Assembly: GCF_007827465.1 (NCBI RefSeq)
Contig: NZ_VISL01000001.1
Span: 1,378,501-1,442,500 of the forward strand
Source of the DNA: Dokdonia sp. Hel_I_53
Lineage (GTDB): Bacteria > Bacteroidota > Bacteroidia > Flavobacteriales > Flavobacteriaceae
Direction: 5' to 3'
Length of the DNA stretch: 64,000 nt
A model generated the notes under the pieces. It was not told the origin of the DNA. It saw only the letters and a program-made list of their open reading frames with translations, and did not search any database. Positions 1 to 64,000 of this stretch are shown one piece after another. The position numbers were made by a program, and so were the translations under genes. Every line of letters starts with the position of its first letter. Positions within the stretch are counted from its first letter, which is position 1.

Positions 1-271
1 CTAGAAACTCAATAGCCGCTTCTTGAAGATCTTTCATCTCCATAGGCTCGTTTTCTACTAAAAGTTCTCCATCGTTATTTACAATAACAACAAAAAGATT
101 TTTTTCTTTAATGATAGGAGGTGTCAATTCCGTAGGTGTATCTGGTGGAAGTGCGCGCACTAGACCTCGATCTTTCTCAATAGTAGTTGTTACCAAAAAG
201 AAAATCAAAAGTAAGAACGCGATATCTGCCATAGAACCTGCGTTAATTTCTGGTGCTGTTCTCCTAGCCAT
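1..271 (-). CDS. exbD: ExbD/TolR biopolymer transport protein (partial, C-terminus off the left edge)
   Basis: The reading frame starts at ATG 271-269 and runs off the window. The visible 90 residues begin MARRTAPEINAGSMADIAFL and contain one membrane segment (about residues 15-31) with the Asp just before it that ExbD/TolR proteins use for proton transfer. The following part is the periplasmic ExbD domain. With ExbB it would couple the proton gradient to TonB-type outer-membrane transport. It lies 3 bases after the small membrane protein gene upstream, so it is in one operon with that gene and exbB. The family call is firm; the TonB-system partner is not visible. Confidence 0.9.
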   Translation of the reverse strand, partial: MARRTAPEINAGSMADIAFLLLIFFLVTTTIEKDRGLVRALPPDTPTELTPPIIKEKNLFVVIVNNDGELLVENEPMEMKDLQEAAIEFL

Positions 272-274
272 AAT

Positions 275-712
275 TTAACTTTTTACTAGTTTCTTAACAC
301 CAGAAACAACCATTAAAAGGACTGCTATTGATGCTAATATAAAAAATGCATTAATACCTGCACTCACCCATTGTGATCCACTTGCAGAAAGCATTTCACC
401 ATCTTTTAATGGCATAGGATCAGCCGATCCACTAGCTGCAAAGTAAGATATTGCAATGATGAGTAAAAATGCCCCTAAAGCGATAAGAGTATTTTTTGCA
501 TTACCAGTAAATAAACCTCGTAGTACAAAAATTATTACCAGAACTAGTGCGATTGCTACAACGATCCACGTGAGTAGCATCATAGTATCTACCAGTCCCT
601 GGGAATCTCCTGCTTTAATGGCTTCGTCGTTTGCCCATACCATACCTGCTATTACCAGTGCGGCAATACCTATGATAGCGACAATTATTTTTAAAATTTT
701 ATGTAAGGCCAT
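275..712 (-). CDS. Small membrane protein between exbB and exbD, unknown function
   Basis: 145 residues with four hydrophobic segments (about 5-25, 45-66, 75-93 and 117-140). No motif I recognise. It lies between exbB (32 bases upstream) and exbD (3 bases downstream) on the same strand, so it is probably co-transcribed and may be an accessory part of the ExbB/ExbD motor. That role is inferred from position only. Start ATG at 712; the ORF has no frame damage. Confidence 0.75.
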   Translation of the reverse strand: MALHKILKIIVAIIGIAALVIAGMVWANDEAIKAGDSQGLVDTMMLLTWIVVAIALVLVIIFVLRGLFTGNAKNTLIALGAFLLIIAISYFAASGSADPMPLKDGEMLSASGSQWVSAGINAFFILASIAVLLMVVSGVKKLVKS

Positions 713-743
713 ATTAATTTTGTGTCTTAGTTAATAACTACTC

Positions 744-1538
744 TTATCTCTTGTAACGTACAATTAAGTCCATCAAAGTGATAGACGCATCTTCCATATC
801 GTTTACGATGCTGTCAATTTTTGAGATAATGTAGTTATAAAAAATCTGTAGTATAATAGCTACTATAAGTCCAAATACCGTTGTAAGAAGTGCTACTTTA
901 ATACCTCCTGCAACAAGTGCTGGGTTCATATCTCCTGCAGCCTCAATTCTATCGAAAGCTTGAATCATACCTATTACAGTACCCATAAATCCAAGCATAG
1001 GCGCTAGTGCAATAAATAATGATAACCAAGATACATTCTTTTCAAGTTGTCCCATTTGAACACCACCGTAAGCCACAACAGCTTTCTCTGCAGCATCTAC
1101 ACCTTCATCCACACGGTCAAGACCTTGATAGTATATTGAAGCTACTGGACCTTTTGTATTTCTGCATACTTCCTTTGCTGCTTCTACACCTCCACTATTA
1201 AGTGCGTCTTCAACGTTTTGAGCAAGCTTTTTAGTATTTGTTGTTGCTAAATTTAAGTAGATGATACGTTCTATAGCAATTGCAAGACCTAAGATCAAAC
1301 ACAAAAGAACGATCCCCATGAATCCAGGACCTCCTTCAATAAATCGTTTTTTCAAATCTTGTGTAAATGAAAGCTCTTCTTCTTCCATATCATCTTGGAA
1401 AGATGTGCCTGCATCTACATTTGCAACTATTTGTTGTATCTGTACTGGAGGAGTTGTTTGTGCGTTAGTGGCGTTAGCTGTAAACGTGCTTAGCACTACA
1501 ACAGCGGCAATTGCCATAATAGAGAATAATTTTTTCAT
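744..1538 (-). CDS. exbB: MotA/TolQ/ExbB proton channel family protein
   Basis: 264 residues. An N-terminal hydrophobic segment ending around residue 23 (signal peptide or extra helix) is followed by an acidic stretch, then the three family membrane segments: about 73-95, 172-195 with the typical APMLGFMGTVIGMIQAF stretch, and 214-236. The GFMGTVIGM motif is diagnostic for TolQ/ExbB. It would form the inner-membrane motor with the ExbD encoded downstream. First gene of the visible operon, with a candidate -7 box about 70 bases upstream. Confidence 0.93.
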   Translation of the reverse strand: MKKLFSIMAIAAVVVLSTFTANATNAQTTPPVQIQQIVANVDAGTSFQDDMEEEELSFTQDLKKRFIEGGPGFMGIVLLCLILGLAIAIERIIYLNLATTNTKKLAQNVEDALNSGGVEAAKEVCRNTKGPVASIYYQGLDRVDEGVDAAEKAVVAYGGVQMGQLEKNVSWLSLFIALAPMLGFMGTVIGMIQAFDRIEAAGDMNPALVAGGIKVALLTTVFGLIVAIILQIFYNYIISKIDSIVNDMEDASITLMDLIVRYKR

Positions 1539-1605
1539 TGCTCTTGGTCTTAAAAGTTTAAATTAGTAAAGGGTTAAATATAGTAATTAATTAGATTAAC
1601 TGTAA

Positions 1606-1613
1606 CAAATATA
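1606..1613 (-). promoter_or_regulatory. Candidate -7 box (TATATTTG) for exbB operon
   Basis: On the minus strand the bases read TATATTTG, a full match to the flavobacterial TAnnTTTG box. The predicted leader is about 60 bases. No TTG sits at the usual spacing upstream, so the -33 half is missing or weak. Confidence 0.4.
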
Positions 1614-1842
1614 GGCATCAACCGTCCTATATTAATTGTTTTTATTTTAGTATGTAGAGCACAAAAAAAGTAAAATTTATGCACATTGCCTACAAAAAGC
1701 GCAAAGATTTAATGATAAATTAATTTTGGACGCTATAAAAACGACCTGTTTCTCACTTTATTTTTAAGGTTTTAAAAAAAATATTAATAGCATAAACACT
1801 GCCACTAAGCACAAAGCATTCATTATGTTCTGTTGATTTTTA

Positions 1843-1856
1843 GCTTTCGCGAAAGC
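1843..1856. repeat. Highly iterated palindrome, copy 1 (intergenic)
   Basis: Perfect 14-base GCTTTCGCGAAAGC. It is the only perfect intergenic copy that is not downstream of a nearby stop codon: it lies 160 bases before the next start. Confidence 0.9.
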
Positions 1857-2003
1857 GGAATTAATTTTTAGATTGCATCCTCATATTTTGAAAAATTAAA
1901 AACATTTAAATCTAAAATTATAAATCTGTTGACACTATATTAACGCTCTATTGTGATCCCTGCTAGTAATATGTCCATAATTTTATTAAAAATTAATAGT
2001 GTT

Positions 2004-2507
2004 ATGAGTAGAAAAGACTTACAAAAAGAAGAAGCAATTGCAAAGCTTCAAGAACTAGCAGAAAAAATAGATTTTACAATGATGGCTACAGATCTTAGTA
2101 GACCCCCATTTCACGTAATTCCAATGAGTACAAAAAAAGTGGATGATGAGGGAAGCATTTGGTTTTTGAGTGATGCAACCAGCGACCATAATAAATATAT
2201 TAGAGAAGAAGAGCGTGCGCTACTCACCTATAGTAATCCTGGAGATTTTGAATTTTTAAGTGTCTATGGTCAAGCTATTATCCATAGCGACAGATCTATA
2301 ACTGATGAGCTCTACAGTAGTTCTGATGATATGTGGTTTGAAGGAAAGGAAGATCCTAATCTAACAGCCATCCAAGTGAAACCAAGTGAAGTGCGTTATT
2401 GGGATAGCAAAGACAACAAAATTGTATCTGCCATAAAATTTGGTCTCGGAACCATCACTGGAAATCAACCCAACTTATCAGAAAGCGGTGAGCTAAACAT
2501 TAACTAA
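2004..2507 (+). CDS. Pyridoxamine 5'-phosphate oxidase-like FMN-binding protein (general stress protein 26 type)
   Basis: 167 residues from ATG 2004 (MSRKDLQKEEAIAK). An upstream ATG at 1953 would add 17 residues unlike the family, so it is rejected. The pattern matches the flavin split-barrel stress proteins: a helix, then the core FTMMATDLSRPPFHVIPM, DEGSIWFLSDATSDHNKYI and LLTYSNPGDFEFLSVYGQA. These cytoplasmic proteins bind FMN or FAD; the substrate is not established. A hairpin terminator follows at 2586. Confidence is good for the fold, low for the exact reaction. Confidence 0.85.
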   Translation: MSRKDLQKEEAIAKLQELAEKIDFTMMATDLSRPPFHVIPMSTKKVDDEGSIWFLSDATSDHNKYIREEERALLTYSNPGDFEFLSVYGQAIIHSDRSITDELYSSSDDMWFEGKEDPNLTAIQVKPSEVRYWDSKDNKIVSAIKFGLGTITGNQPNLSESGELNIN

Positions 2508-2585
2508 CAGCTTAATGCACTAAGGCCTTTGTTAGTTAAGGGTCATTGATATGGTGTTTTACTCTTAAGGTTTTCAACACAATAA

Positions 2586-2619
2586 AAAAAATGACTCATA
2601 TAGGAAGTCATTTTTTTTT
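2586..2619 (+). terminator. Rho-independent terminator after the flavin-binding protein
   Basis: AAAATGACT (2588-2596) pairs with AGTCATTTT (2606-2614) and is followed by a T run to 2619. It is 79 bases after the stop codon. Confidence 0.7.
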
Positions 2620-2665
2620 GATTTCGATTTCATTTTGTATCATTGTCCTCCTCAAATCTATACTT

Positions 2666-3208
2666 ATGAAAATCTTTACACTACAAAGAAAAGCTCTTAG
2701 TTTTTCTAAAATTTCGCTACTAATTCTCTCTATGTTCTTGTTACAGGGCTGCCCTTATGAATCTACATTCCCACTTACAGGAAAAGACATTGTATTTCCA
2801 TCAGAGTACTTAGGTACTTGGTATGAAAAAGATGGCAATGAAGGTGTATTGGATTATAAAAAATATATATTCAGAGAACTTGACGATATGAGTATTTACT
2901 TAGATGAGATGGAACTCAATGATAATGATGAATGGGAAACCACTACCTATGAATGTCATATTTCTTATGTAGGTGAAAGTCGTTTTGTAAACGTTAAAAC
3001 AACAGACAAAACAAGTGATGGTGTTTATTATCTTTATAATGTAGAGATGGAAGACGATCAAATGAATGTCCGTGGGATTACAACGAACATTACAAAAGAA
3101 TTTGAAAATGCAGATTCTTTATATCAATATGTTGAAAAATACAAACATCTTGATTTCTTTTACAGTGCAGAAGATGCTAAAATATTAACACAGTGGGGAG
3201 ATCATTAG
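2666..3208 (+). CDS. Lipoprotein of unknown function
   Basis: 180 residues from ATG 2666. The start is chosen because it gives a normal lipoprotein signal: a basic N-terminus (MKIFTLQRKALSFSK), a hydrophobic core and the lipobox LLQGC. The longer frame from 2546 would place the signal internally. The mature protein is acidic and beta-rich (WYEKDGNEGVLDYKKYIF and similar), with no family I recognise. Likely periplasmic or outer-membrane anchored. Convergent with tRNA-Ser across a strong shared hairpin. Confidence 0.75.
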   Translation: MKIFTLQRKALSFSKISLLILSMFLLQGCPYESTFPLTGKDIVFPSEYLGTWYEKDGNEGVLDYKKYIFRELDDMSIYLDEMELNDNDEWETTTYECHISYVGESRFVNVKTTDKTSDGVYYLYNVEMEDDQMNVRGITTNITKEFENADSLYQYVEKYKHLDFFYSAEDAKILTQWGDH

Positions 3209-3284
3209 ATAGCCTCTAAAGTAGAATGATTCAATTATGTATTTGAGCTAAAGTCTCTGTGCAGATCAAATTCATTCAAACTTT

Positions 3285-3323
3285 AAAAAATCCCTTTGTA
3301 TAGCATATACAAAGGGATTTTTA
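3285..3323. terminator. Bidirectional terminator between lipoprotein gene and tRNA-Ser
   Basis: A 12-bp stem, TCCCTTTGTATA (3291-3302) against its complement at 3306-3317, has a 3-base loop and is flanked by A and T runs on both sides. It can end both the rightward lipoprotein transcript and the leftward tRNA transcript. Confidence 0.85.
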
Positions 3324-3330
3324 ATATAAG

Positions 3331-3415
3331 CAGAGAGGAAGGGATTCGAACCCTCGAAACGTTGCCGTTTACACACTTTCCAGGCGTGCGCCATCGACCA
3401 CTCGGCCACCTCTCT
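3331..3415 (-). tRNA. tRNA-Ser (anticodon GGA)
   Basis: The minus strand reads AGAGAGGTGGCCGAGTGG and onward, with acceptor arm AGAGAGG/CCTCTCT, discriminator G, a D arm starting GCCG, anticodon loop CTGGAAA (GGA), a long variable arm typical of class II tRNA-Ser, and the T-arm sequence GGTTCGAATCC. About 85 bases; CCA is not encoded. Confidence 0.95.
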
Positions 3416-3450
3416 AAAAAGAATTCATCAAAATTAAGCCCATTGTAAAA

Positions 3451-3463
3451 TTTCGCGAAAGCG
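3451..3463. repeat. Truncated copy of the iterated palindrome
   Basis: TTTCGCGAAAGCG: the right half is intact but the left GC is missing. It lies 74 bases past the asparaginase stop codon. Confidence 0.6.
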
Positions 3464-3536
3464 ATTTCTTCGACTATTTATTTGAAAGGAGTGCGAAATA
3501 ACAAAAAAAACCCTTCTTATAAAAGATATTTTATCT

Positions 3537-4559
3537 TTAAGTGAGCTCTCCTCTCAAAGAGGTTTCAAAAGCTGTTTTAAATACTTTTGAACTCACCTCT
3601 TGACCTAACACATACATCATTTTTGTAATAGCTGCCTCTGTAGTCATATCACCACCATTTATCACACCCATTTTTTTGAGCGCGATGCTTGTTTCATAAT
3701 TACCCATATGCACGCTTCCAGAGGTGCATTGAGTAACGTTTACAATTGGAATTCCACGCTTAATGGTCTCTTTTAAAATCTCTACAAACCAGCCTTGAGT
3801 AGTTGTGTTTCCAGCACCAAATGTTTCTAAAACTACACCCTTTACGCAATTAGAACGTAACATAGATTCTACTAAACACTGTGAGATACCTGGATATAAT
3901 TTCAATAATAGAATGTCTGTGACTAATTGCTTATGTACTTTTAGAGATTTTCTATTAGGTTTCCAAAGATCTTCTTCATTGATAGTAAGATGTACACCAG
4001 AGATTAGTAATTCTGGGTAATTAGGAGAAGCAAAAGCCCTGAAATTTTCTGCACTGATTTTTGTTGTTCTATTTGCTCTATACAGTTTATATTCAAAATA
4101 TAGGCATACCTCTGTTATGAGTGCCTTATTACGTTTTTGGAGTGCTGCAACCTGAACTGCGGTAATTAAATTTTCTTTAGCATCTGTCCGTAAATCACCT
4201 ATAGGTAATTGACTGCCAGTAAAAATTACAGGTTTAGATAGATTCTCAAGCATAAAACTTAAAGCACTAGCACTGTAACTCATGGTATCACTCCCGTGTA
4301 ATACTACAAACCCATCATATTGATCATACCCCTCTTCTATAATGCCACACAACTCTCCCCAATATGTAGGATTCATATTAGATGAATCGATAGGTATAGT
4401 AAATGAAGTCGTCTCTATATCACAATCTAGTAGTTTTAATTCTGGTATTTTATCTAAAAGCTCATCAAAATCGAAAGCTACCAGAGCTCCTGTATCATAG
4501 TCTTTTATCATTCCTATAGTACCGCCAGTATATATCAATAAAATACGTGCCTTTTTCAT
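3537..4559 (-). CDS. ansA: Type I (cytoplasmic) L-asparaginase
   Basis: 340 residues, the normal length for type I asparaginases. It hydrolyses L-asparagine to aspartate and ammonia. Visible catalytic motifs are TGGTIG at 11-16 (nucleophilic Thr14) and HGSDTM at 88-93 (Thr92, Asp91), with the conserved Lys near 128 in TDAKEN. There is no signal peptide, consistent with a cytoplasmic enzyme. The start codon overlaps the stop of the acyltransferase gene by four bases (ATGA), so it is translationally coupled in a TatD-acyltransferase-asparaginase operon. Confidence 0.94.
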   Translation of the reverse strand: MKKARILLIYTGGTIGMIKDYDTGALVAFDFDELLDKIPELKLLDCDIETTSFTIPIDSSNMNPTYWGELCGIIEEGYDQYDGFVVLHGSDTMSYSASALSFMLENLSKPVIFTGSQLPIGDLRTDAKENLITAVQVAALQKRNKALITEVCLYFEYKLYRANRTTKISAENFRAFASPNYPELLISGVHLTINEEDLWKPNRKSLKVHKQLVTDILLLKLYPGISQCLVESMLRSNCVKGVVLETFGAGNTTTQGWFVEILKETIKRGIPIVNVTQCTSGSVHMGNYETSIALKKMGVINGGDMTTEAAITKMMYVLGQEVSSKVFKTAFETSLRGELT

Positions 4560-5677
4560 ATATTCTCTGCTTGAATTACAGGATTTGCATACATTAATAA
4601 GAAACTCTCTACTTCATTTTTATTTTCAATATTAACACGCACTTCAAGTCTACGCTCAAAATGACGTAGTTCTTTCTCATCGTACTCATTTCTGTATTTA
4701 TCACTTTTATGATAGATGTCATAGGCAATGTAATTAGTAGGCCATAACTTGTAATTTTCCCAAATCACTTTATCTAGTGCAGTCGCAAATGCCTGTAATT
4801 GATCATTATCACTTGCCCGGCTATTTTCAATATCTTCATAGACTCTATCTGGAATTGATGTAGCTGCAATGTGAATATTACGTTTATTCCCCAAAGCTCC
4901 TTTTAGGATACTATTAAAATCCTCATTTTCAGTCTTTATATAGGGATGATTTTCTTGTTTTGCGATTAATTCAGGTACTTTTAAGATGTCTGTAGGGTCA
5001 TACTCATAGGAAATAGCGACTGGAATAATATTCAACTCTTTTAGGTATTGCATTAATGGCATTTTACCTCTAGCCATTGTTATCATCTTAAGAACGCCTT
5101 GCTGTGTTTTATCAAGGCCGTCCTTTGTTCTACCTTCGCGTTGTGCGACCCAAACAGATCTTTCTGAGACTAATAAATGTTTAATATATTGAGATAAAAG
5201 CCTAGAACTCATTAATAACTCCCTAGGTGATTGATCACGCAATACTAAAAAATTCCTATTAAGGCGGGACAACTCCATTAAGAAATCTCTTTGAACTAAA
5301 TTATCGCCTATAGCAGACGCCGTTGTAATGAGATTATTATCTATAAGAGTCATATTGAGTAGTGAAGTATCCAACACTATGTCTCTGTGGTTTGAAAGGT
5401 AAAGGTAAGATCGCTCTTGCGAAAGCGTATCAAAACCACTACTGGTAAACTCCTCGGCACTTTTCTCTAACAGATTAGCAACTGATTTGTAAATCACCTT
5501 TTCTTGAAAATCTGCAATGGAGTGACACGTTTTGAGTATTTCTATAATTTCCTCAGCACTTTTATCTGGAAAAGTAAATTGCAATAACACCTTAAACATA
5601 GGGTGTCTTGCCGCTCGCAAGAGGGCTTCGTTAACTTCCGTATCATAATACGGTCTTATGTGGTCATATGTATCCAA
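4556..5677 (-). CDS. PlsB/PlsC-like acyltransferase family protein
   Basis: 373 residues with the acyltransferase blocks in order: SNHRDIVLD (95-103, catalytic His97), FLVLRDQSPREL (143-154, substrate-binding Arg) and QREGRTKDGLDKTQQG (179-194, block III). The family transfers acyl chains to glycerol-phosphate-like acceptors at the membrane; the acceptor here is unknown. It starts at TTG 5677 (no in-frame ATG upstream before a stop; the next Met is residue 27). The His-to-Asp spacing reads five residues (His97-Asp103) instead of the usual four, unless Asp99 serves. Confidence 0.8.
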   Translation of the reverse strand: MDTYDHIRPYYDTEVNEALLRAARHPMFKVLLQFTFPDKSAEEIIEILKTCHSIADFQEKVIYKSVANLLEKSAEEFTSSGFDTLSQERSYLYLSNHRDIVLDTSLLNMTLIDNNLITTASAIGDNLVQRDFLMELSRLNRNFLVLRDQSPRELLMSSRLLSQYIKHLLVSERSVWVAQREGRTKDGLDKTQQGVLKMITMARGKMPLMQYLKELNIIPVAISYEYDPTDILKVPELIAKQENHPYIKTENEDFNSILKGALGNKRNIHIAATSIPDRVYEDIENSRASDNDQLQAFATALDKVIWENYKLWPTNYIAYDIYHKSDKYRNEYDEKELRHFERRLEVRVNIENKNEVESFLLMYANPVIQAENI

Positions 5678-5746
5678 TGTGAATCTTCTTATATCTCACA
5701 AAAGAACAAAATTTTATGGTCTGTTTCAGCTTTATTTGCGAAGTTA

Positions 5747-6523
5747 TTACGCAGGTCTTTTGAAAAAGACCTCATCTGCATTTTTAGAAGTAACTCTAGC
5801 GATAACATCTAATGGCTTTTGATAAATTGTTGCAAGTTTTTCTGCGACCAGAACTAGATAACTACTCTCATTTCGCTTTCCGCGAAAAGGGACAGGGCTT
5901 AAATAAGGAGAATCAGTCTCTAAGACTATATGGTTAAGATCTATCTCATTTAAAAACTGATCTATTTTTCCATTTTTAAACGTAGCAACACCTCCTATCC
6001 CGAGCTTCATATTATAACTTATAGCTTGCTGAGCTTGCTCTTTAGAACCTGTAAAACAATGAAAAATACCATATAGGTCTTCTCCTTTTTCACTTTCTAA
6101 CACTTCAAAAACTTCATCAAATGCTTCTCGACAATGAATAACAATTGGCTTCTTGTATTCTTTTGCAAGTTTAATTTGCCTTTTAAATGCATCTTGCTGT
6201 ATTGATAATGAACTTTTATCCCAGTACAAATCAATTCCTATCTCTCCCACCGCATAAAAATCTCGTGTTGCAAATTGTTGTGCTACATGGGAAAGTTCCT
6301 CTTCATAATTCTCCTTTACATGAGTGGGGTGCAACCCAGCCATTAAATATATTTTCTCTGGGTATGCTTTTTCTAGTGCGTACATACGCCCTGTATAAGT
6401 AGAGTCTATTGCAGGTATAAAGAAGCGATTAACTCCAGCATCTGTAGCGCGTTGAATCATTTCTGATTGATCTTCATCAAAAGATTCACTGTATAGATGA
6501 GTATGTGTGTCTGTAAATTTCAT
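5747..6523 (-). CDS. tatD: TatD family metal-dependent DNase
   Basis: 258 residues from ATG 6523. The annotation-like start at TTG 6532 is rejected because it lies inside the -7 promoter box. TIM-barrel metal ligands are visible: THTHLY near the N-terminus, GEIGIDLYWD, VIHCREAF, IFHCFTGS and ETDSPYLSP at the end of the barrel. TatD enzymes are magnesium-dependent 3'-5' nucleases on DNA/RNA. It is the first gene of an apparent operon; the acyltransferase starts 69 bases downstream. Confidence 0.93.
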   Translation of the reverse strand: MKFTDTHTHLYSESFDEDQSEMIQRATDAGVNRFFIPAIDSTYTGRMYALEKAYPEKIYLMAGLHPTHVKENYEEELSHVAQQFATRDFYAVGEIGIDLYWDKSSLSIQQDAFKRQIKLAKEYKKPIVIHCREAFDEVFEVLESEKGEDLYGIFHCFTGSKEQAQQAISYNMKLGIGGVATFKNGKIDQFLNEIDLNHIVLETDSPYLSPVPFRGKRNESSYLVLVAEKLATIYQKPLDVIARVTSKNADEVFFKRPA

Positions 6524-6529
6524 AGATCG

Positions 6530-6537
6530 CAAAAATA
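6530..6537 (-). promoter_or_regulatory. Candidate -7 box (TATTTTTG) for tatD
   Basis: TATTTTTG on the minus strand fits TAnnTTTG. It ends six bases before ATG 6523, so the transcript would begin at or next to the start codon (nearly leaderless). It decides the start choice: TTG 6532 would lie within the box. Confidence 0.5.
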
Positions 6538-6564
6538 CTTGCTTCTATAGAAAGGTATTCTTTT

Positions 6565-6747
6565 TTATGCACCTAATTTTTGAGATAGTTGTTGTGCCTT
6601 CTCATGCACTTCTGCCTCAAACGGGATTTTCTCAAGTAGCTTAATAGTTTCTACCGTATTCTCTTGCTTGAGAAAAATGAGCGCCTGATAAAACTGAGCT
6701 TTATACTTAAAGACTGAGGATCCATTAATTAGTTTTTGAAACTTATT
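6565..6747 (-). pseudogene. 3' remnant of a TPR-type protein gene
   Basis: An open frame of 60 codons with no start codon, bounded upstream by a stop at 6748-6750. It reads as the C-terminal end of a tetratricopeptide protein: helices such as YKAQFYQALIFLKQENTVE followed by IKLLEKIPFEAEVHEKAQQL and a natural stop. The gene it came from has lost its 5' part. It abuts, tail to head, the broken CHAT locus on the other strand, which suggests one deletion removed both 5' regions. Confidence 0.65.
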
Positions 6748-6759
6748 TTAAAAGAATAA

Positions 6760-6873
6760 ACACTTGTAAGTTATTTTGTTGGCAAAAATTTCAGCTATCA
6801 GTTTATTGTAAACAGAAAAGGTATTTCTTTTAATCGATTAACAAATAGTAGTATCGAGCAAACACATTACTGA
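6760..6873 (+). pseudogene. Remnant of the inter-domain region of a TPR-CHAT protein, out of frame with the CHAT ORF
   Basis: A 37-codon frame reads TLVSYFVGKNFSYQFIVNRK and continues GISFNRLTNSSIEQTHY to a stop at 6871. In TPR-CHAT proteins this kind of segment (LVSYF.. followed by Y.F.. strands) lies just before the CHAT domain. It is shifted by two bases (net) relative to the CHAT frame starting at 6876, and nothing TPR-like precedes it on this strand. So the original long gene has both a 5' deletion and a frameshift. Confidence 0.65.
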
Positions 6874-6875
6874 AA

Positions 6876-7868
6876 ATGTGCAAGGATTTTAATTCATACT
6901 TCAAGAATTCAAATCAAATTTTAAATAATCCAAAAGGGTACTCAAAAATAGCATCAAACCTATATCGTTTTTTAAAAGTTCCAAAAACCACAAAGCTTAT
7001 TATAAGTCCAGAAAGTATTTTAAACTTTATTCCTTTTTCCGCACTCCTTACTTCTAATGATGAGTCTGTGCAGTTAAGAAAAAAACCTTACTTAATCAAA
7101 GAGTCTAAAGTCACTTATATACAATCTACCCATTTGTATCTAACGGAAGATAACCACCTAAAAAGAGATTTATCTGTATTAGGCATTTTCCCAGTATTTG
7201 AAAATACAGACAGAGCACTAACTCACTCTATAAAAGAAGCCAATAAAATTGATACGCACACAAACCTTACAACTCTCATGAATAGTCAGGCTACAAGAGC
7301 CGCATTTTTGCTGGAAGCTGAAAAATTTGATATCCTCCACTTATCTACGCATGCAAATTCAGGAAATTTTAGCATCCCAGCGTCACTTTCGTTTTATGAT
7401 CAAGACATCACTGTCAGTCACATTTACGGAGAACAATGGTCACCAGACCTTGTGGTGCTTAGTGCATGTGAGACAGGTGTAGGAAAACTAATTTATGGAG
7501 AAGGCAGCCAGAGTTTAGCTCGAGCGTTTCACTATGCTGGAGCTAAGAATATTTTATTCTCGCAATGGAAAGTAAATGACCTTTCTACTTCAGTACTGAT
7601 GGGAGATTATTACAAAAACCTAATTAAAACAAAATCACGAGATATAAGCTTACAAAAAGCACAACTATCATACCTCTCAAACACATCTATTAGTGACTCT
7701 CGTATGTCTCCATATTACTGGGCAAGTTTTGTGTATTATGGAACCACAGATACACCAAAACATTTAGAAAATAATTGGTGGCTATGGGGTGCTATTTTTA
7801 TTATACTATTTTTACTTTTTATTATAATAAAAAAATATGCCTTCACTTCGCGAGTTTCTTCTATCTAA
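6876..7868 (+). CDS. CHAT-domain (caspase-like) protein, probably a truncated TPR-CHAT gene
   Basis: 330 residues. The CHAT domain is intact: LIISPESILNFIPFSALL (41-58), His159 in ILHLSTHANSG and Cys198 in VVLSACETGVG form the caspase-like dyad, followed by GEGSQSLARAFHYAGAKNILFSQWKVND. A single membrane helix (about 302-320) and a basic tail end the protein. Family members usually carry several hundred residues of TPR before this domain; here only a frameshifted scrap (6760-6873) remains. In-frame codons continue back to 6852, so expression from ATG 6876 is uncertain. It overlaps the retropepsin gene by 32 bases. Confidence 0.8.
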   Translation: MCKDFNSYFKNSNQILNNPKGYSKIASNLYRFLKVPKTTKLIISPESILNFIPFSALLTSNDESVQLRKKPYLIKESKVTYIQSTHLYLTEDNHLKRDLSVLGIFPVFENTDRALTHSIKEANKIDTHTNLTTLMNSQATRAAFLLEAEKFDILHLSTHANSGNFSIPASLSFYDQDITVSHIYGEQWSPDLVVLSACETGVGKLIYGEGSQSLARAFHYAGAKNILFSQWKVNDLSTSVLMGDYYKNLIKTKSRDISLQKAQLSYLSNTSISDSRMSPYYWASFVYYGTTDTPKHLENNWWLWGAIFIILFLLFIIIKKYAFTSRVSSI

Positions 7869-8274
7869 AGATTATTGCCGTATTAGACTTTTTCCTACAG
7901 TCACAAATCATTTAGAGATGAAGGCAAAAATAAATGGTGTTGAAGGTTCCTTTATTTTAGATACTGGTGCTTCTAGTTCTTGTATTGATTTTAGTTATGC
8001 AGAGAAATTTAATCTGCGTTCTGAAGATAGTGAAGTCCTTGCTGCTGGAGCTGGAGCTACAGATATGATCACTAAGCTTTCGCGAAAAAATAGTATCCAA
8101 ATACAAAAATGGAAATATCATAGACTAGACATTGTCCTCTTTGATCTCACACATGTAAATACAGCCCTAGAAAATCATAATGTAGCACAGGTACATGGTA
8201 TCTTAGGAGCAGACTTACTTAATCAAGGTAAAGGTATTATTGATTATCAATACAACTGCTTGTATCTTAAATAA
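7837..8274 (+). CDS. Retropepsin-like aspartic protease
   Basis: 145 residues with one catalytic LDTGASSSCIDF motif (Asp42-Thr43-Gly44) and the later GILGADLL that matches the second conserved hydrophobic-Gly strand of retropepsins. One DTG per chain means it should act as a dimer. No signal peptide is visible. The start at 7837 lies inside the 3' end of the CHAT gene; an alternative start is Met28 (7918), which keeps the whole protease core. Pairing with the CHAT gene suggests co-translation. A near copy of the iterated palindrome lies inside (8076-8087), encoding LSRK. Confidence 0.8.
   Translation: MPSLREFLLSKDYCRIRLFPTVTNHLEMKAKINGVEGSFILDTGASSSCIDFSYAEKFNLRSEDSEVLAAGAGATDMITKLSRKNSIQIQKWKYHRLDIVLFDLTHVNTALENHNVAQVHGILGADLLNQGKGIIDYQYNCLYLK
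8076..8087. repeat. Partial copy of the iterated palindrome inside the retropepsin gene
   Basis: GCTTTCGCGAAA; the last two bases of the core are changed. Read in the frame giving Leu-Ser-Arg-Lys. Confidence 0.6.
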
Positions 8275-8522
8275 GTTTTATTTTAACTGGTGACGCTAAT
8301 CTCACAAGATTGTTATTTTTCATAAATACAGCTTAGACTACTGCAAAACAGCTATTTAAAAATTTAACACTTATAAAAAAGTCCAATATCAAGTTTCAAA
8401 CGTTTAATTAATTAAGAATACATTAGTCAGTAAAAACTGACTTCTTATATTTTTTCAAAACAACATTTGCGGCCGCATTGGTTTTGAATTAGCCTTAATT
8501 TAATAAAAAATTAAACTTGATT

Positions 8523-9683
8523 ATGAAATATTTTCAAATTCTAGCAACAACCCTACTCTCTACTGTCTTACTAACTTCTTGTTCTGACGATTTCACTGAA
8601 GTGACTACAGAACCTGTCGAAATCGAAGTATCAAATGATATAACAGGCGCCGAAGAAGCTTTCCCTGGACAAACCGGGCGTATAGAATCCATGTATGATG
8701 GACTTAACCAAATAAAACTAACAAGTATAAATGACACCTACGTTTTTGAAGGTGATATCTTATTTAAAAAAGACCAGCTTAAACACGATTTAGGTGACTC
8801 ACAACAACGTAGTACAGGGCGCACAAGTGGCCGATGGGCAAATAATACAGTGTATTATGCTATTGACCCTGCATTACCTAATCAAACAAGAGTGTATGAT
8901 GCTATAGCAAATTGGGAAGCAAATACGTCCGTACGATTTGTGCAACGTACATCAGAAAACGACTATGTATATTTTACTCCTGGAGGAGGTTGTTCCTCTT
9001 ACGTAGGCCGCATAGGCGGACGTCAAGAAATATCTCTTGCTAGTGGTTGTACAACAGGAAGCACTATCCATGAGATAGGACATGCTGTAGGTTTGTGGCA
9101 TGAGCAAAGTCGCGTTGATCGTGATGAGTATATCACAATAAATTTTGACAATATACAAGCTGGTGTTGAGTATAATTTCTTAACCTACGTAGCTCAAGGA
9201 CAAGATGGTACAGAGTTTACAGACGCATTAGACTTTAACTCTGTAATGCTATATAGCTCGTATGCTTTTAGTGGAAATGGTCAGCCTACGATTACAAAAC
9301 TTGACGGATCTACATATAGCACTAACCGTAGCGGACTTTCATCTGGAGATATTGCTGGTATTAATCAGATGTATCCTGGAGATGGAGGAAACGGTGGCGA
9401 TGGTGGCAGCTCAGATGTGTGTGATGGAATCGCAGCATACAACGGCAGCATAAGTTATAACATTGGAGATCGCGTTACTTATCAAGGCGGAGCTTACGAA
9501 AGAGTCTCTGGAGGATGGAATTATCTAGGAGAATGTACCGTCACAGAACCTGCAGATATTTGTGAGGGAGTTGCTCCATATCAAGGTGGTGTCTCTTACA
9601 GCGTAGGTGATCTTGTTACTTACCAAGGCTACCTGTATGAACGTAGAACTTATAACTGGTCGCGTATAGGTCAGTGCGGATAA
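8523..9683 (+). CDS. Astacin-family (M12A) zinc metalloprotease lipoprotein with two C-terminal carbohydrate-binding-like modules
   Basis: 386 residues from ATG 8523; the TTG at 8517 is not needed. Lipoprotein signal with lipobox LLTSC (Cys20), so it is likely surface anchored. The catalytic domain (about 100-290) has the astacin zinc motif HEIGHAVGLWHE (His183, Glu184, His187, His193) and a Met-turn SVMLYSS (Met242). A Gly-rich linker (GDGGNGGDGGSS) leads to two similar 40-residue repeats beginning VCDGIAAYNG and ICEGVAPYQG, with YxxGDxVTYQGxxYE and a closing Cys. These resemble CBM5/12 chitin-binding modules. A role in degrading extracellular protein, perhaps on chitinous particles, is inferred. 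Confidence 0.9.
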   Translation: MKYFQILATTLLSTVLLTSCSDDFTEVTTEPVEIEVSNDITGAEEAFPGQTGRIESMYDGLNQIKLTSINDTYVFEGDILFKKDQLKHDLGDSQQRSTGRTSGRWANNTVYYAIDPALPNQTRVYDAIANWEANTSVRFVQRTSENDYVYFTPGGGCSSYVGRIGGRQEISLASGCTTGSTIHEIGHAVGLWHEQSRVDRDEYITINFDNIQAGVEYNFLTYVAQGQDGTEFTDALDFNSVMLYSSYAFSGNGQPTITKLDGSTYSTNRSGLSSGDIAGINQMYPGDGGNGGDGGSSDVCDGIAAYNGSISYNIGDRVTYQGGAYERVSGGWNYLGECTVTEPADICEGVAPYQGGVSYSVGDLVTYQGYLYERRTYNWSRIGQCG

Positions 9684-9714
9684 ACTCAACCCCCTATACT
9701 TTTTAATTAGTAAG

Positions 9715-9746
9715 AAAGCCACTTTTCAAAAAAGTGGCTTTTTTTT
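9715..9746 (+). terminator. Rho-independent terminator after the astacin gene
   Basis: AAAGCCACTTTT (9715-9726) and AAAAGTGGCTTT form a long stem with a short loop, followed by a T run; 31 bases after the stop. Confidence 0.85.
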
Positions 9747-9862
9747 CATTTGAATATGTGCTCTCATAAATCTTCCTTAATACTGGGTTAATTTTGCTAT
9801 AAACCCACCGATTAATTAGAATGATTAGGACATATTTGTACATACCAATCTAAATAAATATT

Positions 9863-11386
9863 ATGGCCATTCTAGGTACCCTTATAAAAAGCGCAATTGA
9901 CTTAAAGGACTCACTCACAAGTGATGCAAATCCTATTGAAGAGCAACAAAATGTTCTAAAAAATCTTCTTGATACCGCAAAAGATACCGCATTCGGTAAG
10001 TATTACGGATTTACTCAACTACTAGAAGAAGAGGATTTGAATTCCGCTTTCGCGAAAGCGATTCCCTATCACGACTATACTCAAATGAATGAAAAATGGT
10101 GGGAACGTATTAAAGAGGGAGTAGAGGATATTACATGGCCAGGAAAACCAAATTACTTTGCGTTAAGCAGTGGTACAACTGGTAAGAAAAGTAAAAGAAT
10201 ACCAGTAACAGATGATATGGTTGCAGCTATTAGAAGTACGAGCCTTGCACAAGTATCTGCACTAGCTCATTATGACCTACCAGCAGACTTTTTTGACAAA
10301 GAGGTAATGGCGCTAGGAAGCTCTACAGATCTAAGTGAGCACGATGAGTTTCTAGAAGGTGAGATAAGTGGTATTACAGCAAGTAACATTCCCTTTTGGT
10401 TTAAGGGCTTTTACAAACCTGGAGAAGATATCGCAAAAATTGACAACTGGGATGAACGGGTAAAAACAATAGCAGAGCGTGCAAAAACTTGGGATATAGG
10501 AGCTTTAAGTGGCATTCCTTCATGGATGGAGCTTATGCTTAAGGAAGTAATAGCATACCACAAAGTTGATACTATACATGATATCTGGCCCAATCTTGAA
10601 GTATTTACAAGTGGAGGTGTAGCATTTCAACCTTATGAAAAGAGTTTTAGACAATTACTTAATCGTGACATCACGATTATAGATACTTACCTAGCTTCAG
10701 AAGGTTTCATGGCGTACCAAAGCAGACCAGAAACAACTGCAATGAAACTTTCTACAGATGCAGGTATTTATTTTGAGTTTGTACCTTTTAAGCCAGAATA
10801 CATTAACGATGATGGGTCATTATCTCAAGATGCTCCTGCATTATCACTTAAGGATGTAAAAAAAGACGTTGATTATGTACTTATTATAAGTACAGTCTCT
10901 GGAACCTGGAGATATCTCATAGGTGATACGATTGCTTTTACTGATGTAGACCGCGCTGAAATTAAAATAACTGGACGTACAAAATTCTTTTTAAATGTTG
11001 TTGGGTCACAACTCTCTGTAAATAAAATGGAGGATGCCTTGAGAGATTTAGAAAAATCATTTGATATTGAGATTCCTGAATTCACACTAAGTGCAAAAAA
11101 GATTGATGGAGAATTTTATCACTGCTGGTATCTAGGAACGACTACTTCTGTAAGTGAAAATGAACTTGCAGAGGCTTTAGACAAGTCTTTGAAAGAAGCA
11201 AATAAAAATTATGGCGTGGCTAGAGGGAAATCTTTAAAAGGTGTCAAAGTAACAGTTATCAATCCTGAGGTATTTCACGAATGGAGCGGGGCCAATAAGA
11301 AAAAAGGAGGGCAAGTTAAAATGGAGAAAGTCATGGGAGAAGAAAAATTTGCCGAATTCGAAGATTTTGTAAAAAAGCAATTATAA
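9863..11386 (+). CDS. GH3 auxin-responsive-promoter family protein (acyl-acid amido synthetase type)
   Basis: 507 residues. The adenylate-forming signature is present as FALSSGTTGKKSKRIPVT (about 98-115), followed by a large N-terminal domain and a C-terminal domain with YLIGDTIAFTDVDRAEIKITGRTKF, the typical GH3 hinge region. Plant GH3 enzymes activate a carboxylic acid with ATP and join it to an amino acid; bacterial members have mostly unknown substrates. A perfect palindrome copy in the gene encodes SAFAKAIPYH (61-70), which looks like an insertion-tolerant helix. Followed by an 18-bp hairpin terminator shared with the convergent gene. Confidence 0.88.
   Translation: MAILGTLIKSAIDLKDSLTSDANPIEEQQNVLKNLLDTAKDTAFGKYYGFTQLLEEEDLNSAFAKAIPYHDYTQMNEKWWERIKEGVEDITWPGKPNYFALSSGTTGKKSKRIPVTDDMVAAIRSTSLAQVSALAHYDLPADFFDKEVMALGSSTDLSEHDEFLEGEISGITASNIPFWFKGFYKPGEDIAKIDNWDERVKTIAERAKTWDIGALSGIPSWMELMLKEVIAYHKVDTIHDIWPNLEVFTSGGVAFQPYEKSFRQLLNRDITIIDTYLASEGFMAYQSRPETTAMKLSTDAGIYFEFVPFKPEYINDDGSLSQDAPALSLKDVKKDVDYVLIISTVSGTWRYLIGDTIAFTDVDRAEIKITGRTKFFLNVVGSQLSVNKMEDALRDLEKSFDIEIPEFTLSAKKIDGEFYHCWYLGTTTSVSENELAEALDKSLKEANKNYGVARGKSLKGVKVTVINPEVFHEWSGANKKKGGQVKMEKVMGEEKFAEFEDFVKKQL
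10045..10060. repeat. Highly iterated palindrome, copy 2 (inside GH3 gene)
   Basis: CGCTTTCGCGAAAGCG, 16-base perfect palindrome, read as Ala-Phe-Ala-Lys-Ala (residues 62-66). Confidence 0.95.
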
Positions 11387-11404
11387 TACCTAAAAGAGGT
11401 ACAT

Positions 11405-11444
11405 AAGAAAAGCGTTATAGATTAATATCTATAACGCTTTTCTT
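11405..11444. terminator. Bidirectional terminator between GH3 gene and metallopeptidase gene
   Basis: An 18-bp perfect stem (11405-11422 with 11427-11444) has a 4-base loop (TAAT) and A/T-rich ends in both directions. It lies between two convergent genes. Confidence 0.9.
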
Positions 11445-11463
11445 TTACAAATTAATTTGAATC

Positions 11464-12144
11464 TTAATTATGTTCGTGTTCTAACATATGCATCACTTCC
11501 TCTGGAGACATGTAAAGACTACGTAGACGTTCTTTATAAAGTTCTGATATGTTAGCATGTTCTAAAATAAAGTTCTTTGTTTTTAAAATATAAGTACCCA
11601 TACCGTGTGTGATAGCATAGACATCTGCCGTACGCTCTACTTCTCTTATATGAGCACCAGAATAAAGATATTTTATACCAAAGATTAACATCCCAAAACT
11701 AGAACGCTCTCTATAATCCATAACATGTCCTAGCTCGTGACCAAGCCACCCAGTCACAACATCATTAGGTACATCAGAAAATTTGAGCTCATCTTGATCA
11801 ATTAAAATATTTCTTGATATTAATATTATGTAACTGCGCTTTTTTCTAGATTTGAAAAAACTAGCCCAAGTGGGTTGGGCTTGCATAGTTGACTTTTTTA
11901 TATTTTCCTTAAATTGAAATGTAATTTCCGTGTCCCACAACTCAGGATAATGATTAAGCGCTAAGATGGCTTCATCATAAATTTCTTCTGGAATTGTTTT
12001 ATTTTCCAAGTTAAGTGTACTGTCTTCTATCTCCACGATTTCTTTTTCATCCATAGATTCAAAATAGGGTTTATCAACATCTTGCGCTGTTAATGCGATA
12101 CTAAAATTAGTTATTAAAATGAAAAATCTAGTGCGTATCTTCAT
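11464..12144 (-). CDS. Exported putative zinc metallopeptidase with HELGH motif
   Basis: 226 residues. N-terminal signal peptide (MKIRTRFFILITNFSIALTA, cleavage before QD). Zinc-binding HELGH at 136-140 (GWLGHELGHVMDY), and downstream REVERTADVYAITHGMG (167-183), which offers the EXXXD third-ligand pattern of gluzincins. No membrane helices, so it differs from classical M48 HtpX. Likely periplasmic; substrate unknown. Its ATG is only 15 bases from the divergent gene's ATG. Confidence 0.75.
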   Translation of the reverse strand: MKIRTRFFILITNFSIALTAQDVDKPYFESMDEKEIVEIEDSTLNLENKTIPEEIYDEAILALNHYPELWDTEITFQFKENIKKSTMQAQPTWASFFKSRKKRSYIILISRNILIDQDELKFSDVPNDVVTGWLGHELGHVMDYRERSSFGMLIFGIKYLYSGAHIREVERTADVYAITHGMGTYILKTKNFILEHANISELYKERLRSLYMSPEEVMHMLEHEHN

Positions 12145-12159
12145 AGTTAAAACATAGGT

Positions 12160-12882
12160 ATGAAAAAAATGTTGATTTTGGAACTGATATGCTGTTTAGC
12201 TTTCGCGAAAGCGGTTACCGCTCAACAACCAAACTCTGTTTCTCAAATAACAGGCCAAGAGTTACTAAACAAAGTTATTGCTTTTCATGACCCAGCAAAT
12301 AAATGGCCTTCCTTTAAAGGAACTTTTACAATTCTCTTAGAAAGCCCAAAGATGCAACCACGAAAAAGCACCGTAACTCTTAATTTACCAGAGGAGTATT
12401 TTAAGCTTGTTGAAAATAGAAATGGTAAGATTTCTACAAAAGAAGTTTCTGAAGAATGTTGTATTCTCTCTGATAAAGATATGCCTCCCACTAAAACAGC
12501 TCTAGATGATGATGTTTGTAAGCGAGCGCTTATGCTCAAAAATTATTATACTTACCTCTATGGACTTCCTATGAAACTAAGAGATCCAGGCACCATAATA
12601 AATCCTATAGTGTTGATTAAAAATTTTAAAGGAAAAGAATACCTTACTCTCCGTGTAACTTATAACGAGGAAGTAGGCAGTGATAACTGGGAGTTTTATT
12701 TTAATCCAAAAACTTACGCTATGGAGGCTTATCGTTTTTTTAAAGGGGATGATAGATCTACTGGAGAATACATACTTTTGACAGGATTAAAGGTTATTAA
12801 CGGAATTAAAATGCCAGAAAATCGAGCTTGGTATTACAATAAAGATAACGGCTACCTTGGAACAGATAAACTCATTCATTAA
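12160..12882 (+). CDS. DUF6503-like exported protein
   Basis: 240 residues. The signal peptide is MKKMLILELICCLAFAKAVT, ending AQ-Q, and its last part (Ala14-Ala18, AFAKA) is encoded by a perfect palindrome copy. The mature part resembles flavobacterial DUF6503 proteins, a LolA/outer-membrane-lipoprotein-sorting-like beta fold (WPSFKGTFTILLESP, YNEEVGSDNWEFYFNPKTYAMEAYRFF). Probably periplasmic; function unknown. A CC and a later Cys pair may be oxidised. The family name is from memory and not searched. Confidence 0.7.
   Translation: MKKMLILELICCLAFAKAVTAQQPNSVSQITGQELLNKVIAFHDPANKWPSFKGTFTILLESPKMQPRKSTVTLNLPEEYFKLVENRNGKISTKEVSEECCILSDKDMPPTKTALDDDVCKRALMLKNYYTYLYGLPMKLRDPGTIINPIVLIKNFKGKEYLTLRVTYNEEVGSDNWEFYFNPKTYAMEAYRFFKGDDRSTGEYILLTGLKVINGIKMPENRAWYYNKDNGYLGTDKLIH
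12199..12212. repeat. Highly iterated palindrome, copy 3 (in a signal-peptide coding region)
   Basis: GCTTTCGCGAAAGC, encoding Ala-Phe-Ala-Lys-Ala at residues 14-18 of the DUF6503-like protein. Confidence 0.95.
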
Positions 12883-12918
12883 AATTATAACCCCTAGAAC
12901 TAATAAACTTCTGTCAAC

Positions 12919-13467
12919 TTACTTATTGGAAGCTTGTAAGATAGTTTGATTATAGTTAGAAGTGCGGTAATATTCATCTTTTAGACTCTCTGCAAATTCT
13001 TTTACTTCTTTATAATGGCTATAGCTTGGATTAAGTCCATCTTGAAAGTTTTCTGCCGTTATTAGTAATATCACATACCACCTATTCCACTCACTACTAT
13101 AGATGTCTCTTAAAACAGCCTCATTCCCATTTGATTCTCGTTTTGCGTCAATAAGTATAGGGATAAGGTTAATGGTTTGTGTTTTTTTATCTGTCTCATA
13201 AAAAGATATATAAAACTGCTTTTCGTTAATAATTACAGGCACATTAGATTGCACATACTGATAATTTAGATTGTATTTTGTGTTGATATAGTGATAGAAT
13301 TCGTCTGCTTTTTTTGAGTCTGTAAAAATATAAGCATATCTGTTAGGTAGTTTACGCTTAAACTTTTTTGCTCTAATTATTTTACCATTCTCTAAATCTG
13401 GAGCTATAGCTGTGGGAATACAAGATGTTACTATTAAAAAAAGTACTAAAAGTAACGTTGCTTTCAT
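12919..13467 (-). CDS. Lipoprotein of unknown function
   Basis: 182 residues from ATG 13467. The longer frame from 13554 is rejected because the internal Met starts a standard lipoprotein signal (MKATLLLVLFLIVTSC, lipobox IVTSC). The mature part is mixed alpha/beta and basic, with a Trp-rich stretch SSEWNRWYVILLITAENFQDG. No family recognised. Convergent with the DUF6503-like gene; only 36 bases separate the stops. Confidence 0.7.
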   Translation of the reverse strand: MKATLLLVLFLIVTSCIPTAIAPDLENGKIIRAKKFKRKLPNRYAYIFTDSKKADEFYHYINTKYNLNYQYVQSNVPVIINEKQFYISFYETDKKTQTINLIPILIDAKRESNGNEAVLRDIYSSEWNRWYVILLITAENFQDGLNPSYSHYKEVKEFAESLKDEYYRTSNYNQTILQASNK

Positions 13468-13555
13468 ATGGTAAGTGATTTCTTTATGAGCAACAATAAC
13501 AATGCCTAAAATAAACAGCTTACTCTCAAAAAATGATGGTATATGTTTAAGCATA

Positions 13556-13587
13556 AAAAGTCCTTGCTATTTACAGCAAGGACTTTT
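13556..13587 (-). terminator. Terminator of the rplU-rpmA operon
   Basis: A 13-bp stem AAAAGTCCTTGCT (13556-13568) with AGCAAGGACTTTT (13575-13587) and a 6-base loop; on the minus strand it ends in a T run. It lies 26 bases past the rpmA stop. Confidence 0.85.
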
Positions 13588-13613
13588 AAATGAGTAAGAT
13601 ATCATCTTAACTA

Positions 13614-13874
13614 CTATGCCTCAAAAGGCACAATAGAAACATAAGATTTATTATCTTTTTTCTTCTGGAATTTTACCACACCATCCACTCTAGCGTGAAG
13701 TGTATGATCTTTTCCTCCGTACACATTTTCACCTGGGTGATGTGTATTACCTCTTTGACGTACGATGATGTTTCCTGCGATAGCAGCCTGTCCTCCAAAA
13801 ATCTTTACACCTAAGCGTTTTGATTCTGATTCACGACCGTTCTTAGAACTACCAACTCCTTTTTTGTGAGCCAT
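13614..13874 (-). CDS. rpmA: 50S ribosomal protein L27
   Basis: 86 residues, normal length. The N-terminus [20 protein letters not shown] and the [21 protein letters not shown] stretch (35-55) are diagnostic. L27 reaches into the peptidyl-transferase centre of the large subunit. It lies 57 bases downstream of rplU in the usual rplU-rpmA order. Confidence 0.98.
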
Positions 13875-13931
13875 CTTTTTTCGGTTTTAGGATCCTGAGT
13901 TACTCAGGATGTATTATACTTTGGGGAAAGA

Positions 13932-14591
13932 TTATTTTCTTCCTCCGTCTAAATTGTCTTGTAATTCTTTAAGCTCGTCCCACTTACCTTCTGCAGCTAA
14001 TGCAGCTTGCTCTGGCCAAGTGTTTGCTACTAAAGACGCAAGTCTTGAGCTTGCTTCTGCTAAAGCAGCCTCAATCTCCTCTGGTTTTGCTTTTGCTACT
14101 TTTGCAAAAGTATCCATCCCTGCATTTACCATAGCTTCAGCAGCCTTTGGCCCTACACCTTCAATTTTTTTCAAATCGTCAGCTTTGCTAGCTTTTTTAG
14201 AAGCAGCAGCCTTCTTAGGAGCGGCAGCTTTTTCGTCAGCTTTTTTAGTTTCTTTCTTAGGAGCAGCTTTTTTCTTTCCAGAAGTAGCAATACTCTCAAT
14301 TACGATTTCAGTAAGAGACTGACGGTGACCATTTTTAACACGGTATCCTTTACGTCTTTTCTTTTTGAAAACGATTACTTTGTCACCTTTAAGGTGTCTT
14401 AAGACTTTAGCTCCTACTAGAGCTCCGTCTATAGCTGGGGCGCCTAAAGTGATGCTATCTCCATCACCTACTAAAAGAACTTTGTCGAAATCGACTTTTT
14501 TTCCTTCTTCAGTTGATAGGCGATTAACAAAGACTTTTTGGTCTTTTGCAACTTTAAATTGCTGCCCTGCTATCTCTACAATTGCGTACAT
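13932..14591 (-). CDS. rplU: 50S ribosomal protein L21 with a C-terminal helix-hairpin-helix extension
   Basis: 219 residues, about twice the usual 103. Residues 1-102 are standard L21 (MYAIVEIAGQQFKVAKDQ, KKKRRKGYRVKNGHRQSLTE). A Lys/Ala-rich linker (105-137) leads to LKKIEGVGPKAAEAMVNAGM (140-159), a helix-hairpin-helix that normally binds DNA or RNA backbone, and then a helical tail. The extension occurs in other Bacteroidota as far as I recall; its role is unknown. First gene of the rplU-rpmA operon, with a full promoter upstream. Confidence 0.95.
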   Translation of the reverse strand: MYAIVEIAGQQFKVAKDQKVFVNRLSTEEGKKVDFDKVLLVGDGDSITLGAPAIDGALVGAKVLRHLKGDKVIVFKKKRRKGYRVKNGHRQSLTEIVIESIATSGKKKAAPKKETKKADEKAAAPKKAAASKKASKADDLKKIEGVGPKAAEAMVNAGMDTFAKVAKAKPEEIEAALAEASSRLASLVANTWPEQAALAAEGKWDELKELQDNLDGGRK

Positions 14592-14653
14592 AGCGATTAA
14601 TTAAATATGTTGTTACACTAATAATAACTCAAATCATATGATTTAAGCGGGTG

Positions 14654-14683
14654 CAAATATACTTCTAATCTTTTAATTTACAA
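14654..14683 (-). promoter_or_regulatory. Promoter of rplU-rpmA
   Basis: On the minus strand a TTG (14681-14683), 19 bases, then TATATTTG (14654-14661), a complete match to the flavobacterial housekeeping promoter. The leader would be about 55 bases. Confidence 0.7.
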
Positions 14684-14780
14684 TACTTGTATGGTAATTT
14701 TTAAAGACAATTATAATAAAACCATCATTTACATTAAAGCATAATTGATATTTAAATTTTGGTTTTTCTTAACAATTAGC

Positions 14781-14811
14781 TTGCGGTTTATCGTATTTAA
14801 CAATAGTTTTG
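14781..14811 (+). promoter_or_regulatory. Promoter of the lipocalin-like lipoprotein gene
   Basis: TTG (14781-14783), 20-base spacer, TAGTTTTG (14804-14811), a complete match to TTG-N19/20-TAnnTTTG; the ATG follows 24 bases later. Confidence 0.7.
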
Positions 14812-14835
14812 ACGAATAAACACAAAATTTAAATA

Positions 14836-15420
14836 ATGAAAACTATTAAATTGAGCATCTCTTTGTTTCTAGCGGCAATTACTTTTGCATCTTGTTCATC
14901 TGATGATGATAATTCTTTTAACATTGATGAGAGTCTTATTGTAGGAGAATGGACAATTACTGATTTTGATTATGATGTTGACACTACAACAAGCTTTGAA
15001 GGTCAATCTATAACTGCATCTGCAACTGCCGTAGGATCAAATTTTGATTATAATATAATTTTCAATAAAGACAATACATTGGTTGCAGATGGATCTTACG
15101 ATGTAACGCTTGAAACAACAGTCGCTGGACAATCAGTAGGTACAGAAACAACAACCGTAAGTAATATTGAAACTTCAGGTGAGTGGAGTATAGATGGAGA
15201 CCAATTAACTTTTTCTGGGTTTACAACAGGAGATATGAATAACAATGGTTTTGGAGATGATGTAAGTAAATCTACGTCCACTATTACTATCTTAAACGAA
15301 AACACGCTTCAAATTGTTAGTGACTTTGAAGATTTAGAGGGCTCAGGTTCAGATTTACCTGATGGAGCTGAACTTTCTGTTACAGGATCAGCTGTTATGA
15401 CTTTGAGTAGAGTTAATTAA
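14836..15420 (+). CDS. Lipocalin-like domain lipoprotein
   Basis: 194 residues. Lipoprotein signal ITFASC, then an acidic SSDDDNS spacer typical of surface or outer-membrane lipoproteins in this phylum. The mature part is Thr/Ser- and beta-rich and begins LIVGEWTITDFDYDVD, the GxW pattern of lipocalin-like domains, with GEWSIDGDQLTFSG as a second GEW repeat. Ligand unknown. It has its own promoter and terminator, so it is monocistronic. Confidence 0.75.
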   Translation: MKTIKLSISLFLAAITFASCSSDDDNSFNIDESLIVGEWTITDFDYDVDTTTSFEGQSITASATAVGSNFDYNIIFNKDNTLVADGSYDVTLETTVAGQSVGTETTTVSNIETSGEWSIDGDQLTFSGFTTGDMNNNGFGDDVSKSTSTITILNENTLQIVSDFEDLEGSGSDLPDGAELSVTGSAVMTLSRVN

Positions 15421-15457
15421 TCATAACAATTATTTAAAACAGTCTACTTTTTATCCT

Positions 15458-15492
15458 AAAAGCCACACATATATAATGAGTGGCTTTTTTTT
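15458..15492. terminator. Terminator after the lipocalin-like gene
   Basis: AAAAGCCAC (15458-15466) pairs with GTGGCTTTT (15480-15488) and is followed by T residues. The convergent DUF4199 gene ends 16 bases away, so it may serve both. Confidence 0.75.
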
Positions 15493-15507
15493 GATACACC
15501 GTAGTAA

Positions 15508-15996
15508 TTATCCGCGTATGGAATCACCCCTGTCCTTTAGTATTTTATTTGTCCCCTGTGTGTTCCAACTGGGTTTGAATAATTGCATAAAACATAGAGC
15601 TAAGCATATTGCAGATGCAAAACCACAAATGGCTACTGTAAAGATTACCGCACCTATGCTCGTGTTATAGGTTTTTTGCCAAGGACCTATCATTCCGTCT
15701 AAAAATTCTGGATTAATATTCCCTGCGTAAAGAGCAAAAAATCCTGTAAATAATAGTGTCGCTATAAACCCAGAGACAACCCCATTAACTAGCCCGTCTG
15801 AATATGAAAAAGACGCACCTTTACGGATCTTGGTGTATTTAATCACTTCAAAAATTCCAAAGCCTACAATAACCCCATTAAACAAGGAAAAGAGTACTTG
15901 GGTATGTAAGTCAAAAAGAGATAGTATTAAAAAGTATGCTATAAGTCCCGCAGCCATTGCTATGGCAAATCTAATAGGCATTGTAAATCTTGACAT
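15508..15996 (-). CDS. DUF4199 family membrane protein
   Basis: 162 residues with four hydrophobic segments (about 8-28, 33-50, 66-90 and 117-140). The middle YTKIRKGASFSYSDGLVNGVVSG with a conserved charged loop matches the DUF4199 pattern common in Bacteroidota. Function unknown; inner membrane. Convergent with the preceding lipoprotein gene. Confidence 0.75.
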   Translation of the reverse strand: MSRFTMPIRFAIAMAAGLIAYFLILSLFDLHTQVLFSLFNGVIVGFGIFEVIKYTKIRKGASFSYSDGLVNGVVSGFIATLLFTGFFALYAGNINPEFLDGMIGPWQKTYNTSIGAVIFTVAICGFASAICLALCFMQLFKPSWNTQGTNKILKDRGDSIRG

Positions 15997-16086
15997 AATG
16001 TTTATTTTTATTTACATAAAGATAAACAAAATCAAAATTCAATTATGCCAAGTAGCTGTTAAATAGTAGGGTATAAAAAATCAAAC

Positions 16087-16620
16087 TTAAAGTAATTTAC
16101 TATATAGATCCCAAACCACCACACCACAGGAAACAGAAATATTAAGTGAATGCTTGGTCCCAACTTGTGGGATTTCTATCACTGCATTTGACAAAGACAC
16201 GATCTCTTGTTGAACTCCTTTCACTTCATTCCCAAACACTACTGCATATTTTTTATGTGAAGATGGCTCAAACTCGTTAAGCATGATTGCATCCTCTGCT
16301 TGCTCCACAGCACAGATTTGAACCCCTTCATTTTGTAACTTTCGCGTAAGCGTAACCACATCTTCTACATACTCCCAAGAAACGGAATCTGTAGCTCCTA
16401 AGGCGGTTTTTTGAATATCCCGATGCGGTGGAGAGGCTGTAATACCACAGAGATAGATTTTTTCAATAAGAAAAGCATCTGCTGTACGAAAAACAGAGCC
16501 CACATTATTGAGACTTCTTATATTATCTAAAATAATGATAATAGGAGTTTTTACAGCTTCCTTAAAATCTGTAATAGATTTACGAGTGAGCTCGCTATTT
16601 TTCAGCTTTCGGTTATTCAT
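16087..16620 (-). CDS. SpoU/TrmH family RNA 2'-O-methyltransferase
   Basis: 177 residues. The three SPOUT motifs are visible: DNIRSLNNVGSVFRTADAF (33-51), VVFGNEVKGV (127-136) and IEIPQVGTKHSLNISVSCGVVVWDLY (145-170), which form the deep-trefoil SAM pocket. It should methylate a ribose in tRNA or rRNA; the target is not predictable. It starts 27 bases after era on the same strand, so the two are probably co-transcribed. Confidence 0.9.
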   Translation of the reverse strand: MNNRKLKNSELTRKSITDFKEAVKTPIIIILDNIRSLNNVGSVFRTADAFLIEKIYLCGITASPPHRDIQKTALGATDSVSWEYVEDVVTLTRKLQNEGVQICAVEQAEDAIMLNEFEPSSHKKYAVVFGNEVKGVQQEIVSLSNAVIEIPQVGTKHSLNISVSCGVVVWDLYSKLL

Positions 16621-16647
16621 AATTACAGCAGGAACATCCTTTTAATT

Positions 16648-17532
16648 TTATTTCTGATTGTAACCAAAACGTTTGAGCTGGCGTTCACTGCTTCTCCAGT
16701 TTTTATTCACTTTTACATATAATTCAAGATGAACTTGTTTTCCAAAAAACTTTTCGAGATCTTTTCTTGCCTCTACTCCCACTCTTTTGAGAGCACTTCC
16801 TTTATGACCAATAATAATCCCTTTTTGACTCTCGCGCTCTACCATGATAACGGCGCGCATACGGATAATTTCTTCCTCTTCAAAAAATTCTTCGGTATCA
16901 ATCTCTACAGCATAAGGTATTTCCTTCTTATAGTGAAGTAAGATTTTTTCTCTTATAATCTCATTTACAAAAAAGCGCTCAGGCTTATCAGTAAGCTGAT
17001 CTTTAGGATAAAAAGCTGGTGACTCTGGTAATAGTTCAATAATTCTATTGAAAACTTGTGGAACCCCAAAGTTTTCTAATGCAGAAATTGCAAATACCTC
17101 AGCATTAGGCACTTTTTCTGTCCATAATGTAAGCGCTTCATTAAGTAACGTTTCATCACCTTTATCAATCTTGTTTATGAGTAATAACACAGGGATTTTT
17201 GCGGAGCGTATCTTATTAAAAAAAGCCTCGTCCTTAAGCTCCTTTTCTCCTAGTTCTACGATATACAATAGCACATCTGCATCTTCAAAGGCACTTTTTA
17301 CAAAATCCATCATAGAGGCTTGCAACTCATATGCTGGTTTTATAATACCAGGCGTATCACTTAATATCATTTGGAAATCCTCACCATTTACAATCCCTAA
17401 GATACGGTGACGTGTCGTTTGAGCTTTAGAAGTAATAATACTCAAACGCTCCCCTACAAAAGCATTCATAAGTGTACTTTTCCCAACATTTGGGTTTCCT
17501 ATAATATTTACAAATCCTGCTTTATGAGCCAT
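16648..17532 (-). CDS. era: GTPase Era
   Basis: 294 residues from ATG 17532 (MAHKAGFVNIIGNPNVGKST); an ATG three codons upstream is possible. GTPase motifs: G1 GNPNVGKST, G3 DTPG, G4 NKID, then the C-terminal KH domain with MVERESQKGIIIGHKGSALK (about 226-245), whose GxxG loop binds the 3' end of 16S rRNA. Essential for 30S assembly. A -7 box lies just upstream. Confidence 0.97.
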   Translation of the reverse strand: MAHKAGFVNIIGNPNVGKSTLMNAFVGERLSIITSKAQTTRHRILGIVNGEDFQMILSDTPGIIKPAYELQASMMDFVKSAFEDADVLLYIVELGEKELKDEAFFNKIRSAKIPVLLLINKIDKGDETLLNEALTLWTEKVPNAEVFAISALENFGVPQVFNRIIELLPESPAFYPKDQLTDKPERFFVNEIIREKILLHYKKEIPYAVEIDTEEFFEEEEIIRMRAVIMVERESQKGIIIGHKGSALKRVGVEARKDLEKFFGKQVHLELYVKVNKNWRSSERQLKRFGYNQK

Positions 17533-17549
17533 AACTAACATCTTTTACG

Positions 17550-17557
17550 CAAAGATA
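17550..17557 (-). promoter_or_regulatory. Candidate -7 box (TATCTTTG) for era
   Basis: Full TAnnTTTG match on the minus strand. It ends 8 bases before ATG 17541 and 17 bases before ATG 17532, giving a very short leader. No TTG at ideal spacing. Confidence 0.5.
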
Positions 17558-17634
17558 CTTTAATGAAAGCATTTTGAGGCAGCCATGAGGTCAAGAAACT
17601 GACTCAAAGCAGTAGATCTCAGGTAATATTACAG

Positions 17635-17654
17635 TACGCTTTCGCGAAAGCGTA
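17635..17654. repeat. Highly iterated palindrome, copy 4 (20-base perfect palindrome)
   Basis: The core extends to TACGCTTTCG/CGAAAGCGTA. It lies 3 bases past the stop codon of the minus-strand RNA methyltransferase gene (stop at 17658). Confidence 0.95.
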
Positions 17655-17657
17655 AAA

Positions 17658-18119
17658 TCAAGATCTTGATTTCTGGCGCGTTCTGTCATACATAACAATA
17701 CTGCCCGCTACAGCAACATTAAGACTAAATGTTGAAGAAAATTGAACTAAAAAATGAGACTCTTTGATAGCATCCTTAGAGAGTCCGTGGTCTTCAGCAC
17801 CTAGTAGGTAAACACATCTTCTGGGATGCTCAAATGTTTCTAAGGAAGCAGCGTTTTCATCCAGCTCGACACCTACAATACGCACGCCTTTAGGTAAATG
17901 GGTTTTAAAATCTTGAAAATTATCGTAGTGATAATAAGGCATTGAATGCACTGCGTTGTGAGTATCACTAGCTTGCTTTGCATACCGTTTACCTATTGTA
18001 AAAATAAAGCTTGCCCCTAAGTTTTGTGCAGACCTCCATAAAACCCCTAAGTTTTCTGGGGTTTTTCCATTTTGAATCCCTATCCCAAAGAATTCATTTT
18101 TAAAATTATCTGGCTGCAT
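17658..18119 (-). CDS. TrmH-like RNA methyltransferase
   Basis: 153 residues from ATG 18119 (MQPDNFKNEFFGIG); an upstream ATG at 18155 would add a hydrophobic dozen residues not expected in this family. SPOUT motifs: TPENLGVLWRSAQNLGASFIF, YLLGAEDHGLSKDAI and LVQFSSTFSLNVAVAGSIVMYDR. In place of the usual FGxExxGL it reads LGAEDHGL. It is the second SpoU-class enzyme within 2 kb but is not similar enough to be a recent duplicate. Confidence 0.85.
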   Translation of the reverse strand: MQPDNFKNEFFGIGIQNGKTPENLGVLWRSAQNLGASFIFTIGKRYAKQASDTHNAVHSMPYYHYDNFQDFKTHLPKGVRIVGVELDENAASLETFEHPRRCVYLLGAEDHGLSKDAIKESHFLVQFSSTFSLNVAVAGSIVMYDRTRQKSRS

Positions 18120-18156
18120 CGTAGTATATATAATAGTAAAGAAAATAAAGATCATA

Positions 18157-18189
18157 AAAAAGAGACCGTCTTGTGGAGGTCTCTTTTTT
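18157..18189 (-). terminator. Terminator after the small hypothetical gene
   Basis: AAAAAGAGACC (18157-18167) pairs with GGTCTCTTTTT (18178-18188) around a 10-base loop, next to the stop at 18191. Confidence 0.7.
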
Positions 18190-18190
18190 A

Positions 18191-18415
18191 TTACATACTA
18201 TCAGGTCTTCCCTTTAAGCGTTTTTCAATTTTCTTTTTCTTTTCAGTGAGACGTTTCATAGCATCCATAATCTCTGGATCTTTGGTCTCTTTAAAAATCT
18301 CATTCAGTGCAAGAATGAGACGCTTTGCTTCTCTTGAAGCTGCAACGCGATCACTGGTGGACATATTGCTCATAGAAGCATTTTCAAACTCCACCGCTTC
18401 TTCCATTAATTTCAT
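18191..18415 (-). CDS. Small conserved-looking helical protein, unknown function
   Basis: 74 residues from ATG 18415 (MKLMEEAVEFENASMSNMST); a TTG at 18448 is the only upstream alternative. Predicted to be all helical, rich in Lys/Glu/Arg (REAKRLILALNEIFKETKDP), with a very basic C-terminus (KRLTEKKKKIEKRLKGRPDS). No family recognised. A terminator follows immediately. Confidence 0.6.
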   Translation of the reverse strand: MKLMEEAVEFENASMSNMSTSDRVAASREAKRLILALNEIFKETKDPEIMDAMKRLTEKKKKIEKRLKGRPDSM

Positions 18416-18562
18416 ACAGTATTTCAAATTTTGGCGAATGTAAGACAACGCACTCTAATTTCCAAAGATTGATCAAAAAATATGCCCTAAATGCTACTCA
18501 AAAAATTGAAAATCAGCGATTAAGAACCGTTTTGACGCTGTACTATCATCAGTTATTAGAAA

Positions 18563-20011
18563 CTACCCAGCCACCTTCATCCTATCACTAACACGCTTCC
18601 AAAGAATATCTGCAGCAACAGAAGTATTTTTTAAGCTATCTAACATTTCATTTACATTAATGTGCTCAAATAATTGAGGATCATCTTGTGACCTCAAATC
18701 TCCACCTCCTGATACGGTAGCGAGATGCCAACCTTCAAATGTGCGTCCTACAGTAAAACCTTTCCATATAATTTCGACATTTGTATGACGATCATCAGAT
18801 TTTATGCTATTGTACAACTCCAATACGTCTTTTTTAGAGCCTTCTATCATTTGAAAAAAAGTAGCTTCATGATGTACTAAACACCCAGAAATATTATGTC
18901 GCATATTATTACTTCTAGAATTAGACACCATTTTATCAATATCGCTTTGTGTTAAAGATTTTTTTGCCTTTGACCTGTAACTGAGTTCAAATATTACTTC
19001 TTTATCACATACCTTTTTTCTAAAATCACTAGGCAGTAAGCCGTAAACCTCCTTATATTTTTTTGAAAAATAACTTCTGCTTGACAATCCTATTGAGTAC
19101 ACAATCTCAGAGATTGTATTATTTGTATTGAGTAAAAGTTCCCGAGCTCGCTCCATTTTTAAGCGAATAATTAGACTGTTTACTGTTTCTCCAAAAATAT
19201 GTTGCACCCCACTCTGAAGTTTTGCTGGTCCCATAGCTGCAGTACGAGAGAGTTCTTTTACAGACAGTTTGCTCCCTATATTTGATTTAATATAATCTCC
19301 TAAATCAATTATTTTACGTAACTCATCATCGCGTAAACCATGTGTTGTATTAGTATTAGCATCAGACTTTTGGTAAGAATCTATCTGTTCTGAGATAGTT
19401 TTAAGCACTGCACTTTCTGCCAATAGCCTACCTATAACATCTGTTCTGGTGTTTTTTACTAACAATGTTGTGTGCTCTGCAATCCTAGGAGAGATTTCTC
19501 CAAAATACTGAAAAGCGGTATCCTGCCCATCTACTTCAAAAAGTTCAAATACATCTTTCCATAATCCTTCTCTACTATGATACACGTCCTCAGTCATATT
19601 TTCTTTCATCGCTAGGATGGCAGTCATAGATATTTGAACATTTGCAGGTAGAATAATTGTGTTTTGCTCATCTGTAGCACTTGACAGAATTACATTCTGT
19701 AAATGACCAATTTTATTTACCTTATCTGTATTTTCAAATTTGTGATAGAAATAACCTTCTATACAATAAAGAAAATATAAAGGATTCATTTGGCTTTCAT
19801 CCTTTGTAAAAATAAATTCCTCTGATAACTTGATGTTATAGGTCCTTACCACAAGACCTGAGAAGATGACATGGTTTGTAATCACGCCCTTACCGTTATC
19901 ATTATCCAGCACAAGCTTAGATGCCCCAAGACTCTCACTGAAATCTGCCTCTAGAAATACAGCGAGCTTGCGAAGTTGGTCTGCAGGGGTTAACTCACTA
20001 ATGTTTAACAT
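18563..20011 (-). CDS. AraC-family transcriptional regulator with C-terminal BLUF blue-light sensor domain
   Basis: 482 residues. The N-terminal ~230 residues are a sensor-like region without a clear match. Residues 232-332 are an AraC DNA-binding domain: first helix-turn-helix at KLSVKELSRTAAMGPAKLQS, second at TISEIVYSIGLSSRSYFSKK with YKEVYGLLPSDFR. Residues 338-432 are a BLUF domain with the flavin photochemistry residues in place: Tyr345 (FELSYRSKA), Asn368/369 (SRSNN), Gln387 (FFQMIEG) and Trp428. BLUF binds FAD and senses blue light, so light-dependent transcription control is likely. A -7 box lies 20 bases upstream. Confidence 0.9.
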   Translation of the reverse strand: MLNISELTPADQLRKLAVFLEADFSESLGASKLVLDNDNGKGVITNHVIFSGLVVRTYNIKLSEEFIFTKDESQMNPLYFLYCIEGYFYHKFENTDKVNKIGHLQNVILSSATDEQNTIILPANVQISMTAILAMKENMTEDVYHSREGLWKDVFELFEVDGQDTAFQYFGEISPRIAEHTTLLVKNTRTDVIGRLLAESAVLKTISEQIDSYQKSDANTNTTHGLRDDELRKIIDLGDYIKSNIGSKLSVKELSRTAAMGPAKLQSGVQHIFGETVNSLIIRLKMERARELLLNTNNTISEIVYSIGLSSRSYFSKKYKEVYGLLPSDFRKKVCDKEVIFELSYRSKAKKSLTQSDIDKMVSNSRSNNMRHNISGCLVHHEATFFQMIEGSKKDVLELYNSIKSDDRHTNVEIIWKGFTVGRTFEGWHLATVSGGGDLRSQDDPQLFEHINVNEMLDSLKNTSVAADILWKRVSDRMKVAG

Positions 20012-20031
20012 TTTTGATAAAACTTAAAACA

Positions 20032-20039
20032 CAAAACTA
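20032..20039 (-). promoter_or_regulatory. Candidate -7 box (TAGTTTTG) for the AraC-BLUF gene
   Basis: Full match to TAnnTTTG on the minus strand, ending 20 bases before the ATG. No TTG at the usual -33 distance, which would fit a promoter needing an activator. Confidence 0.45.
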
Positions 20040-20158
20040 AGTACTCTAATACTCTCTCATTGACGCAATTGAAAAAAATATGAATGCTGTTTGCTGGATT
20101 TGGTGCTATAAAATTAATAAAAAACCTACAATTAAAAGACCTCTAGGGTACTTTTGGT

Positions 20159-20374
20159 CTATTTCTTAATAAACAGATAATACCCATTTACTAATAATAT
20201 GGCAACATTTGTAATAATAATAGGGATGCTGCCTAGCAGTACTCCATAAGCTACAAAGAGGGCGCATCCTACAGAGTTCACAATACGCAGCTTACGTAGA
20301 TCTTTATTAAAAAATGACAGTAACACAAATAGACTTGCTAGATACCCAATGATTTCTGTTGGATTTATTTCCAT
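20159..20374 (-). CDS. Small YgjV/SemiSWEET-like membrane protein
   Basis: 71 residues, three hydrophobic segments (about 8-24, 30-46 and 49-68), with EIIGYLASLFVLLSFFNKDL and NSVGCALFVAYGVLLGSIPI. This is the pattern of single three-helix-bundle proteins of the YgjV/SemiSWEET type, which act as dimers. Sugar transport is possible but not shown. It stands alone between the AraC-BLUF gene and tRNA-fMet. Confidence 0.65.
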   Translation of the reverse strand: MEINPTEIIGYLASLFVLLSFFNKDLRKLRIVNSVGCALFVAYGVLLGSIPIIITNVAILLVNGYYLFIKK

Positions 20375-20396
20375 AAATTTCTAATTAAGATATAAA

Positions 20397-20427
20397 AAAA
20401 GTCCCAACCTTTACGGTTGGGACTTTT
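20397..20427 (-). terminator. Terminator of tRNA-fMet
   Basis: A 13-bp stem, AAAAGTCCCAACC (20397-20409) with GGTTGGGACTTTT (20415-20427) and loop TTTAC, six bases past the tRNA 3' end. Confidence 0.85.
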
Positions 20428-20433
20428 ACTTAG

Positions 20434-20506
20434 TAGCGGGAACTGGACTCGAACCAGTGACCTTCGGGTTATGAGCCCGACGAGCTGCCTACTGCTCTAT
20501 CCCGCG
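20434..20506 (-). tRNA. Initiator tRNA-fMet (anticodon CAT)
   Basis: The minus strand reads CGCGGGATAGAGCAGTAGGC and onward, with anticodon loop CTCATAA, GGG/CCC base pairs in the anticodon stem and a mismatch at the first acceptor pair (C1 with T72). Both are hallmarks of the initiator. T arm GGTTCGAGTCC. 73 bases, CCA not encoded. Confidence 0.95.
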
Positions 20507-20630
20507 CTATTGGATGGCAAATATACAACCATTTTAAGGCTAAAACCTAATATGAAAGCTTAAAATATTTGTAAAAATTTTTATTTCTATTTATTTCACT
20601 GGAAATAAACTAATTGTGAGTAGAGAAATA

Positions 20631-21014
20631 TTATGTCTTTTTTGAAACCCTCAAGTTTGATGACTGGATTATCCATGAAAGTGCATCAACACGCTCCCCT
20701 AAAGTGAACGTTTTAAGTTCTGAATCCATTAATACACCTTTAAATGTCGACAAGTTTCGTATCCAGTCTCTGTCTGTTACAACTGCAACTCTTTCAAATC
20801 TGTTACTATGGTTGATGTTAAAAAGCATTTCTTCCATCAATGCCTTAAGATTTACATCTTCAGTATCATCTTCTTCCAAATATAGATTTATAGATTCGTA
20901 CTTCTCCAGCTTTTCAAGAATAGATTCCTTGATCTCATCCACACCTTCTTGGTCAAGTTTTTTTTCAAATACAAACCCTATAACTCTCTCAGAAATATTT
21001 AGTGTAACTACCAT
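20631..21014 (-). CDS. SpoIIAA-like (STAS-fold) protein
   Basis: 127 residues from ATG 21014; a TTG six codons upstream is less likely. The pattern (VVTLNISERVIGFVFEKKLD, a long helix, INLYLEEDD, FERVAVVTDRDWIRNLST, ELKTFTLGERVDALSWI) fits the SpoIIAA-like/STAS family, whose members bind small hydrophobic ligands or act in signalling. Cytoplasmic. The CPXCG gene lies 38 bases upstream on the same strand, so co-transcription is likely. Confidence 0.7.
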   Translation of the reverse strand: MVVTLNISERVIGFVFEKKLDQEGVDEIKESILEKLEKYESINLYLEEDDTEDVNLKALMEEMLFNINHSNRFERVAVVTDRDWIRNLSTFKGVLMDSELKTFTLGERVDALSWIIQSSNLRVSKKT

Positions 21015-21052
21015 AGCTTGCTTATTACACAAAAGGTACGGCTTTTAAAGAT

Positions 21053-21232
21053 TCACTGTTCAATATTTGATGCCGTAAATTCTGACAATTCACCTTCTTG
21101 AAATACTGTTCGGATTTCTATAGGGTTACAACATACTTCACAATCCTCCACATATATAGAATTTGCAGAAGGATCTAGAAGCATAGATATTGTTTCCCAA
21201 CAGTATGGACATTGAAAAAAATGCTCGTACAT
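21053..21232 (-). CDS. CPXCG-motif cysteine-rich small protein
   Basis: 59 residues from ATG 21232. It starts MYEHFFQCPYCWETISMLLD, with CPYC, and continues to EDCEVCCNPIEI, giving two CxxC pairs (residues 8/11 and 31/34) for one zinc site. This is the CPXCG family of small zinc-ribbon proteins. Function unknown; possibly binds nucleic acid or protein. It lies just upstream of the SpoIIAA-like gene. Confidence 0.8.
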   Translation of the reverse strand: MYEHFFQCPYCWETISMLLDPSANSIYVEDCEVCCNPIEIRTVFQEGELSEFTASNIEQ

Positions 21233-21255
21233 AATGTAGGTTTTGTGTCAAGTTT

Positions 21256-21269
21256 GCTTTCGCGAAAGC
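21256..21269. repeat. Highly iterated palindrome, copy 5
   Basis: GCTTTCGCGAAAGC, ending 6 bases from the stop codon of the TolC-family gene (stop at 21276, minus strand). Confidence 0.95.
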
Positions 21270-21275
21270 GTAAAA

Positions 21276-22643
21276 CTAAAAATCGACGTTAAGTAACTGT
21301 CCCGTCAACTGCAACAGTGTAAGTTCAGCTAGCTTAGCTGTGTATTTTGCAGCGTTCTTACTCGTTTGAGTATTGAGCAAATTAAGCTGCGCCTGCCGAA
21401 ATTCTATACTTGTGATCTGTCCAAGTTTTAATCTTTCCTGTGAACGTTCAAAATTTGCAATACTAGTTGCTACGTTATCTTCTTGAAGATGGTAGATCGC
21501 TAGTGCATTAATATAATTTCCGCGAGCATTTGCAATATCTCTTTTTACAGATTGTTCTAGCTGCGCCTTTAAAATTTCTTGACTATCTAGAGCTATTTTT
21601 GCATTTTTTAGTCCTACAATAGAGCGCCCTCCGTCAAAAAGATTCCACCGTAAACTAGCTCCTGCCACTAATGAAGTAGATGTTCTTGTTGTGCTAGGAA
21701 AAAATGCAGAGGCAGGATTATTTGCTAGATTCCATCCATAGCTTCCAGTAAGACCTATGGTAGGTAAAAACAGACCTTTTGCTTTTTTTATCTCATAATC
21801 ATTAATGAGTATGTCTTGTTCAATTTGCAACAAACTCACGTTGTTTAAAGTGGCATTTTCAAGATAGCTATCCATAAGAAGAGGGCTTACAAATGTAACA
21901 GTAGTATCTGCCGTTTTTAAATCTTGTATATCACTGGCCAAGACGACATTTAAATCTCGTTGTGCGTTACGCAGTTGTTGAGATGCATTTAATAAATTAA
22001 TACTATCCGTTACAATATCCACCTGAGCATTGAGTATTTGAAGTCTATTTACCTGTCCATAGTCAAATTGATACTGAGCACGAGTTTCTCGCTGTTTTGA
22101 GATTTCTAAAGCCGACTCTAGTACTGATATATTTTCTTCAATTCTAGCAACTTCATAGTATACAGAAAAAAGTTGAAGCATTACATTTTCTATAGTTTCT
22201 CTCGCTTCTAACTGAGATAAATTATATCGTTCTTTGAGTTGCTTGTAATTGTAAAATCTTCCCAAGCCGTCAAATAATGTATAACTGGCATTTATGGATG
22301 CATCATAACGAGTTGTCTCTGCATCGTCAATGATTATATCAGGACGGGGATTGCCCTGTTGATCTAATGCACCTCCAAAATCATTAGTACTACTTGTTCT
22401 ATCAAAGTTTGCGCCTGCAAGTCCAAAAACTGTAGGCAAATAATTTGAATTGAGAATACTCGTATTATTTTCAGCAATGGCGACTTGGTTTGTCGCTAGT
22501 AGAACCCCAAAGTTGTTCTCTAGCATTTGTTGTACAGCATCCTCTTTGGATAATAATTGTGCCGTTTGCTGTGGGTACGCTTTCGCGAAAGCAAAAAAAC
22601 AAATAATACATCCAATATGTTTAACTAATCTTGATGGAATCAT
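21276..22643 (-). CDS. TolC-family outer-membrane efflux protein
   Basis: 455 residues. Signal peptide ending CFFAFAKAYPQQ, with AFAKA (18-22) encoded by a palindrome copy. The mature protein has the duplicated OEP repeat: long helices (SQLEARETIENVMLQLFSVYYEVARIEE and KAQLEQSVKRDIANARGNYI are positions about 152-179 and 365-384) and beta hairpins such as SYTLFDGLGRFYNYKQLKER and RWNLFDGGRSIVGLKNAKIA. It is the outer-membrane exit duct for the RND pump in the same operon; its start overlaps the upstream gene by four bases. Confidence 0.93.
   Translation of the reverse strand: MIPSRLVKHIGCIICFFAFAKAYPQQTAQLLSKEDAVQQMLENNFGVLLATNQVAIAENNTSILNSNYLPTVFGLAGANFDRTSSTNDFGGALDQQGNPRPDIIIDDAETTRYDASINASYTLFDGLGRFYNYKQLKERYNLSQLEARETIENVMLQLFSVYYEVARIEENISVLESALEISKQRETRAQYQFDYGQVNRLQILNAQVDIVTDSINLLNASQQLRNAQRDLNVVLASDIQDLKTADTTVTFVSPLLMDSYLENATLNNVSLLQIEQDILINDYEIKKAKGLFLPTIGLTGSYGWNLANNPASAFFPSTTRTSTSLVAGASLRWNLFDGGRSIVGLKNAKIALDSQEILKAQLEQSVKRDIANARGNYINALAIYHLQEDNVATSIANFERSQERLKLGQITSIEFRQAQLNLLNTQTSKNAAKYTAKLAELTLLQLTGQLLNVDF
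22577..22592. repeat. Highly iterated palindrome, copy 6 (in a signal-peptide coding region)
   Basis: ACGCTTTCGCGAAAGC; the perfect core is 22579-22592. It encodes AFAKA at the signal-peptide end of the TolC-family protein. Confidence 0.95.
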
Positions 22644-23308
22644 CCTATATTTTTAATTTTACGTACCAGCTCCTCAAGTGTCATTTTTTGTTTCAAATTA
22701 TAAGCACTTGCATATATTATTTCATTATCTCCAAGTTTAAAAATGAGCTCCTCATCTTGAGTCTCTAGAGACGCATCCTGCGGCACATATTTTAAATCAT
22801 CTCCTCCTTTGTGTACTTCTAAAGAATCTCGCTTTTGCTCTAAGCTAAAAGATCTATAATCTAAAAATCGATGCACACCTTTAAGCATTTTAAAACCTAC
22901 ACCTCCAGCAAGTATCATCAGTGCATACGTAATTAATTTTGTAAGTGTGAATTCATTATCACCAAAGAACATCGCTATAAGAAGCCAGAAGTGTATTAAT
23001 CCTATCAATGCTAACATAAAACCTATTACGATAGCTACGATATCCATTAACTGCGCACTGCTATCTCTTTTTACAATAAGGCTATCATCATCAAACTGAG
23101 CCTTGAAACCCAAGTCTTTTAGTACATCGAGGTTTCTTATTGCAGTTTCTGTCTCTGAAATTAGTAATTGAAGTGTTGAAGTATCTTGTGTGATTTTTCT
23201 TTTATTAAACTCCCTTAATAAATTAAGTTGCGCCTCGTAAGTGAGTTTATTCACGTTATCAAGTACAGTTATCAATTCTCTATCGGTATGATTTTTATAC
23301 AAATTCAT
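22640..23308 (-). CDS. Membrane protein embedded in the RND efflux operon, unknown function
   Basis: 222 residues. The N-terminal half is helical and soluble (YKNHTDRELITVLDNVNKLT). Two membrane helices (about 87-112 and 122-140) follow, then a C-terminal soluble part. It overlaps the RND gene by 4 bases upstream and the TolC-family gene by 4 bases downstream, so all three are translationally coupled. It may be an accessory subunit or regulator of the pump; no family recognised. Confidence 0.7.
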   Translation of the reverse strand: MNLYKNHTDRELITVLDNVNKLTYEAQLNLLREFNKRKITQDTSTLQLLISETETAIRNLDVLKDLGFKAQFDDDSLIVKRDSSAQLMDIVAIVIGFMLALIGLIHFWLLIAMFFGDNEFTLTKLITYALMILAGGVGFKMLKGVHRFLDYRSFSLEQKRDSLEVHKGGDDLKYVPQDASLETQDEELIFKLGDNEIIYASAYNLKQKMTLEELVRKIKNIG

Positions 23309-26300
23309 GAGGCAATCTCCGTGTTTGAATTATACGCTACTTGTTGACCTTCTTCATTTGCTGCTTCTTCTTCCATTTCTTTTACCGCACGCTCTGAACT
23401 TTCTCTAGGTACTTTTCTACCCACTATTAATTTTTCTGTAGTTGTTTTCATCCAATTACTAAAAGACAAGAAAATAGGTAACATCACTAGGGTAAGAATT
23501 GTAGCAAAACCAATCCCATAAGCTATACTTATTGCCATAGGAATTAAAAATTGAGCCTGTCTACTCTCTTCAAAAATAAGTGGAGCAAGTCCAGCAATTG
23601 TAGTTATAGAGGTTAAGAAAATAGCTCTAAATCGAGAACGACCAGCATCAAAAATGGCTTCATCAAAGGTCATTCCTTCCCTGAGATTACTATTAAATTT
23701 ACCTATAAGAACAAGCCCATCATTTACCATTATCCCAATAAGCGCAATAATACCTAACATTGACAAAATATTTACTGGAAAATCGTGTATCCAATGCCCC
23801 CAAGCTACCGCGGGCAAGCTCAATGGAATTAATAACAGCAACATTAATGGCTGACTATAGCTACGGAATGTAAAAGCTATCACAATATAAATAAGTAGAA
23901 GTACCGTCAAGCCTACTGGCTTTAGAGATCCAGTAAGTTTACCTGCCTCTCTATTTTGACCTTCATACGATGGTGTCACCGTTGGGTACTTTGATAAGAT
24001 CTCTGGCATCACATTATTTTGCAGTTCTGCCATCACATCTGTTGCACTTACTTCCTTTGGATTTTCAAGATCTGCAGATATTTGAATTTCACGTCTACCT
24101 TCTAGATGATTTATAGCTACATCTCCACGATCAATAGTGTACGTTGCTATTTCATTAAGTGGCACTTTTGCTCCGCTAGGTGTTGCGATGCGCATCTCAT
24201 CAAGATCTGTTATTGATGTTCTATTTTCTTTGTCGTAACGTACCCAGACGCGTATCTCATCTTGGCCTCTTTGAAAACGCTGTGCCTGAGTTCCAAAAAA
24301 TCCAGATCTGACTTGAGCCATCACACTTTGGAGATTGAGCCCTAATGCGTAAGCACTTTCATTTAGCTCAAGCCGTATTTCTTTTATTCCTGCGGGGTCA
24401 TTGTCAGTAACGTCTTTAATCTCTGGATTGGACTCTAGATATTCCTTGAGCTCCTCTTTAACCGCTTTTAATTCTGCAATGTTATTTCCCAATAAGGATA
24501 CAGAAACTGGGCTACCACCAAAGTTTCCTCCACTTCCATATACTAAGCTCTCTACACCTACAACCTGCCCTACCTTTTTGCGTAAACGATTTGTGACCAA
24601 TGCGCTTGTAATCTCATTAGGTCGCTCCTCTCCCGGCAATAAATTTAAAGATAGTGAGGCTTGAGAACCTCCAGGACCCACAGTTTTAATTAGATTTTCA
24701 AAAAGCTCAGTATTCGTTCCATTTAGATATTCTGAAGTAAGTTCTTGATTAACTTCGTTTGCCTTGTCTTCAATAAAGGATATAATACTATCAGTAACTT
24801 TTTCATTTGTTCCGTTAGGCATATTGAGTGTTACACGTACGTTATCACTTGCTATTTGTGGAAAGAACGCTCCTCTTATAATCCCTGCTTGAAAACTTCC
24901 TAGCGTTAATATTACAAACACAATAAAAAAGGAAAACATGAGAAACTTGTAATCTAGCGCAAATCTCAAGACAGGACTATATACGTTATCTCGTAACCAC
25001 TGCATAATACGATCACCAAACTCGTTAATGTACCTCAATTTTGAGAATATTTTTGCTATTCCTTTTTTTGGTGCATTACTCTCTGTTCTCAATGCTTTTG
25101 AATGAGCAAGGTGGGCTGGAAGAATAATTAAGGCTTCTACCAAAGAAACTAATAATGTTAGCATCACAATTACAGATACTTCTCCGAAAAATTCACCTAT
25201 ACGACCATCTAAAAACAGAAAAATCCCAAAGGCTAGTATGGTTGTTGTAATGGCACTTAAAATTGGAGGCAATACCTCCATGGTTCCATCTACGGCTGCT
25301 TGTATTGGAGTTTTACCTCGCTCATAATGCTGATAAATATTTTCTGCAATTACAATTCCATCATCTACGAGAATACCAATAACAATGATCATCCCAAACA
25401 GAGATAAAACATTGATCGTGACATTGAAGTATCCAGCTAGCATAAACATCCCTAAAAAAGCAACTGGTAATCCAAACGCTACCCAAAAGGCTAACCTTGT
25501 ATTAAGGAACACAGACAGAAAAATTAAAACTAACAGCATCCCTACAATAGCATTTTCAGTAAGTAATTTTGTACGCTGTACTAAGGTTATTGACAAGTCA
25601 TTTACAACAGCAAGTTGTACGTTATTATATTTTTGATTAAAATTTTCAATGTACTCCTTAGTAGCCTCTGCCGCTCCTATCAGGTCTTCTGTATTAGTAG
25701 AAGTGATCGTTACATTTACTGCTAGATTACCGTTGTAATAATTTGCATTAGGTGTTTCCGAAAAACGGTCTCTAACTTGTGCAACGTCTTTAAGTCTAAT
25801 CGTGCGACCATTTGCGTCAGATCTTACGACCACATTTGACAGCTCATCCCCGTAATAAGATCTATTATTTGCCCTTATTAGATACTCCTCTGCATCTGTT
25901 TTTATTGTACCTCCTGTGGTGAGTATATTAGATCTGCTCACTGCTTGAGAAACCTCCGCAAATGTTAGATTATACGCGAGTAAGCTGTTTTCATTTACCG
26001 CAATCTCAATCTCTTCTGCAGGATATCCAGATACATTTATTTGAGAAATACCATCAATACCACGCAGGTCGTTTTCTACCTGACGGCCTATTTGCTTAAG
26101 TGTTGCTAATTCTACATTGTCACCACTTATAGCAAAAGATATAGTCTGTCGAATGGCTTCTTGTTTGGCAACCACAAGTGGCTCCATACCTGATGGAAAA
26201 GACGGAACACGGTCTACCGCATTCTTTATCTCCAAAAGCATAAAATCTATATCCTTTCCCTTCTCGATTTCTACATTAATGTTTCCACTATTCTCACGAG

Positions 26301-26553
26301 AAGTAGATACGACACGTTCTACACCATCTAATCCTTTTAAATTATCCTCAATTTTAAGTACGATCCCTTCTTCTATCTCTTGAGGAGATGCTCCAGGGTA
26401 AACGACACTTATATTAATATTTTTTGAATCTACTAGCGGAAAAAAAGAAGATTTAAGTGATAAAGCTCCTACAATACCAAAAACAAAAAACATCAATACG
26501 ATCACATTTACTGCGACGTGATATTTTATAAAATACTCTATAATTTTGCGCAT
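23305..26553 (-). CDS. RND-family efflux transporter permease (AcrB/HAE1-like)
   Basis: 1082 residues, full length. TM1 near 12-32, large periplasmic loops after TM1 and TM7, and the proton-relay region FGMIIVIGILVDDGIVIAEN (about 386-405) with paired Asp, mirrored in the second half by LIGIMVNDGLVLIGKFNSNL. It drives drug or metabolite export using the proton gradient, with the membrane-fusion protein encoded upstream and the TolC protein downstream. Stop-start spacing of one base from the upstream gene. Substrate not predictable. Confidence 0.95.
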   Translation of the reverse strand: MRKIIEYFIKYHVAVNVIVLMFFVFGIVGALSLKSSFFPLVDSKNINISVVYPGASPQEIEEGIVLKIEDNLKGLDGVERVVSTSRENSGNINVEIEKGKDIDFMLLEIKNAVDRVPSFPSGMEPLVVAKQEAIRQTISFAISGDNVELATLKQIGRQVENDLRGIDGISQINVSGYPAEEIEIAVNENSLLAYNLTFAEVSQAVSRSNILTTGGTIKTDAEEYLIRANNRSYYGDELSNVVVRSDANGRTIRLKDVAQVRDRFSETPNANYYNGNLAVNVTITSTNTEDLIGAAEATKEYIENFNQKYNNVQLAVVNDLSITLVQRTKLLTENAIVGMLLVLIFLSVFLNTRLAFWVAFGLPVAFLGMFMLAGYFNVTINVLSLFGMIIVIGILVDDGIVIAENIYQHYERGKTPIQAAVDGTMEVLPPILSAITTTILAFGIFLFLDGRIGEFFGEVSVIVMLTLLVSLVEALIILPAHLAHSKALRTESNAPKKGIAKIFSKLRYINEFGDRIMQWLRDNVYSPVLRFALDYKFLMFSFFIVFVILTLGSFQAGIIRGAFFPQIASDNVRVTLNMPNGTNEKVTDSIISFIEDKANEVNQELTSEYLNGTNTELFENLIKTVGPGGSQASLSLNLLPGEERPNEITSALVTNRLRKKVGQVVGVESLVYGSGGNFGGSPVSVSLLGNNIAELKAVKEELKEYLESNPEIKDVTDNDPAGIKEIRLELNESAYALGLNLQSVMAQVRSGFFGTQAQRFQRGQDEIRVWVRYDKENRTSITDLDEMRIATPSGAKVPLNEIATYTIDRGDVAINHLEGRREIQISADLENPKEVSATDVMAELQNNVMPEILSKYPTVTPSYEGQNREAGKLTGSLKPVGLTVLLLIYIVIAFTFRSYSQPLMLLLLIPLSLPAVAWGHWIHDFPVNILSMLGIIALIGIMVNDGLVLIGKFNSNLREGMTFDEAIFDAGRSRFRAIFLTSITTIAGLAPLIFEESRQAQFLIPMAISIAYGIGFATILTLVMLPIFLSFSNWMKTTTEKLIVGRKVPRESSERAVKEMEEEAANEEGQQVAYNSNTEIAS

Positions 26554-26554
26554 A

Positions 26555-27691
26555 CTACTCTGCTTGTGTTTGGGTATCCTTTCCTTCTTGATACATCTTA
26601 ACTAGCATACCAGCATAAGCGCCAGGAACTGGTTTACTAACAATACGCGTTCCATCAGGAACTCCTTTTACAACTACTTCTTTTTCGGAAAAATATACAG
26701 GTTGCACATTTATCATTTCTAGTATAGAATCCCGCACGGTAAAAAGTTGATTTTCTGGCTGTAGTAAGCCTCTAGGTATTGATATAGCGTCTGCCTCTTC
26801 TTTTGCCTCTAATACAGCTTCGAGATATACTCCCTCTTTTAAATCTGACCCCTTCACCTCTATGTATGCATTTATAGTTTGCGAAGCTTGATCTATATTT
26901 CCATTGACACGACTTACTTTACCTATGTATTCTCGCTCCCCATTAATAGTTGTAAGCATCACTTGGCTCCCAATTTTCAATAAATCTGCGTAAGATTTGC
27001 TAATGGCCACCTCAAGTTCATACACACTTGTATCGATAAACTCTCCTAATTTTTGTCCTGGACGAACAAGGGTTCCTTCTGTAACTAGTGTTTCTGTCAA
27101 TATTCCAGAAAATGGAGCAGCAATTCTATACTTGCTTAATCGTTGTTCGAGGTTTTTTACATTGTAATAGGATGTAAGTATATTACGGCCTGAGATAAAA
27201 TACTTTTCCTTTTCTGATGTCATTTCTGGAAGCTCAGGTGTGTTCTTATTTACATCAAATGTATTGAGGTAGGCATTCCACTTTTGAAAAGAATCTGGGT
27301 AATCTAAACGCAGGTCTGGCATAATCGCTGTAATCTGATCATATAGTGCACTTTTCTGAGCTTTAACTTGGGCGTAATATTCTGCGCTATTTAGGCTTAA
27401 TAACGTTTCTCCTTTACGATAGGTTTGTCCTGGTTTAAACAATTTACTACCTCGTTGTAAAACACCTTGAACTTCTGAGAAAAGCTCTAGTCTACGTTGA
27501 GAAACAAGATTTCCATTAGCAGAAATATTAATAGGAACAATTCCATTGTTTACGGTATCTACGAAAACAGTTTTAATAACTTTCTTAGGCTTAGGACGTT
27601 CTTTTTGATTGCTGGCAATTATGGCCTGTGATGCAAAATAGGCTCCTATAATTAATATGAGTCCTACAACTGAAAGTATAACTTTACGCAT
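26555..27691 (-). CDS. HlyD/AcrA-type efflux periplasmic adaptor
   Basis: 378 residues. An N-terminal anchor helix (residues 5-25) is followed by a basic KERPKPKKVIK stretch, then the lipoyl-like half VQGVLQRGSKLFKPGQTYRKGETLLSLNSAEY, a short helical hairpin, the second lipoyl half YRIAAPFSGILTETLVTEGT and beta-barrel domain. It joins the RND pump to the TolC duct. First gene of the four-gene operon, with a -7 box about 57 bases upstream. Confidence 0.93.
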   Translation of the reverse strand: MRKVILSVVGLILIIGAYFASQAIIASNQKERPKPKKVIKTVFVDTVNNGIVPINISANGNLVSQRRLELFSEVQGVLQRGSKLFKPGQTYRKGETLLSLNSAEYYAQVKAQKSALYDQITAIMPDLRLDYPDSFQKWNAYLNTFDVNKNTPELPEMTSEKEKYFISGRNILTSYYNVKNLEQRLSKYRIAAPFSGILTETLVTEGTLVRPGQKLGEFIDTSVYELEVAISKSYADLLKIGSQVMLTTINGEREYIGKVSRVNGNIDQASQTINAYIEVKGSDLKEGVYLEAVLEAKEEADAISIPRGLLQPENQLFTVRDSILEMINVQPVYFSEKEVVVKGVPDGTRIVSKPVPGAYAGMLVKMYQEGKDTQTQAE

Positions 27692-27747
27692 TTAGAGTAG
27701 TTTAAATATATATCCTTAGAGACAAGCAGTCAAAGGATTGGAATTTA

Positions 27748-27755
27748 CAAAGCTA
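27748..27755 (-). promoter_or_regulatory. Candidate -7 box (TAGCTTTG) for the RND operon
   Basis: Full TAnnTTTG match on the minus strand, 57 bases before the adaptor ATG. No clear TTG at -33. The rest of the 300-base spacer (27692-27991) holds one palindrome copy and no gene. Confidence 0.45.
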
Positions 27756-27967
27756 CCTATGTAAAACAGTCGCAGTTGTTAAGAAGTTCTTAAATAAAAT
27801 GTTATAAAAGTTATTATTACAAGGTATTAAGTTATAAGCATGAGAGGGTAATAACTAAGTTACCTTTCCATGTATACCCTAGTACTTCTATATTAAAAAA
27901 AACTGATCGATATACCGAGGAGCACTCTTTATGTAGAACCTCTTTGAGTTAGGGAATTTGCAGAAAT

Positions 27968-27985
27968 ACGCTTTCGCGAAAGCGT
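27968..27985. repeat. Highly iterated palindrome, copy 7 (18-base perfect palindrome)
   Basis: ACGCTTTCGCGAAAGCGT, 6 bases past the ABC-F stop codon (27992, minus strand). Confidence 0.95.
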
Positions 27986-27991
27986 GAAAAT

Positions 27992-29905
27992 TCAACTCAA
28001 CGCGTCTAGCTCTTCAGTGATAGCCTCCCATTCTTCCATTAGGATGTCTAACTTTTTTTTCTTTTTATTGTAGATGTCAAAAAAATCTGCCTTTGCGATG
28101 GTTTCCTCATAATTTACAGCCAGCTCTACATCTAAAGCTTTAACTTCTCGCTCTAGCTTATTAATATTTGCTTCGGCCTTGCTTAATCTATTGTTTAAAG
28201 ATTTGAGTTTCTTCTGATCTTCAAACGATTTTTTACTTTCCTTAGGTTTTTCATCTGTTTTTTTAACAACATCTCGTTTCTCTATATCCCTTAGATTAGA
28301 TACATCACGCTGTTCTAGATAATAATCTATATCACCTAGATATTCTTTTATACGCTTATCCTTAAATTCATACACGCGATCTGTAAGGCCTTGTAAAAAA
28401 TCTCTATCGTGAGAAACTACAATAAGTGTACCCTCAAATTGATTAAGACTATCTTTCAAGACGTTTTTAGACTTTATATCTAAATGGTTTGTAGGCTCAT
28501 CCATTACAAGCACGTTAAATGGTTGTAACATCAATTTTGCTAAGGCTAACCTATTACGTTCCCCTCCAGAAAGCACCCTTACATATTTATCTACCTCCTC
28601 ACCTCGAAAGAGAAAAGAACCTAAAATATTACGCACATTGGGCCGCGTTTTTTCATCTGCTGCATCAATCATTGTTTCTTCAACAGTTTTTGATCCATCT
28701 AGATATTCAGCTTGATTTTGAGCAAAGTATCCTATCTGGACATTGTGTCCTAGCTTTACATTTCCTTTATGAGATAACTCTCCCACAATGATTTTTGCAA
28801 GCGTAGATTTTCCTTGACCATTTTGTCCTACAAAGGCCGTTTTTGTATCACGTTCTATGAGTAAGTCTATGTTTTGAAGTACATTTTTATCTTCGTAGCT
28901 TTTTTCAACTCCTTCTGCTTCTACAACGACTTTTCCAGGGGTTACAGATACGGGAAATTTCAGAGTCATCACACTATTATCATCCTCATCTACTTCAATA
29001 CGATCTATTTTATCTAACTTTTTTATGAGAGATTGTGCCATTGTAGCTTTAGAAGCTTTGGCGCGGAATTTTTCAATAAGCTTTTCTGTTTGTTCAATTT
29101 GCTTCTGTTGGTTCTTTTGAGATGCAAGCTGCTGCTCTCTTAGCTCTTTACGCAACACAAGATATTCTGAGTATGGCTTTGGGTAATCATAAATACGACC
29201 TAGCGATATTTCAATGGTTCTATTAGTAACGTTATCTAAAAACATCTTATCGTGAGAAACAATAACTACTGCTCCTGTGTATCCCTTTAAAAATGTTTCT
29301 AACCATATTATAGACTCAATATCTAAGTGATTAGTAGGTTCATCAAGCAATAAGATATCATGATTTTGCAATAGTAATTTTGCCAGTTCAATACGCATGC
29401 GCCACCCTCCAGAAAATGTGTCAGTAAGCTTGTCAAAATCATCACGTTTAAAACCTAAACCTTGCAATATACGTTCTGTTTCACCTTTGTAATTATAACC
29501 TCCATGCACTTCATATTGCTCTTGAACTTCATTTACATCAATCATTAATTGATGATAGCCCTCACTTTCGTAATCTGTACGAGTTGCTAGCTGATTGTTT
29601 ATATCATCTAACTGAGCTTCTAGTTTTTTTATTTTGGCGAAAGCCTCATAAGATTCTTCAAGAACTGTGCGCCCTTCTACAAAATCTATATCCTGCTTTA
29701 AGAATCCAATACTTACCTCTTTCTCTATAGCAATAGAACCTGTATCGTATTGCTGCTCACCAGAAATAATTCGTAGCATTGTAGATTTACCTGCTCCATT
29801 TTTACCTACAAGCCCTACCCGATCTCCGTCCCCTAGACGAAATGTTATTTCTTCAAATAAGTATTCGCCTTGAAAAGACACTGAAAGATTATGAATATTA
29901 AGCAT
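27992..29905 (-). CDS. ABC-F family ATPase (Uup-like)
   Basis: 637 residues. Two ATP-binding cassettes with no membrane domain: Walker A GKNGAGKST (about 36-44) and GQNGQGKST, signatures FSGGWRMRIELAK and LSGGERNRLALAK, Walker B LLLDEPTNHLD and LVMDEPTNHLD. The linker between them carries the basic helical arm that reaches ribosome-bound tRNA in this family. A C-terminal coiled coil (about 560-635) fits Uup-type proteins. Probable ribosome-associated translation factor. No drug-resistance link can be read from sequence. Confidence 0.93.
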   Translation of the reverse strand: MLNIHNLSVSFQGEYLFEEITFRLGDGDRVGLVGKNGAGKSTMLRIISGEQQYDTGSIAIEKEVSIGFLKQDIDFVEGRTVLEESYEAFAKIKKLEAQLDDINNQLATRTDYESEGYHQLMIDVNEVQEQYEVHGGYNYKGETERILQGLGFKRDDFDKLTDTFSGGWRMRIELAKLLLQNHDILLLDEPTNHLDIESIIWLETFLKGYTGAVVIVSHDKMFLDNVTNRTIEISLGRIYDYPKPYSEYLVLRKELREQQLASQKNQQKQIEQTEKLIEKFRAKASKATMAQSLIKKLDKIDRIEVDEDDNSVMTLKFPVSVTPGKVVVEAEGVEKSYEDKNVLQNIDLLIERDTKTAFVGQNGQGKSTLAKIIVGELSHKGNVKLGHNVQIGYFAQNQAEYLDGSKTVEETMIDAADEKTRPNVRNILGSFLFRGEEVDKYVRVLSGGERNRLALAKLMLQPFNVLVMDEPTNHLDIKSKNVLKDSLNQFEGTLIVVSHDRDFLQGLTDRVYEFKDKRIKEYLGDIDYYLEQRDVSNLRDIEKRDVVKKTDEKPKESKKSFEDQKKLKSLNNRLSKAEANINKLEREVKALDVELAVNYEETIAKADFFDIYNKKKKKLDILMEEWEAITEELDALS

Positions 29906-29986
29906 ATCTGGATAAGTAAAAATTATAAACCCTTTGTTTTAAGGAGTGCAAAAATGCTTAAATTTGTACTCTAAACCAATGAGATT

Positions 29987-30376
29987 ATGGGATTTCTAAA
30001 AGGATCAAAACTATACAGCATCTTCACAGGCACTTGCCCTGTATGTCAAAATGAATCCATGTATAGAACTCAAAACCCCTATAAGCTTTCTCAAACCCTC
30101 AAAATGCATGAACGCTGCTCTCATTGCGACACAAAATATAAAATAGAACCTTCTTTTTTTTATGGAGCAATGTATGTAAGCTACCCAGTAGGGATCGCAT
30201 TTGCAACCGCAGCTTTTGTAATTACTTATTTGTTATTTGAAGCTACACTCACTAATACTTTTATTGCGATAATAGGCACAATGATCGTTTTTATGCCAGT
30301 GATAATGAGGATTTCGCGTAATATATGGATTAATTTTTTTATGAAATATGACCCTTCAAAAAGCAAAATTACTTAA
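29987..30376 (+). CDS. DUF983 family membrane protein
   Basis: 129 residues. Two CxxC pairs (TCPVCQNESMY at about 18-28 and ERCSHCDTKYKIEP at about 46-59) form a probable zinc ribbon. FFYGAMYVSYPVGIAFA and a following pair of membrane helices (to about 110) are typical of DUF983. Inner membrane; function unknown. Divergent from the ABC-F gene and convergent with the FAD oxidoreductase gene. Confidence 0.85.
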   Translation: MGFLKGSKLYSIFTGTCPVCQNESMYRTQNPYKLSQTLKMHERCSHCDTKYKIEPSFFYGAMYVSYPVGIAFATAAFVITYLLFEATLTNTFIAIIGTMIVFMPVIMRISRNIWINFFMKYDPSKSKIT

Positions 30377-30421
30377 ATACCAACTTTAACTGCAGCTTTA
30401 AATAAAGAGCATATTGATCTA

Positions 30422-31471
30422 TTATTTGTTTGTAAATCTCACACAGTTGAGTTCTTCAGGTATAGACATCCCGTTTTCAATTGCATCATATAAATATTGA
30501 GCTAGCATAGGTCCTGCCATTACCCCCCTTGTCCCTAACCCGTTTATGATTGCAAGTTGTTTGTGCTTAGGATGGACCCCAAGAATAGGTCTTCTATCTC
30601 CAGTTGTGGGTCTTACTCCCGCTTCTTGATCTATAACTTCATAAGATACATTGATAACTAACTCTAACTTTGCGATTAATTCTTCCCTTGCCGAAAGTGT
30701 AGGCTTCCAGTCTTTATCAATCCAATTGTAAGTAGCACCAACTTTGTAAACGTCATTTCCTATAGGAATAATAAAGATAGATGATTTTATGGCTTCAGAA
30801 ATTTTTAAACCTGGCGCTTTTATAAGTAAATACTCACCTTTATTTCCAACAATAGGTAATGAATTAAAATACGGATTATTTTTTACCCCAAAACCTTCGG
30901 CAAAAACTATATACTTCGCCCTATAATTTCCATAAATAGCGTAATCATCTTTAAAGACTATAGTATTATGGGAAAATAACGCTTTCGAGAAACTGCTATT
31001 CTTCTCCAGATAATTGATATAGCTTTTTTGTAAATCTCTAATAGCTAATCTTCCTGTTTCTTGCACCTTCCCGTAATCAAATGGTACATTAACTGCTTTG
31101 TTTGAGTTTCTAATCACAGAAGGGCTCAAGAATCTTTTTAACCCATCTTTATCGCTAGCGGCAAACCAATTGTTTTGATCCTCTATAGAATGAAATACTT
31201 TACGCACGGACAGATCATTCATGAAAGAAACACCGAGCTTGTTTTCTAAACTTTTAAAAAATAATAATGCATTATCAAACTGTTCTACTGCTTTGTAAGG
31301 TAATGTATAGCGCTTTAATATGACTGGATTATATAGTCCCGCTGCGACCTTGCTAGCACTCTCAATACCTTGATCTATCACTAAAAAAGACTTCCCTTCA
31401 CGCTCACAAATATCTGCTAAGCAAATACCCGCAAGACCAAAGCCCACTATAATATAATCTAGATCCTTCAT
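30422..31471 (-). CDS. FAD-dependent oxidoreductase (DAO family)
   Basis: 349 residues. N-terminal FAD-binding YIIVGFGLAGICLADICE (6-23, GxGxxG variant), then AAGLYNPVILKR, a pattern shared with ThiO/MnmC-type amine oxidases, and the C-terminal INGLGTRGVMAGPMLAQYL that closes the FAD site. It oxidises an amine or amino acid; the substrate is unknown. A -7 box sits four bases before the ATG, so the message may be leaderless. Confidence 0.85.
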   Translation of the reverse strand: MKDLDYIIVGFGLAGICLADICEREGKSFLVIDQGIESASKVAAGLYNPVILKRYTLPYKAVEQFDNALLFFKSLENKLGVSFMNDLSVRKVFHSIEDQNNWFAASDKDGLKRFLSPSVIRNSNKAVNVPFDYGKVQETGRLAIRDLQKSYINYLEKNSSFSKALFSHNTIVFKDDYAIYGNYRAKYIVFAEGFGVKNNPYFNSLPIVGNKGEYLLIKAPGLKISEAIKSSIFIIPIGNDVYKVGATYNWIDKDWKPTLSAREELIAKLELVINVSYEVIDQEAGVRPTTGDRRPILGVHPKHKQLAIINGLGTRGVMAGPMLAQYLYDAIENGMSIPEELNCVRFTNK

Positions 31472-31475
31472 CCCA

Positions 31476-31483
31476 CAAAAGTA
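31476..31483 (-). promoter_or_regulatory. Candidate -7 box (TACTTTTG) for the FAD oxidoreductase
   Basis: Full TAnnTTTG match on the minus strand; a TTG lies 23 bases further upstream. Only four bases separate it from the ATG, predicting transcription start at or next to the start codon. Confidence 0.5.
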
Positions 31484-31528
31484 CCTTTTTAGATTAAGTA
31501 TCTAAACAAACAAAATAAACGCTATAAA

Positions 31529-31563
31529 AAAACCACCTAAACAAATAATGCTTAGGTGGTTTT
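31529..31563 (-). terminator. Terminator of the gldKLMN operon
   Basis: AAAACCACCTAA (31529-31540) pairs with TTAGGTGGTTTT (31552-31563) around an 11-base loop, 19 bases past the gldN stop. Confidence 0.8.
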
Positions 31564-31582
31564 GAATCCATGAATATAGTTT

Positions 31583-32476
31583 CTAATAATTCCAGAGATC
31601 TTGTTCAATATCCCTGATAGTCTCTTTGATACGTTGAGATTCTAATAACTGCATCATTGCATTATCACTAATATAATCTTTAACTCTTCGATCACCTTGT
31701 ACATTGTCCTCTCTGTAAATTGTAGCGTCAAAACGGCGACTATTTAACAAATGATCAAATGAAATAGGCATAGAAGTGTTCTTTCTATTAAATGCTTTTG
31801 CCTTGTGAAGTACATCTCTTGCTCCAGGGAACCAAACCCAAAATAATTCAATATCTGCTGCAGAGGCATCATCTAAAAAGTTTACATCTCCAGAAACCGG
31901 AGCAAGCCCTAGTAAACGATACTTTAACTCACCTTGACGCTTATCAATATACCAATATCCACGAATGTGATATGCGTTAATATTGTAAGCTGTAATTTCT
32001 GTACGCTCAATATTATAGTCTGAGATAGGCTCACCAGCATTTAACTGATCATACCCTGCGTCTGAGGTATCAACTTTTACCATTGCCGCACCAAGATCTT
32101 CTAATAATATTTTTTCAGTAAAATACGAGTCTCTGTAAATCGCATCAATCTTCCCATTTTTAATATTCTTAATAAGAACATCAAAAAGTGAGCGACGGTC
32201 AGATCCCATGTTTACCGTATCAATAGGATAATACAATGGAAAATTCACACGTTCATCGAGATCAATAACCTCCCACGTATTTTTTGACCATAGTACGTCT
32301 CGTTTCTCTACATAACCATATGGTAATGGCTCGTCATTGTCTTGTGCTTTTTGATCTTCAGTTATCTCAAACATCTCATCTGGCGTTTTTGCATTAAGGA
32401 TGTTACCTTGTGCAAAAACAGAAGGGACTGTTACTAATAAACCGAGTACGACAAAAAATGATTTCTTAAGACTCAT
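31583..32476 (-). CDS. gldN: Gliding motility/T9SS protein GldN
   Basis: 297 residues with a cleavable signal peptide (MSLKKSFFVVLGLLVTVPSVFAQ). The mature part contains the conserved VEKRDVLWSKNTWEVIDLDERVN stretch (56-78) and ends in helices. GldN/PorN is a periplasmic ring component of the type IX secretion system, working with GldK at the outer membrane. It follows gldM by 13 bases. Confidence 0.95.
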   Translation of the reverse strand: MSLKKSFFVVLGLLVTVPSVFAQGNILNAKTPDEMFEITEDQKAQDNDEPLPYGYVEKRDVLWSKNTWEVIDLDERVNFPLYYPIDTVNMGSDRRSLFDVLIKNIKNGKIDAIYRDSYFTEKILLEDLGAAMVKVDTSDAGYDQLNAGEPISDYNIERTEITAYNINAYHIRGYWYIDKRQGELKYRLLGLAPVSGDVNFLDDASAADIELFWVWFPGARDVLHKAKAFNRKNTSMPISFDHLLNSRRFDATIYREDNVQGDRRVKDYISDNAMMQLLESQRIKETIRDIEQDLWNY

Positions 32477-32489
32477 AATTAATTTTATT

Positions 32490-34043
32490 TTAGTTTGCTA
32501 ACTCGATAAGTATTGGAGAAACTGTCTTCAATCTGTATCCTGAGTTACCTTTTATACTTGCTTTGATATCAAAAATCTGTACTGTAGATCCTCTCTTAGC
32601 TCTTTTTAAAGCAGATTTAGCTTGAGCATTAAGTCTATCACCTCTTACAGATACCGTCGCTGCTTCACCAGCACGAAATTTAAAACTATTTACTTTTAGA
32701 TTTAAATTAAAATCAAAATCTGGAAGGACAGCACCAATAGGAGCTTTTTCAATAGTTCCTCTAGGTTTTTTTAACGAACCACTGTCGTCTCCACCAAGAG
32801 CTCCCACAGGACGTGGTATATCTTTAATACGGAAAACAGCTTTATCCGAAACAGTACCTCCACCGTCTGGTAGTTTTGCATTAACATTTATAGTTACTTC
32901 ACGACCCTTTCCAGGTTTCATAATATAACTACTTCCTGATCTTTTACTTAAACCAGTACCAGATGCAGTGACTGCATTGTCAGATACACCAGCAAAAGAT
33001 ATCGTCATTGGATTTGCAACTCCACGATATACAACGTTCATTTTGTCTGCAGCTATTGTTGCAGAATTAGGTTTATTAATAGTTGTAAATGCCTGTGTAA
33101 CTGCCACTTCAATTTCCTTACCATCTTGTGGGTAAAACAAAGATCCTGTTATTTCATGTGTTCCAACTCCTCCAGTGTTTACGCCAAGAACCAGCTTACC
33201 ACCATCATAAGAAATTTTATCCTCTGGTATTGCTCTACCATCTAATTTTAACTCAACTCTTGAAGGCTTTGTAGACTCATCTACACGACCTAAAGAAAGT
33301 ACACCATCAAATTTGGATCCTGTATAATAAGCTCCTTTAGAGGTAGTCATTACTGTCTCATAGTTATCTAAAGAGGCCAACTCTTTTAAATTTCCTGAGA
33401 GTAATTTAGTCAATAGCTCATTCTCTACAACCTTAATGTCATTTTGTAATTGAGATAATTTTGTTAGAGATGAAACTGACGGAAACCCTACATAATTATA
33501 AGAAATATAGTCCTTTTCTACACCTTCACTATCAACAATATCTGCTGTACTAAAATCTGCATTGATTTGAGAAGATAAAGCTTCATTATCACCGGCTAAT
33601 TCTAACATCCCTTCTCTATACGTAGTCATTTGGTTTAAAAACTCTTGACCTTTAGGTGATATTTTTCCTCCAGCATAATAACGCTCATCTATAAAGTTAG
33701 ACTTATCCATAGACTCGTAATCTTTAGGATCTTCTACCTCTGCTAAAAGTGCATCTTTCTCTGCTGCTAGATATGCAAAATATGCATCACCAAGATCCTT
33801 GGCTGATTTTGCCGTTGCAGCAGCAGCCTTAAACTCCTCGTTCTCATTAGCTTTCTTTGAAAGATCTGCAAGTGCAAGTTCATTTTTAGCTTCAAAAGTT
33901 GTGTTTGATCTATCAAACTTTTCATTAATTGATCCAAAGGCTGATAGTACTTCCTTAGACATATTAAGTGCTAGCATCGCTATAAACACTAGATACATCA
34001 AGTTAATCATTTTCTGCCTTGGGCTTTGTTTTCCTCCTGCCAT
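32490..34043 (-). CDS. gldM: Gliding motility/T9SS protein GldM
   Basis: 517 residues. The start MAGGKQSPRQKMINLMYLVF is typical. One membrane helix (about 14-30) anchors a long periplasmic region of helical and Ig-like domains. GldM, with GldL, forms the proton-driven rotary motor of the type IX secretion and gliding apparatus. Gene order gldK-L-M-N is complete here. Confidence 0.96.
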   Translation of the reverse strand: MAGGKQSPRQKMINLMYLVFIAMLALNMSKEVLSAFGSINEKFDRSNTTFEAKNELALADLSKKANENEEFKAAAATAKSAKDLGDAYFAYLAAEKDALLAEVEDPKDYESMDKSNFIDERYYAGGKISPKGQEFLNQMTTYREGMLELAGDNEALSSQINADFSTADIVDSEGVEKDYISYNYVGFPSVSSLTKLSQLQNDIKVVENELLTKLLSGNLKELASLDNYETVMTTSKGAYYTGSKFDGVLSLGRVDESTKPSRVELKLDGRAIPEDKISYDGGKLVLGVNTGGVGTHEITGSLFYPQDGKEIEVAVTQAFTTINKPNSATIAADKMNVVYRGVANPMTISFAGVSDNAVTASGTGLSKRSGSSYIMKPGKGREVTINVNAKLPDGGGTVSDKAVFRIKDIPRPVGALGGDDSGSLKKPRGTIEKAPIGAVLPDFDFNLNLKVNSFKFRAGEAATVSVRGDRLNAQAKSALKRAKRGSTVQIFDIKASIKGNSGYRLKTVSPILIELAN

Positions 34044-34092
34044 TATCTTAAACTTTTAGTTGTTAATTAATTAATTGCGTTAACAACTAAGA

Positions 34093-34725
34093 TTAGTTCT
34101 TAGACATTGCAGAAAGCATTCCACCATACACACCATTCAATGAAGATAGATTTGTTGCTAGGCTTTCCATTTGTTCTTTGAGCTTACCAGCATTTGTAGC
34201 TACTTGCTCATTGATTTCAGCTTGACGACTTGAAGACTCAACTTGTACTTTGTAAAGACTATTTAAAGATTCCATTTGAGCAGCAGCAAGTGCCATTTCT
34301 TCAGAATACTTTTTAGTAGAAGCCATGGCATCAGTAGTAGGAGCAATCCCTTTTGCAGCACCTTCAAAATTACGGATACTGTCTCCTAAGCTACTCATTA
34401 ACTCTCCATCAATTTTTGCTTCTTTCAACATTACGTCTAATTTCTTAGAAAGTTGTGCTTCTGCATCTACAGGTGCTACCTTATTCTTACCATTAGTGTT
34501 TGATCCTGCTAATTCTGGATAAACCAATGACCAATCAAGTTCATCATCAACTGGCTCAAATGCAGAAATTGCAAAAACAACAGCCTCCGTAATAAGACCG
34601 ATTATAAGCATTAAGTTTCCAAAAGGCCAGTGCATAATTTTAAATAATGCTCCGATAATTACAACTGCAGCTCCAAGTCCGTAGACCATGTTCATAAGCT
34701 TCTTTCCTGTGTTAGATTTTGCCAT
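34093..34725 (-). CDS. gldL: Gliding motility/T9SS protein GldL
   Basis: 210 residues. Two N-terminal membrane helices (about 9-28 and 32-55), including IMHWPFGNLMLIIGLITEAVVFAISAF, whose Glu in the second helix (Glu49) is the proposed proton-carrying residue. A long cytoplasmic helical tail follows (KKYSEEMALAAAQMESLNSL). Partner of GldM in the motor complex. Confidence 0.96.
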   Translation of the reverse strand: MAKSNTGKKLMNMVYGLGAAVVIIGALFKIMHWPFGNLMLIIGLITEAVVFAISAFEPVDDELDWSLVYPELAGSNTNGKNKVAPVDAEAQLSKKLDVMLKEAKIDGELMSSLGDSIRNFEGAAKGIAPTTDAMASTKKYSEEMALAAAQMESLNSLYKVQVESSSRQAEINEQVATNAGKLKEQMESLATNLSSLNGVYGGMLSAMSKN

Positions 34726-34800
34726 AATAGTTTTTTTTAGTTAAGTAAGTTAATTTAGTTAAGTAATTGAAAAAGTATAATTTGGGATAATTAAAAGGTA

Positions 34801-36168
34801 TTATCTTGATTTTCTTAGGTTAATTTTATCATCAACACCCATAAAATCTTGTACGGTTCTGAAACCAATATAACTACGAGCACTATCTTGATACTCATAA
34901 TCTCTAGAACTTACCTGTAGGAAGTAAGCAACGTCTTTCCAGGAACCTCCACGAATCACTTTACGGCGATTGTCCATATCGTTCACATTAGGGTTAATCG
35001 TAGACATATACTCATATGAGTTAGGATCGTAAGAAGAAGAAACCCATTCTGAGACATTACCAGCCATATTATAAAGATTATAATCATTAGGCTCATAGGC
35101 ATCTGCCTCAACAGTATACAAAGCTTGATCTGCTCCGTAATCACCACGTAATGGCTTAAAGTTTGCTAGAAAACAACCGCGGTCATTCTTTGCATATGGA
35201 CCTCCCCAAGGATAATCTCCACTTTCTAATCCGCCACGAGCAGCATACTCCCACTCTGCTTCACCTGGAAGTCTAAAACGATTAACAAACTGTCTATTTC
35301 TAGACTTCTGATAAGAGTTTTTATACATTGTTCGCCACTCACAAAATGCTTTTGCTTGCATCCAAGTAACACCTACTACTGGATATTCTCCATAAGCATC
35401 ATGCCAGAAATAGTCATTGTGCATAGGTTCGTTGTAAGAATATGCAAAATCCTTAATCCAAACTGTAGTATCTGGATAAATTTTAATGGTTTCGGTTTTG
35501 ATATGATCTTTTCTACTACCCTTACCTTTCTTTGCTGCTTCTTGAATATCTAAGTAAGTATAGCGAAATTCAAGCTTATCGACATCAATTGTACGCTGAC
35601 CGTTGTACGCTTCATCCAAAGGAATGTACATAGTATCCATTACTTCAACATAGTATTCATCTGGATACTCTGCAGTATCCCAGATAAGATCAACATCCTT
35701 ATTTAACTTTCGACCTTCAAATTCGTTATCACTTAAACCATAATAGTTATCTGCCATATATTGATCATATGGAGTCATATTTTCAGGATCTGCATCGCTA
35801 AATGCAAATTCACCTATACCACCAGTTCCTGGGGTTTCTCCAAGCTCGTCTGCTAAAATTGCAAGTTTAGTACGAATGGTTGAATCTTTTACCCACTCTA
35901 CAAACTGACGATATTCTTCATTTGTGATTTCAGTTTCGTCCATGTAAAATGAACGCACTGTAACGGTTTTAGTTGGAGCATCATTAACCGCAGCAAAATC
36001 GTCATCACTCTTACCCATTATGAATGCACCACCAGAAATTAGGGTCATTCCATATGGTTTCTCGGGATTCCATCTTTTGCCTTTGGCTCCTACGAGCTCG
36101 CCCCGATCGCCTTTGCTACAACTAGCCAGCAAAGTCACTACCGCAATAAATGCAATGTACTTTTTCAT
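34801..36168 (-). CDS. gldK: Gliding motility/T9SS lipoprotein GldK
   Basis: 455 residues. Lipoprotein signal with lipobox LLASC. The mature protein has the formylglycine-generating-enzyme fold (SUMF1 type): MTLISGGAFIMGKSDDD, DETEITNEEYRQFV, PVVGVTWMQAKAFCEWR, LPGEAEWEYAARGG, VIRGGSWKD and RSYIGFRTV. It lacks catalytic use and serves as the outer-membrane ring protein with GldN. First gene of the gld operon, with a complete promoter. Confidence 0.96.
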   Translation of the reverse strand: MKKYIAFIAVVTLLASCSKGDRGELVGAKGKRWNPEKPYGMTLISGGAFIMGKSDDDFAAVNDAPTKTVTVRSFYMDETEITNEEYRQFVEWVKDSTIRTKLAILADELGETPGTGGIGEFAFSDADPENMTPYDQYMADNYYGLSDNEFEGRKLNKDVDLIWDTAEYPDEYYVEVMDTMYIPLDEAYNGQRTIDVDKLEFRYTYLDIQEAAKKGKGSRKDHIKTETIKIYPDTTVWIKDFAYSYNEPMHNDYFWHDAYGEYPVVGVTWMQAKAFCEWRTMYKNSYQKSRNRQFVNRFRLPGEAEWEYAARGGLESGDYPWGGPYAKNDRGCFLANFKPLRGDYGADQALYTVEADAYEPNDYNLYNMAGNVSEWVSSSYDPNSYEYMSTINPNVNDMDNRRKVIRGGSWKDVAYFLQVSSRDYEYQDSARSYIGFRTVQDFMGVDDKINLRKSR

Positions 36169-36201
36169 AATTCTTAGGTTAAGATTCTAAAGTTAAGGTC
36201 G

Positions 36202-36232
36202 CAAACCTATTTATTTTATCTGATATAAACAA
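36202..36232 (-). promoter_or_regulatory. Promoter of gldKLMN
   Basis: On the minus strand TTG (36230-36232), 20 bases, then TAGGTTTG (36202-36209), a complete match to TTG-N19/20-TAnnTTTG. It ends 33 bases before the gldK ATG. Confidence 0.7.
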
Positions 36233-36274
36233 TTTATTCGTCGAAAATATTGATTTCATCGTTAAAATGCATGA

Positions 36275-37441
36275 TCATACTTCGTTTTTCTTTCTTGCTT
36301 TAAACCACCTTTCTGGTATATTTTGATCACAAGCATCTAAATAATCTTGGTATGTGCTAGGTAATAACGTATGCCTTTTTAATTTATTATTCAATCCAAC
36401 AATAAATGGTATTTCAATCCACCATCTATCTGTTTTCTCACTTTTATAAAACGTAAGCACCTCATCTTCAATAGGTACTTTGTAAGTTGTGAAGCTCCCT
36501 TTTTCAACATCAAGGTTTTCGCTTGCGCGAAAATTTACACCCTCAATAAAATACCATACCATCTGAGCTACTAACATAGCTGCCTTTTCTTCTTGAGGAT
36601 CATTTTTGTACTCAAAAATCCCAAATGAACTTACTTTATCGCTTATTCCAGCGTATCGAGCAATCGAGCAAATCTCTTTCCCGTCAAACCCGTTAGGCAT
36701 TTTATTATGCCGTACACTTAACTCACTACTTCTAATAGAATTTAAGTCAACCCCCACCACGTCTGCATCTCTCATCACAGGTTCTACACTACTTAAATCT
36801 GAAGATACATTACCTAAACGATACGAATCAAAATACAACTTATCCATTAAGTCAATCTCTTCTTGAGGATTGAAATATGTTTGATAGCCAATATTAGAAT
36901 AATTAAATAAGTTATATGGCTTTTCGACAATTATTTTTCCTACAAAAGAAGTGTTAAGTATTTTTTGACTAGCATCCCCTAAATCAAAGCGGCTATCTAC
37001 ATTTACAAGATTAACCATTTGATCTAATTTATCATATGATCTATAAATTGGATATAAAAGATCTTGACTACCTCCTATAAAAACTGGAATTACACCTTTT
37101 TTAATAAGAACTTCATTCAATTCTTGTATTGCAAAATATGTATCGTCAACAGAAGCACCAGCAGCTATATCTCCTAAGTCTGCAATGGAAGTATGCCAGT
37201 TTCCTGGAAAAAGTTCATAAAAAGCCCTACGTACTTCTGTAAAAGAAAGAGACTCTCCTAAGTGATTTGGATCTCTCCTATTTTCGCGTAAGCAAATTAT
37301 TACCAACTCCACTTCTCCAAGGTCCGGAAAACCATCTTGAAGCGTATGTAGTTTAATATTATTTCCTATAGACTGGTGATGTTGCAACTGTATATGAGCT
37401 ACTGCAATATCGGGAATAGGCAAAAGCACCTCAAATGCCAT
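36275..37441 (-). CDS. Arginase/formimidoylglutamase-family protein with altered metal ligands
   Basis: 388 residues. The arginase fold is recognisable from VFIGGSQDLLYPIYRSY, VNVDSRFDLGD, DADVVGVDLNSIRSSEL and DKVSSFGIFEYK. Compared with the usual GGDHS, DAHxD and SxDxDxxDP metal motifs, three ligands are replaced: His to Gln (GGSQD), His to Arg (DSRFD) and Asp to Asn (DLN). It may have lost the two-manganese centre and act as a pseudoenzyme. It lies 3 bases after topA and 106 bases before gldK, a neighbourhood I recall as common in Flavobacteriaceae. Confidence 0.8.
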   Translation of the reverse strand: MAFEVLLPIPDIAVAHIQLQHHQSIGNNIKLHTLQDGFPDLGEVELVIICLRENRRDPNHLGESLSFTEVRRAFYELFPGNWHTSIADLGDIAAGASVDDTYFAIQELNEVLIKKGVIPVFIGGSQDLLYPIYRSYDKLDQMVNLVNVDSRFDLGDASQKILNTSFVGKIIVEKPYNLFNYSNIGYQTYFNPQEEIDLMDKLYFDSYRLGNVSSDLSSVEPVMRDADVVGVDLNSIRSSELSVRHNKMPNGFDGKEICSIARYAGISDKVSSFGIFEYKNDPQEEKAAMLVAQMVWYFIEGVNFRASENLDVEKGSFTTYKVPIEDEVLTFYKSEKTDRWWIEIPFIVGLNNKLKRHTLLPSTYQDYLDACDQNIPERWFKARKKNEV

Positions 37442-37444
37442 AAT

Positions 37445-39973
37445 TTATTTCTTTTTTGCGCTGGGTTTCTTTTTTGCTGTGGTCTTTTTCTTAGCCGTAG
37501 CTTTTTTCTTTGCTGGGGCTTTCTTCTTAGGAGCTTTCTTCTCAATATAACTCTTAATCTCTTCTAGACTAAGTTTTGCTGCATCAATATCTTTACTTAG
37601 TTCTATTTTAAGCTTTCCTTTGATAATATTTGAGCGACCCCATCTTGCTTTCTCTACACGAATCCCTTCTTCAGGAAAATCCTGTAATACTTTATCTATT
37701 TCTTTCTGTTTTTTAATCTCAATAAGCTCTACAATATCCTCATCTGTGAGATTGTCAAAATCATACTTTTTATTTACATTAATAAAAAGTCCATTCCACT
37801 TAATGTATGGTCCAAAACGCCCCGTACCTTTTTGCACTGGTAAGTCATCATAATGATATATTGGTGCATCTGCAGCTTGCTTCTCCTTAATGTATTCTAT
37901 TGCTTCTTCAAGATCTACATCCATAGGGTCTCGTCCTTTTGGCAAGGACACAAAAGTTTTTCCAAACTTCACGTAAGGCCCGAAACGACCATTATTCACA
38001 GAGACTTCTTGCTCTTCGTAAACTCCTAAATCTTTTGGTAATTTAAAAAGATCCATTGCCTGCTCATACGTAAGGTTTCCTAAAGTTTGATCTGGACCTA
38101 AACTAGCAAAGCGTGGTTTCTCATCGTCTTCTACAGATCCTATTTGAACCATAGGCCCAAATTTTCCTAGACGAACGCTCACTGGTTTACCAGACGCTGG
38201 ATCTGTACCTAAAATGCGTTCTCCTACTTCTCGATCTGCATTTTTCTCTACGTCTTTTACATGGGGATGAAAGTCTTTGTAAAAATCCTTCATCATCTTC
38301 GTCCACTCCTGCTTTCCCTCAGCTATATCATCAAAGTCTGCTTCAACTTTTGCGGTAAAATTATAATCAAGAATATTTTCGAAATGCTGTACTAAGAAGT
38401 CATTAACCACCATTCCCACATCTGTAGGGACTAACTTCCCTTTATCAGACCCAACTGTTTCGGTAAGTTTTCTATCCTTAATTTCTCCTTTTTCGAGAGT
38501 TAAGACATCATATTCACGCTCCTTGCCCTCTACAGAACCTTTTTCAACATACTTTCGGTTTTGGATAGTAGTAATTGTAGGTGCATATGTAGACGGCCTA
38601 CCTATACCTAGTTCTTCTAGTTTCTTCACAAGAGAAGCTTCAGTATACCTATAGGGCGGCCTTGTAAAGCGTTCTGTTGCGGTAATGTAATTATTAATAA
38701 GGGACTCTCCTTTTTTCAAATCTGGCAGTAAACCCGTCTCTTCAGTATCTTCATCATCATTACCTTCTAGATACACTTTTAAGAAACCTTCAAATTTTAA
38801 AATTTCTCCATTTGCTGTCATATTAGCGGTACCAGCACTAGAGGCAATTTGCACATTTGTCCGTTCAAGTTGAGCATCACTCATTTGAGATGCAATGGCA
38901 CGTTTCCAAATTAATTCATACAATCGCATTTGGTCGCGGTCCATATTTACAGAGTGCTTAGAAAAATCAGTCGGGCGTATGGCTTCATGAGCTTCTTGAG
39001 CCCCCTTAGATTTACCTTTAAAGCTACGTTCTTTATGAAATTTCTCTCCGTAGGCTGCTAGAATTTCTGACTGCGCACCAGCCTTTGCATCTTTTGATAG
39101 ATTTACACTATCCGTTCTCATATATGTGATATGCCCTGCTTCGTATAGACGCTGAGCCATCGTCATGGTTTTACTTACTGAGAAATACAACTTCCTACTT
39201 GCCTCTTGCTGGAGTGTTGAAGTCGTAAATGGAGGTGCAGGAGATTTTTTAGCGGGTTTTTTAGTAAGATTCTCTACGCTAAAATTTGCACTAAGATTTT
39301 TCTTTAAAAAGTCCTGAGCTTTTTCCTTTGTCGTTATATTTTTAGGCAGCTTTGCTTTAAAAGATTTCCCATCCTCTGTAGTAAACTCTGCATCTACTCT
39401 GTAAGAAGCTTCGGCTTCAAAGTTAAGGACCTCTCGCTCACGCTCTACTATAAGACGTACAGAAACTGATTGTACACGTCCTGCAGAGAGACCACCTTTC
39501 ACTTTTCTCCACAATACTGGAGAAAGCTCGTACCCTACTAACCTATCAAGCACGCGACGTGCTTGTTGTGCATTTACAAGATCATAATCAATCTTACGAG
39601 GGTTATCTATGGCCCGCAAAATAGCGGTCTTTGTAATCTCATGAAAAACGATACGCTTAGTACGATCTGCTGTAAGACCCAGCTCTTGTTCCAAGTGCCA
39701 AGCAATAGCTTCTCCCTCACGATCTTCATCACTTGCCAGCCAGACCATGTCTGCCTTATCTGCCTGCGCTTTAAGATTACGCACTACTTTTTTCTTATCG
39801 TCTGAGACTTTATACTTTGGTGTAAAATCGCCTTCTACATCGACCCCTAATTCCTTTGAGGGAAGGTCTGCTATGTGACCAAAGCTACTTTCTACTTTAT
39901 AATCTTTTCCTAGAAATTTCTCAATGGTTTTAGCCTTTGCTGGGGACTCCACAATGACGAGATTCTTTGCCAT
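37445..39973 (-). CDS. topA: DNA topoisomerase I
   Basis: 842 residues. N-terminal TOPRIM domain (MAKNLVIVESPAKAKTIEKF with the catalytic Glu9, and WLASDEDREGEAIAWHL). The active-site Tyr lies in GHITYMRTDSVNLS (about 283-296). C-terminal TopA repeats (GRFGPYVKFGKTFVSLPKG, GRFGPYIKWNGLFINVNKK) replace zinc ribbons, and the protein ends in a Lys/Ala-rich basic tail (810-842). It relaxes negative supercoils. It is the first gene ahead of the arginase-like gene. Confidence 0.97.
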   Translation of the reverse strand: MAKNLVIVESPAKAKTIEKFLGKDYKVESSFGHIADLPSKELGVDVEGDFTPKYKVSDDKKKVVRNLKAQADKADMVWLASDEDREGEAIAWHLEQELGLTADRTKRIVFHEITKTAILRAIDNPRKIDYDLVNAQQARRVLDRLVGYELSPVLWRKVKGGLSAGRVQSVSVRLIVEREREVLNFEAEASYRVDAEFTTEDGKSFKAKLPKNITTKEKAQDFLKKNLSANFSVENLTKKPAKKSPAPPFTTSTLQQEASRKLYFSVSKTMTMAQRLYEAGHITYMRTDSVNLSKDAKAGAQSEILAAYGEKFHKERSFKGKSKGAQEAHEAIRPTDFSKHSVNMDRDQMRLYELIWKRAIASQMSDAQLERTNVQIASSAGTANMTANGEILKFEGFLKVYLEGNDDEDTEETGLLPDLKKGESLINNYITATERFTRPPYRYTEASLVKKLEELGIGRPSTYAPTITTIQNRKYVEKGSVEGKEREYDVLTLEKGEIKDRKLTETVGSDKGKLVPTDVGMVVNDFLVQHFENILDYNFTAKVEADFDDIAEGKQEWTKMMKDFYKDFHPHVKDVEKNADREVGERILGTDPASGKPVSVRLGKFGPMVQIGSVEDDEKPRFASLGPDQTLGNLTYEQAMDLFKLPKDLGVYEEQEVSVNNGRFGPYVKFGKTFVSLPKGRDPMDVDLEEAIEYIKEKQAADAPIYHYDDLPVQKGTGRFGPYIKWNGLFINVNKKYDFDNLTDEDIVELIEIKKQKEIDKVLQDFPEEGIRVEKARWGRSNIIKGKLKIELSKDIDAAKLSLEEIKSYIEKKAPKKKAPAKKKATAKKKTTAKKKPSAKKK

Positions 39974-39995
39974 ACACTTTTATTTTTTCAGAGTA

Positions 39996-40003
39996 CAAAA
40001 GTA
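39996..40003 (-). promoter_or_regulatory. Candidate -7 box (TACTTTTG) for topA
   Basis: Full TAnnTTTG match on the minus strand, 22 bases before the topA ATG; -33 TTG not clear. Confidence 0.45.
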
Positions 40004-40097
40004 GACGTTTTATTTAAATACGGCTTGTGAAGACGCTTTTTTGTAGAAAACACATGAGGTTTAAGACTTAATTTAATCTGTATCACAATGCTAACCA

Positions 40098-40113
40098 CGC
40101 TTTCGCGAAAGCG
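40098..40113. repeat. Highly iterated palindrome, copy 8
   Basis: CGCTTTCGCGAAAGCG, 36 bases past the stop codon (40150) of the minus-strand membrane protein gene. Confidence 0.95.
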
Positions 40114-40149
40114 AATTAATACTCAAATAAAATTATAAACTATATAAAG

Positions 40150-40920
40150 CTATCGCTCCCCTATCTGTGCAATCGCATCTTCTACTTCTGTAAAACCAAT
40201 TACCTCCTTATAAATGATATAGCCAGGAAGCATCACAAATGACATTGTTGCGTATATACCTATTAAACATGCCAGGAACCCAACAATATAAGCCACCAAT
40301 CCACTTACTAGAACAAGCGCAAAGCTTACGCCCCATTTCTTATTCCCTAACTTAAATCCAGCAGTGTATATATCATTAATAGACCATTCTGGATGAAAAG
40401 CAAAAATTATGAGCGCATACTGCAAAGGTACTATTGCGTATAATATAGGTAGAAAACATAAAATATATGACAAAATCATAATACCAAGATAAGCAAGTGA
40501 AAACACAGCTAACTTTTTTAAATAGTCTTTTTTAAAAAACATTCCAAAATTAACGCCTTGCTCTTGATTATCATTACGATCTTTCACCCGTACTAGTCTG
40601 TAAAAAGCAGCTTGAAGACCTAAGTTTGCGATCGTGGCTCCTGCGATAATAAGAATATAAACTAAAAACAAGATCACCATAAGGAATATTGACCCTCCAA
40701 CCTCATCATTAGTGATTTGACCATCAACAATAAAATTAGATGCCATCATTGGAACAACAAGAATCATGTATATCCCCATAAAACTAAGAGAAGAAAGTAT
40801 AATCATAAGCAACCCTTGTAACCATACTTTTTGGTATAATGCAAGTGCATTTCTAAAAACCTCTCCAAAATCGATGTGGGGAGCTTGGTTAATTTTGGTA
40901 GTCACTTCTTTTAATGTCAT
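40150..40920 (-). CDS. Multi-pass membrane protein, unknown function
   Basis: 256 residues with about six membrane segments (approximately 32-58, 75-105, 130-150, 150-172, 190-215 and 215-235). An N-terminal cytoplasmic stretch IDFGEVFRNALALYQKVWLQ resembles the entry helix of glycerophosphodiester-phosphodiesterase-type membrane domains, but I see no catalytic part. Inner membrane. Same strand as the LpxR-like gene but separated from it by 59 bases. Confidence 0.7.
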   Translation of the reverse strand: MTLKEVTTKINQAPHIDFGEVFRNALALYQKVWLQGLLMIILSSLSFMGIYMILVVPMMASNFIVDGQITNDEVGGSIFLMVILFLVYILIIAGATIANLGLQAAFYRLVRVKDRNDNQEQGVNFGMFFKKDYLKKLAVFSLAYLGIMILSYILCFLPILYAIVPLQYALIIFAFHPEWSINDIYTAGFKLGNKKWGVSFALVLVSGLVAYIVGFLACLIGIYATMSFVMLPGYIIYKEVIGFTEVEDAIAQIGER

Positions 40921-40979
40921 CTTTTCTAATAAATATGTGTTAAAAATACTATAATCCCAATAGACCCTAAATGATTTTT

Positions 40980-41909
40980 TTAAAACAATCTACCAAATGA
41001 AAAAGCGATAAATTGACTCCTACCCTCACGTGCCGTCTCTTTTGTTCTAAAGTTATAAATAAGCTCATACAAATTATGCACACCTCTATATACCGCTCCT
41101 AATTTAAAAGACAAAACTCTAGACTCAACAGGCAATGTAAACGGAGAAGAATCATTAAACGGGTGTCCCTCAATCAATGCATTAAGTGCTACGTATTCTA
41201 TACCCACGCCTCCAAAGCCATAAAACTCTCTATTAGACCCCAACCTATTAAAGGCACTGGTACAACCTATTCTTTCTCTATTACCAATAAACACCAACGC
41301 TTCTTGTCTCACAAAAATTCTCCTTGTACCTAGAGCTAATGTGGATGCTAGTGAGAAATTTTTAAGGAGATTTGAGTTAGGTACTGTTAAGTCTTTGACA
41401 TAGAAGCCATATGTATTTAAATGACTACTATTTGCTATCTGACCAGACCAAACAGGTATAAATTCACCAATAAGTTTATGATAAGAAATTTGAAATACTC
41501 TAGCTTTCGATTGCTCTCCCGCTAAACCTAATTCTAAGGCCAAAGAAAACAGCTCGCTTTTGCTTGCTCTTGAAATAGCTGATTTTAAAAATAAATACCC
41601 AGCATAAGGACGTTCTAATCTATCAAAGTTTGTATCAAAGAGTTCTCTCGGAGTATAAGTTTCTTGACCTATAGTCAAATCGAATTGCACAGGGTACAGT
41701 TCACTACCTTTAAATATAAAATCTCCATCAAGCTGCTTTCTATAACCTATAAAACTGCCAGCCGTATAATAACGATCTATAGCAAAGAGAAAATCATTAT
41801 CGTGCTGGAAATAATACCCCTGCAACGCTTCTGAGTTTGTAAGCTTATTTTTTTGCGCTTTCGCGAAAGCAAATAAGAACATCATGACAATAAAAAGATA
41901 CTTTTTCAC
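40980..41909 (-). CDS. Lipid A deacylase LpxR-family outer-membrane protein
   Basis: 309 residues. Signal peptide MKKYLFIVMMFLFAFAKAQK, with AFAKA (14-18) from a palindrome copy. The mature N-terminus QGYYFQHDNDFLFAIDRYYTAGSF carries the Asn-Asp and D-x-YYTxG motif of LpxR, and RPYAGYLFLK follows. The protein ends in Phe (FGRLF), as outer-membrane barrels do. LpxR removes the 3'-acyloxyacyl group of lipid A; whether this homologue does so is inferred from the motifs. Confidence 0.82.
   Translation of the reverse strand: MKKYLFIVMMFLFAFAKAQKNKLTNSEALQGYYFQHDNDFLFAIDRYYTAGSFIGYRKQLDGDFIFKGSELYPVQFDLTIGQETYTPRELFDTNFDRLERPYAGYLFLKSAISRASKSELFSLALELGLAGEQSKARVFQISYHKLIGEFIPVWSGQIANSSHLNTYGFYVKDLTVPNSNLLKNFSLASTLALGTRRIFVRQEALVFIGNRERIGCTSAFNRLGSNREFYGFGGVGIEYVALNALIEGHPFNDSSPFTLPVESRVLSFKLGAVYRGVHNLYELIYNFRTKETAREGRSQFIAFSFGRLF
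41855..41870. repeat. Highly iterated palindrome, copy 9 (in a signal-peptide coding region)
   Basis: GCGCTTTCGCGAAAGC; the perfect core is 41857-41870. It encodes AFAKA at the signal-peptide end of the LpxR-like protein. Confidence 0.95.
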
Positions 41910-41969
41910 TAGATATCAAAAATTTAACAGCAAATAACGTGTTTTCGTCAAATATGAGTAGCTGACACT

Positions 41970-42000
41970 TTGTCACAACATCTCAATAGCTGTATCTTTG
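41970..42000 (+). promoter_or_regulatory. Promoter of miaB
   Basis: TTG (41970-41972), 20 bases, TATCTTTG (41993-42000), a complete match to the flavobacterial consensus, 36 bases before the ATG. Confidence 0.7.
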
Positions 42001-42036
42001 CAAATTCAGTAACAGATAGTGATTGAATATTAGGAG

Positions 42037-43491
42037 ATGGAAAAGATAATAGATGAAGGTAAACAAGGTGAAGCCTTAACACTTGAGCGTAAAGCTCAAA
42101 ATACTAAAAAGCTTTTTATTGAAAGTTATGGTTGCCAGATGAACTTTGCTGATAGTGAAGTAGTGGCCTCCATACTTAACAATGAAGGATATAATACTAC
42201 TCAAGATCTTGAGGAAGCAGACCTCGTACTTGTGAATACTTGTTCTATACGAGATAAAGCAGAAGTTACCGTACGTAAACGTCTTGAAAAATACCAAGCT
42301 GTAAAGCGCAAGAAAAACCCAACAATGAAAGTGGGAGTGCTAGGCTGTATGGCAGAGCGGCTTAAAAGTAAATTCTTAGAAGAAGAAAAAATAGTGGATC
42401 TTGTTGTTGGTCCAGATGCCTATAAAGATATTCCTAATCTTCTTAGTGAAGTAGAAGAAGGACGCAATGCAGTAAATGTAATTTTATCAAAAGAAGAGAC
42501 GTATGGTGATATCTCACCTGTAAGGTTACAGACTAACGGTGTGACCGCTTTTGTGTCTATCACTAGAGGATGTGATAATATGTGTACCTTTTGCGTGGTT
42601 CCTTTTACTAGAGGTAGGGAGCGCAGCCGTGATCCGCAGTCTATTTTAGAAGAAGTAAATGATCTTGCTAGTAAAGGTTTTAAAGAAATCACTTTATTGG
42701 GTCAAAATGTTGACTCCTACCTATGGTACGGTGGCGGACTCAAAAAAGACTTTGCAGCAGCAAGTGACATGGCAAAAGCTACAGCAGTAAATTTTGCCCA
42801 ACTCATGGATATGGTAGCTCGTGCGCAACCTAAAATGCGTATTAGATTTTCTACTTCTAACCCTCAGGATATGACACTCGATGTAATTGAGGTCATGGCA
42901 AATCACAAAAATGTATGTAATTACATTCACTTACCAGTGCAATCTGGAAGTGACCGTATTCTAAAGTTAATGAATCGCCAGCATACAGCTGCAGAATACA
43001 AAAAACTCATCGACGATATTAAGCGCATTATTCCCGACATAGGAATAAGCCAAGATATGATTACAGGGTTCCCTACTGAGACAGAAGAAGATCAACAAAT
43101 GACCCTAGACCTAATCAACTATGTAAAATATGATTATGGATTTATGTTTTACTATTCTGAACGTCCAGGAACGCTCGCCGAAAGGAAAATGGAAGACGAC
43201 GTACCCCTAGAGGTTAAAAAACGTCGCTTACAAGAAGTTATAGATTTGCAACGAGAAATCTCTCGCACAAACCTACTACGCTATAAAGATCAAGTAGTTG
43301 AAATTCTTATTGAAAAAGAATCAAAAAAGAATAAAAACGAGTGGAGTGGTCGCAACGATCAAAATGTAGTTGCTGTATTCCCTAAAGGAGATTATAAGGT
43401 AGGCGATTTTGTAAATGTAAAAGTGACAGAATGTACGACAGGTACACTTATAGGTAAAGCAACTGGATACGCCAATTATTGGCAGGAGTAA
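42037..43491 (+). CDS. miaB: tRNA-2-methylthio-N6-dimethylallyladenosine synthase MiaB
   Basis: 484 residues. The N-terminal UPF0004 domain has three Cys (YGCQMN, NTCSIRD, GCMAER) for one iron-sulfur cluster. The radical-SAM domain carries RGCDNMCTFCVVPFTRGRERS (CxxxCxxC). A C-terminal TRAM domain (about 415-480) binds tRNA. It adds the methylthio group at position 37 of tRNAs reading U-starting codons. A 22-base perfect palindrome begins one base after the stop. Confidence 0.96.
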   Translation: MEKIIDEGKQGEALTLERKAQNTKKLFIESYGCQMNFADSEVVASILNNEGYNTTQDLEEADLVLVNTCSIRDKAEVTVRKRLEKYQAVKRKKNPTMKVGVLGCMAERLKSKFLEEEKIVDLVVGPDAYKDIPNLLSEVEEGRNAVNVILSKEETYGDISPVRLQTNGVTAFVSITRGCDNMCTFCVVPFTRGRERSRDPQSILEEVNDLASKGFKEITLLGQNVDSYLWYGGGLKKDFAAASDMAKATAVNFAQLMDMVARAQPKMRIRFSTSNPQDMTLDVIEVMANHKNVCNYIHLPVQSGSDRILKLMNRQHTAAEYKKLIDDIKRIIPDIGISQDMITGFPTETEEDQQMTLDLINYVKYDYGFMFYYSERPGTLAERKMEDDVPLEVKKRRLQEVIDLQREISRTNLLRYKDQVVEILIEKESKKNKNEWSGRNDQNVVAVFPKGDYKVGDFVNVKVTECTTGTLIGKATGYANYWQE

Positions 43492-43492
43492 A

Positions 43493-43514
43493 TTACGCTT
43501 TCGCGAAAGCGTAA
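43493..43514. repeat. Highly iterated palindrome, copy 10 (22-base perfect palindrome)
   Basis: The longest copy: the halves TTACGCTTTCG and CGAAAGCGTAA pair fully. It starts one base after the miaB stop codon. Confidence 0.95.
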
Positions 43515-43621
43515 AAAGATTTATTAAAAGATTACCTAAATATTGAAAAGCATCGCTTATCAATATTTAGTGCTTACTTTCATTTTCTGAGAAGGAATTG
43601 AAGAATTGAATATTCATTAGT

Positions 43622-44884
43622 ATGGAAGGAATACAAACTACAAAACAACGATTCGGGATTATAGGGGATAATCCAGGCCTAAATAGAGCAGTAGAAAAAT
43701 CTATACAAGTAGCTCCTACAGATATTTCTGTGCTCGTTACAGGAGAGTCTGGAGTAGGTAAAGAATCTATACCGCGCATTATACACTCGCTTTCTCATAG
43801 AAAACACAATAAATACATTGCTGTAAACTGTGGAGCCATACCAGAAGGAACGATAGACAGTGAGTTATTTGGGCATGAAAAAGGTGCCTTTACTGGGGCA
43901 ACCACAACTCGAAGTGGTTATTTTGAAGAGGCAGATGGAGGAACTATTTTTCTTGATGAAGTAGGAGAGCTCCCACTACCTACACAAGTGAGATTACTTC
44001 GGGTATTAGAAAATGGAGAGTTTTTAAAAGTAGGATCTTCAAAAACTCAAAAAACAGACGTTCGTATTGTTGCAGCTACAAACGTGCAAATGTTTGAAGC
44101 TATAAAAGAAGGTAAATTTCGTGAAGACTTATATTACAGATTAAGTACCATTGAAATAGGCTTGCCGCCACTAAGAGATCGTAAAGGAGATATTCATTTG
44201 CTTTTTAGAAAATTTGCTTCAGACTTCGCCATGAAGTACAAAATGCCTACGATTAGACTTTCTGAAGAGGCCATAAAACTTCTAATCGCTTATCGATGGA
44301 GTGGCAATATACGTCAGTTACGTAATGTTGCAGAGCAAATATCTGTATTAGAAACAAATCGTGAAGTGAGTGCAGAAACAATGCACAATTACTTGCCAGA
44401 TACCGGCTCTAGATTACCCGCTGTCATTAAAAACAAAGAACAATCAGATTTTTCTAACGAGAGAGAGATATTGTACAAAGTACTGTTTGATATGAAAGCT
44501 GATCTCAATGACCTAAAGAAGCTCACATTAGAGCTCATGAAAAATGGAAATACTAAAGATGTAAGAGAAGAGAACGAGTCGCTTATTAAAAAAATATATG
44601 ATGATGATGATGATTCTTATGAAACGGTAGAAGAGGTAATGGATGTATTACAAATTCCTCAAAAAGAGGAAATTCAACCCGTTAAAACTCCAGAACCTGC
44701 TGCAGATCCATATCACTTTGCTGAAGAAATTGAAGAAGAGGAAACGTTATCCTTACATGATAAAGAGCTAGAACTCATCACAAAATCATTAGAAAGGCAC
44801 AAGGGAAAAAGAAAAGCAGCCGCACAAGAACTAGGAATTAGTGAGCGTACACTCTATCGAAAAATCAAACAATTTGACTTATAA
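43622..44884 (+). CDS. Sigma-54-dependent transcriptional activator without receiver domain
   Basis: 420 residues. The AAA+ domain begins almost at once (IIGDNPGLNRAVEKS): Walker A GESGVGKE (41-48), the sigma-54 contact loop GAFTGA (88-93), Walker B GGTIFLDEVGEL (106-117). There is no N-terminal response-regulator or ligand-sensing domain. A long acidic segment (about 275-375) leads to a Fis-type helix-turn-helix at the end (KAAAQELGISERTLYRKIKQ). It should activate sigma-54 promoters; control is probably by expression or by the acidic region. miaB lies upstream, lptE downstream. Confidence 0.92.
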   Translation: MEGIQTTKQRFGIIGDNPGLNRAVEKSIQVAPTDISVLVTGESGVGKESIPRIIHSLSHRKHNKYIAVNCGAIPEGTIDSELFGHEKGAFTGATTTRSGYFEEADGGTIFLDEVGELPLPTQVRLLRVLENGEFLKVGSSKTQKTDVRIVAATNVQMFEAIKEGKFREDLYYRLSTIEIGLPPLRDRKGDIHLLFRKFASDFAMKYKMPTIRLSEEAIKLLIAYRWSGNIRQLRNVAEQISVLETNREVSAETMHNYLPDTGSRLPAVIKNKEQSDFSNEREILYKVLFDMKADLNDLKKLTLELMKNGNTKDVREENESLIKKIYDDDDDSYETVEEVMDVLQIPQKEEIQPVKTPEPAADPYHFAEEIEEEETLSLHDKELELITKSLERHKGKRKAAAQELGISERTLYRKIKQFDL

Positions 44885-44937
44885 ATTTTCCTCAAGTTGT
44901 CATTCCAATTTTTAATATGCATCTTCGTTTTAGATTT

Positions 44938-45450
44938 ATGAAAACAATTAGAAATATTGCTTTATTAGTTTGTTTTGTACTGAGTTTACAAAGCTGTGGG
45001 GTTTATTCACTAAGTGGGGTTTCTATAACAACCGAAGAAACTTTTGAAGTGCGTTTTTTTCAAAACGAAGCAGCTATTGTTGAGCCTGGTATAGATCTTA
45101 GACTTACAAATGAGTTACGTGACCTTATCGCAAACCAGTCTCCACTATCGATTACAAATACAAACGCAGATGTTATTTATGAAGGTGAGATTGTAGAGTA
45201 CTATATCGCACCTCAGGCATCAACTTCAGAAAATACTGCTGCTCAAAACCGATTGACAGTCACAGTAAATTGTCGCTTTTATAATAATACTCGCAAAGAT
45301 GGAACGTATGACTTTGAACGTCGTTTTTCTTTCTTTTCTGATGTCCCTGGCTCTAATCTTTTAACCGGAAGCCAACTGGACACCGCTTTAGATGAAATTT
45401 TTGAACGTATTACTCAAGATATTTTTAATGCATCCCTTGCGCGCTGGTAA
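44938..45450 (+). CDS. lptE: LPS assembly lipoprotein LptE
   Basis: 170 residues from ATG 44938; the ATG at 44917 would put seven residues before the signal. Lipobox LSLQSC, then GVYSLSGVSITTEETFEVRF, the Bacteroidota LptE pattern. With LptD it inserts lipopolysaccharide into the outer leaflet. The next gene starts right after its stop codon with no gap, so the operon lptE-TPR protein-secG is coupled. Confidence 0.88.
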   Translation: MKTIRNIALLVCFVLSLQSCGVYSLSGVSITTEETFEVRFFQNEAAIVEPGIDLRLTNELRDLIANQSPLSITNTNADVIYEGEIVEYYIAPQASTSENTAAQNRLTVTVNCRFYNNTRKDGTYDFERRFSFFSDVPGSNLLTGSQLDTALDEIFERITQDIFNASLARW

Positions 45451-46395
45451 ATGAATATAGAGCAATACACATATCTACTGGAAAATCCTCAGCATATTGA
45501 GAATTCTCACACATCACAAATTAAGGAGGTGATAGAAGCTTTTCCATTTTTCCAAAGTGCACACGCATTGCACTTAAAATGCCTTAAAAATGAAGGTAGC
45601 TTTTCTTATAATAACGCACTTAAAAAAACCGCTGCTCATACAGTAGATAGAGCTGTATTATTTGATTTTATAACCTCAAATGAGTTTTTGCAAAATGATA
45701 TTAGTTCATCAATCAAAGAGCAAGATCAAAGATTAAGAGCTATTTCAATCGTAGAAGAGGAAGACTTATCTACAGAAGTTGAGCAACAAGAACAAAATAA
45801 AGCGTCTCAAATATTAGATCCTGGTCTATTTGTAGTTAAAGAAGACTCTATGATGACTCGACCTGTTGTTGAAGAGTCGTTACAGTTAGGAACTCCACTA
45901 CCGTTTACAAAATCTGAATCTCACTCCTTCGGAGAATGGCTTAAACTAGCAAGTTTTCAACCCATTGACAGAAGTAGTGATCCAGAAAAAGCAGTAGATA
46001 ATGACAGTACTACATCACCAGAAATTTCTGATACCATTATAACTAAAACCATTGTAGAGGCAGATGAAAATCTAAAGGGGTCAACTTTAAAAAAAGATCT
46101 AGAAACTACTAAGCTCTCTAAAAAGCGTAAGCAGAAAATTGTCGATTCCTTTATAGAGAACAATCCTAAGATATCTAGAGCAACCTCTAATAAAACAAAA
46201 AAAACCTCTCCCTCAAGCGCAGCTCAATTTTCACCTGATGCCTTAATGACAGAGACTTTGGCTCGTGTTTATGTGGAGCAAAAAAATTACAAAAAGGCAA
46301 AACAAGCCTTTAGAATTTTAAGTTTGAAATATCCAGAAAAAAGTGGTTTCTTTGCAGACCAAATTCGGGCAGTAGAACAACTTGAAGAACAATAA
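45451..46395 (+). CDS. Helical protein with C-terminal TPR-like motif, between lptE and secG
   Basis: 314 residues. N-terminal helical repeat-like region (MNIEQYTYLLENPQHIENSH to about 100), a low-complexity Ser/Thr/Lys-rich middle, and a C-terminal TPR-like helix pair (TETLARVYVEQKNYKKAKQA, YPEKSGFFADQIRAVEQL). No signal peptide or membrane helix. The ATG directly follows the lptE stop. Function unknown; the gene order lptE-this-secG is one I associate with Flavobacteriaceae. Confidence 0.75.
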   Translation: MNIEQYTYLLENPQHIENSHTSQIKEVIEAFPFFQSAHALHLKCLKNEGSFSYNNALKKTAAHTVDRAVLFDFITSNEFLQNDISSSIKEQDQRLRAISIVEEEDLSTEVEQQEQNKASQILDPGLFVVKEDSMMTRPVVEESLQLGTPLPFTKSESHSFGEWLKLASFQPIDRSSDPEKAVDNDSTTSPEISDTIITKTIVEADENLKGSTLKKDLETTKLSKKRKQKIVDSFIENNPKISRATSNKTKKTSPSSAAQFSPDALMTETLARVYVEQKNYKKAKQAFRILSLKYPEKSGFFADQIRAVEQLEEQ

Positions 46396-46408
46396 AGAAT
46401 AAAGAATT

Positions 46409-46762
46409 ATGAGTACTACGTTTTATATATTTTTAGGACTGATCATTATCGTGGCTTTCCTTCTTGTAGTCGTTATTATGGTACAAAACCCTAAAGGTGG
46501 AGGATTGTCCTCTTCTTTTGGTGGTGGTGGCACGCAGCAAATGGGTGGTGTGCAAAAAACTACAGACTTTTTAGATAAAGCAACATGGGCACTTGCAACA
46601 TTGCTTTTAATTCTTATTCTAGCAAGTAACTTGTCTATTTTTGACGGAAGTGTAGTTGCAGAATCTCAAGTATTTGACGAGGATTCTATAGAAAATACTA
46701 CACCTGCTCCAGCCCCAGTATCATTACCTGATGATACTACAAATGACACAGACGGAAACTAG
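46409..46762 (+). CDS. secG: Preprotein translocase subunit SecG
   Basis: 117 residues. Two membrane helices (about 4-24 and 58-78) with the conserved VVIMVQNPKGGGLSSSFGGGGTQQMGG loop between them, the SecG signature, and an acidic Pro/Asp tail typical of this phylum. It supports SecYEG protein export. 13 bases after the preceding gene; a terminator follows. Confidence 0.93.
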   Translation: MSTTFYIFLGLIIIVAFLLVVVIMVQNPKGGGLSSSFGGGGTQQMGGVQKTTDFLDKATWALATLLLILILASNLSIFDGSVVAESQVFDEDSIENTTPAPAPVSLPDDTTNDTDGN

Positions 46763-46784
46763 TATATTATACTTATAAAATCAC

Positions 46785-46814
46785 AAAAAGCCATCCTAAG
46801 GATGGCTTTTTTCT
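46785..46814 (+). terminator. Terminator of the lptE-secG operon
   Basis: AAAAGCCATCCT (46786-46797) pairs with AGGATGGCTTTT (46799-46810), then TTCTTTT; 23 bases past the secG stop. Confidence 0.85.
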
Positions 46815-46934
46815 TTTCAAATTTATAGCTCTCAAGTACCTGAGATAGTAATTGTACGATATAATTAGGATTAGTAAAGTACCGCCTAGCATATGTTGTA
46901 TCACTATCTGACGTTACTAATTACAATGCAAATT

Positions 46935-46956
46935 TGTCAGTTTCTACCTGCTGGCA
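46935..46956 (+). promoter_or_regulatory. Possible heat-shock control element upstream of groES
   Basis: TGTCAG (46935-46940), ten bases, CTGGCA (46951-46956): a five-of-six inverted repeat about 80 bases before groES. No CIRCE element (TTAGCACTC-N9-GAGTGCTAA) is present, so HrcA control is unlikely. A weak call. The remaining part of the 272-base spacer shows no gene. Confidence 0.3.
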
Positions 46957-47034
46957 TAATTTCTGTCTTTTACGCTCGCGTAACCTCAGCCGGAGGTCTT
47001 AAAATTCAACTTAATAACTTAAAATAAATCAACA

Positions 47035-47310
47035 ATGGCAATTAACATCAAACCATTAGCAGATCGAGTAATTATCGAGCCTGTAGCAGCAGAGACACAA
47101 ACAGCATCTGGTTTATACATCCCAGATAGTGCACAAGAAAAACAACAAAAAGGTAAAATCGTAGCGGTAGGTTCTGGTAAGAAAGATTACGAAATGACTG
47201 TAAAAGTAGGAGATACTGTAATCTATGGAAAATATGCTGGAAGCGAATTAAAATTTGACGGTGTAGATTATATGATTATGAAAGAAGAAGACATCTTAGC
47301 GATCGTTTAA
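47035..47310 (+). CDS. groES: Co-chaperonin GroES
   Basis: 91 residues. MAINIKPLADRVIIEPVAAE and the mobile loop TASGLYIPDSAQEKQQKGKI (23-42) with VGDTVIYGKYAGSELKFDG are diagnostic. It caps the GroEL cage during folding. groEL follows 94 bases later, with a palindrome copy in the gap. Confidence 0.97.
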   Translation: MAINIKPLADRVIIEPVAAETQTASGLYIPDSAQEKQQKGKIVAVGSGKKDYEMTVKVGDTVIYGKYAGSELKFDGVDYMIMKEEDILAIV

Positions 47311-47318
47311 TTCTTTTA

Positions 47319-47334
47319 CGCTTTCGCGAAAGCG
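47319..47334. repeat. Highly iterated palindrome, copy 11 (between groES and groEL)
   Basis: CGCTTTCGCGAAAGCG, 8 bases after the groES stop and about 70 bases before the groEL start, inside the chaperonin operon. Confidence 0.95.
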
Positions 47335-47380
47335 CACTAAATCGCATTATAAAATTTATTAACCAAGAAATTTTCGCTGA

Positions 47381-49039
<1,659 letters not shown>

Positions 49040-49090
49040 TGGAGAGTCGTCACCGACTTTTATGAACTACCTTCTGGCAGTTCTAAACAA

Positions 49091-49121
49091 AAAAAAACCT
49101 CTGCAATTGCAGAGGTTTTTT
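49091..49121. terminator. Bidirectional terminator after groEL
   Basis: AAAAACCTCTGC (49093-49104), loop AATT, GCAGAGGTTTTT (49109-49120): a 12-bp stem with T runs both ways, between convergent groEL and the HMA-MauE gene. Confidence 0.9.
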
Positions 49122-49170
49122 CTTTTAAGAAACTCCCTAAAGACTTTTAGAAAGTTTATAATTATTTCAC

Positions 49171-49938
49171 TTAGACGTAACTAAATAACATCGCTATTGC
49201 CATTAAAATCATAATGGCATTTTCGATAAAAGTTGCCTCAGTCATTGGTAATTTAAGTGCTGTGCCTAAACAAGCGCATTGGATTGATTTTTTATCAAGC
49301 AATGTTTTAGTTACACCAATGGTCGTAATTCCTAACACGATGATTGTTGCTACTAAGGCAAATTCCACATAGAAGCGCATTAAAAATAGTAACCCCAAAA
49401 TGGTTTCAATAAAAGGGTAAACTTTTGCATAAAAAGGAACTTTTTTTGCGAGAGGATCATACATCTGAAAGCTCTGAGCAAAACCTTTTAAATCTAGCAT
49501 TTTAAAAAAGCTAAACACTATATAAAATAACCCCATAAAGTCTAACATTCCAGCTTTCCAATTCCACTCTTTATAATGAAGTAAAATTGAAGCTACTGTA
49601 ATATAGAGTAGGATTAAAAATAAAGGTTTGAGCTGACTAAGTTTTGAAGATGTTTCCGCTTCCGCGAAAGCGTGGTCAGAATTTTTAAAAACTCCACTAC
49701 TACCTTGATTCGTTTCTAGATCTTGCTCCGAAGGTTTATTCTCTATAACTGTATACTTCACAGGCAAAACTTCTTGTAATGTGCTTGCCGTTATATGAGT
49801 GGTGGCTTCAATAACAGCTTGTTCTTTTTCAAGATTCACAGCTGCGTGAGAAATACTAGAAATTTCATTGAGCATCTTTTCAACAGAAGACCTACATCCG
49901 TTGCAGGTCATTCCTTTAATGGTATATGTTTGCGTCAT
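49171..49938 (-). CDS. Fusion of a heavy-metal-associated (HMA) domain with a MauE/DoxX-like membrane domain
   Basis: 255 residues. Residues 1-68 are an HMA domain with the metal-binding GMTCNGC (Cys12, Cys15). A linker (about 69-104) contains AFAEA (90-94), encoded by a one-mismatch copy of the iterated palindrome. Residues 105-255 hold about four membrane helices with QCACLGTALKLPMTEATFIE near the end, a MauE/DoxX-like pattern with a Cys-x-Cys. Probably a membrane metallochaperone or thiol-linked redox protein. Last gene of the metal cluster on this strand. Confidence 0.8.
   Translation of the reverse strand: MTQTYTIKGMTCNGCRSSVEKMLNEISSISHAAVNLEKEQAVIEATTHITASTLQEVLPVKYTVIENKPSEQDLETNQGSSGVFKNSDHAFAEAETSSKLSQLKPLFLILLYITVASILLHYKEWNWKAGMLDFMGLFYIVFSFFKMLDLKGFAQSFQMYDPLAKKVPFYAKVYPFIETILGLLFLMRFYVEFALVATIIVLGITTIGVTKTLLDKKSIQCACLGTALKLPMTEATFIENAIMILMAIAMLFSYV
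49657..49672. repeat. One-mismatch copy of the iterated palindrome
   Basis: CGCTTCCGCGAAAGCG, in the linker of the HMA-MauE fusion gene, encoding Ala-Phe-Ala-Glu-Ala. Confidence 0.75.
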
Positions 49939-49982
49939 CTCATATCAAAATTTAAATACTGTTTACACTATCCGTTTTATAG

Positions 49983-50861
49983 TTAGTATTTGTGATTATC
50001 ATGATCATGGACTTCACCACTGGTCTGTAGCGTAACCTCTTTCATGTTGAATACACTCAGCGACTTTCCTTTATAATTAGTGATATACAAGTTATCATCA
50101 GTCACTAGAATATCTGTAGGCTTTGAAACGTCGCGAGTAAGTGTTTGCTTGAGGTTTCCTTGCAAATCAAAAACAAGCACGCGATTATTCTCAAAGTCAG
50201 TAGAGATTACCTCATCACTCGTTACAAAAATACCTGTGGTGGCATTCATGCCTTGATCCTCACCTATGGTTTGGAGGTGGGCTCCCTTTTTATTAAACTT
50301 TTGAATTCTGTTATTATAGGCATCAGCTACCCATATAGCACTTTCTGTAATTTGAACATCAGTTGGATAATAAAAATCACCATCAGCTTTTCCTTCTTTT
50401 CCAAAAGACGACCATGTCTCAAAATCTGCAGTGTAAAGAATTCTATTGTTGTAAAAATCTGCTATCGCAAACTCATTACCATATAAAGATACACCTGCTG
50501 GAGCATCAAGACTATCAGTAATTGAGATAGAAACTCTGTTATCTCCTTTGACACTTAAAATCTCATCATTTCCATATTGGGGAATATAAACAACGTCTTC
50601 TTTAGAATCAATGTGCATAGGTCTATCTAAGGAATCGATGGTTTTTGTAATAATTCCCTCATCATTAACAAGAACAACCCGATGGTGATCTCCATCGCTG
50701 AGCCATAATCCATTTTTGCCCGAAGAGGAGATACCAATTGGATTTACTCCATCTAAATTAATGGTGCGAGCATGAACCCATTGCAACTTTTTAATAGATG
50801 TGTCTTCTTTACAGCTTATTGTTAATAATGCTGCAACTATTAATACATATATATATTTCAT
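49983..50861 (-). CDS. NHL-repeat (beta-propeller) lipoprotein
   Basis: 292 residues. Lipoprotein signal LLTISC. The mature protein is a beta-propeller of NHL-type repeats: NGLWLSDGDHHRVVLVNDEG, EFAIADFYNNRILYTADF, ESAIWVADAYNNRIQKFNKK, DEVISTDFENNRVLVFDLQG and DNLYITNYKGKSLSVFNMKE. It ends in a His-rich tail (HDHDNH) that could bind metal. Likely anchored in the outer or inner membrane facing the periplasm. It sits between the two HMA genes, and a hairpin with a T run lies just before its start codon. Confidence 0.82.
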   Translation of the reverse strand: MKYIYVLIVAALLTISCKEDTSIKKLQWVHARTINLDGVNPIGISSSGKNGLWLSDGDHHRVVLVNDEGIITKTIDSLDRPMHIDSKEDVVYIPQYGNDEILSVKGDNRVSISITDSLDAPAGVSLYGNEFAIADFYNNRILYTADFETWSSFGKEGKADGDFYYPTDVQITESAIWVADAYNNRIQKFNKKGAHLQTIGEDQGMNATTGIFVTSDEVISTDFENNRVLVFDLQGNLKQTLTRDVSKPTDILVTDDNLYITNYKGKSLSVFNMKEVTLQTSGEVHDHDNHKY

Positions 50862-50870
50862 AAGATATTT

Positions 50871-50919
50871 TAAAAAAGGAGAGGTGAAGTGGTTTGGGGG
50901 AAACTAGTATCACCCCTCC
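50871..50919 (-). terminator. Hairpin with T run between the tandem-HMA gene and the NHL gene
   Basis: On the minus strand GGAGGGGTGA (50910-50919) pairs with TCACCTCTCC (50878-50887), 9 of 10, around a 22-base loop, followed by TTTTTTA. It lies 28 bases past the tandem-HMA stop and 10 bases before the NHL ATG, so it could be a terminator or an attenuator. Confidence 0.6.
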
Positions 50920-50946
50920 AAGCCTTTCATTTAAAAGTGAAAGACA

Positions 50947-51573
50947 TTATTTTATTAAGCGATTATATTTACAACAAGCTGGCAAATCATTGTAAGCTTT
51001 ATCTGTGGCTTTATGTGCTTTTGTATCATGCCCAGCTTTTGCAATTTGTTTTTGGATTCTATTGAGTGAAGTTTGACTATTATCGAAGCTTACTTCTAGC
51101 AACTGTGAATCTTTGTTCCACGCTGCATCAATCACACCTTCTATCCCTGTGGTTGCTTTCAAAATTCTTGCTTCGCACATTCCGCATTTTCCAGCAACTA
51201 TCATTTTCTGGTTCTTGACGTCGCTTTCCTCCGTGAGTTCAGTAGTATTAGAAACAGACTCCTCTACTTTTCCATTTGCTCTAACAATTTTTGAAGTTAT
51301 AGGTGTATAGCCTGCTTTTTCAACTTGTTTTACAACAGCCTCCATAGTAAGCGCTTTTTCTGCGGGATATTTAAAACTAAAGTCCCCTGTCTCAATATCT
51401 ATTGCAACATTTTTAATGCCTTTAAATTCTTTAAATTTTTTCTCCAGACCATATGCACAAAAAGGACAACCTAAACCATCTACTTGTACTTGAAATTGAT
51501 CCATATTTTTTTGAGCTTGTAAGCCGACAGAGGTTACTAGCACAAGGATTAATGTTATTATCGTTGTTTTCAT
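50947..51573 (-). CDS. Exported tandem-HMA heavy-metal-binding protein
   Basis: 208 residues. Signal peptide (MKTTIITLILVLVTSVGLQA). The first HMA-like domain has LGCPFCAYGLEKKF (Cys36, Cys39); the second has GKCGMCEARIL (Cys130, Cys133). A C-terminal LPACCKYN adds Cys200/201. Six thiols in the periplasm suggest a metal carrier or scavenger, for copper, mercury or similar. It is co-oriented with the outer-membrane barrel upstream (18 bases). Confidence 0.85.
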   Translation of the reverse strand: MKTTIITLILVLVTSVGLQAQKNMDQFQVQVDGLGCPFCAYGLEKKFKEFKGIKNVAIDIETGDFSFKYPAEKALTMEAVVKQVEKAGYTPITSKIVRANGKVEESVSNTTELTEESDVKNQKMIVAGKCGMCEARILKATTGIEGVIDAAWNKDSQLLEVSFDNSQTSLNRIQKQIAKAGHDTKAHKATDKAYNDLPACCKYNRLIK

Positions 51574-51591
51574 AATTTTAATTTTATTTTT

Positions 51592-52359
51592 TTAAAATGA
51601 ATAGCGTGTTCCTAAAAACACACTGTAATTTAATTCTCTTGATGTTGGTAAATTTTGAATAAGTGGCATTTGTACTGCGAGATCTAAAGTGATATTCTTT
51701 CCTGCATATTGCACACCTTGTGCATAAAGCAACTGATACCAATCCCTCTCAGTAAGCAGTGTACTTGTATATTCAAAATATAAATTGAGTTGCTTATTTG
51801 GATATTGTGGTTTTAATAATGGTAAACCAAATCCGAGTTTTGTTCTAAACTCATCCAAGGTACCATCTGGCTGCCAGTTATAGCCTATCTCTGTACTAAT
51901 ACCGTATTTTAAAGTTTCATATCCAGATACTAAGCCATAATATCCAGCATATTTTCCAGTACTAAGCTCCATTAGATCTAATTCTTCACCTGTAGGCAAT
52001 GTTTGTAAGGTTTTTGCTACCATACGGAATGTTTTACCTGTAGCATCTTTACGGTAGAATTGATATTTCCCTAGCAGCTTGATATCGGCTAGATCATTTC
52101 CAGATGCACCTCCCTCAATATCGTAAGATATATATGGTAGATGCAATGCAACTAATGAGTTAGACGTAGGAAGGTAGTGTAACATTACAGGTAGGTACAC
52201 CGCATTAAGTCTTTCGGTGTTTCGAAATTCTGTTAGTGTTTTTATTGTAAAACTTCCTCCACCTAACATGATAGGCTTATCGGCGGTTATAGGTGGCCCT
52301 TGTGCGTACGCTTTCGCGAAAGCGAAAAACGCAATTATTATTAAAAGATAATTTTTCAT
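51592..52359 (-). CDS. Outer-membrane beta-barrel protein of the metal cluster
   Basis: 255 residues from ATG 52359. Signal peptide ends FFAFAKAYAQ, with AFAKA (13-17) encoded by a palindrome copy. The mature protein consists of alternating amphipathic strands (YLPVMLHYLPTSNSLVALHL, KLGFGLPLLKPQYPNKQLNL) and ends in Phe (LGTRYSF), as outer-membrane barrels do. No TonB box or plug is visible. Possible passive porin for metal or partner of the downstream HMA protein; that is inference. Confidence 0.78.
   Translation of the reverse strand: MKNYLLIIIAFFAFAKAYAQGPPITADKPIMLGGGSFTIKTLTEFRNTERLNAVYLPVMLHYLPTSNSLVALHLPYISYDIEGGASGNDLADIKLLGKYQFYRKDATGKTFRMVAKTLQTLPTGEELDLMELSTGKYAGYYGLVSGYETLKYGISTEIGYNWQPDGTLDEFRTKLGFGLPLLKPQYPNKQLNLYFEYTSTLLTERDWYQLLYAQGVQYAGKNITLDLAVQMPLIQNLPTSRELNYSVFLGTRYSF
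52309..52324. repeat. Highly iterated palindrome, copy 12 (in a signal-peptide coding region)
   Basis: CGCTTTCGCGAAAGCG, encoding AFAKA in the signal peptide of the outer-membrane barrel. Confidence 0.95.
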
Positions 52360-52494
52360 TATAATCAATTTTTACACCAGCAAATATGCAGGTGATGTAT
52401 TAATAGTATGTGTCTTCTTTAGAAAACACTGTATCCATTCAGACAACTAAAGGAATGGGAAGTAATCCTATAAAGTATAGGACGGGGTTTACTA

Positions 52495-52911
52495 TTAAAT
52501 AAGATATTGATCGTAAAGGACTTGGTAATCTATGGTTATCAAAGGTGGTGGATAACCATCGTTCGTAACAAAATCAGACTCAAATTCTTCAAATAAATCT
52601 ACATAAGAAAATGTAAAGGTCTTAAAAAAGGTAATTGTTTTTGTGTCTAATTGATCAAGTTGTACTTTAAGTTCATCTTGACCTTCTATGACAATGTTTT
52701 CATTAGAACAACATTCGGATTTCTTTGAATGCTCTGAGCCGTACTTAGCTTCTAAGGCTACCTCCATTGCGCATGGCTGCGCATTACCGAATATCGAAAC
52801 ATCTACCAGGTGCTCACCACAAAAATGCTTATCTATACTAAACGACATGGTAGACACTAGCACTAGTAGTGTCAAAAAAAGAGACGTTATTTTAGATAAA
52901 CTGTTGTTCAC
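52495..52911 (-). CDS. HYC_CC_PP family exported protein
   Basis: 138 residues from GTG 52911 (supported by the promoter just upstream). Signal peptide to about residue 25, then KHFCGEHLVDV (His29-Cys31), SECCSNEN (Cys67, Cys68) and GYPPPL (120-124): the H-[YF]-C, CC, PP pattern that names this flavobacterial family. Members are usually found beside metal-import or metal-resistance genes. Periplasmic; function not established. Confidence 0.8.
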   Translation of the reverse strand: MNNSLSKITSLFLTLLVLVSTMSFSIDKHFCGEHLVDVSIFGNAQPCAMEVALEAKYGSEHSKKSECCSNENIVIEGQDELKVQLDQLDTKTITFFKTFTFSYVDLFEEFESDFVTNDGYPPPLITIDYQVLYDQYLI

Positions 52912-52916
52912 GATAG

Positions 52917-52946
52917 CAAAAATAAATAAAAGCCAATTAACTACAA
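52917..52946 (-). promoter_or_regulatory. Promoter of the HYC_CC_PP gene and perhaps the metal cluster
   Basis: TTG (52944-52946), 19 bases, TATTTTTG (52917-52924): complete consensus. It ends 5 bases before the GTG start codon, predicting a leaderless or nearly leaderless transcript. Confidence 0.6.
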
Positions 52947-52961
52947 CGCTAATCGGCTTTT
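52928..52961 (-). terminator. Terminator of the DUF3347 gene, overlapping the next promoter
   Basis: AAAAGCC-AATTA and TAAT-C-GGCTTTT pair with one bulge, about 100 bases past the DUF3347 stop. It overlaps the HYC_CC_PP promoter. Confidence 0.5.
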
Positions 52962-53060
52962 ACATTACAATTTTCGTGCCTATCTATCTCATTTTTAGTG
53001 AATTTTCATAAGCACATAGCTTTGAAAGCTATATTAAATTTATCGTTGAACTTATAGTGG

Positions 53061-53624
53061 CTATTGAATTTCTATGTCTACCACACCACATTTTAGCATT
53101 TTATCTCCAAAATAAGGGTTACGTATTTCTTTAGAATTAGATAACCAGTAAGCGCCTTTACCATCAAAAGCCATAGGACAGTATTGTTTAATCACCTTAC
53201 CAGAGGTCACCTTACCAGAAAGTAATTTTTCCACTTCATCTGTTACATTTTCAAACAACAATCTTTGTTTTTTCACCTCTGATGAAGCTGCCATTTTTTC
53301 TAGAAAAGAGGTTAGCTTTGAAAGTTGTTGATCAGTGCCATTCATTTCCTTAATCATTTCTTCAATATCGCTTGCTATCGAAGCAACATCTCCAGCATTA
53401 GTATTAACAAGAGCTGCTTTAAGGTCTAGATAAGATTCATAAATAGCATTTATGTATTCTAGCTCAAAAGTCACTGGTATAGTCCCTGAAGTCTCATTTA
53501 AATCGCCAGCAATCTCTTGGGTAACATCTTCCACTTGAGATGGAGCTATTATTACCTCTGCTTCTTTGGATTGTTTACAAGAAAAAATAATTAAAGTAAG
53601 TACTATGTAAAATGCTGTTTTCAT
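53061..53624 (-). CDS. DUF3347-domain lipoprotein (metal-binding)
   Basis: 187 residues. Lipobox IIFSC. The helical DUF3347 domain ends in the conserved metal-type motif YCPMAFDGKGAYWL (148-161, Cys149, Met151) and RNPYFGDKMLKCGVV (168-182, Met176, Cys179), the pattern also seen at the C-terminus of CusB-like copper adaptors. Likely binds Cu(I) in the periplasm. It extends the cluster of metal genes at 49.2-53.6 kb. Confidence 0.82.
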   Translation of the reverse strand: MKTAFYIVLTLIIFSCKQSKEAEVIIAPSQVEDVTQEIAGDLNETSGTIPVTFELEYINAIYESYLDLKAALVNTNAGDVASIASDIEEMIKEMNGTDQQLSKLTSFLEKMAASSEVKKQRLLFENVTDEVEKLLSGKVTSGKVIKQYCPMAFDGKGAYWLSNSKEIRNPYFGDKMLKCGVVDIEIQ

Positions 53625-53661
53625 AATCTAAAATTTAGAAAGCAAAAATACGAATGGTCTA

Positions 53662-54090
53662 TTAATTTACCTTACGCGCATAAAAAAATGCAGGGATTAA
53701 TAAAAATACAAGGAGTGGTTGTATTAAAAAACGTCTTACATAAAAAAGAGGTAGATAATTCTCCGGCTTATAGAATTGCAACATAACACACATAGCTACC
53801 ATAAGTAAAACACCTACTACTACGTATAGTAACACGGCAAGTTTGAGTATTTCCTTCTTGTAAAACACCGCCCACAAAAGGCCCATTGATAAAGCCGTAT
53901 TTAGAAAAAACCTCAATAAAAGATAAAGTAATAGCTTCCATTCAACTATTATTGGTAATGGATGGTTTTGATACGCTCCTTGAAAATAGTTGATAAGAGG
54001 ATCATAAAATAGTTCGCTTTCGCGAAAGCGTATGCATAACAATCCAATTAAGCAGCCCGTTGTAATTAAAACTCGCACACTATTTTTCAT
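53662..54090 (-). CDS. Exosortase F system-associated membrane protein
   Basis: 142 residues, four membrane segments (about 6-22, 50-72, 80-105 and 117-138). It starts inside the 3' end of the xrtF gene (11-base overlap), the arrangement expected for the XrtF-associated protein. A palindrome copy near the start encodes IRFRESE (20-26), a frame different from AFAKA. It is likely an obligate partner of the XrtF protease. Confidence 0.8.
   Translation of the reverse strand: MKNSVRVLITTGCLIGLLCIRFRESELFYDPLINYFQGAYQNHPLPIIVEWKLLLYLLLRFFLNTALSMGLLWAVFYKKEILKLAVLLYVVVGVLLMVAMCVMLQFYKPENYLPLFYVRRFLIQPLLVFLLIPAFFYARKVN
54015..54030. repeat. Highly iterated palindrome, copy 13 (inside a gene, third frame)
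   Basis: CGCTTTCGCGAAAGCG inside the XrtF-associated protein gene, read as Arg-Phe-Arg-Glu-Ser. Confidence 0.95.
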
Positions 54091-54631
54091 TTTTTTCTGG
54101 CTTTCTATAAGACTGAATCCATCCTACCCAAAGAAAAAAGACAGTGCCGTATATGACCGCGGGGAAAATAGTACCGTGTAAAAGTTCTGTATATTCTGGG
54201 TATTTATAAAGTGCAATGGTAAGTAGTGCAATCCGTAAAATATTTATGGCATATATAAGTACAGCCCCACTAAAAATATATAGAAGCGTGCGCTTAGTTT
54301 CTCCAAAAAAGGCAAGCATAAAAGCTATAAATAGCAATAGTATACTTACAGAATTACAGCCTTCTACTACTCTAGCGAGGGTCGTATCATTATAGTTTAG
54401 ATTCATAGCTGCCTCCCTCTTACTAGGGACAACCTCCATAGCATAACCCAATGCATTGATTACAGACTGGCTTTGATTTGCGACAGTATGTGTTATGATA
54501 TCTGGATAATAAGTCTTACTACTGCCATATGTTAAGAATAGATTATAGAGCGTGACAAAAATCAAATAACTGCCAATAAATATGACAAGGAAACGAAGTA
54601 CAGACTTATATTTGTAAATTAATTTAAGCAA
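54080..54631 (-). CDS. xrtF: Exosortase family protein XrtF
   Basis: 183 residues from TTG 54631; no ATG is available before residue 65, and upstream codons reach a stop after three. Multiple membrane helices carry the exosortase catalytic residues: Cys92 in VVEGCNSVS, Arg133 in INILRIALLT and His152 in LLHGTIFPA. It should cleave and process C-terminally tagged surface proteins at the membrane. It pairs with the membrane partner that overlaps its 3' end. Confidence 0.88.
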   Translation of the reverse strand: MLKLIYKYKSVLRFLVIFIGSYLIFVTLYNLFLTYGSSKTYYPDIITHTVANQSQSVINALGYAMEVVPSKREAAMNLNYNDTTLARVVEGCNSVSILLLFIAFMLAFFGETKRTLLYIFSGAVLIYAINILRIALLTIALYKYPEYTELLHGTIFPAVIYGTVFFLWVGWIQSYRKPEKNEK

Positions 54632-54664
54632 GAGGTGTATTTAGACCTCTAAAATACGAGAATT

Positions 54665-55120
54665 ATGACTTTTGATGATTTAAAAATTCAAGTAACTAAT
54701 ATATTAAATCAAAATGGGGTGACACCAGATAAGATGATGACTGAAATTTGCGAAGCCCTACGCACTAATGTTTCTTACTATGATTGGGTTGGCTTTTACA
54801 TGGCAAATCACGATTCAAAAACCTTACATTTAGGCCCATTTGCTGGAACACCGACAGATCATACGGTGATTCCTTTCGGTAAAGGAATCTGTGGTCAAGT
54901 TGCAGAATCAAACTCAAACTTTGTGGTACCTGATGTCAAAGGACAAGATAACTACATTGCTTGTAGTATTGCGGTTAAGAGTGAGATTGTAATTCCAATT
55001 TTTAAAGACGGTAAGAATATAGGGCAGATTGACATTGATTCAAATAAAGTGGATCCCTTTACTAAGGAAGATGAGGACTTTTTAGAATGGGTCAATACAC
55101 AAATCGCAGAATTACTATAA
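54665..55120 (+). CDS. GAF-domain protein, free-methionine-sulfoxide-reductase type
   Basis: 151 residues, one GAF domain. IPFGKGICGQVAESNSNFVVPDV (Cys76) and NYIACSIAVKSEIVIPI (Cys100) match the two later catalytic Cys of fRMsr (E. coli 94 and 118, spacing 24). The first Cys (E. coli 84, in IACVRI) is replaced here (TDHTVI), so the reducing cycle would differ. Cytoplasmic. Divergent from xrtF, which starts 33 bases away. Confidence 0.8.
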   Translation: MTFDDLKIQVTNILNQNGVTPDKMMTEICEALRTNVSYYDWVGFYMANHDSKTLHLGPFAGTPTDHTVIPFGKGICGQVAESNSNFVVPDVKGQDNYIACSIAVKSEIVIPIFKDGKNIGQIDIDSNKVDPFTKEDEDFLEWVNTQIAELL

Positions 55121-55141
55121 ATACAAACAGCGCTTGTTCTT

Positions 55142-55184
55142 AAAATATCTCCAAAAATCTGTACAGATTTGTGGAGATATTTTT
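55142..55184. terminator. Bidirectional terminator after the GAF gene
   Basis: AAAATATCTCC (55142-55152) and AAAATCT pair with AGATTT and GGAGATATTTTT: a long stem around GTAC between convergent genes, with T run. Confidence 0.85.
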
Positions 55185-55203
55185 ATGCTTTAAAGAAAAA
55201 CTT

Positions 55204-56466
55204 TTACATACCAGTACGGATGGCTTCTACAGGGTCTAAACGTGAAGCCCCAATGGCTGGTATTATTCCTGCTACGATCCCAATCAAGAATGTAACAGAC
55301 AACCCTAAGACAACGTTTTTAAGAGAGAGAACAAATTCGAAATCTCCTGCAATTCCTGATGCATCGAGACCTAGCACTATGAGCTGCACTAAAGTTAACC
55401 CAATTAATCCTCCGAAAATAGAAAGCAACACTGATTCAAAGAGAAATTGCAGTAATATGAATTTTCGCTTTGCACCAAGTGCTTTTTGAATTCCTATAAG
55501 ATTTGTACGTTCTTTTACAGAAACAAACATAATATTTGCAATTCCAAAACCACCTACTAACAGAGAAAATCCACCTATCCCCCAGCCTACTAATGTGAGA
55601 ATACTTATAATTCCTGCGATTGCGTCTGCAAAACCACTAAGTCTATTAATAAAAAAATTGTTGTCATCTCCAGACTTTATTGAACGACCACGGCGCATTG
55701 TTTGCTCTGCCATGGCATACAATTCATCTGGATCTTCACCATCTGAAGGAATAATAGTGATTGTGGGAAACGTAGATCTATTATTATCACCATAAATCCT
55801 ACGCATTATATTAACTGGAACTACTAGTTTTTCATCTTTAGAGTCTCCAAAGGCATTGACACCTTCTTTTTTCAAGACCCCTATAATCGTAAATTTTCTA
55901 CTTAGTGTTTTTACTTGCTTACCTACAGGATTAGTACCTTCTCCAAATAATTTATCCCTCAAGATAGACCCTATAACAGCTACAGGCATCCCGTTAATAG
56001 ACTCCTGTTCATTAAAAAAGCGGCCGTCTTCAAACTCTAATCGCTCTATATCATAAAGACCCTCTGTAGCGTTATCTACTCGTATACTTTCCATTACTGT
56101 GCCCTGATAACTCACTTTTTGAGAACCAACAGACATCGAATAATTAATAGCACCTAACCCAGGTAGATTACGTTGCAAATATTGATAATCATCATAGGTT
56201 ACTAGTGGAAAACGCTCTCGCTTCCATCTAGGCACCTCTGTGGGTCCAAATGACACATGACAGATTATCATAGAGTTGGAATCCAGAGAAGAAAGACTCC
56301 CCTTAATATCTCTTTCTAGGGAATCTACTGCTGCGAGAACTCCGATAATTGAAAAAATTCCTACAGTTACTCCCATTAACGAAAGAAACGTGCGTAATTT
56401 ATTATTGCGCAGTGCATTAATAGCAAATCTAAAACTTTCTCCTAAAGTACGTAGGTAAATGAGCAT
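55204..56466 (-). CDS. MacB-type ABC transporter permease
   Basis: 420 residues. One N-terminal membrane helix (about 25-47, LRTFLSLMGVTVGIFSIIGV), a large periplasmic MacB-PCD domain, and three C-terminal helices with the FtsX-like cluster (NIMFVSVKERTNLIGIQKALGAKRKFILLQFLFESVLLS and on). Its ATPase is not encoded next to it here. Such permeases export lipoproteins, peptides or drugs by a mechanotransmission cycle. Substrate unknown. Confidence 0.88.
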   Translation of the reverse strand: MLIYLRTLGESFRFAINALRNNKLRTFLSLMGVTVGIFSIIGVLAAVDSLERDIKGSLSSLDSNSMIICHVSFGPTEVPRWKRERFPLVTYDDYQYLQRNLPGLGAINYSMSVGSQKVSYQGTVMESIRVDNATEGLYDIERLEFEDGRFFNEQESINGMPVAVIGSILRDKLFGEGTNPVGKQVKTLSRKFTIIGVLKKEGVNAFGDSKDEKLVVPVNIMRRIYGDNNRSTFPTITIIPSDGEDPDELYAMAEQTMRRGRSIKSGDDNNFFINRLSGFADAIAGIISILTLVGWGIGGFSLLVGGFGIANIMFVSVKERTNLIGIQKALGAKRKFILLQFLFESVLLSIFGGLIGLTLVQLIVLGLDASGIAGDFEFVLSLKNVVLGLSVTFLIGIVAGIIPAIGASRLDPVEAIRTGM

Positions 56467-56573
56467 AGGTTAATTTTATCAAAAGATATGAGTAAGACGT
56501 CACTATTGATAAAATGTTACAAACTCATACTATTTTGTTCATAGAATACTCATTTAAAAAGTCTTAAAATTCC

Positions 56574-56581
56574 TATTTTTG
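56574..56581 (+). promoter_or_regulatory. Candidate -7 box (TATTTTTG) for purH
   Basis: Full TAnnTTTG match 52 bases before the purH ATG; -33 TTG not clear. Confidence 0.4.
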
Positions 56582-56633
56582 AGGCTTTAAATTCCTAACG
56601 ATACGCATAACAGAAACCTTCAACCCTTCTACA

Positions 56634-58166
56634 ATGACCCAAACAAAAAAAATAGGCGCAGCACTCATTTCTGTATTTCATAAAGATGGACTCGCTCCTA
56701 TTGTACAAAAACTTCATGAGCAAGGAGTAACTCTCTATTCTACAGGAGGAACTGAAAAATTCATTAATGATCTGGGCATCCCGGTTGTAGCTGTAGAGGA
56801 TGTAACTTCCTACCCCTCTATTCTAGGTGGACGTGTAAAAACTTTACACCCCAAAGTTTTTGGGGGTATCCTCAATCGTCAGGATCACGATGGTGATGTT
56901 AGTGAGATGAAAGAATATGATATCCCGCAACTAGACTTAGTTATCGTGGATTTATATCCTTTTGAAAAAACTGTGACTTCTGGTGCTTCAGAACAAGATA
57001 TCATAGAAAAAATTGATATCGGCGGCATTTCGTTAATACGCGCTGCGGCAAAAAACTTTAAGGATACACTATGTGTTTCTTCAATGGAAGATTATTCTGA
57101 AGTTTTAAAGATCATTTCAGAAAATGACGGAAATGTTTCTATGGAAGATAGAAAACGTTTTGCCGCAAAGAGTTTTGCTATTTCATCTCATTATGACACA
57201 GCCATATTTAAATATTTTAATAAAGAACAACAAATACCAGCTCTTAAGTTAAGTGCAAATGACGGTAAAGAATTGCGTTATGGAGAAAACCCACACCAGC
57301 GCGGAACCTTCTTCGGAGAATTTTCTGAAGTATTTGATAAACTACACGGCAAGGATTTATCTTATAACAACTTACTCGACGTAGATGCTGCTGTAAATCT
57401 TATCTCAGAATTCCAAAATGAAAAACCTACGTTTGCGGTATTAAAACACAATAATGCCTGTGGTTTTTCACAACGCGACACAATGCTTGATGCATATGTA
57501 GATGCACTTGCTGGAGATCCTACTTCTGCCTTTGGAGGTGTTCTAATTGCAAATGGCCAGATAGACAAAAACACTGCAGTAGAAATACATAAACTCTTTT
57601 GTGAGGTAGTCATTGCCCCATCATTTACTGAGGAGGCGCTTGAGATATTAAAAGGGAAGAAAAATCGCATACTTCTTAAACTAAAAAAAATAGTTCTACA
57701 AGAGCAGCTTTTGCGCACCTGTTTAAATGGAACTCTTATCCAAGATAGAGATTACATAACAGATAGTAAGGAAGACCTTACAAATGCTACGAACAAAATA
57801 CCTTCTGAGAACGAGGTAGAAGACTTATTATTTGCTTCAAAAATTTGTAAACACACCAAGTCTAACACCATTGTTCTTGTTAAAGGAAAGCAATTATGTG
57901 CGAGTGGAACTGGTCAAACTTCTAGAGTAGATGCTCTAAAACAAGCTATAGAAAAAGCAAAATCTTTTGGTTTTGACCTATCAGGTTCTGTAATGGCTAG
58001 TGATGCATTTTTTCCTTTTCCAGATTGTGTAGAGATTGCAGATAAGGCAGGAATTACATCTGTGATTCAACCAGGAGGATCAATTAAAGATCAATTAACG
58101 ATTGATTATTGTAACGAAAATAATCTTTCAATGGTCATGACTGGAACAAGACATTTCAAACATTAA
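56634..58166 (+). CDS. purH: Bifunctional AICAR formyltransferase/IMP cyclohydrolase PurH
   Basis: 510 residues. The N-terminal MGS-like IMP cyclohydrolase domain contains GGRVKTLHPKVFGGIL (62-77). The C-terminal formyltransferase domain contains KHNNACGF, in place of the common KHTNPCG. It catalyses the last two steps of de novo IMP synthesis. Alone between the MacB-type permease and mreB. A 20-base palindrome lies 16 bases after the stop. Confidence 0.96.
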   Translation: MTQTKKIGAALISVFHKDGLAPIVQKLHEQGVTLYSTGGTEKFINDLGIPVVAVEDVTSYPSILGGRVKTLHPKVFGGILNRQDHDGDVSEMKEYDIPQLDLVIVDLYPFEKTVTSGASEQDIIEKIDIGGISLIRAAAKNFKDTLCVSSMEDYSEVLKIISENDGNVSMEDRKRFAAKSFAISSHYDTAIFKYFNKEQQIPALKLSANDGKELRYGENPHQRGTFFGEFSEVFDKLHGKDLSYNNLLDVDAAVNLISEFQNEKPTFAVLKHNNACGFSQRDTMLDAYVDALAGDPTSAFGGVLIANGQIDKNTAVEIHKLFCEVVIAPSFTEEALEILKGKKNRILLKLKKIVLQEQLLRTCLNGTLIQDRDYITDSKEDLTNATNKIPSENEVEDLLFASKICKHTKSNTIVLVKGKQLCASGTGQTSRVDALKQAIEKAKSFGFDLSGSVMASDAFFPFPDCVEIADKAGITSVIQPGGSIKDQLTIDYCNENNLSMVMTGTRHFKH

Positions 58167-58182
58167 TAAAAGTTTAAGGGAC

Positions 58183-58202
58183 TACGCTTTCGCGAAAGCG
58201 TA
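58183..58202. repeat. Highly iterated palindrome, copy 14 (20-base perfect palindrome)
   Basis: TACGCTTTCG/CGAAAGCGTA, 16 bases after the purH stop and 67 bases before mreB. Confidence 0.95.
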
Positions 58203-58269
58203 ATTTTAACCCGAATAGTTGTACTTTTAGCAATACACCTAAAACTAACGCATAACCCCGAAATACCTT

Positions 58270-59298
58270 ATGGGCTTTTTTGATTTTTTAACTGAAGATA
58301 TTGCAATTGACCTTGGCACTGCAAACACCTTGATAATTCATAACGATAAAGTAGTAGTAGACAGCCCGTCTATTGTTGCACGTGATAGAACTACAAAAAA
58401 AATTATTGCGGTAGGAAAAGAGGCAGCACAAATGCAAGGCAAAACTCACGAAAATATCAAAACAATTAGACCTCTAAAAGACGGTGTAATTGCAGATTTT
58501 GATGCCTCTGAGCAAATGATTGCTATGTTCATTAAGGAAATTCCAGCTCTAAAAAAGAAGTTTTTCCCTCCGGCCCTACGCATGGTCATTTGTATTCCAT
58601 CTGGAATTACAGAAGTAGAGATGCGTGCCGTTAAGGAAAGTGCAGAGCGCGTGAATGGTAAAGAAGTTTATCTTATCCATGAGCCTATGGCAGCAGCTAT
58701 AGGAATTGGCGTTGATATTATGCAACCCAAAGGGAATATGATTGTAGATATAGGTGGTGGTACTACAGAGATTGCTGTGATAGCTTTAGGAGGAATTGTG
58801 TGTGACAAGTCTGTAAAGATTGCGGGCGATGTATTTACAAACGACATCATATACTATATGCGTACACAACACAATTTATATGTAGGTGAACGTAGTGCAG
58901 AGAAAATAAAAATACAAATAGGTGCCGCAACCGAAGATCTTGAAGTTCCTCCAGAGGAAATGAGTGTCCAAGGGCGTGATCTACTTACTGGAAAACCAAA
59001 ACAAGTACAAATAAGCTTTCGCGAAATTGCAAAGGCGCTAGACAAATCCATACTTCGAATAGAGGATGCTGTAATGGAAACCCTCTCACAAACTCCACCA
59101 GAACTCGCTGCAGATATTTATAATACTGGTATTTACCTTGCAGGAGGTGGGTCTATGCTACGAGGGCTAGATAAACGTTTGTCTCAAAAAACAGACCTTC
59201 CCGTATATATAGCAGAAGACCCTCTTAGAGCTGTAGTACGCGGAACAGGGATTTGTTTGAAAAATATCAATAAATATAAGAGTGTTCTTATAAAATAA
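58270..59298 (+). CDS. mreB: Rod-shape-determining protein MreB
   Basis: 342 residues, full length, actin fold. AIDLGTANTLIIHNDKVVVD (phosphate 1), NMIVDIGGGTTEIAVIALGG (phosphate 2) and IYLAGGGSMLRGLDKRLS (adenosine). It organises cell-wall elongation under the inner membrane. First gene of the mreBCD-mrdA-rodA operon. A weak -7 box (TACTTTTA, 58222-58229) lies 40 bases upstream. Confidence 0.97.
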   Translation: MGFFDFLTEDIAIDLGTANTLIIHNDKVVVDSPSIVARDRTTKKIIAVGKEAAQMQGKTHENIKTIRPLKDGVIADFDASEQMIAMFIKEIPALKKKFFPPALRMVICIPSGITEVEMRAVKESAERVNGKEVYLIHEPMAAAIGIGVDIMQPKGNMIVDIGGGTTEIAVIALGGIVCDKSVKIAGDVFTNDIIYYMRTQHNLYVGERSAEKIKIQIGAATEDLEVPPEEMSVQGRDLLTGKPKQVQISFREIAKALDKSILRIEDAVMETLSQTPPELAADIYNTGIYLAGGGSMLRGLDKRLSQKTDLPVYIAEDPLRAVVRGTGICLKNINKYKSVLIK

Positions 59299-59313
59299 GA
59301 GATTTCATAGATT

Positions 59314-60159
59314 ATGCAGCAGATTATCAATTTCTTGATCAGGAACAAACACTTCCTGTTGTTTGCATTTTTAGTTCTCTTATCACTCACATTTACAGTA
59401 CAGTCTCATTCCTACCATAGAAGTAAAGCTGTAAATTCTGCAAACTTTTTTACGGGTGGTATTTTTAAATCTGTAAGCAGTCTTCAAGATTACTTTAAGT
59501 TAAAAACATACAATAAACAGCTTCTCGAAGAAAATGCAAGATTACGTACATATCTTGAAAATTATGTGGATAGTGACATTGAAATTTCAAACTTAACTGA
59601 AACAACTTCACCAATACCAATAGACAGTTTACTTCAATATGAGTATATTCCTGCAGAGGTCCTAAATAATAATTATTCAAAAACAGATAATTTTATAACA
59701 CTTGCGGGAGGTCTTAAAGATAGTATTCTTCCAGATTTAGGAGTTATAACCAGTAAAGGGATAGTAGGTGTTATAGACACATCTTCTGAAAACTACACTA
59801 CAGTCTTATCAATTCTAAATTCTAATTTCATTACAAATGCTAAGCTACGTAGTTCTGAACATTTTGGAACCTTACAATGGGACGGTAGGGATCCTAATAT
59901 GGTTCAGATTATAGATATGCAACAACAGGCTCCAGTTAAATTAGGAGACACAATAGAGACTAGCGGAAAGTCTGCAATATTTCCTAAAGGGATTCCTATA
60001 GGTACCATTGAAAATTTTGAGTTAGATCCGAGTAAAAATTTCTACACATTATCAGTAAGGCTTATTAATGACATGACTAATCTTGGTCATGTTTACGTTA
60101 TAAAGAACCACAATAAAAAGGAGATTAAAGCTTTAGAAATCAAAGAAAATGAGCAGTAG
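59314..60159 (+). CDS. mreC: Rod-shape-determining protein MreC
   Basis: 281 residues. N-terminal membrane helix (about 12-29), a coiled coil (LQDYFKLKTYNKQLLEENAR and on) and a periplasmic beta domain with NLTLAGG-like NFITLAGGLKDSILPDLGVI and KSAIFPKGIPIGTIENFELD. It links MreB to the elongation penicillin-binding protein. 15 bases after mreB; overlaps mreD by 11 bases. Confidence 0.94.
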   Translation: MQQIINFLIRNKHFLLFAFLVLLSLTFTVQSHSYHRSKAVNSANFFTGGIFKSVSSLQDYFKLKTYNKQLLEENARLRTYLENYVDSDIEISNLTETTSPIPIDSLLQYEYIPAEVLNNNYSKTDNFITLAGGLKDSILPDLGVITSKGIVGVIDTSSENYTTVLSILNSNFITNAKLRSSEHFGTLQWDGRDPNMVQIIDMQQQAPVKLGDTIETSGKSAIFPKGIPIGTIENFELDPSKNFYTLSVRLINDMTNLGHVYVIKNHNKKEIKALEIKENEQ

Positions 60160-60655
60160 CCTAGTTTTAAATATTGTCCGTTTTGTGCTTCTAATGGCTA
60201 TTCAAGTATACATATTTAATAATGTAAATCTATTTGGGTATATTAATCCTTATCCATATGTTCTTTTTTTACTCATTTTTCCTTTTACAGCCAATAGATC
60301 TATCTACATACTCATTGCCTTCATTACTGGAATTACAATTGACATGTTTGGGAATAGTGGAGGAATACATGCAACTGCCTGTTTATTTCTCGCTTATTTA
60401 AGACCTTACGCTTTACGTTTTGCGTTTGGAGTGAGTTATGAATATAATACCATAAAGCTTTCTAAGGTTGGTTTTTACGAGCGTTTCGTCTTTATCGCTG
60501 TAATGGTTATTTTACACCATTTTATTTTATTTTCATTAGAAGTTTTTAACATAAGCAACATACTTTACACCTTGAATAAAACGTTGGTTACTAGTATATT
60601 TACCATTATACTATGCATCACATTTAATATCCTCTTCAGTGGGCGTCGAGAATGA
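60149..60655 (+). CDS. mreD: Rod-shape-determining protein MreD
   Basis: 168 residues, about five membrane helices, with NLFGYINPYPYVLFLLIFPF and GITIDMFGNSGGIHATACLF typical of MreD in this phylum. Integral inner-membrane part of the elongasome. It overlaps mreC by 11 bases and the next gene by 4 bases. Confidence 0.88.
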   Translation: MSSSLVLNIVRFVLLMAIQVYIFNNVNLFGYINPYPYVLFLLIFPFTANRSIYILIAFITGITIDMFGNSGGIHATACLFLAYLRPYALRFAFGVSYEYNTIKLSKVGFYERFVFIAVMVILHHFILFSLEVFNISNILYTLNKTLVTSIFTIILCITFNILFSGRRE

Positions 60656-62520
60656 GAAAATTACTACTACTTTTTATTGTACTTACAACGGGACTATTAT
60701 TTATAGTTCGCCTCTTTTATTTGCAGGTGTATGACACTTCTGCCACTGTTTTATCAGAAAGTAATGCTATAAAACAACAGTTTGAAATACCACAACGGGG
60801 TCGTATTTATGATAGAAACGGAAAACTACTTGTTTCTAACCAGCCTTCTTATGATCTAATGGCTATTCCTCGAGAGATAAAACCATTTGACACCCTAAAA
60901 CTCTGCACACTACTTAATATTGAAAAAGAGCAATTAGTCAAGCAACTCAATAAAGCTCGTGTATTTTCTCCAAGACACCCTTCTGTAATTGTACCGACTA
61001 TGTCCCAAGAGGAGTTTGCTTTTCTCGGGGAACAGATGCGTAAATTTGAAGGTTTTTACATTCAGAAAAGATCACTAAGAGATTATCAGATTGACTTTGG
61101 CGCAAATTTTCTAGGTTTTATACAAGAGGTTCATCAAGGTATCATCAATAAGGATCCTTATTACAAGATGGGTGATTTAATAGGTCGTCAGGGGGTTGAG
61201 CAACAATATGAAGAATTATTAAGAGGTAAAAAAGGGATCCAATATTTACAAAAGGACCGTTTTAATAGAGTAATAGGTCCTTATAAGGAAGGACAACTAG
61301 ATGTCAAACCAGAGGAAGGAAAAAATATATATCTTACTATAGATTCTGAATTACAAAAATACGGTGAGTTATTAATGCAAGGAAAACGTGGTGGGATTGT
61401 AGCAATTGAGCCAACCACGGGTGAAATTCTTGCTTTAGTAGCAGCTCCTAACTATGACCCTGCTCTTATGGTGGGAAGGGCCAGATCAGAAAATTACACC
61501 CGACTTTATAATGACTCTATTGCAAAACCTATGTTTGACAGAGCGTTATTGGGAGAATATGCTCCAGGATCTCCCTTTAAAGCACTTACAGGTTTAATAG
61601 CGCTACAAGAAGATGCAATGTCTTTACAAGATCGAGTTTATTGTAATGGAGGTTTACCTTACGGAAGAGGTCAGATATTTGGATGTCACCATCACAGATC
61701 ACCTCTAGCTATGATTGACGGGATTGCACAGTCCTGTAACGCATATTTTGGAACAGCCTATCTTAAAACTCTTGCTAAATTTGACAATGTTCAAGAGGGA
61801 ATGACTGCTTGGGAGAAACATCTTAAAAGTTTTGGCCTTGGGGATTTTATGGGGTATGATCTTCCTATTGGTCGTCCAGGCTTAATACCTACGGCTAAAA
61901 TGTATAATAGAGTGTACGGGTATCCAGAAAGGAGATGGGGTGCTGCAGCTACGTTATCAAATTCAATTGGGCAAGGAGAAGTCGCGCTTACCCCTATGCA
62001 AATGGCTCATTTTACTGCCACAATTGCCAATAAAGGTTGGTTTTACAAACCCCATATACTCAAAAAAATTCAGGGTGTTGACACTTTACCAAAGCAGTTT
62101 GAAGAAAAGAATTTTACCACAATTGAACCTAAGCATTTTGAGCCTATCATAGAAGGGCTACACGGAGTGTATACTTCTGGTACAGCATATAACCTAAGAG
62201 TTCCTGATATCGAAATTTGTGGTAAAACAGGAACAGCAGAAAATTACACGAAAATTGATGGTGTTACCACACAGCTCACAGATCATTCTACATTTGTTGC
62301 TTTTGCTCCCAAAGACGACCCAAAGATTGCTATCGCCGTTTTTGTAGAAAATGGTTATTGGGGATCACGTTACGGTGGTCGTATAGCATCTGTTATGATA
62401 GAGAAATATATCAAAGGAGAGGTGACCAGAAAAGATCTAGAAGAATGGGTATTGACCCACACCTTAGAAGAAGAATATGCAAAGCCACTTAGTGGTAAAC
62501 CTTTCAGAATAAATTATTAA
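60652..62520 (+). CDS. mrdA: Penicillin-binding protein 2 (elongasome transpeptidase)
   Basis: 622 residues. N-terminal anchor helix (about 5-21), PBP dimerisation domain (IPQRGRIYDRNGKLLVSNQPS), and the transpeptidase motifs: SxxK as APGSPFKALTG (about 303-313, Ser306), SxN as QSCNAYFG (about 360-367), and KTG as CGKTGTAENY (about 524-533). It cross-links peptidoglycan during lateral growth with RodA. It overlaps mreD by 4 bases and rodA by 1 base. Confidence 0.96.
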   Translation: MRKLLLLFIVLTTGLLFIVRLFYLQVYDTSATVLSESNAIKQQFEIPQRGRIYDRNGKLLVSNQPSYDLMAIPREIKPFDTLKLCTLLNIEKEQLVKQLNKARVFSPRHPSVIVPTMSQEEFAFLGEQMRKFEGFYIQKRSLRDYQIDFGANFLGFIQEVHQGIINKDPYYKMGDLIGRQGVEQQYEELLRGKKGIQYLQKDRFNRVIGPYKEGQLDVKPEEGKNIYLTIDSELQKYGELLMQGKRGGIVAIEPTTGEILALVAAPNYDPALMVGRARSENYTRLYNDSIAKPMFDRALLGEYAPGSPFKALTGLIALQEDAMSLQDRVYCNGGLPYGRGQIFGCHHHRSPLAMIDGIAQSCNAYFGTAYLKTLAKFDNVQEGMTAWEKHLKSFGLGDFMGYDLPIGRPGLIPTAKMYNRVYGYPERRWGAAATLSNSIGQGEVALTPMQMAHFTATIANKGWFYKPHILKKIQGVDTLPKQFEEKNFTTIEPKHFEPIIEGLHGVYTSGTAYNLRVPDIEICGKTGTAENYTKIDGVTTQLTDHSTFVAFAPKDDPKIAIAVFVENGYWGSRYGGRIASVMIEKYIKGEVTRKDLEEWVLTHTLEEEYAKPLSGKPFRINY

Positions 62521-63779
62521 TGGCAAGAAATTCCCGTAGTATAGGTAGTTTTGATTGGGTTCTCATTGTTTTATACCTTGCACTTGTTACGATAGGCTGG
62601 GTTAACATCTACTCTGCATCATTCGATCCATCTGCAGAGTCTTTCTTTAGTATGAGTAATGAATATTTCAAACAGATTGTTTGGATTTTTCTTGGGTTTA
62701 TCATCATTGCTTTTATTCTATTTTTAGATTCAAAATTCTTTGACCGTTTCTCAAGTGTCATATATATAATTTCTTTACTATCGCTGCTATTACTCTTCGT
62801 GTTTGGCAAAACAATCTCTGGAGCTACCAGCTGGTATAATCTAGGCTTTATGAGTTTGCAACCTAGTGAATTTGCTAAAGCTGCTACCGCTTTAGCCATA
62901 GCAAAATACTTAAGTGATTTACAGACAAACATTAGAACTATACGTGACCAAATAATAGCCTTGGTTATCATAGCGCTTCCTGCATTAATCATTATCCCGC
63001 AACCAGACCCAGGAAGTGCCCTTGTGTATGCAGCTTTCTTTTTTCCTTTATATAGAGAAGGACTTGCGGCTAGTTACCTTATTTTGGGAGCTACAGCAAT
63101 CTCTTTATTTGTATTAACACTTCTGATTGGCCCCCTTTATGTTGCACTTATTGCAGTCCTTTTAGCAATCATATATTTTATAAAAAACAGGAAAAAACGT
63201 CCTTCAAAGCGACTAATTGTTGGTATTGTAACCGCTTCTTGTTTGTTTGCCTTTTCTGTTAATTATATTTTTGAAAATGTTTTTGAACAAAGGCACAGAG
63301 ACCGATTTAACATTGTCCTAGGCAAAGAAGTAGATGCAAAAACTATAGGCTATAATACACAACAAAGTGAGATTGCTATAGGTAATGGAGGTTGGTTTGG
63401 TCGCGGGTTTTTAGAGGGAACACAGACAAAAGGTAAATTTGTGCCCGAACAACATACCGATTATATTTTTAGTACTGTAGGTGAAGAATGGGGTTTCTTA
63501 GGAAGTACTGTAGTTATTGTACTTTTTGTACTACTCATTTTACGCATCATTCAACTTTCTGAAAAACAAAAGAATGATTTTTCAAGAATCTATGGATATA
63601 GTGTTGCTGGTATTCTTTTCATACATTTTGTAGTTAATGTAGGGATGGTTATTGGCTTACTGCCTACGGTTGGTATTCCACTACCATTTTTCAGCTATGG
63701 GGGTTCTGGACTTTGGGGATTTACGGTATTACTTTTCATCTTTGTAAAGCTTGATGGAAATAGAATAAATGAGTGGTAA
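62520..63779 (+). CDS. rodA: Rod-shape protein RodA (peptidoglycan glycosyltransferase, SEDS family)
   Basis: 419 residues, about ten membrane helices. SEDS-family signatures: SGATSWYNLGFMSLQPSEFAK (about 100-120), IPQPDPGSALVYAAF, the VPEQHTDYIFSTVGEEWGF loop and GLLPTVGIPLPFFSYGGSGL near the end. It polymerises lipid II into glycan strands with PBP2. Its ATG overlaps the mrdA stop by one base. Last gene of the operon. Confidence 0.96.
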   Translation: MARNSRSIGSFDWVLIVLYLALVTIGWVNIYSASFDPSAESFFSMSNEYFKQIVWIFLGFIIIAFILFLDSKFFDRFSSVIYIISLLSLLLLFVFGKTISGATSWYNLGFMSLQPSEFAKAATALAIAKYLSDLQTNIRTIRDQIIALVIIALPALIIIPQPDPGSALVYAAFFFPLYREGLAASYLILGATAISLFVLTLLIGPLYVALIAVLLAIIYFIKNRKKRPSKRLIVGIVTASCLFAFSVNYIFENVFEQRHRDRFNIVLGKEVDAKTIGYNTQQSEIAIGNGGWFGRGFLEGTQTKGKFVPEQHTDYIFSTVGEEWGFLGSTVVIVLFVLLILRIIQLSEKQKNDFSRIYGYSVAGILFIHFVVNVGMVIGLLPTVGIPLPFFSYGGSGLWGFTVLLFIFVKLDGNRINEW

Positions 63780-63805
63780 ACCAATAACTATCTATTAAGG
63801 GATAT

Positions 63806-63836
63806 AAAAAAAGCAAACATTTCTGCTTGCTTTTTG
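63806..63836. terminator. Terminator of the mreB-rodA operon
   Basis: AAAAAGCAA (63808-63816) pairs with TTGCTTTTT (63827-63835) around a 10-base loop, 28 bases past the rodA stop and shared with the convergent gene. Confidence 0.75.
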
Positions 63837-63857
63837 AACTCTTAATAAAGATGAAAA

Positions 63858-64000
63858 CTACATATCGTCATTTTCATTCATGTCGTCAGTACCTTCTATC
63901 TCTTCTTCGATTTCGTTTCCTGCACTCTCTAATGCCTCACCAGTTTCTTCTGCAGCATTTTCTATTGCATCTCCAGCCTCTTCGAGTCCAGATTCAATAT
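63858..64000 (-). CDS. Acidic protein of unknown function (partial, N-terminus off the right edge)
   Basis: The last 46 residues before the stop are visible, e.g. SGLEEAGDAIENAAEETGEA, then a Glu/Asp-rich end ending in NENDDM. Amphipathic, strongly acidic helix repeats; similar tails occur in small lipoproteins or stress proteins, but the identity cannot be told from this fragment. Confidence 0.5.
   Translation of the reverse strand, partial: IESGLEEAGDAIENAAEETGEALESAGNEIEEEIEGTDDMNENDDM

Follow-up and report, generated by a model that had tools for sequence, protein, structure and literature searches.

Exact signals that recur at even intervals throughout a genome are rare, and each of the few that are understood (DUS/USS, Chi and KOPS) has brought to light a central mechanism by which cells handle their DNA. 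Chi, which is short and directional, marks resident DNA, and phages can profit from it; the sites known as parS and those of Noc, SlmA and MatP are dimer-bound palindromes, present at tens of sites and biased towards ori or ter. In cyanobacteria, HIP1 (GCGATCGC) is a dispersed palindrome, far more frequent than by chance and gained by substitution, the function of which is described as unsettled in the portion of the source that concerns us here (PMC4390886). The DUS of Neisseriaceae and the USS of Pasteurellaceae are long exact signals, for which the relevant portions of the sources report or argue significant even spacing, an excess in non-coding and permissive positions and a stepwise gain through point mutation (PMC1939737), as well as intervals that match conversion fragments and a lack of the signal in recent insertions (PMC2397512).

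We analysed a 64-kb stretch of a Dokdonia sp. genome (hereafter, the window), which carries 14 exact copies of the 14-letter palindrome GCTTTCGCGAAAGC (Table 1). All 14 stand at the positions given in the earlier note, against no copies in 100 dinucleotide-preserving shuffles of the window; the near copies that it mentioned are also present, along with others, but two of them, placed at 3451 and 49657, were off by one or two bases. The 2.93-Mb genome contains 700 exact copies, approximately one per 4.2 kb, and none of a reversed control sequence, a density far from that expected from base composition. In a 464-kb sample, consisting of the window and 20 evenly placed 20-kb stretches with 2,500 bases masked, 110 copies are exact, 17 carry one mismatch and 23 carry two, whereas six Markov simulations (orders 1–3, two each) yielded no exact, no one-mismatch and 0–2 two-mismatch copies. 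The flanks of the copies are near background, which, together with the dispersion throughout the genus described below, contradicts segmental duplication of the window as their origin.

Table 1. Exact and variant copies of the palindrome in the window (genes were called with a home-made codon-score caller, and distances to gene starts are rough)
Feature	Position	Strand	Context
Exact copy	1843..1856	.	Spacer, divergent genes either side
One-armed variant AATTTCGCGAAAGC, 2 mismatches	3449..3462	-	
One-armed variant GCTTTCGCGAAAAA, 2 mismatches	8076..8089	+	
Exact copy	10046..10059	.	Within GH3-family gene 9863-11386, frame AFAKA
Exact copy	12199..12212	.	5' end of DUF6503 ORF 12160-12882; spacer if gene starts at called 12352
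Exact copy	17638..17651	.	6 bases past stop of SpoU-type methylase gene 17658-18155; retained in relatives
Exact copy	21256..21269	.	6 bases past stop of outer-membrane efflux gene 21276-22643
Exact copy	22579..22592	.	Close to start of efflux gene 21276-22643; signal-peptide-like FAFAKAY
Exact copy	27970..27983	.	8 bases past stop of ABC-F-like gene 27992-29905
Exact copy	40099..40112	.	Spacer between tandem genes
Exact copy	41857..41870	.	Close to 5' end of LpxR-like gene 40980-41909
Exact copy	43497..43510	.	5 bases past stop of UPF0004/radical-SAM/TRAM gene 42037-43491
Exact copy	47320..47333	.	9 bases past small predicted gene; 71 upstream of Cpn60/GroEL gene 47405-49039
One-mismatch copy GCTTCCGCGAAAGC	49658..49671	.	
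Exact copy	52310..52323	.	Close to start of gene 51592-52368; signal-peptide-like FAFAKAY
Exact copy	54016..54029	.	Long divergent spacer; overlaps ORF 53662-54090, not called as gene
Exact copy	58186..58199	.	19 bases past purH stop, upstream of mreB; retained in relatives
One-armed variant GCTTTCGCGAAATT	59015..59028	+	

As the earlier note had observed, the palindrome is free of stop codons in every frame (readings AFAK, LSRK and FRES) and its copies are dispersed over both genes and spacers. In the 464-kb sample, the copies avoid coding sequence, yet 41 of the 110 exact ones fall within it, and positions 5–20 bases after stop codons are strongly preferred. All 137 TTTCGCGAAA decamers in this sample have at least one outer GC (both in 110 cases, one in 27, none in 0). 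This outer-GC rule is a nuance absent from the earlier note. Outside palindromes, isolated half-sites (GCGAAAGC) occur as expected (5 found vs 5.1) and the inner TCGCGA is mildly enriched (30 vs 19.6); none of the 23 two-mismatch copies is palindromic. The lack of half-site enrichment and of compensatory variants indicates that the whole sequence is recognised. The idea of a mini-hairpin (GCGAAAGC) was set aside, since half-sites on their own show no enrichment. The preference for sites just past stop codons, the ability of the motif and of its 22-base extension to fold, and the flanks of the purH site, which by eye look complementary in some species, are what an RNA-level element, such as a 3'-UTR hairpin or a transcription terminator, would display. 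However, divergent genes flank 14 of the 63 copies that fall in gaps between genes, many others are in coding sequence, as counted above, and the two-mismatch copies show that the sequence, not the pairing, is kept, without the compensatory conservation of structure expected of an intrinsic terminator, which makes action through RNA very improbable.

The copies are spaced more evenly than expected. With gene structure kept, 2 of 89 gaps between copies are shorter than 1 kb, against 22.5 expected (none of 1000 simulations was as low), and the same two short gaps compare with 19.8 expected when sites are forced at least 60 bases apart (none of 500 as low). The variance of the copy count per 20 kb is 1.85 rather than 5.4 (P 0.002), and 4 of 27 one-armed variants lie within 1 kb of an exact copy, against 10.7 expected (P 0.006). 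The widest gap seen, 20 kb, holds a defence island in which exact copies are absent and one-armed variants number only two. An Eco57I/N6-type enzyme is encoded in this island. The density is similar to that of Chi, given as 1,008 sites in about 4.64 Mb for E. coli in the relevant part of the source (PMC1939737), but the Dokdonia site is 14–16 bp long and symmetric, and its one-armed variants, 34 in number, split 16 vs 12 between strands (p 0.57; 28 sites, the six near the origin being left out), that is, without a Chi-like orientation bias relative to replication.

Such regularity could also reflect chromosome architecture, whereby a nucleoid-associated or condensation protein would bind approximately every 4 kb and thereby fold or partition the chromosome, and prophages would carry sites because the folded chromosome must accommodate them. 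Palindromes are typical of dimeric DNA-binding proteins, the copies lie mostly outside coding sequence, and each of the 20 sampled stretches holds 2–7 of them, with none empty. Nevertheless, we regard this explanation as possible rather than probable: among the 12 genomes of the genus that are at least 99% complete, copy number hardly tracks genome size (r 0.26, p 0.41) and density drops in the larger genomes (rho -0.78, p 0.003), unlike for a site needed everywhere. Furthermore, although the parS, Noc, SlmA and MatP sites are palindromes of similar length, Dokdonia has 700 evenly spread sites, with no exclusion from ter or ori in the sample, unlike the sites of Noc, SlmA or MatP. To our knowledge, 700 strict 14-bp architecture sites have no precedent.

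The palindrome is genus-wide, with 369–905 copies in each of 18 of 18 genomes, including a named Dokdonia, and reaches hundreds of copies in two further genera (g11 and g219). The three genera are placed apart in a comparison of PurH, so that losses or repeated gains are needed. In 80 named Flavobacteriaceae loci of 13–22 kb, chosen by PurH and not by motif, no further 12- or 14-base palindrome reached three copies, save masked runs in two loci and one A/T run; one 8-mer was noted in a Psychroserpens locus. The 20 genus samples included four short masked stubs, g11 itself, one with an imported cluster and four with repeated oligomers of other kinds. Our literature search found no printed description of this palindrome.

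Sites are conserved beyond their flanks. Of 61 comparisons at orthologous positions, which are not independent within the genus, 39 retained the exact palindrome, against 429 of 43,415 (1%) control 14-mers, counting the first ortholog copy and the best match anywhere in the spacer, for syntenic spacers of 20–1500 bases only. Adjoining era, one site is present in 8 of 17 genomes and an alternative one in 7 of 17, never both. New sites arise mainly by substitution: coding-sequence gains in the alignments shown are gapless substitutions with one exception, PurH of g11, where the site arrived with a 6-residue insert. That insert, the high copy number and the preference for spacers would fit a mobile palindrome of the REP/RAYT or MITE-like kind, which the earlier note had entertained, but the other gains in coding genes, the near-background flanks, the even spacing and the matching codons in diverged phages described below argue against it, and the alignments contain no clean empty sites with target duplications. 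We consider mobility extremely improbable.

The earlier note had also compared the palindrome with HIP1, and the likeness holds for the pattern, a palindrome far above chance, dispersed genome-wide in genes and spacers and gained mainly by substitution, but not for the mechanism in the two families searched genome-wide, C5 (PF00145) and N4/N6 (PF01555) DNA methyltransferases. The genome studied here (99.6% complete) has no match to either, and among 22 motif-rich genomes PF00145 exceeds the family cut-off in 10 and PF01555 in three, so that neither is conserved in carriers. An origin in which an orphan DNA methyltransferase and mismatch repair either target the palindrome or leave it behind as a by-product, although suggested by the HIP1-like shape and dispersion (PMC4390886, in the part cited above), is therefore, as judged from these two families, very unlikely, all the more as the inner TCGCGA shows just a mild excess outside palindromes. 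The Dokdonia palindrome further differs from HIP1 in its length, strongly intergenic placement and density of approximately one per 4 kb, and in its presence at matching codons in phages.

Viral records contain 68 copies in 23 records, seven of which have 4–7 copies, these counts being conditional on a 16-mer match. The motif-bearing phages, several contigs of which are near-identical, carry hallmark genes of more than one type, and two records have temperate features, an integrase in one and a Mu-type transposase in the other. A search with a portal protein, independent of the 16-mer and with the query drawn from two carrier phages, revealed sites at matching offsets in 11 of 12 close relatives, the twelfth record ending before them, and in none of 47 distant relatives. 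Two of the phage sites, read as AFAKA and RFRES in both subgroups, are shared across DNA that is 62–66% identical, where 42 of 16,490 control 14-mers are shared. The hosts of these phages, inferred from the motif alone, are probably the motif-rich lineages. Small clusters in other genera were considered as a second motif lineage and dropped: they turned out to be islands, in which spacings of 933 and about 2446 bases recur and which carry genes for RND efflux, multicopper oxidase and P-type ATPase. Likewise, a pair of sites 223 bases apart, considered as an autoregulated reader gene, lies in a mobile-element region, where Pfam gave DUF7192 and, at the pair, no DNA-binding domain.

Natural transformation is another candidate role, for which the palindrome would be an uptake (self-recognition) sequence that molecular drive has spread, analogous, although palindromic, to the DUS of Neisseria and the USS of Haemophilus. 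It shares with these even spacing, permissive placement and gradual gain by substitution (PMC1939737, in the sections noted), and the match to conversion fragments and the lack of sites in recent insertions are reported or argued for DUS/USS (PMC2397512, likewise). According to the relevant part of PMC7965970, competence occurs in Flavobacteriaceae, and R. columbina shows a preference for DNA of its own. ComEC is present in 22 of 22 motif-rich genomes, but equally in 33 of 34 genomes with 0–3 copies, and the type IV pilus/type II secretion (T2SSE) ATPase has a strong match in only 8 of the 22 (7 of 34 others), with only weak matches in the single-contig carriers G005, G007, G008 and G016. Moreover, DUS/USS are neither palindromic nor biased downstream of genes in the account consulted (PMC1939737), many recent DUS are argued, in part of another, to come by recombination and not point mutation (PMC2397512), and codon-level conservation in phages would not be expected. 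Uptake thus appears rather unlikely.

The reading that we favour, tentatively and at less than even likelihood, is a duplex site for a putative dimeric protein, which would mark resident DNA and be kept by phages as a passport. The core, CGCTTTCGCGAAAGCG, would be recognised as a single unit with two-fold symmetry, the most likely reader being a host protein that forms a homodimer, and the lineage would maintain approximately one site per 4 kb, a site near another adding little and decaying, and one in an empty stretch being favoured. The label may alter how the molecule that bears it is treated by the DNA-processing machinery of the cell, in end resection, repair or degradation of incoming DNA, much as Chi does for RecBCD, but independently of orientation, which would explain the palindromic form. 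Temperate phages and mobile islands of these hosts would retain the label, as DNA without it would be at a disadvantage. Against the resident-DNA mark stand the shortness and single direction of known Chi sites, the persistence of a 20-kb defence island lacking exact copies, the motif-based host assignment and near-identity of several phage contigs, the separation of the motif genera, and the possibility that phages with temperate features accumulate sites during residence without protection. A bidirectional passport is possible rather than probable: in Dokdonia and two further lineages of Flavobacteriaceae, a host system would spare DNA with a copy of the palindrome every few kilobases, and phages of several types would have evolved the tag at such intervals to pass as self.

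Because the palindrome is long, lineage-tied and phage-shared, its putative reader should be purifiable with a single oligonucleotide. The palindrome also provides a marker of phages that probably passed through these hosts and, where clustered in other genera, of copper/metal-efflux islands. If the passport reading is true, these bacteria would possess a mark of self and non-self that resides in the sequence, without methylation and without orientation.

The 14 copies of the palindrome that the earlier note had listed in the window are all where it placed them, and none appears when the window is shuffled with preservation of dinucleotide composition. High iteration extends to the complete genome, a single contig of 2.93 Mb, with 700 exact copies compared with 0 for the reversed control. 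A 464-kb sample, composed of evenly placed stretches of the own genome and the window, contains 110 copies that are exact, 17 that differ at one base and 23 that differ at two; simulations of this sample yielded 0, 0 and 0–2, respectively. Copies are preceded by C and followed by G in 82% of cases, with T at the third base out in 70% and little information in the flanks beyond that base. The whole sequence, not a foldable structure, is recognised, because the half-sites outside palindromes are near chance (GCGAAAGC, 5 vs. 5.1 expected; CGAAAGCGT, 3 vs. 1.0 expected), the decamer core TTTCGCGAAA carries at least one outer GC arm in all 137 occurrences, none of the 23 two-mismatch copies remains palindromic, and the next pair outward, C/G in 73 of 110 copies, has only two compensated alternatives. 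Relative to GC skew, variants of the decamer with a single GC arm favour neither strand (16 vs. 12). A text search found the 14-mer in none of the papers covered; judged by title and start of abstract, the ten papers with TTTCGCGAAA concern other subjects, and among the papers listed for Nonlabens or Dokdonia together with palindromes, or for overrepresented or highly iterated palindromes, none deals with this one. Related publications are those on HIP1 (PMC4390886) and Flavobacteriaceae competence (PMC7965970).

The copies avoid one another. The 112 gaps between them average 4.4 kb (CV 0.71), and only two are shorter than 1 kb, compared with 22.8 expected at random. A placement model preserving gene structure gave a mean of 22.5 such gaps against the 2 of 89 observed (0 of 1000 simulations as low), and placements at least 60 bases apart gave a mean of 19.8 (0 of 500 as low as the observed 2). 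Just 4 of 27 one-armed variants lie within 1 kb of an exact copy (10.7 expected, P = 0.006), seven further variants coming from 57 kb selected for having no exact copies. Twenty stretches around the chromosome hold two to seven copies each; the widest gap seen, 20 kb, spans a defence island and encloses two one-armed variants. Low copy density need not mean foreign DNA: the gene sizes in stretch L010, where there are two copies, suggest a ribosomal-protein operon.

By our own gene calls, 69 of the 110 sampled copies lie outside coding sequence, although the latter makes up 84% of bases. Density reaches 9.8 per kb (13 in 1,322 positions) at 5–10 bases past a stop codon and is 0.35 per kb (8 in 22,742 positions) at 75–500 bases; of the 49 copies whose spacer adjoins a stop, 25 lie no more than 20 bases from that stop, and divergent spacers hold 14 of 63 spacer copies. 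Coding copies favour the frame encoding the peptide AFAKA (26 of 41, P = 8e-5), and several sit in signal-peptide-like starts. Around two syntenic anchors, spacer sites of the own genome are exact in 39 of 61 comparisons and have at most one mismatch in 43 of 61, compared with 429 of 43,415 control 14-mers exact; in eight comparisons, the relative alone has a site. Decay, in the examples seen, involves single-base changes. A gene adjoining era has the site at one codon in 8 of 17 genomes, in a gapless alignment, and the neighbouring spacer has it in seven others, with both places occupied in none and neither in two; these species are related, so independent events are fewer than the counts. 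The sole insertion-like case is PurH of genus g11, with the site inside a 6-residue insert.

Among 118 genomes counted, all 18 of the window's genus carry 369–905 copies, compared with any copy in 9 of 53 from other genera of the family, where only one (G027, 578 copies) has hundreds, and in none of the 47 that belong to the order's other families. A 15-mer search matched 72 of 397 family genomes. Six of these have hundreds of matches: three are from g11, one is from genus g219, and the remaining two are the own genome and a congener. Among 296 phylum genomes, 16 had a match, with a maximum of four outside the own genome. The window's genus includes Dokdonia sp. MAG-87, as an identical PurH shows; in a quick PurH tree, the window's genus, g11 and g219 stand apart from one another, with three changes, at least two of them forced. 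The copies found in other genera are concentrated in islands that bear genes for RND efflux, multicopper oxidase and P-type ATPase, which suggests exchange of palindrome-bearing islands with Dokdonia-type hosts. A pair of sites 222–223 bases apart is common to the own genome and two islands of genus g105, at about 75% identity.

Features and further observations with their locations (L, DNA stretch; G, genome)
Feature	Location	Strand	Source	Description
Defence island	L181, 391634-411627		own genome	AbiEii, Eco57I/MmeI-like restriction-methylase, OLD-like nuclease, UvrD helicase
MerT-type mercury gene	L283, just past the L181 defence island		own genome	
Copper/metal efflux islands	L041-L054, L284-L286		many Flavobacteriaceae genera	recurring spacings 933 and about 2446 bases
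482-aa protein	window 18563-20011	-	own genome	AraC-type HTH and BLUF blue-light domain in one protein
Second, broken era-like stretch	G016:C1:975-1858		G016	separate from the intact era of G016
CTTCGGAA	L067		Psychroserpens	14 places in 21.5 kb; rarer in sister loci; possible second iterated oligomer
GTTCCACGTGGA	L024, contig 1		G023	four times in 20 kb; resembles the parS consensus
TGTCCGTTTGAAAA	L022, contig 1		G019	four times in 20 kb

A 16-mer scan of IMG/VR returned 41 stretches on 30 contigs, counted by name; seven were dropped (GC-rich stretches, 48% or more, with one site), and the 23 analysed carry 68 copies, with gaps averaging 6.7 kb (n = 34, CV 0.58; from 11 of the 12 records that have at least three sites). 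Site-bearing tailed phages have portal, capsid and tape-measure genes, and another type combines a Mu-like transposase with a tail sheath. Among 59 loci from a portal-protein search, sites occur in 11 of the 12 with at least 64% identity, the twelfth sequence stopping before the conserved positions, and in 0 of 47 more distant relatives. Measured from the portal start, all 11 have their first site at +1705 or +1711 (eight exact, three with one mismatch); 10 loci are long enough to include the second site, and each has it exact. The group comprises two subgroups, each with several near-identical contigs, and the strength of this conservation therefore rests on the comparison between them, where local DNA identity is 62%–66% and control 14-mers are common to both at 0.25%. 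In both subgroups, the sites read AFAKA and RFRES, another peptide encoded across the palindrome, in open frames.

PMC1939737, PMC7811141 and PMC2397512 provide precedents by which DNA uptake best fits the chromosome pattern. Yet the pilus ATPase is not conserved among motif-rich genomes (those with hundreds of copies), ComEC has no power to discriminate motif-rich from motif-poor genomes, and the palindrome in phages does not fit, which makes uptake improbable. Classic methylation is opposed by the finding of no conserved methyltransferase in the two families tested (PF00145 and PF01555). That the palindrome is conserved in the DNA of hosts, phages and islands alike suggests a host factor that acts on whatever molecule is resident. 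On these grounds we tentatively prefer, as a possibility short of an even chance, a self-DNA tag that would have a Chi-like role and be read by a putative protein; a role in chromosome architecture is somewhat less likely, and uptake less likely again.
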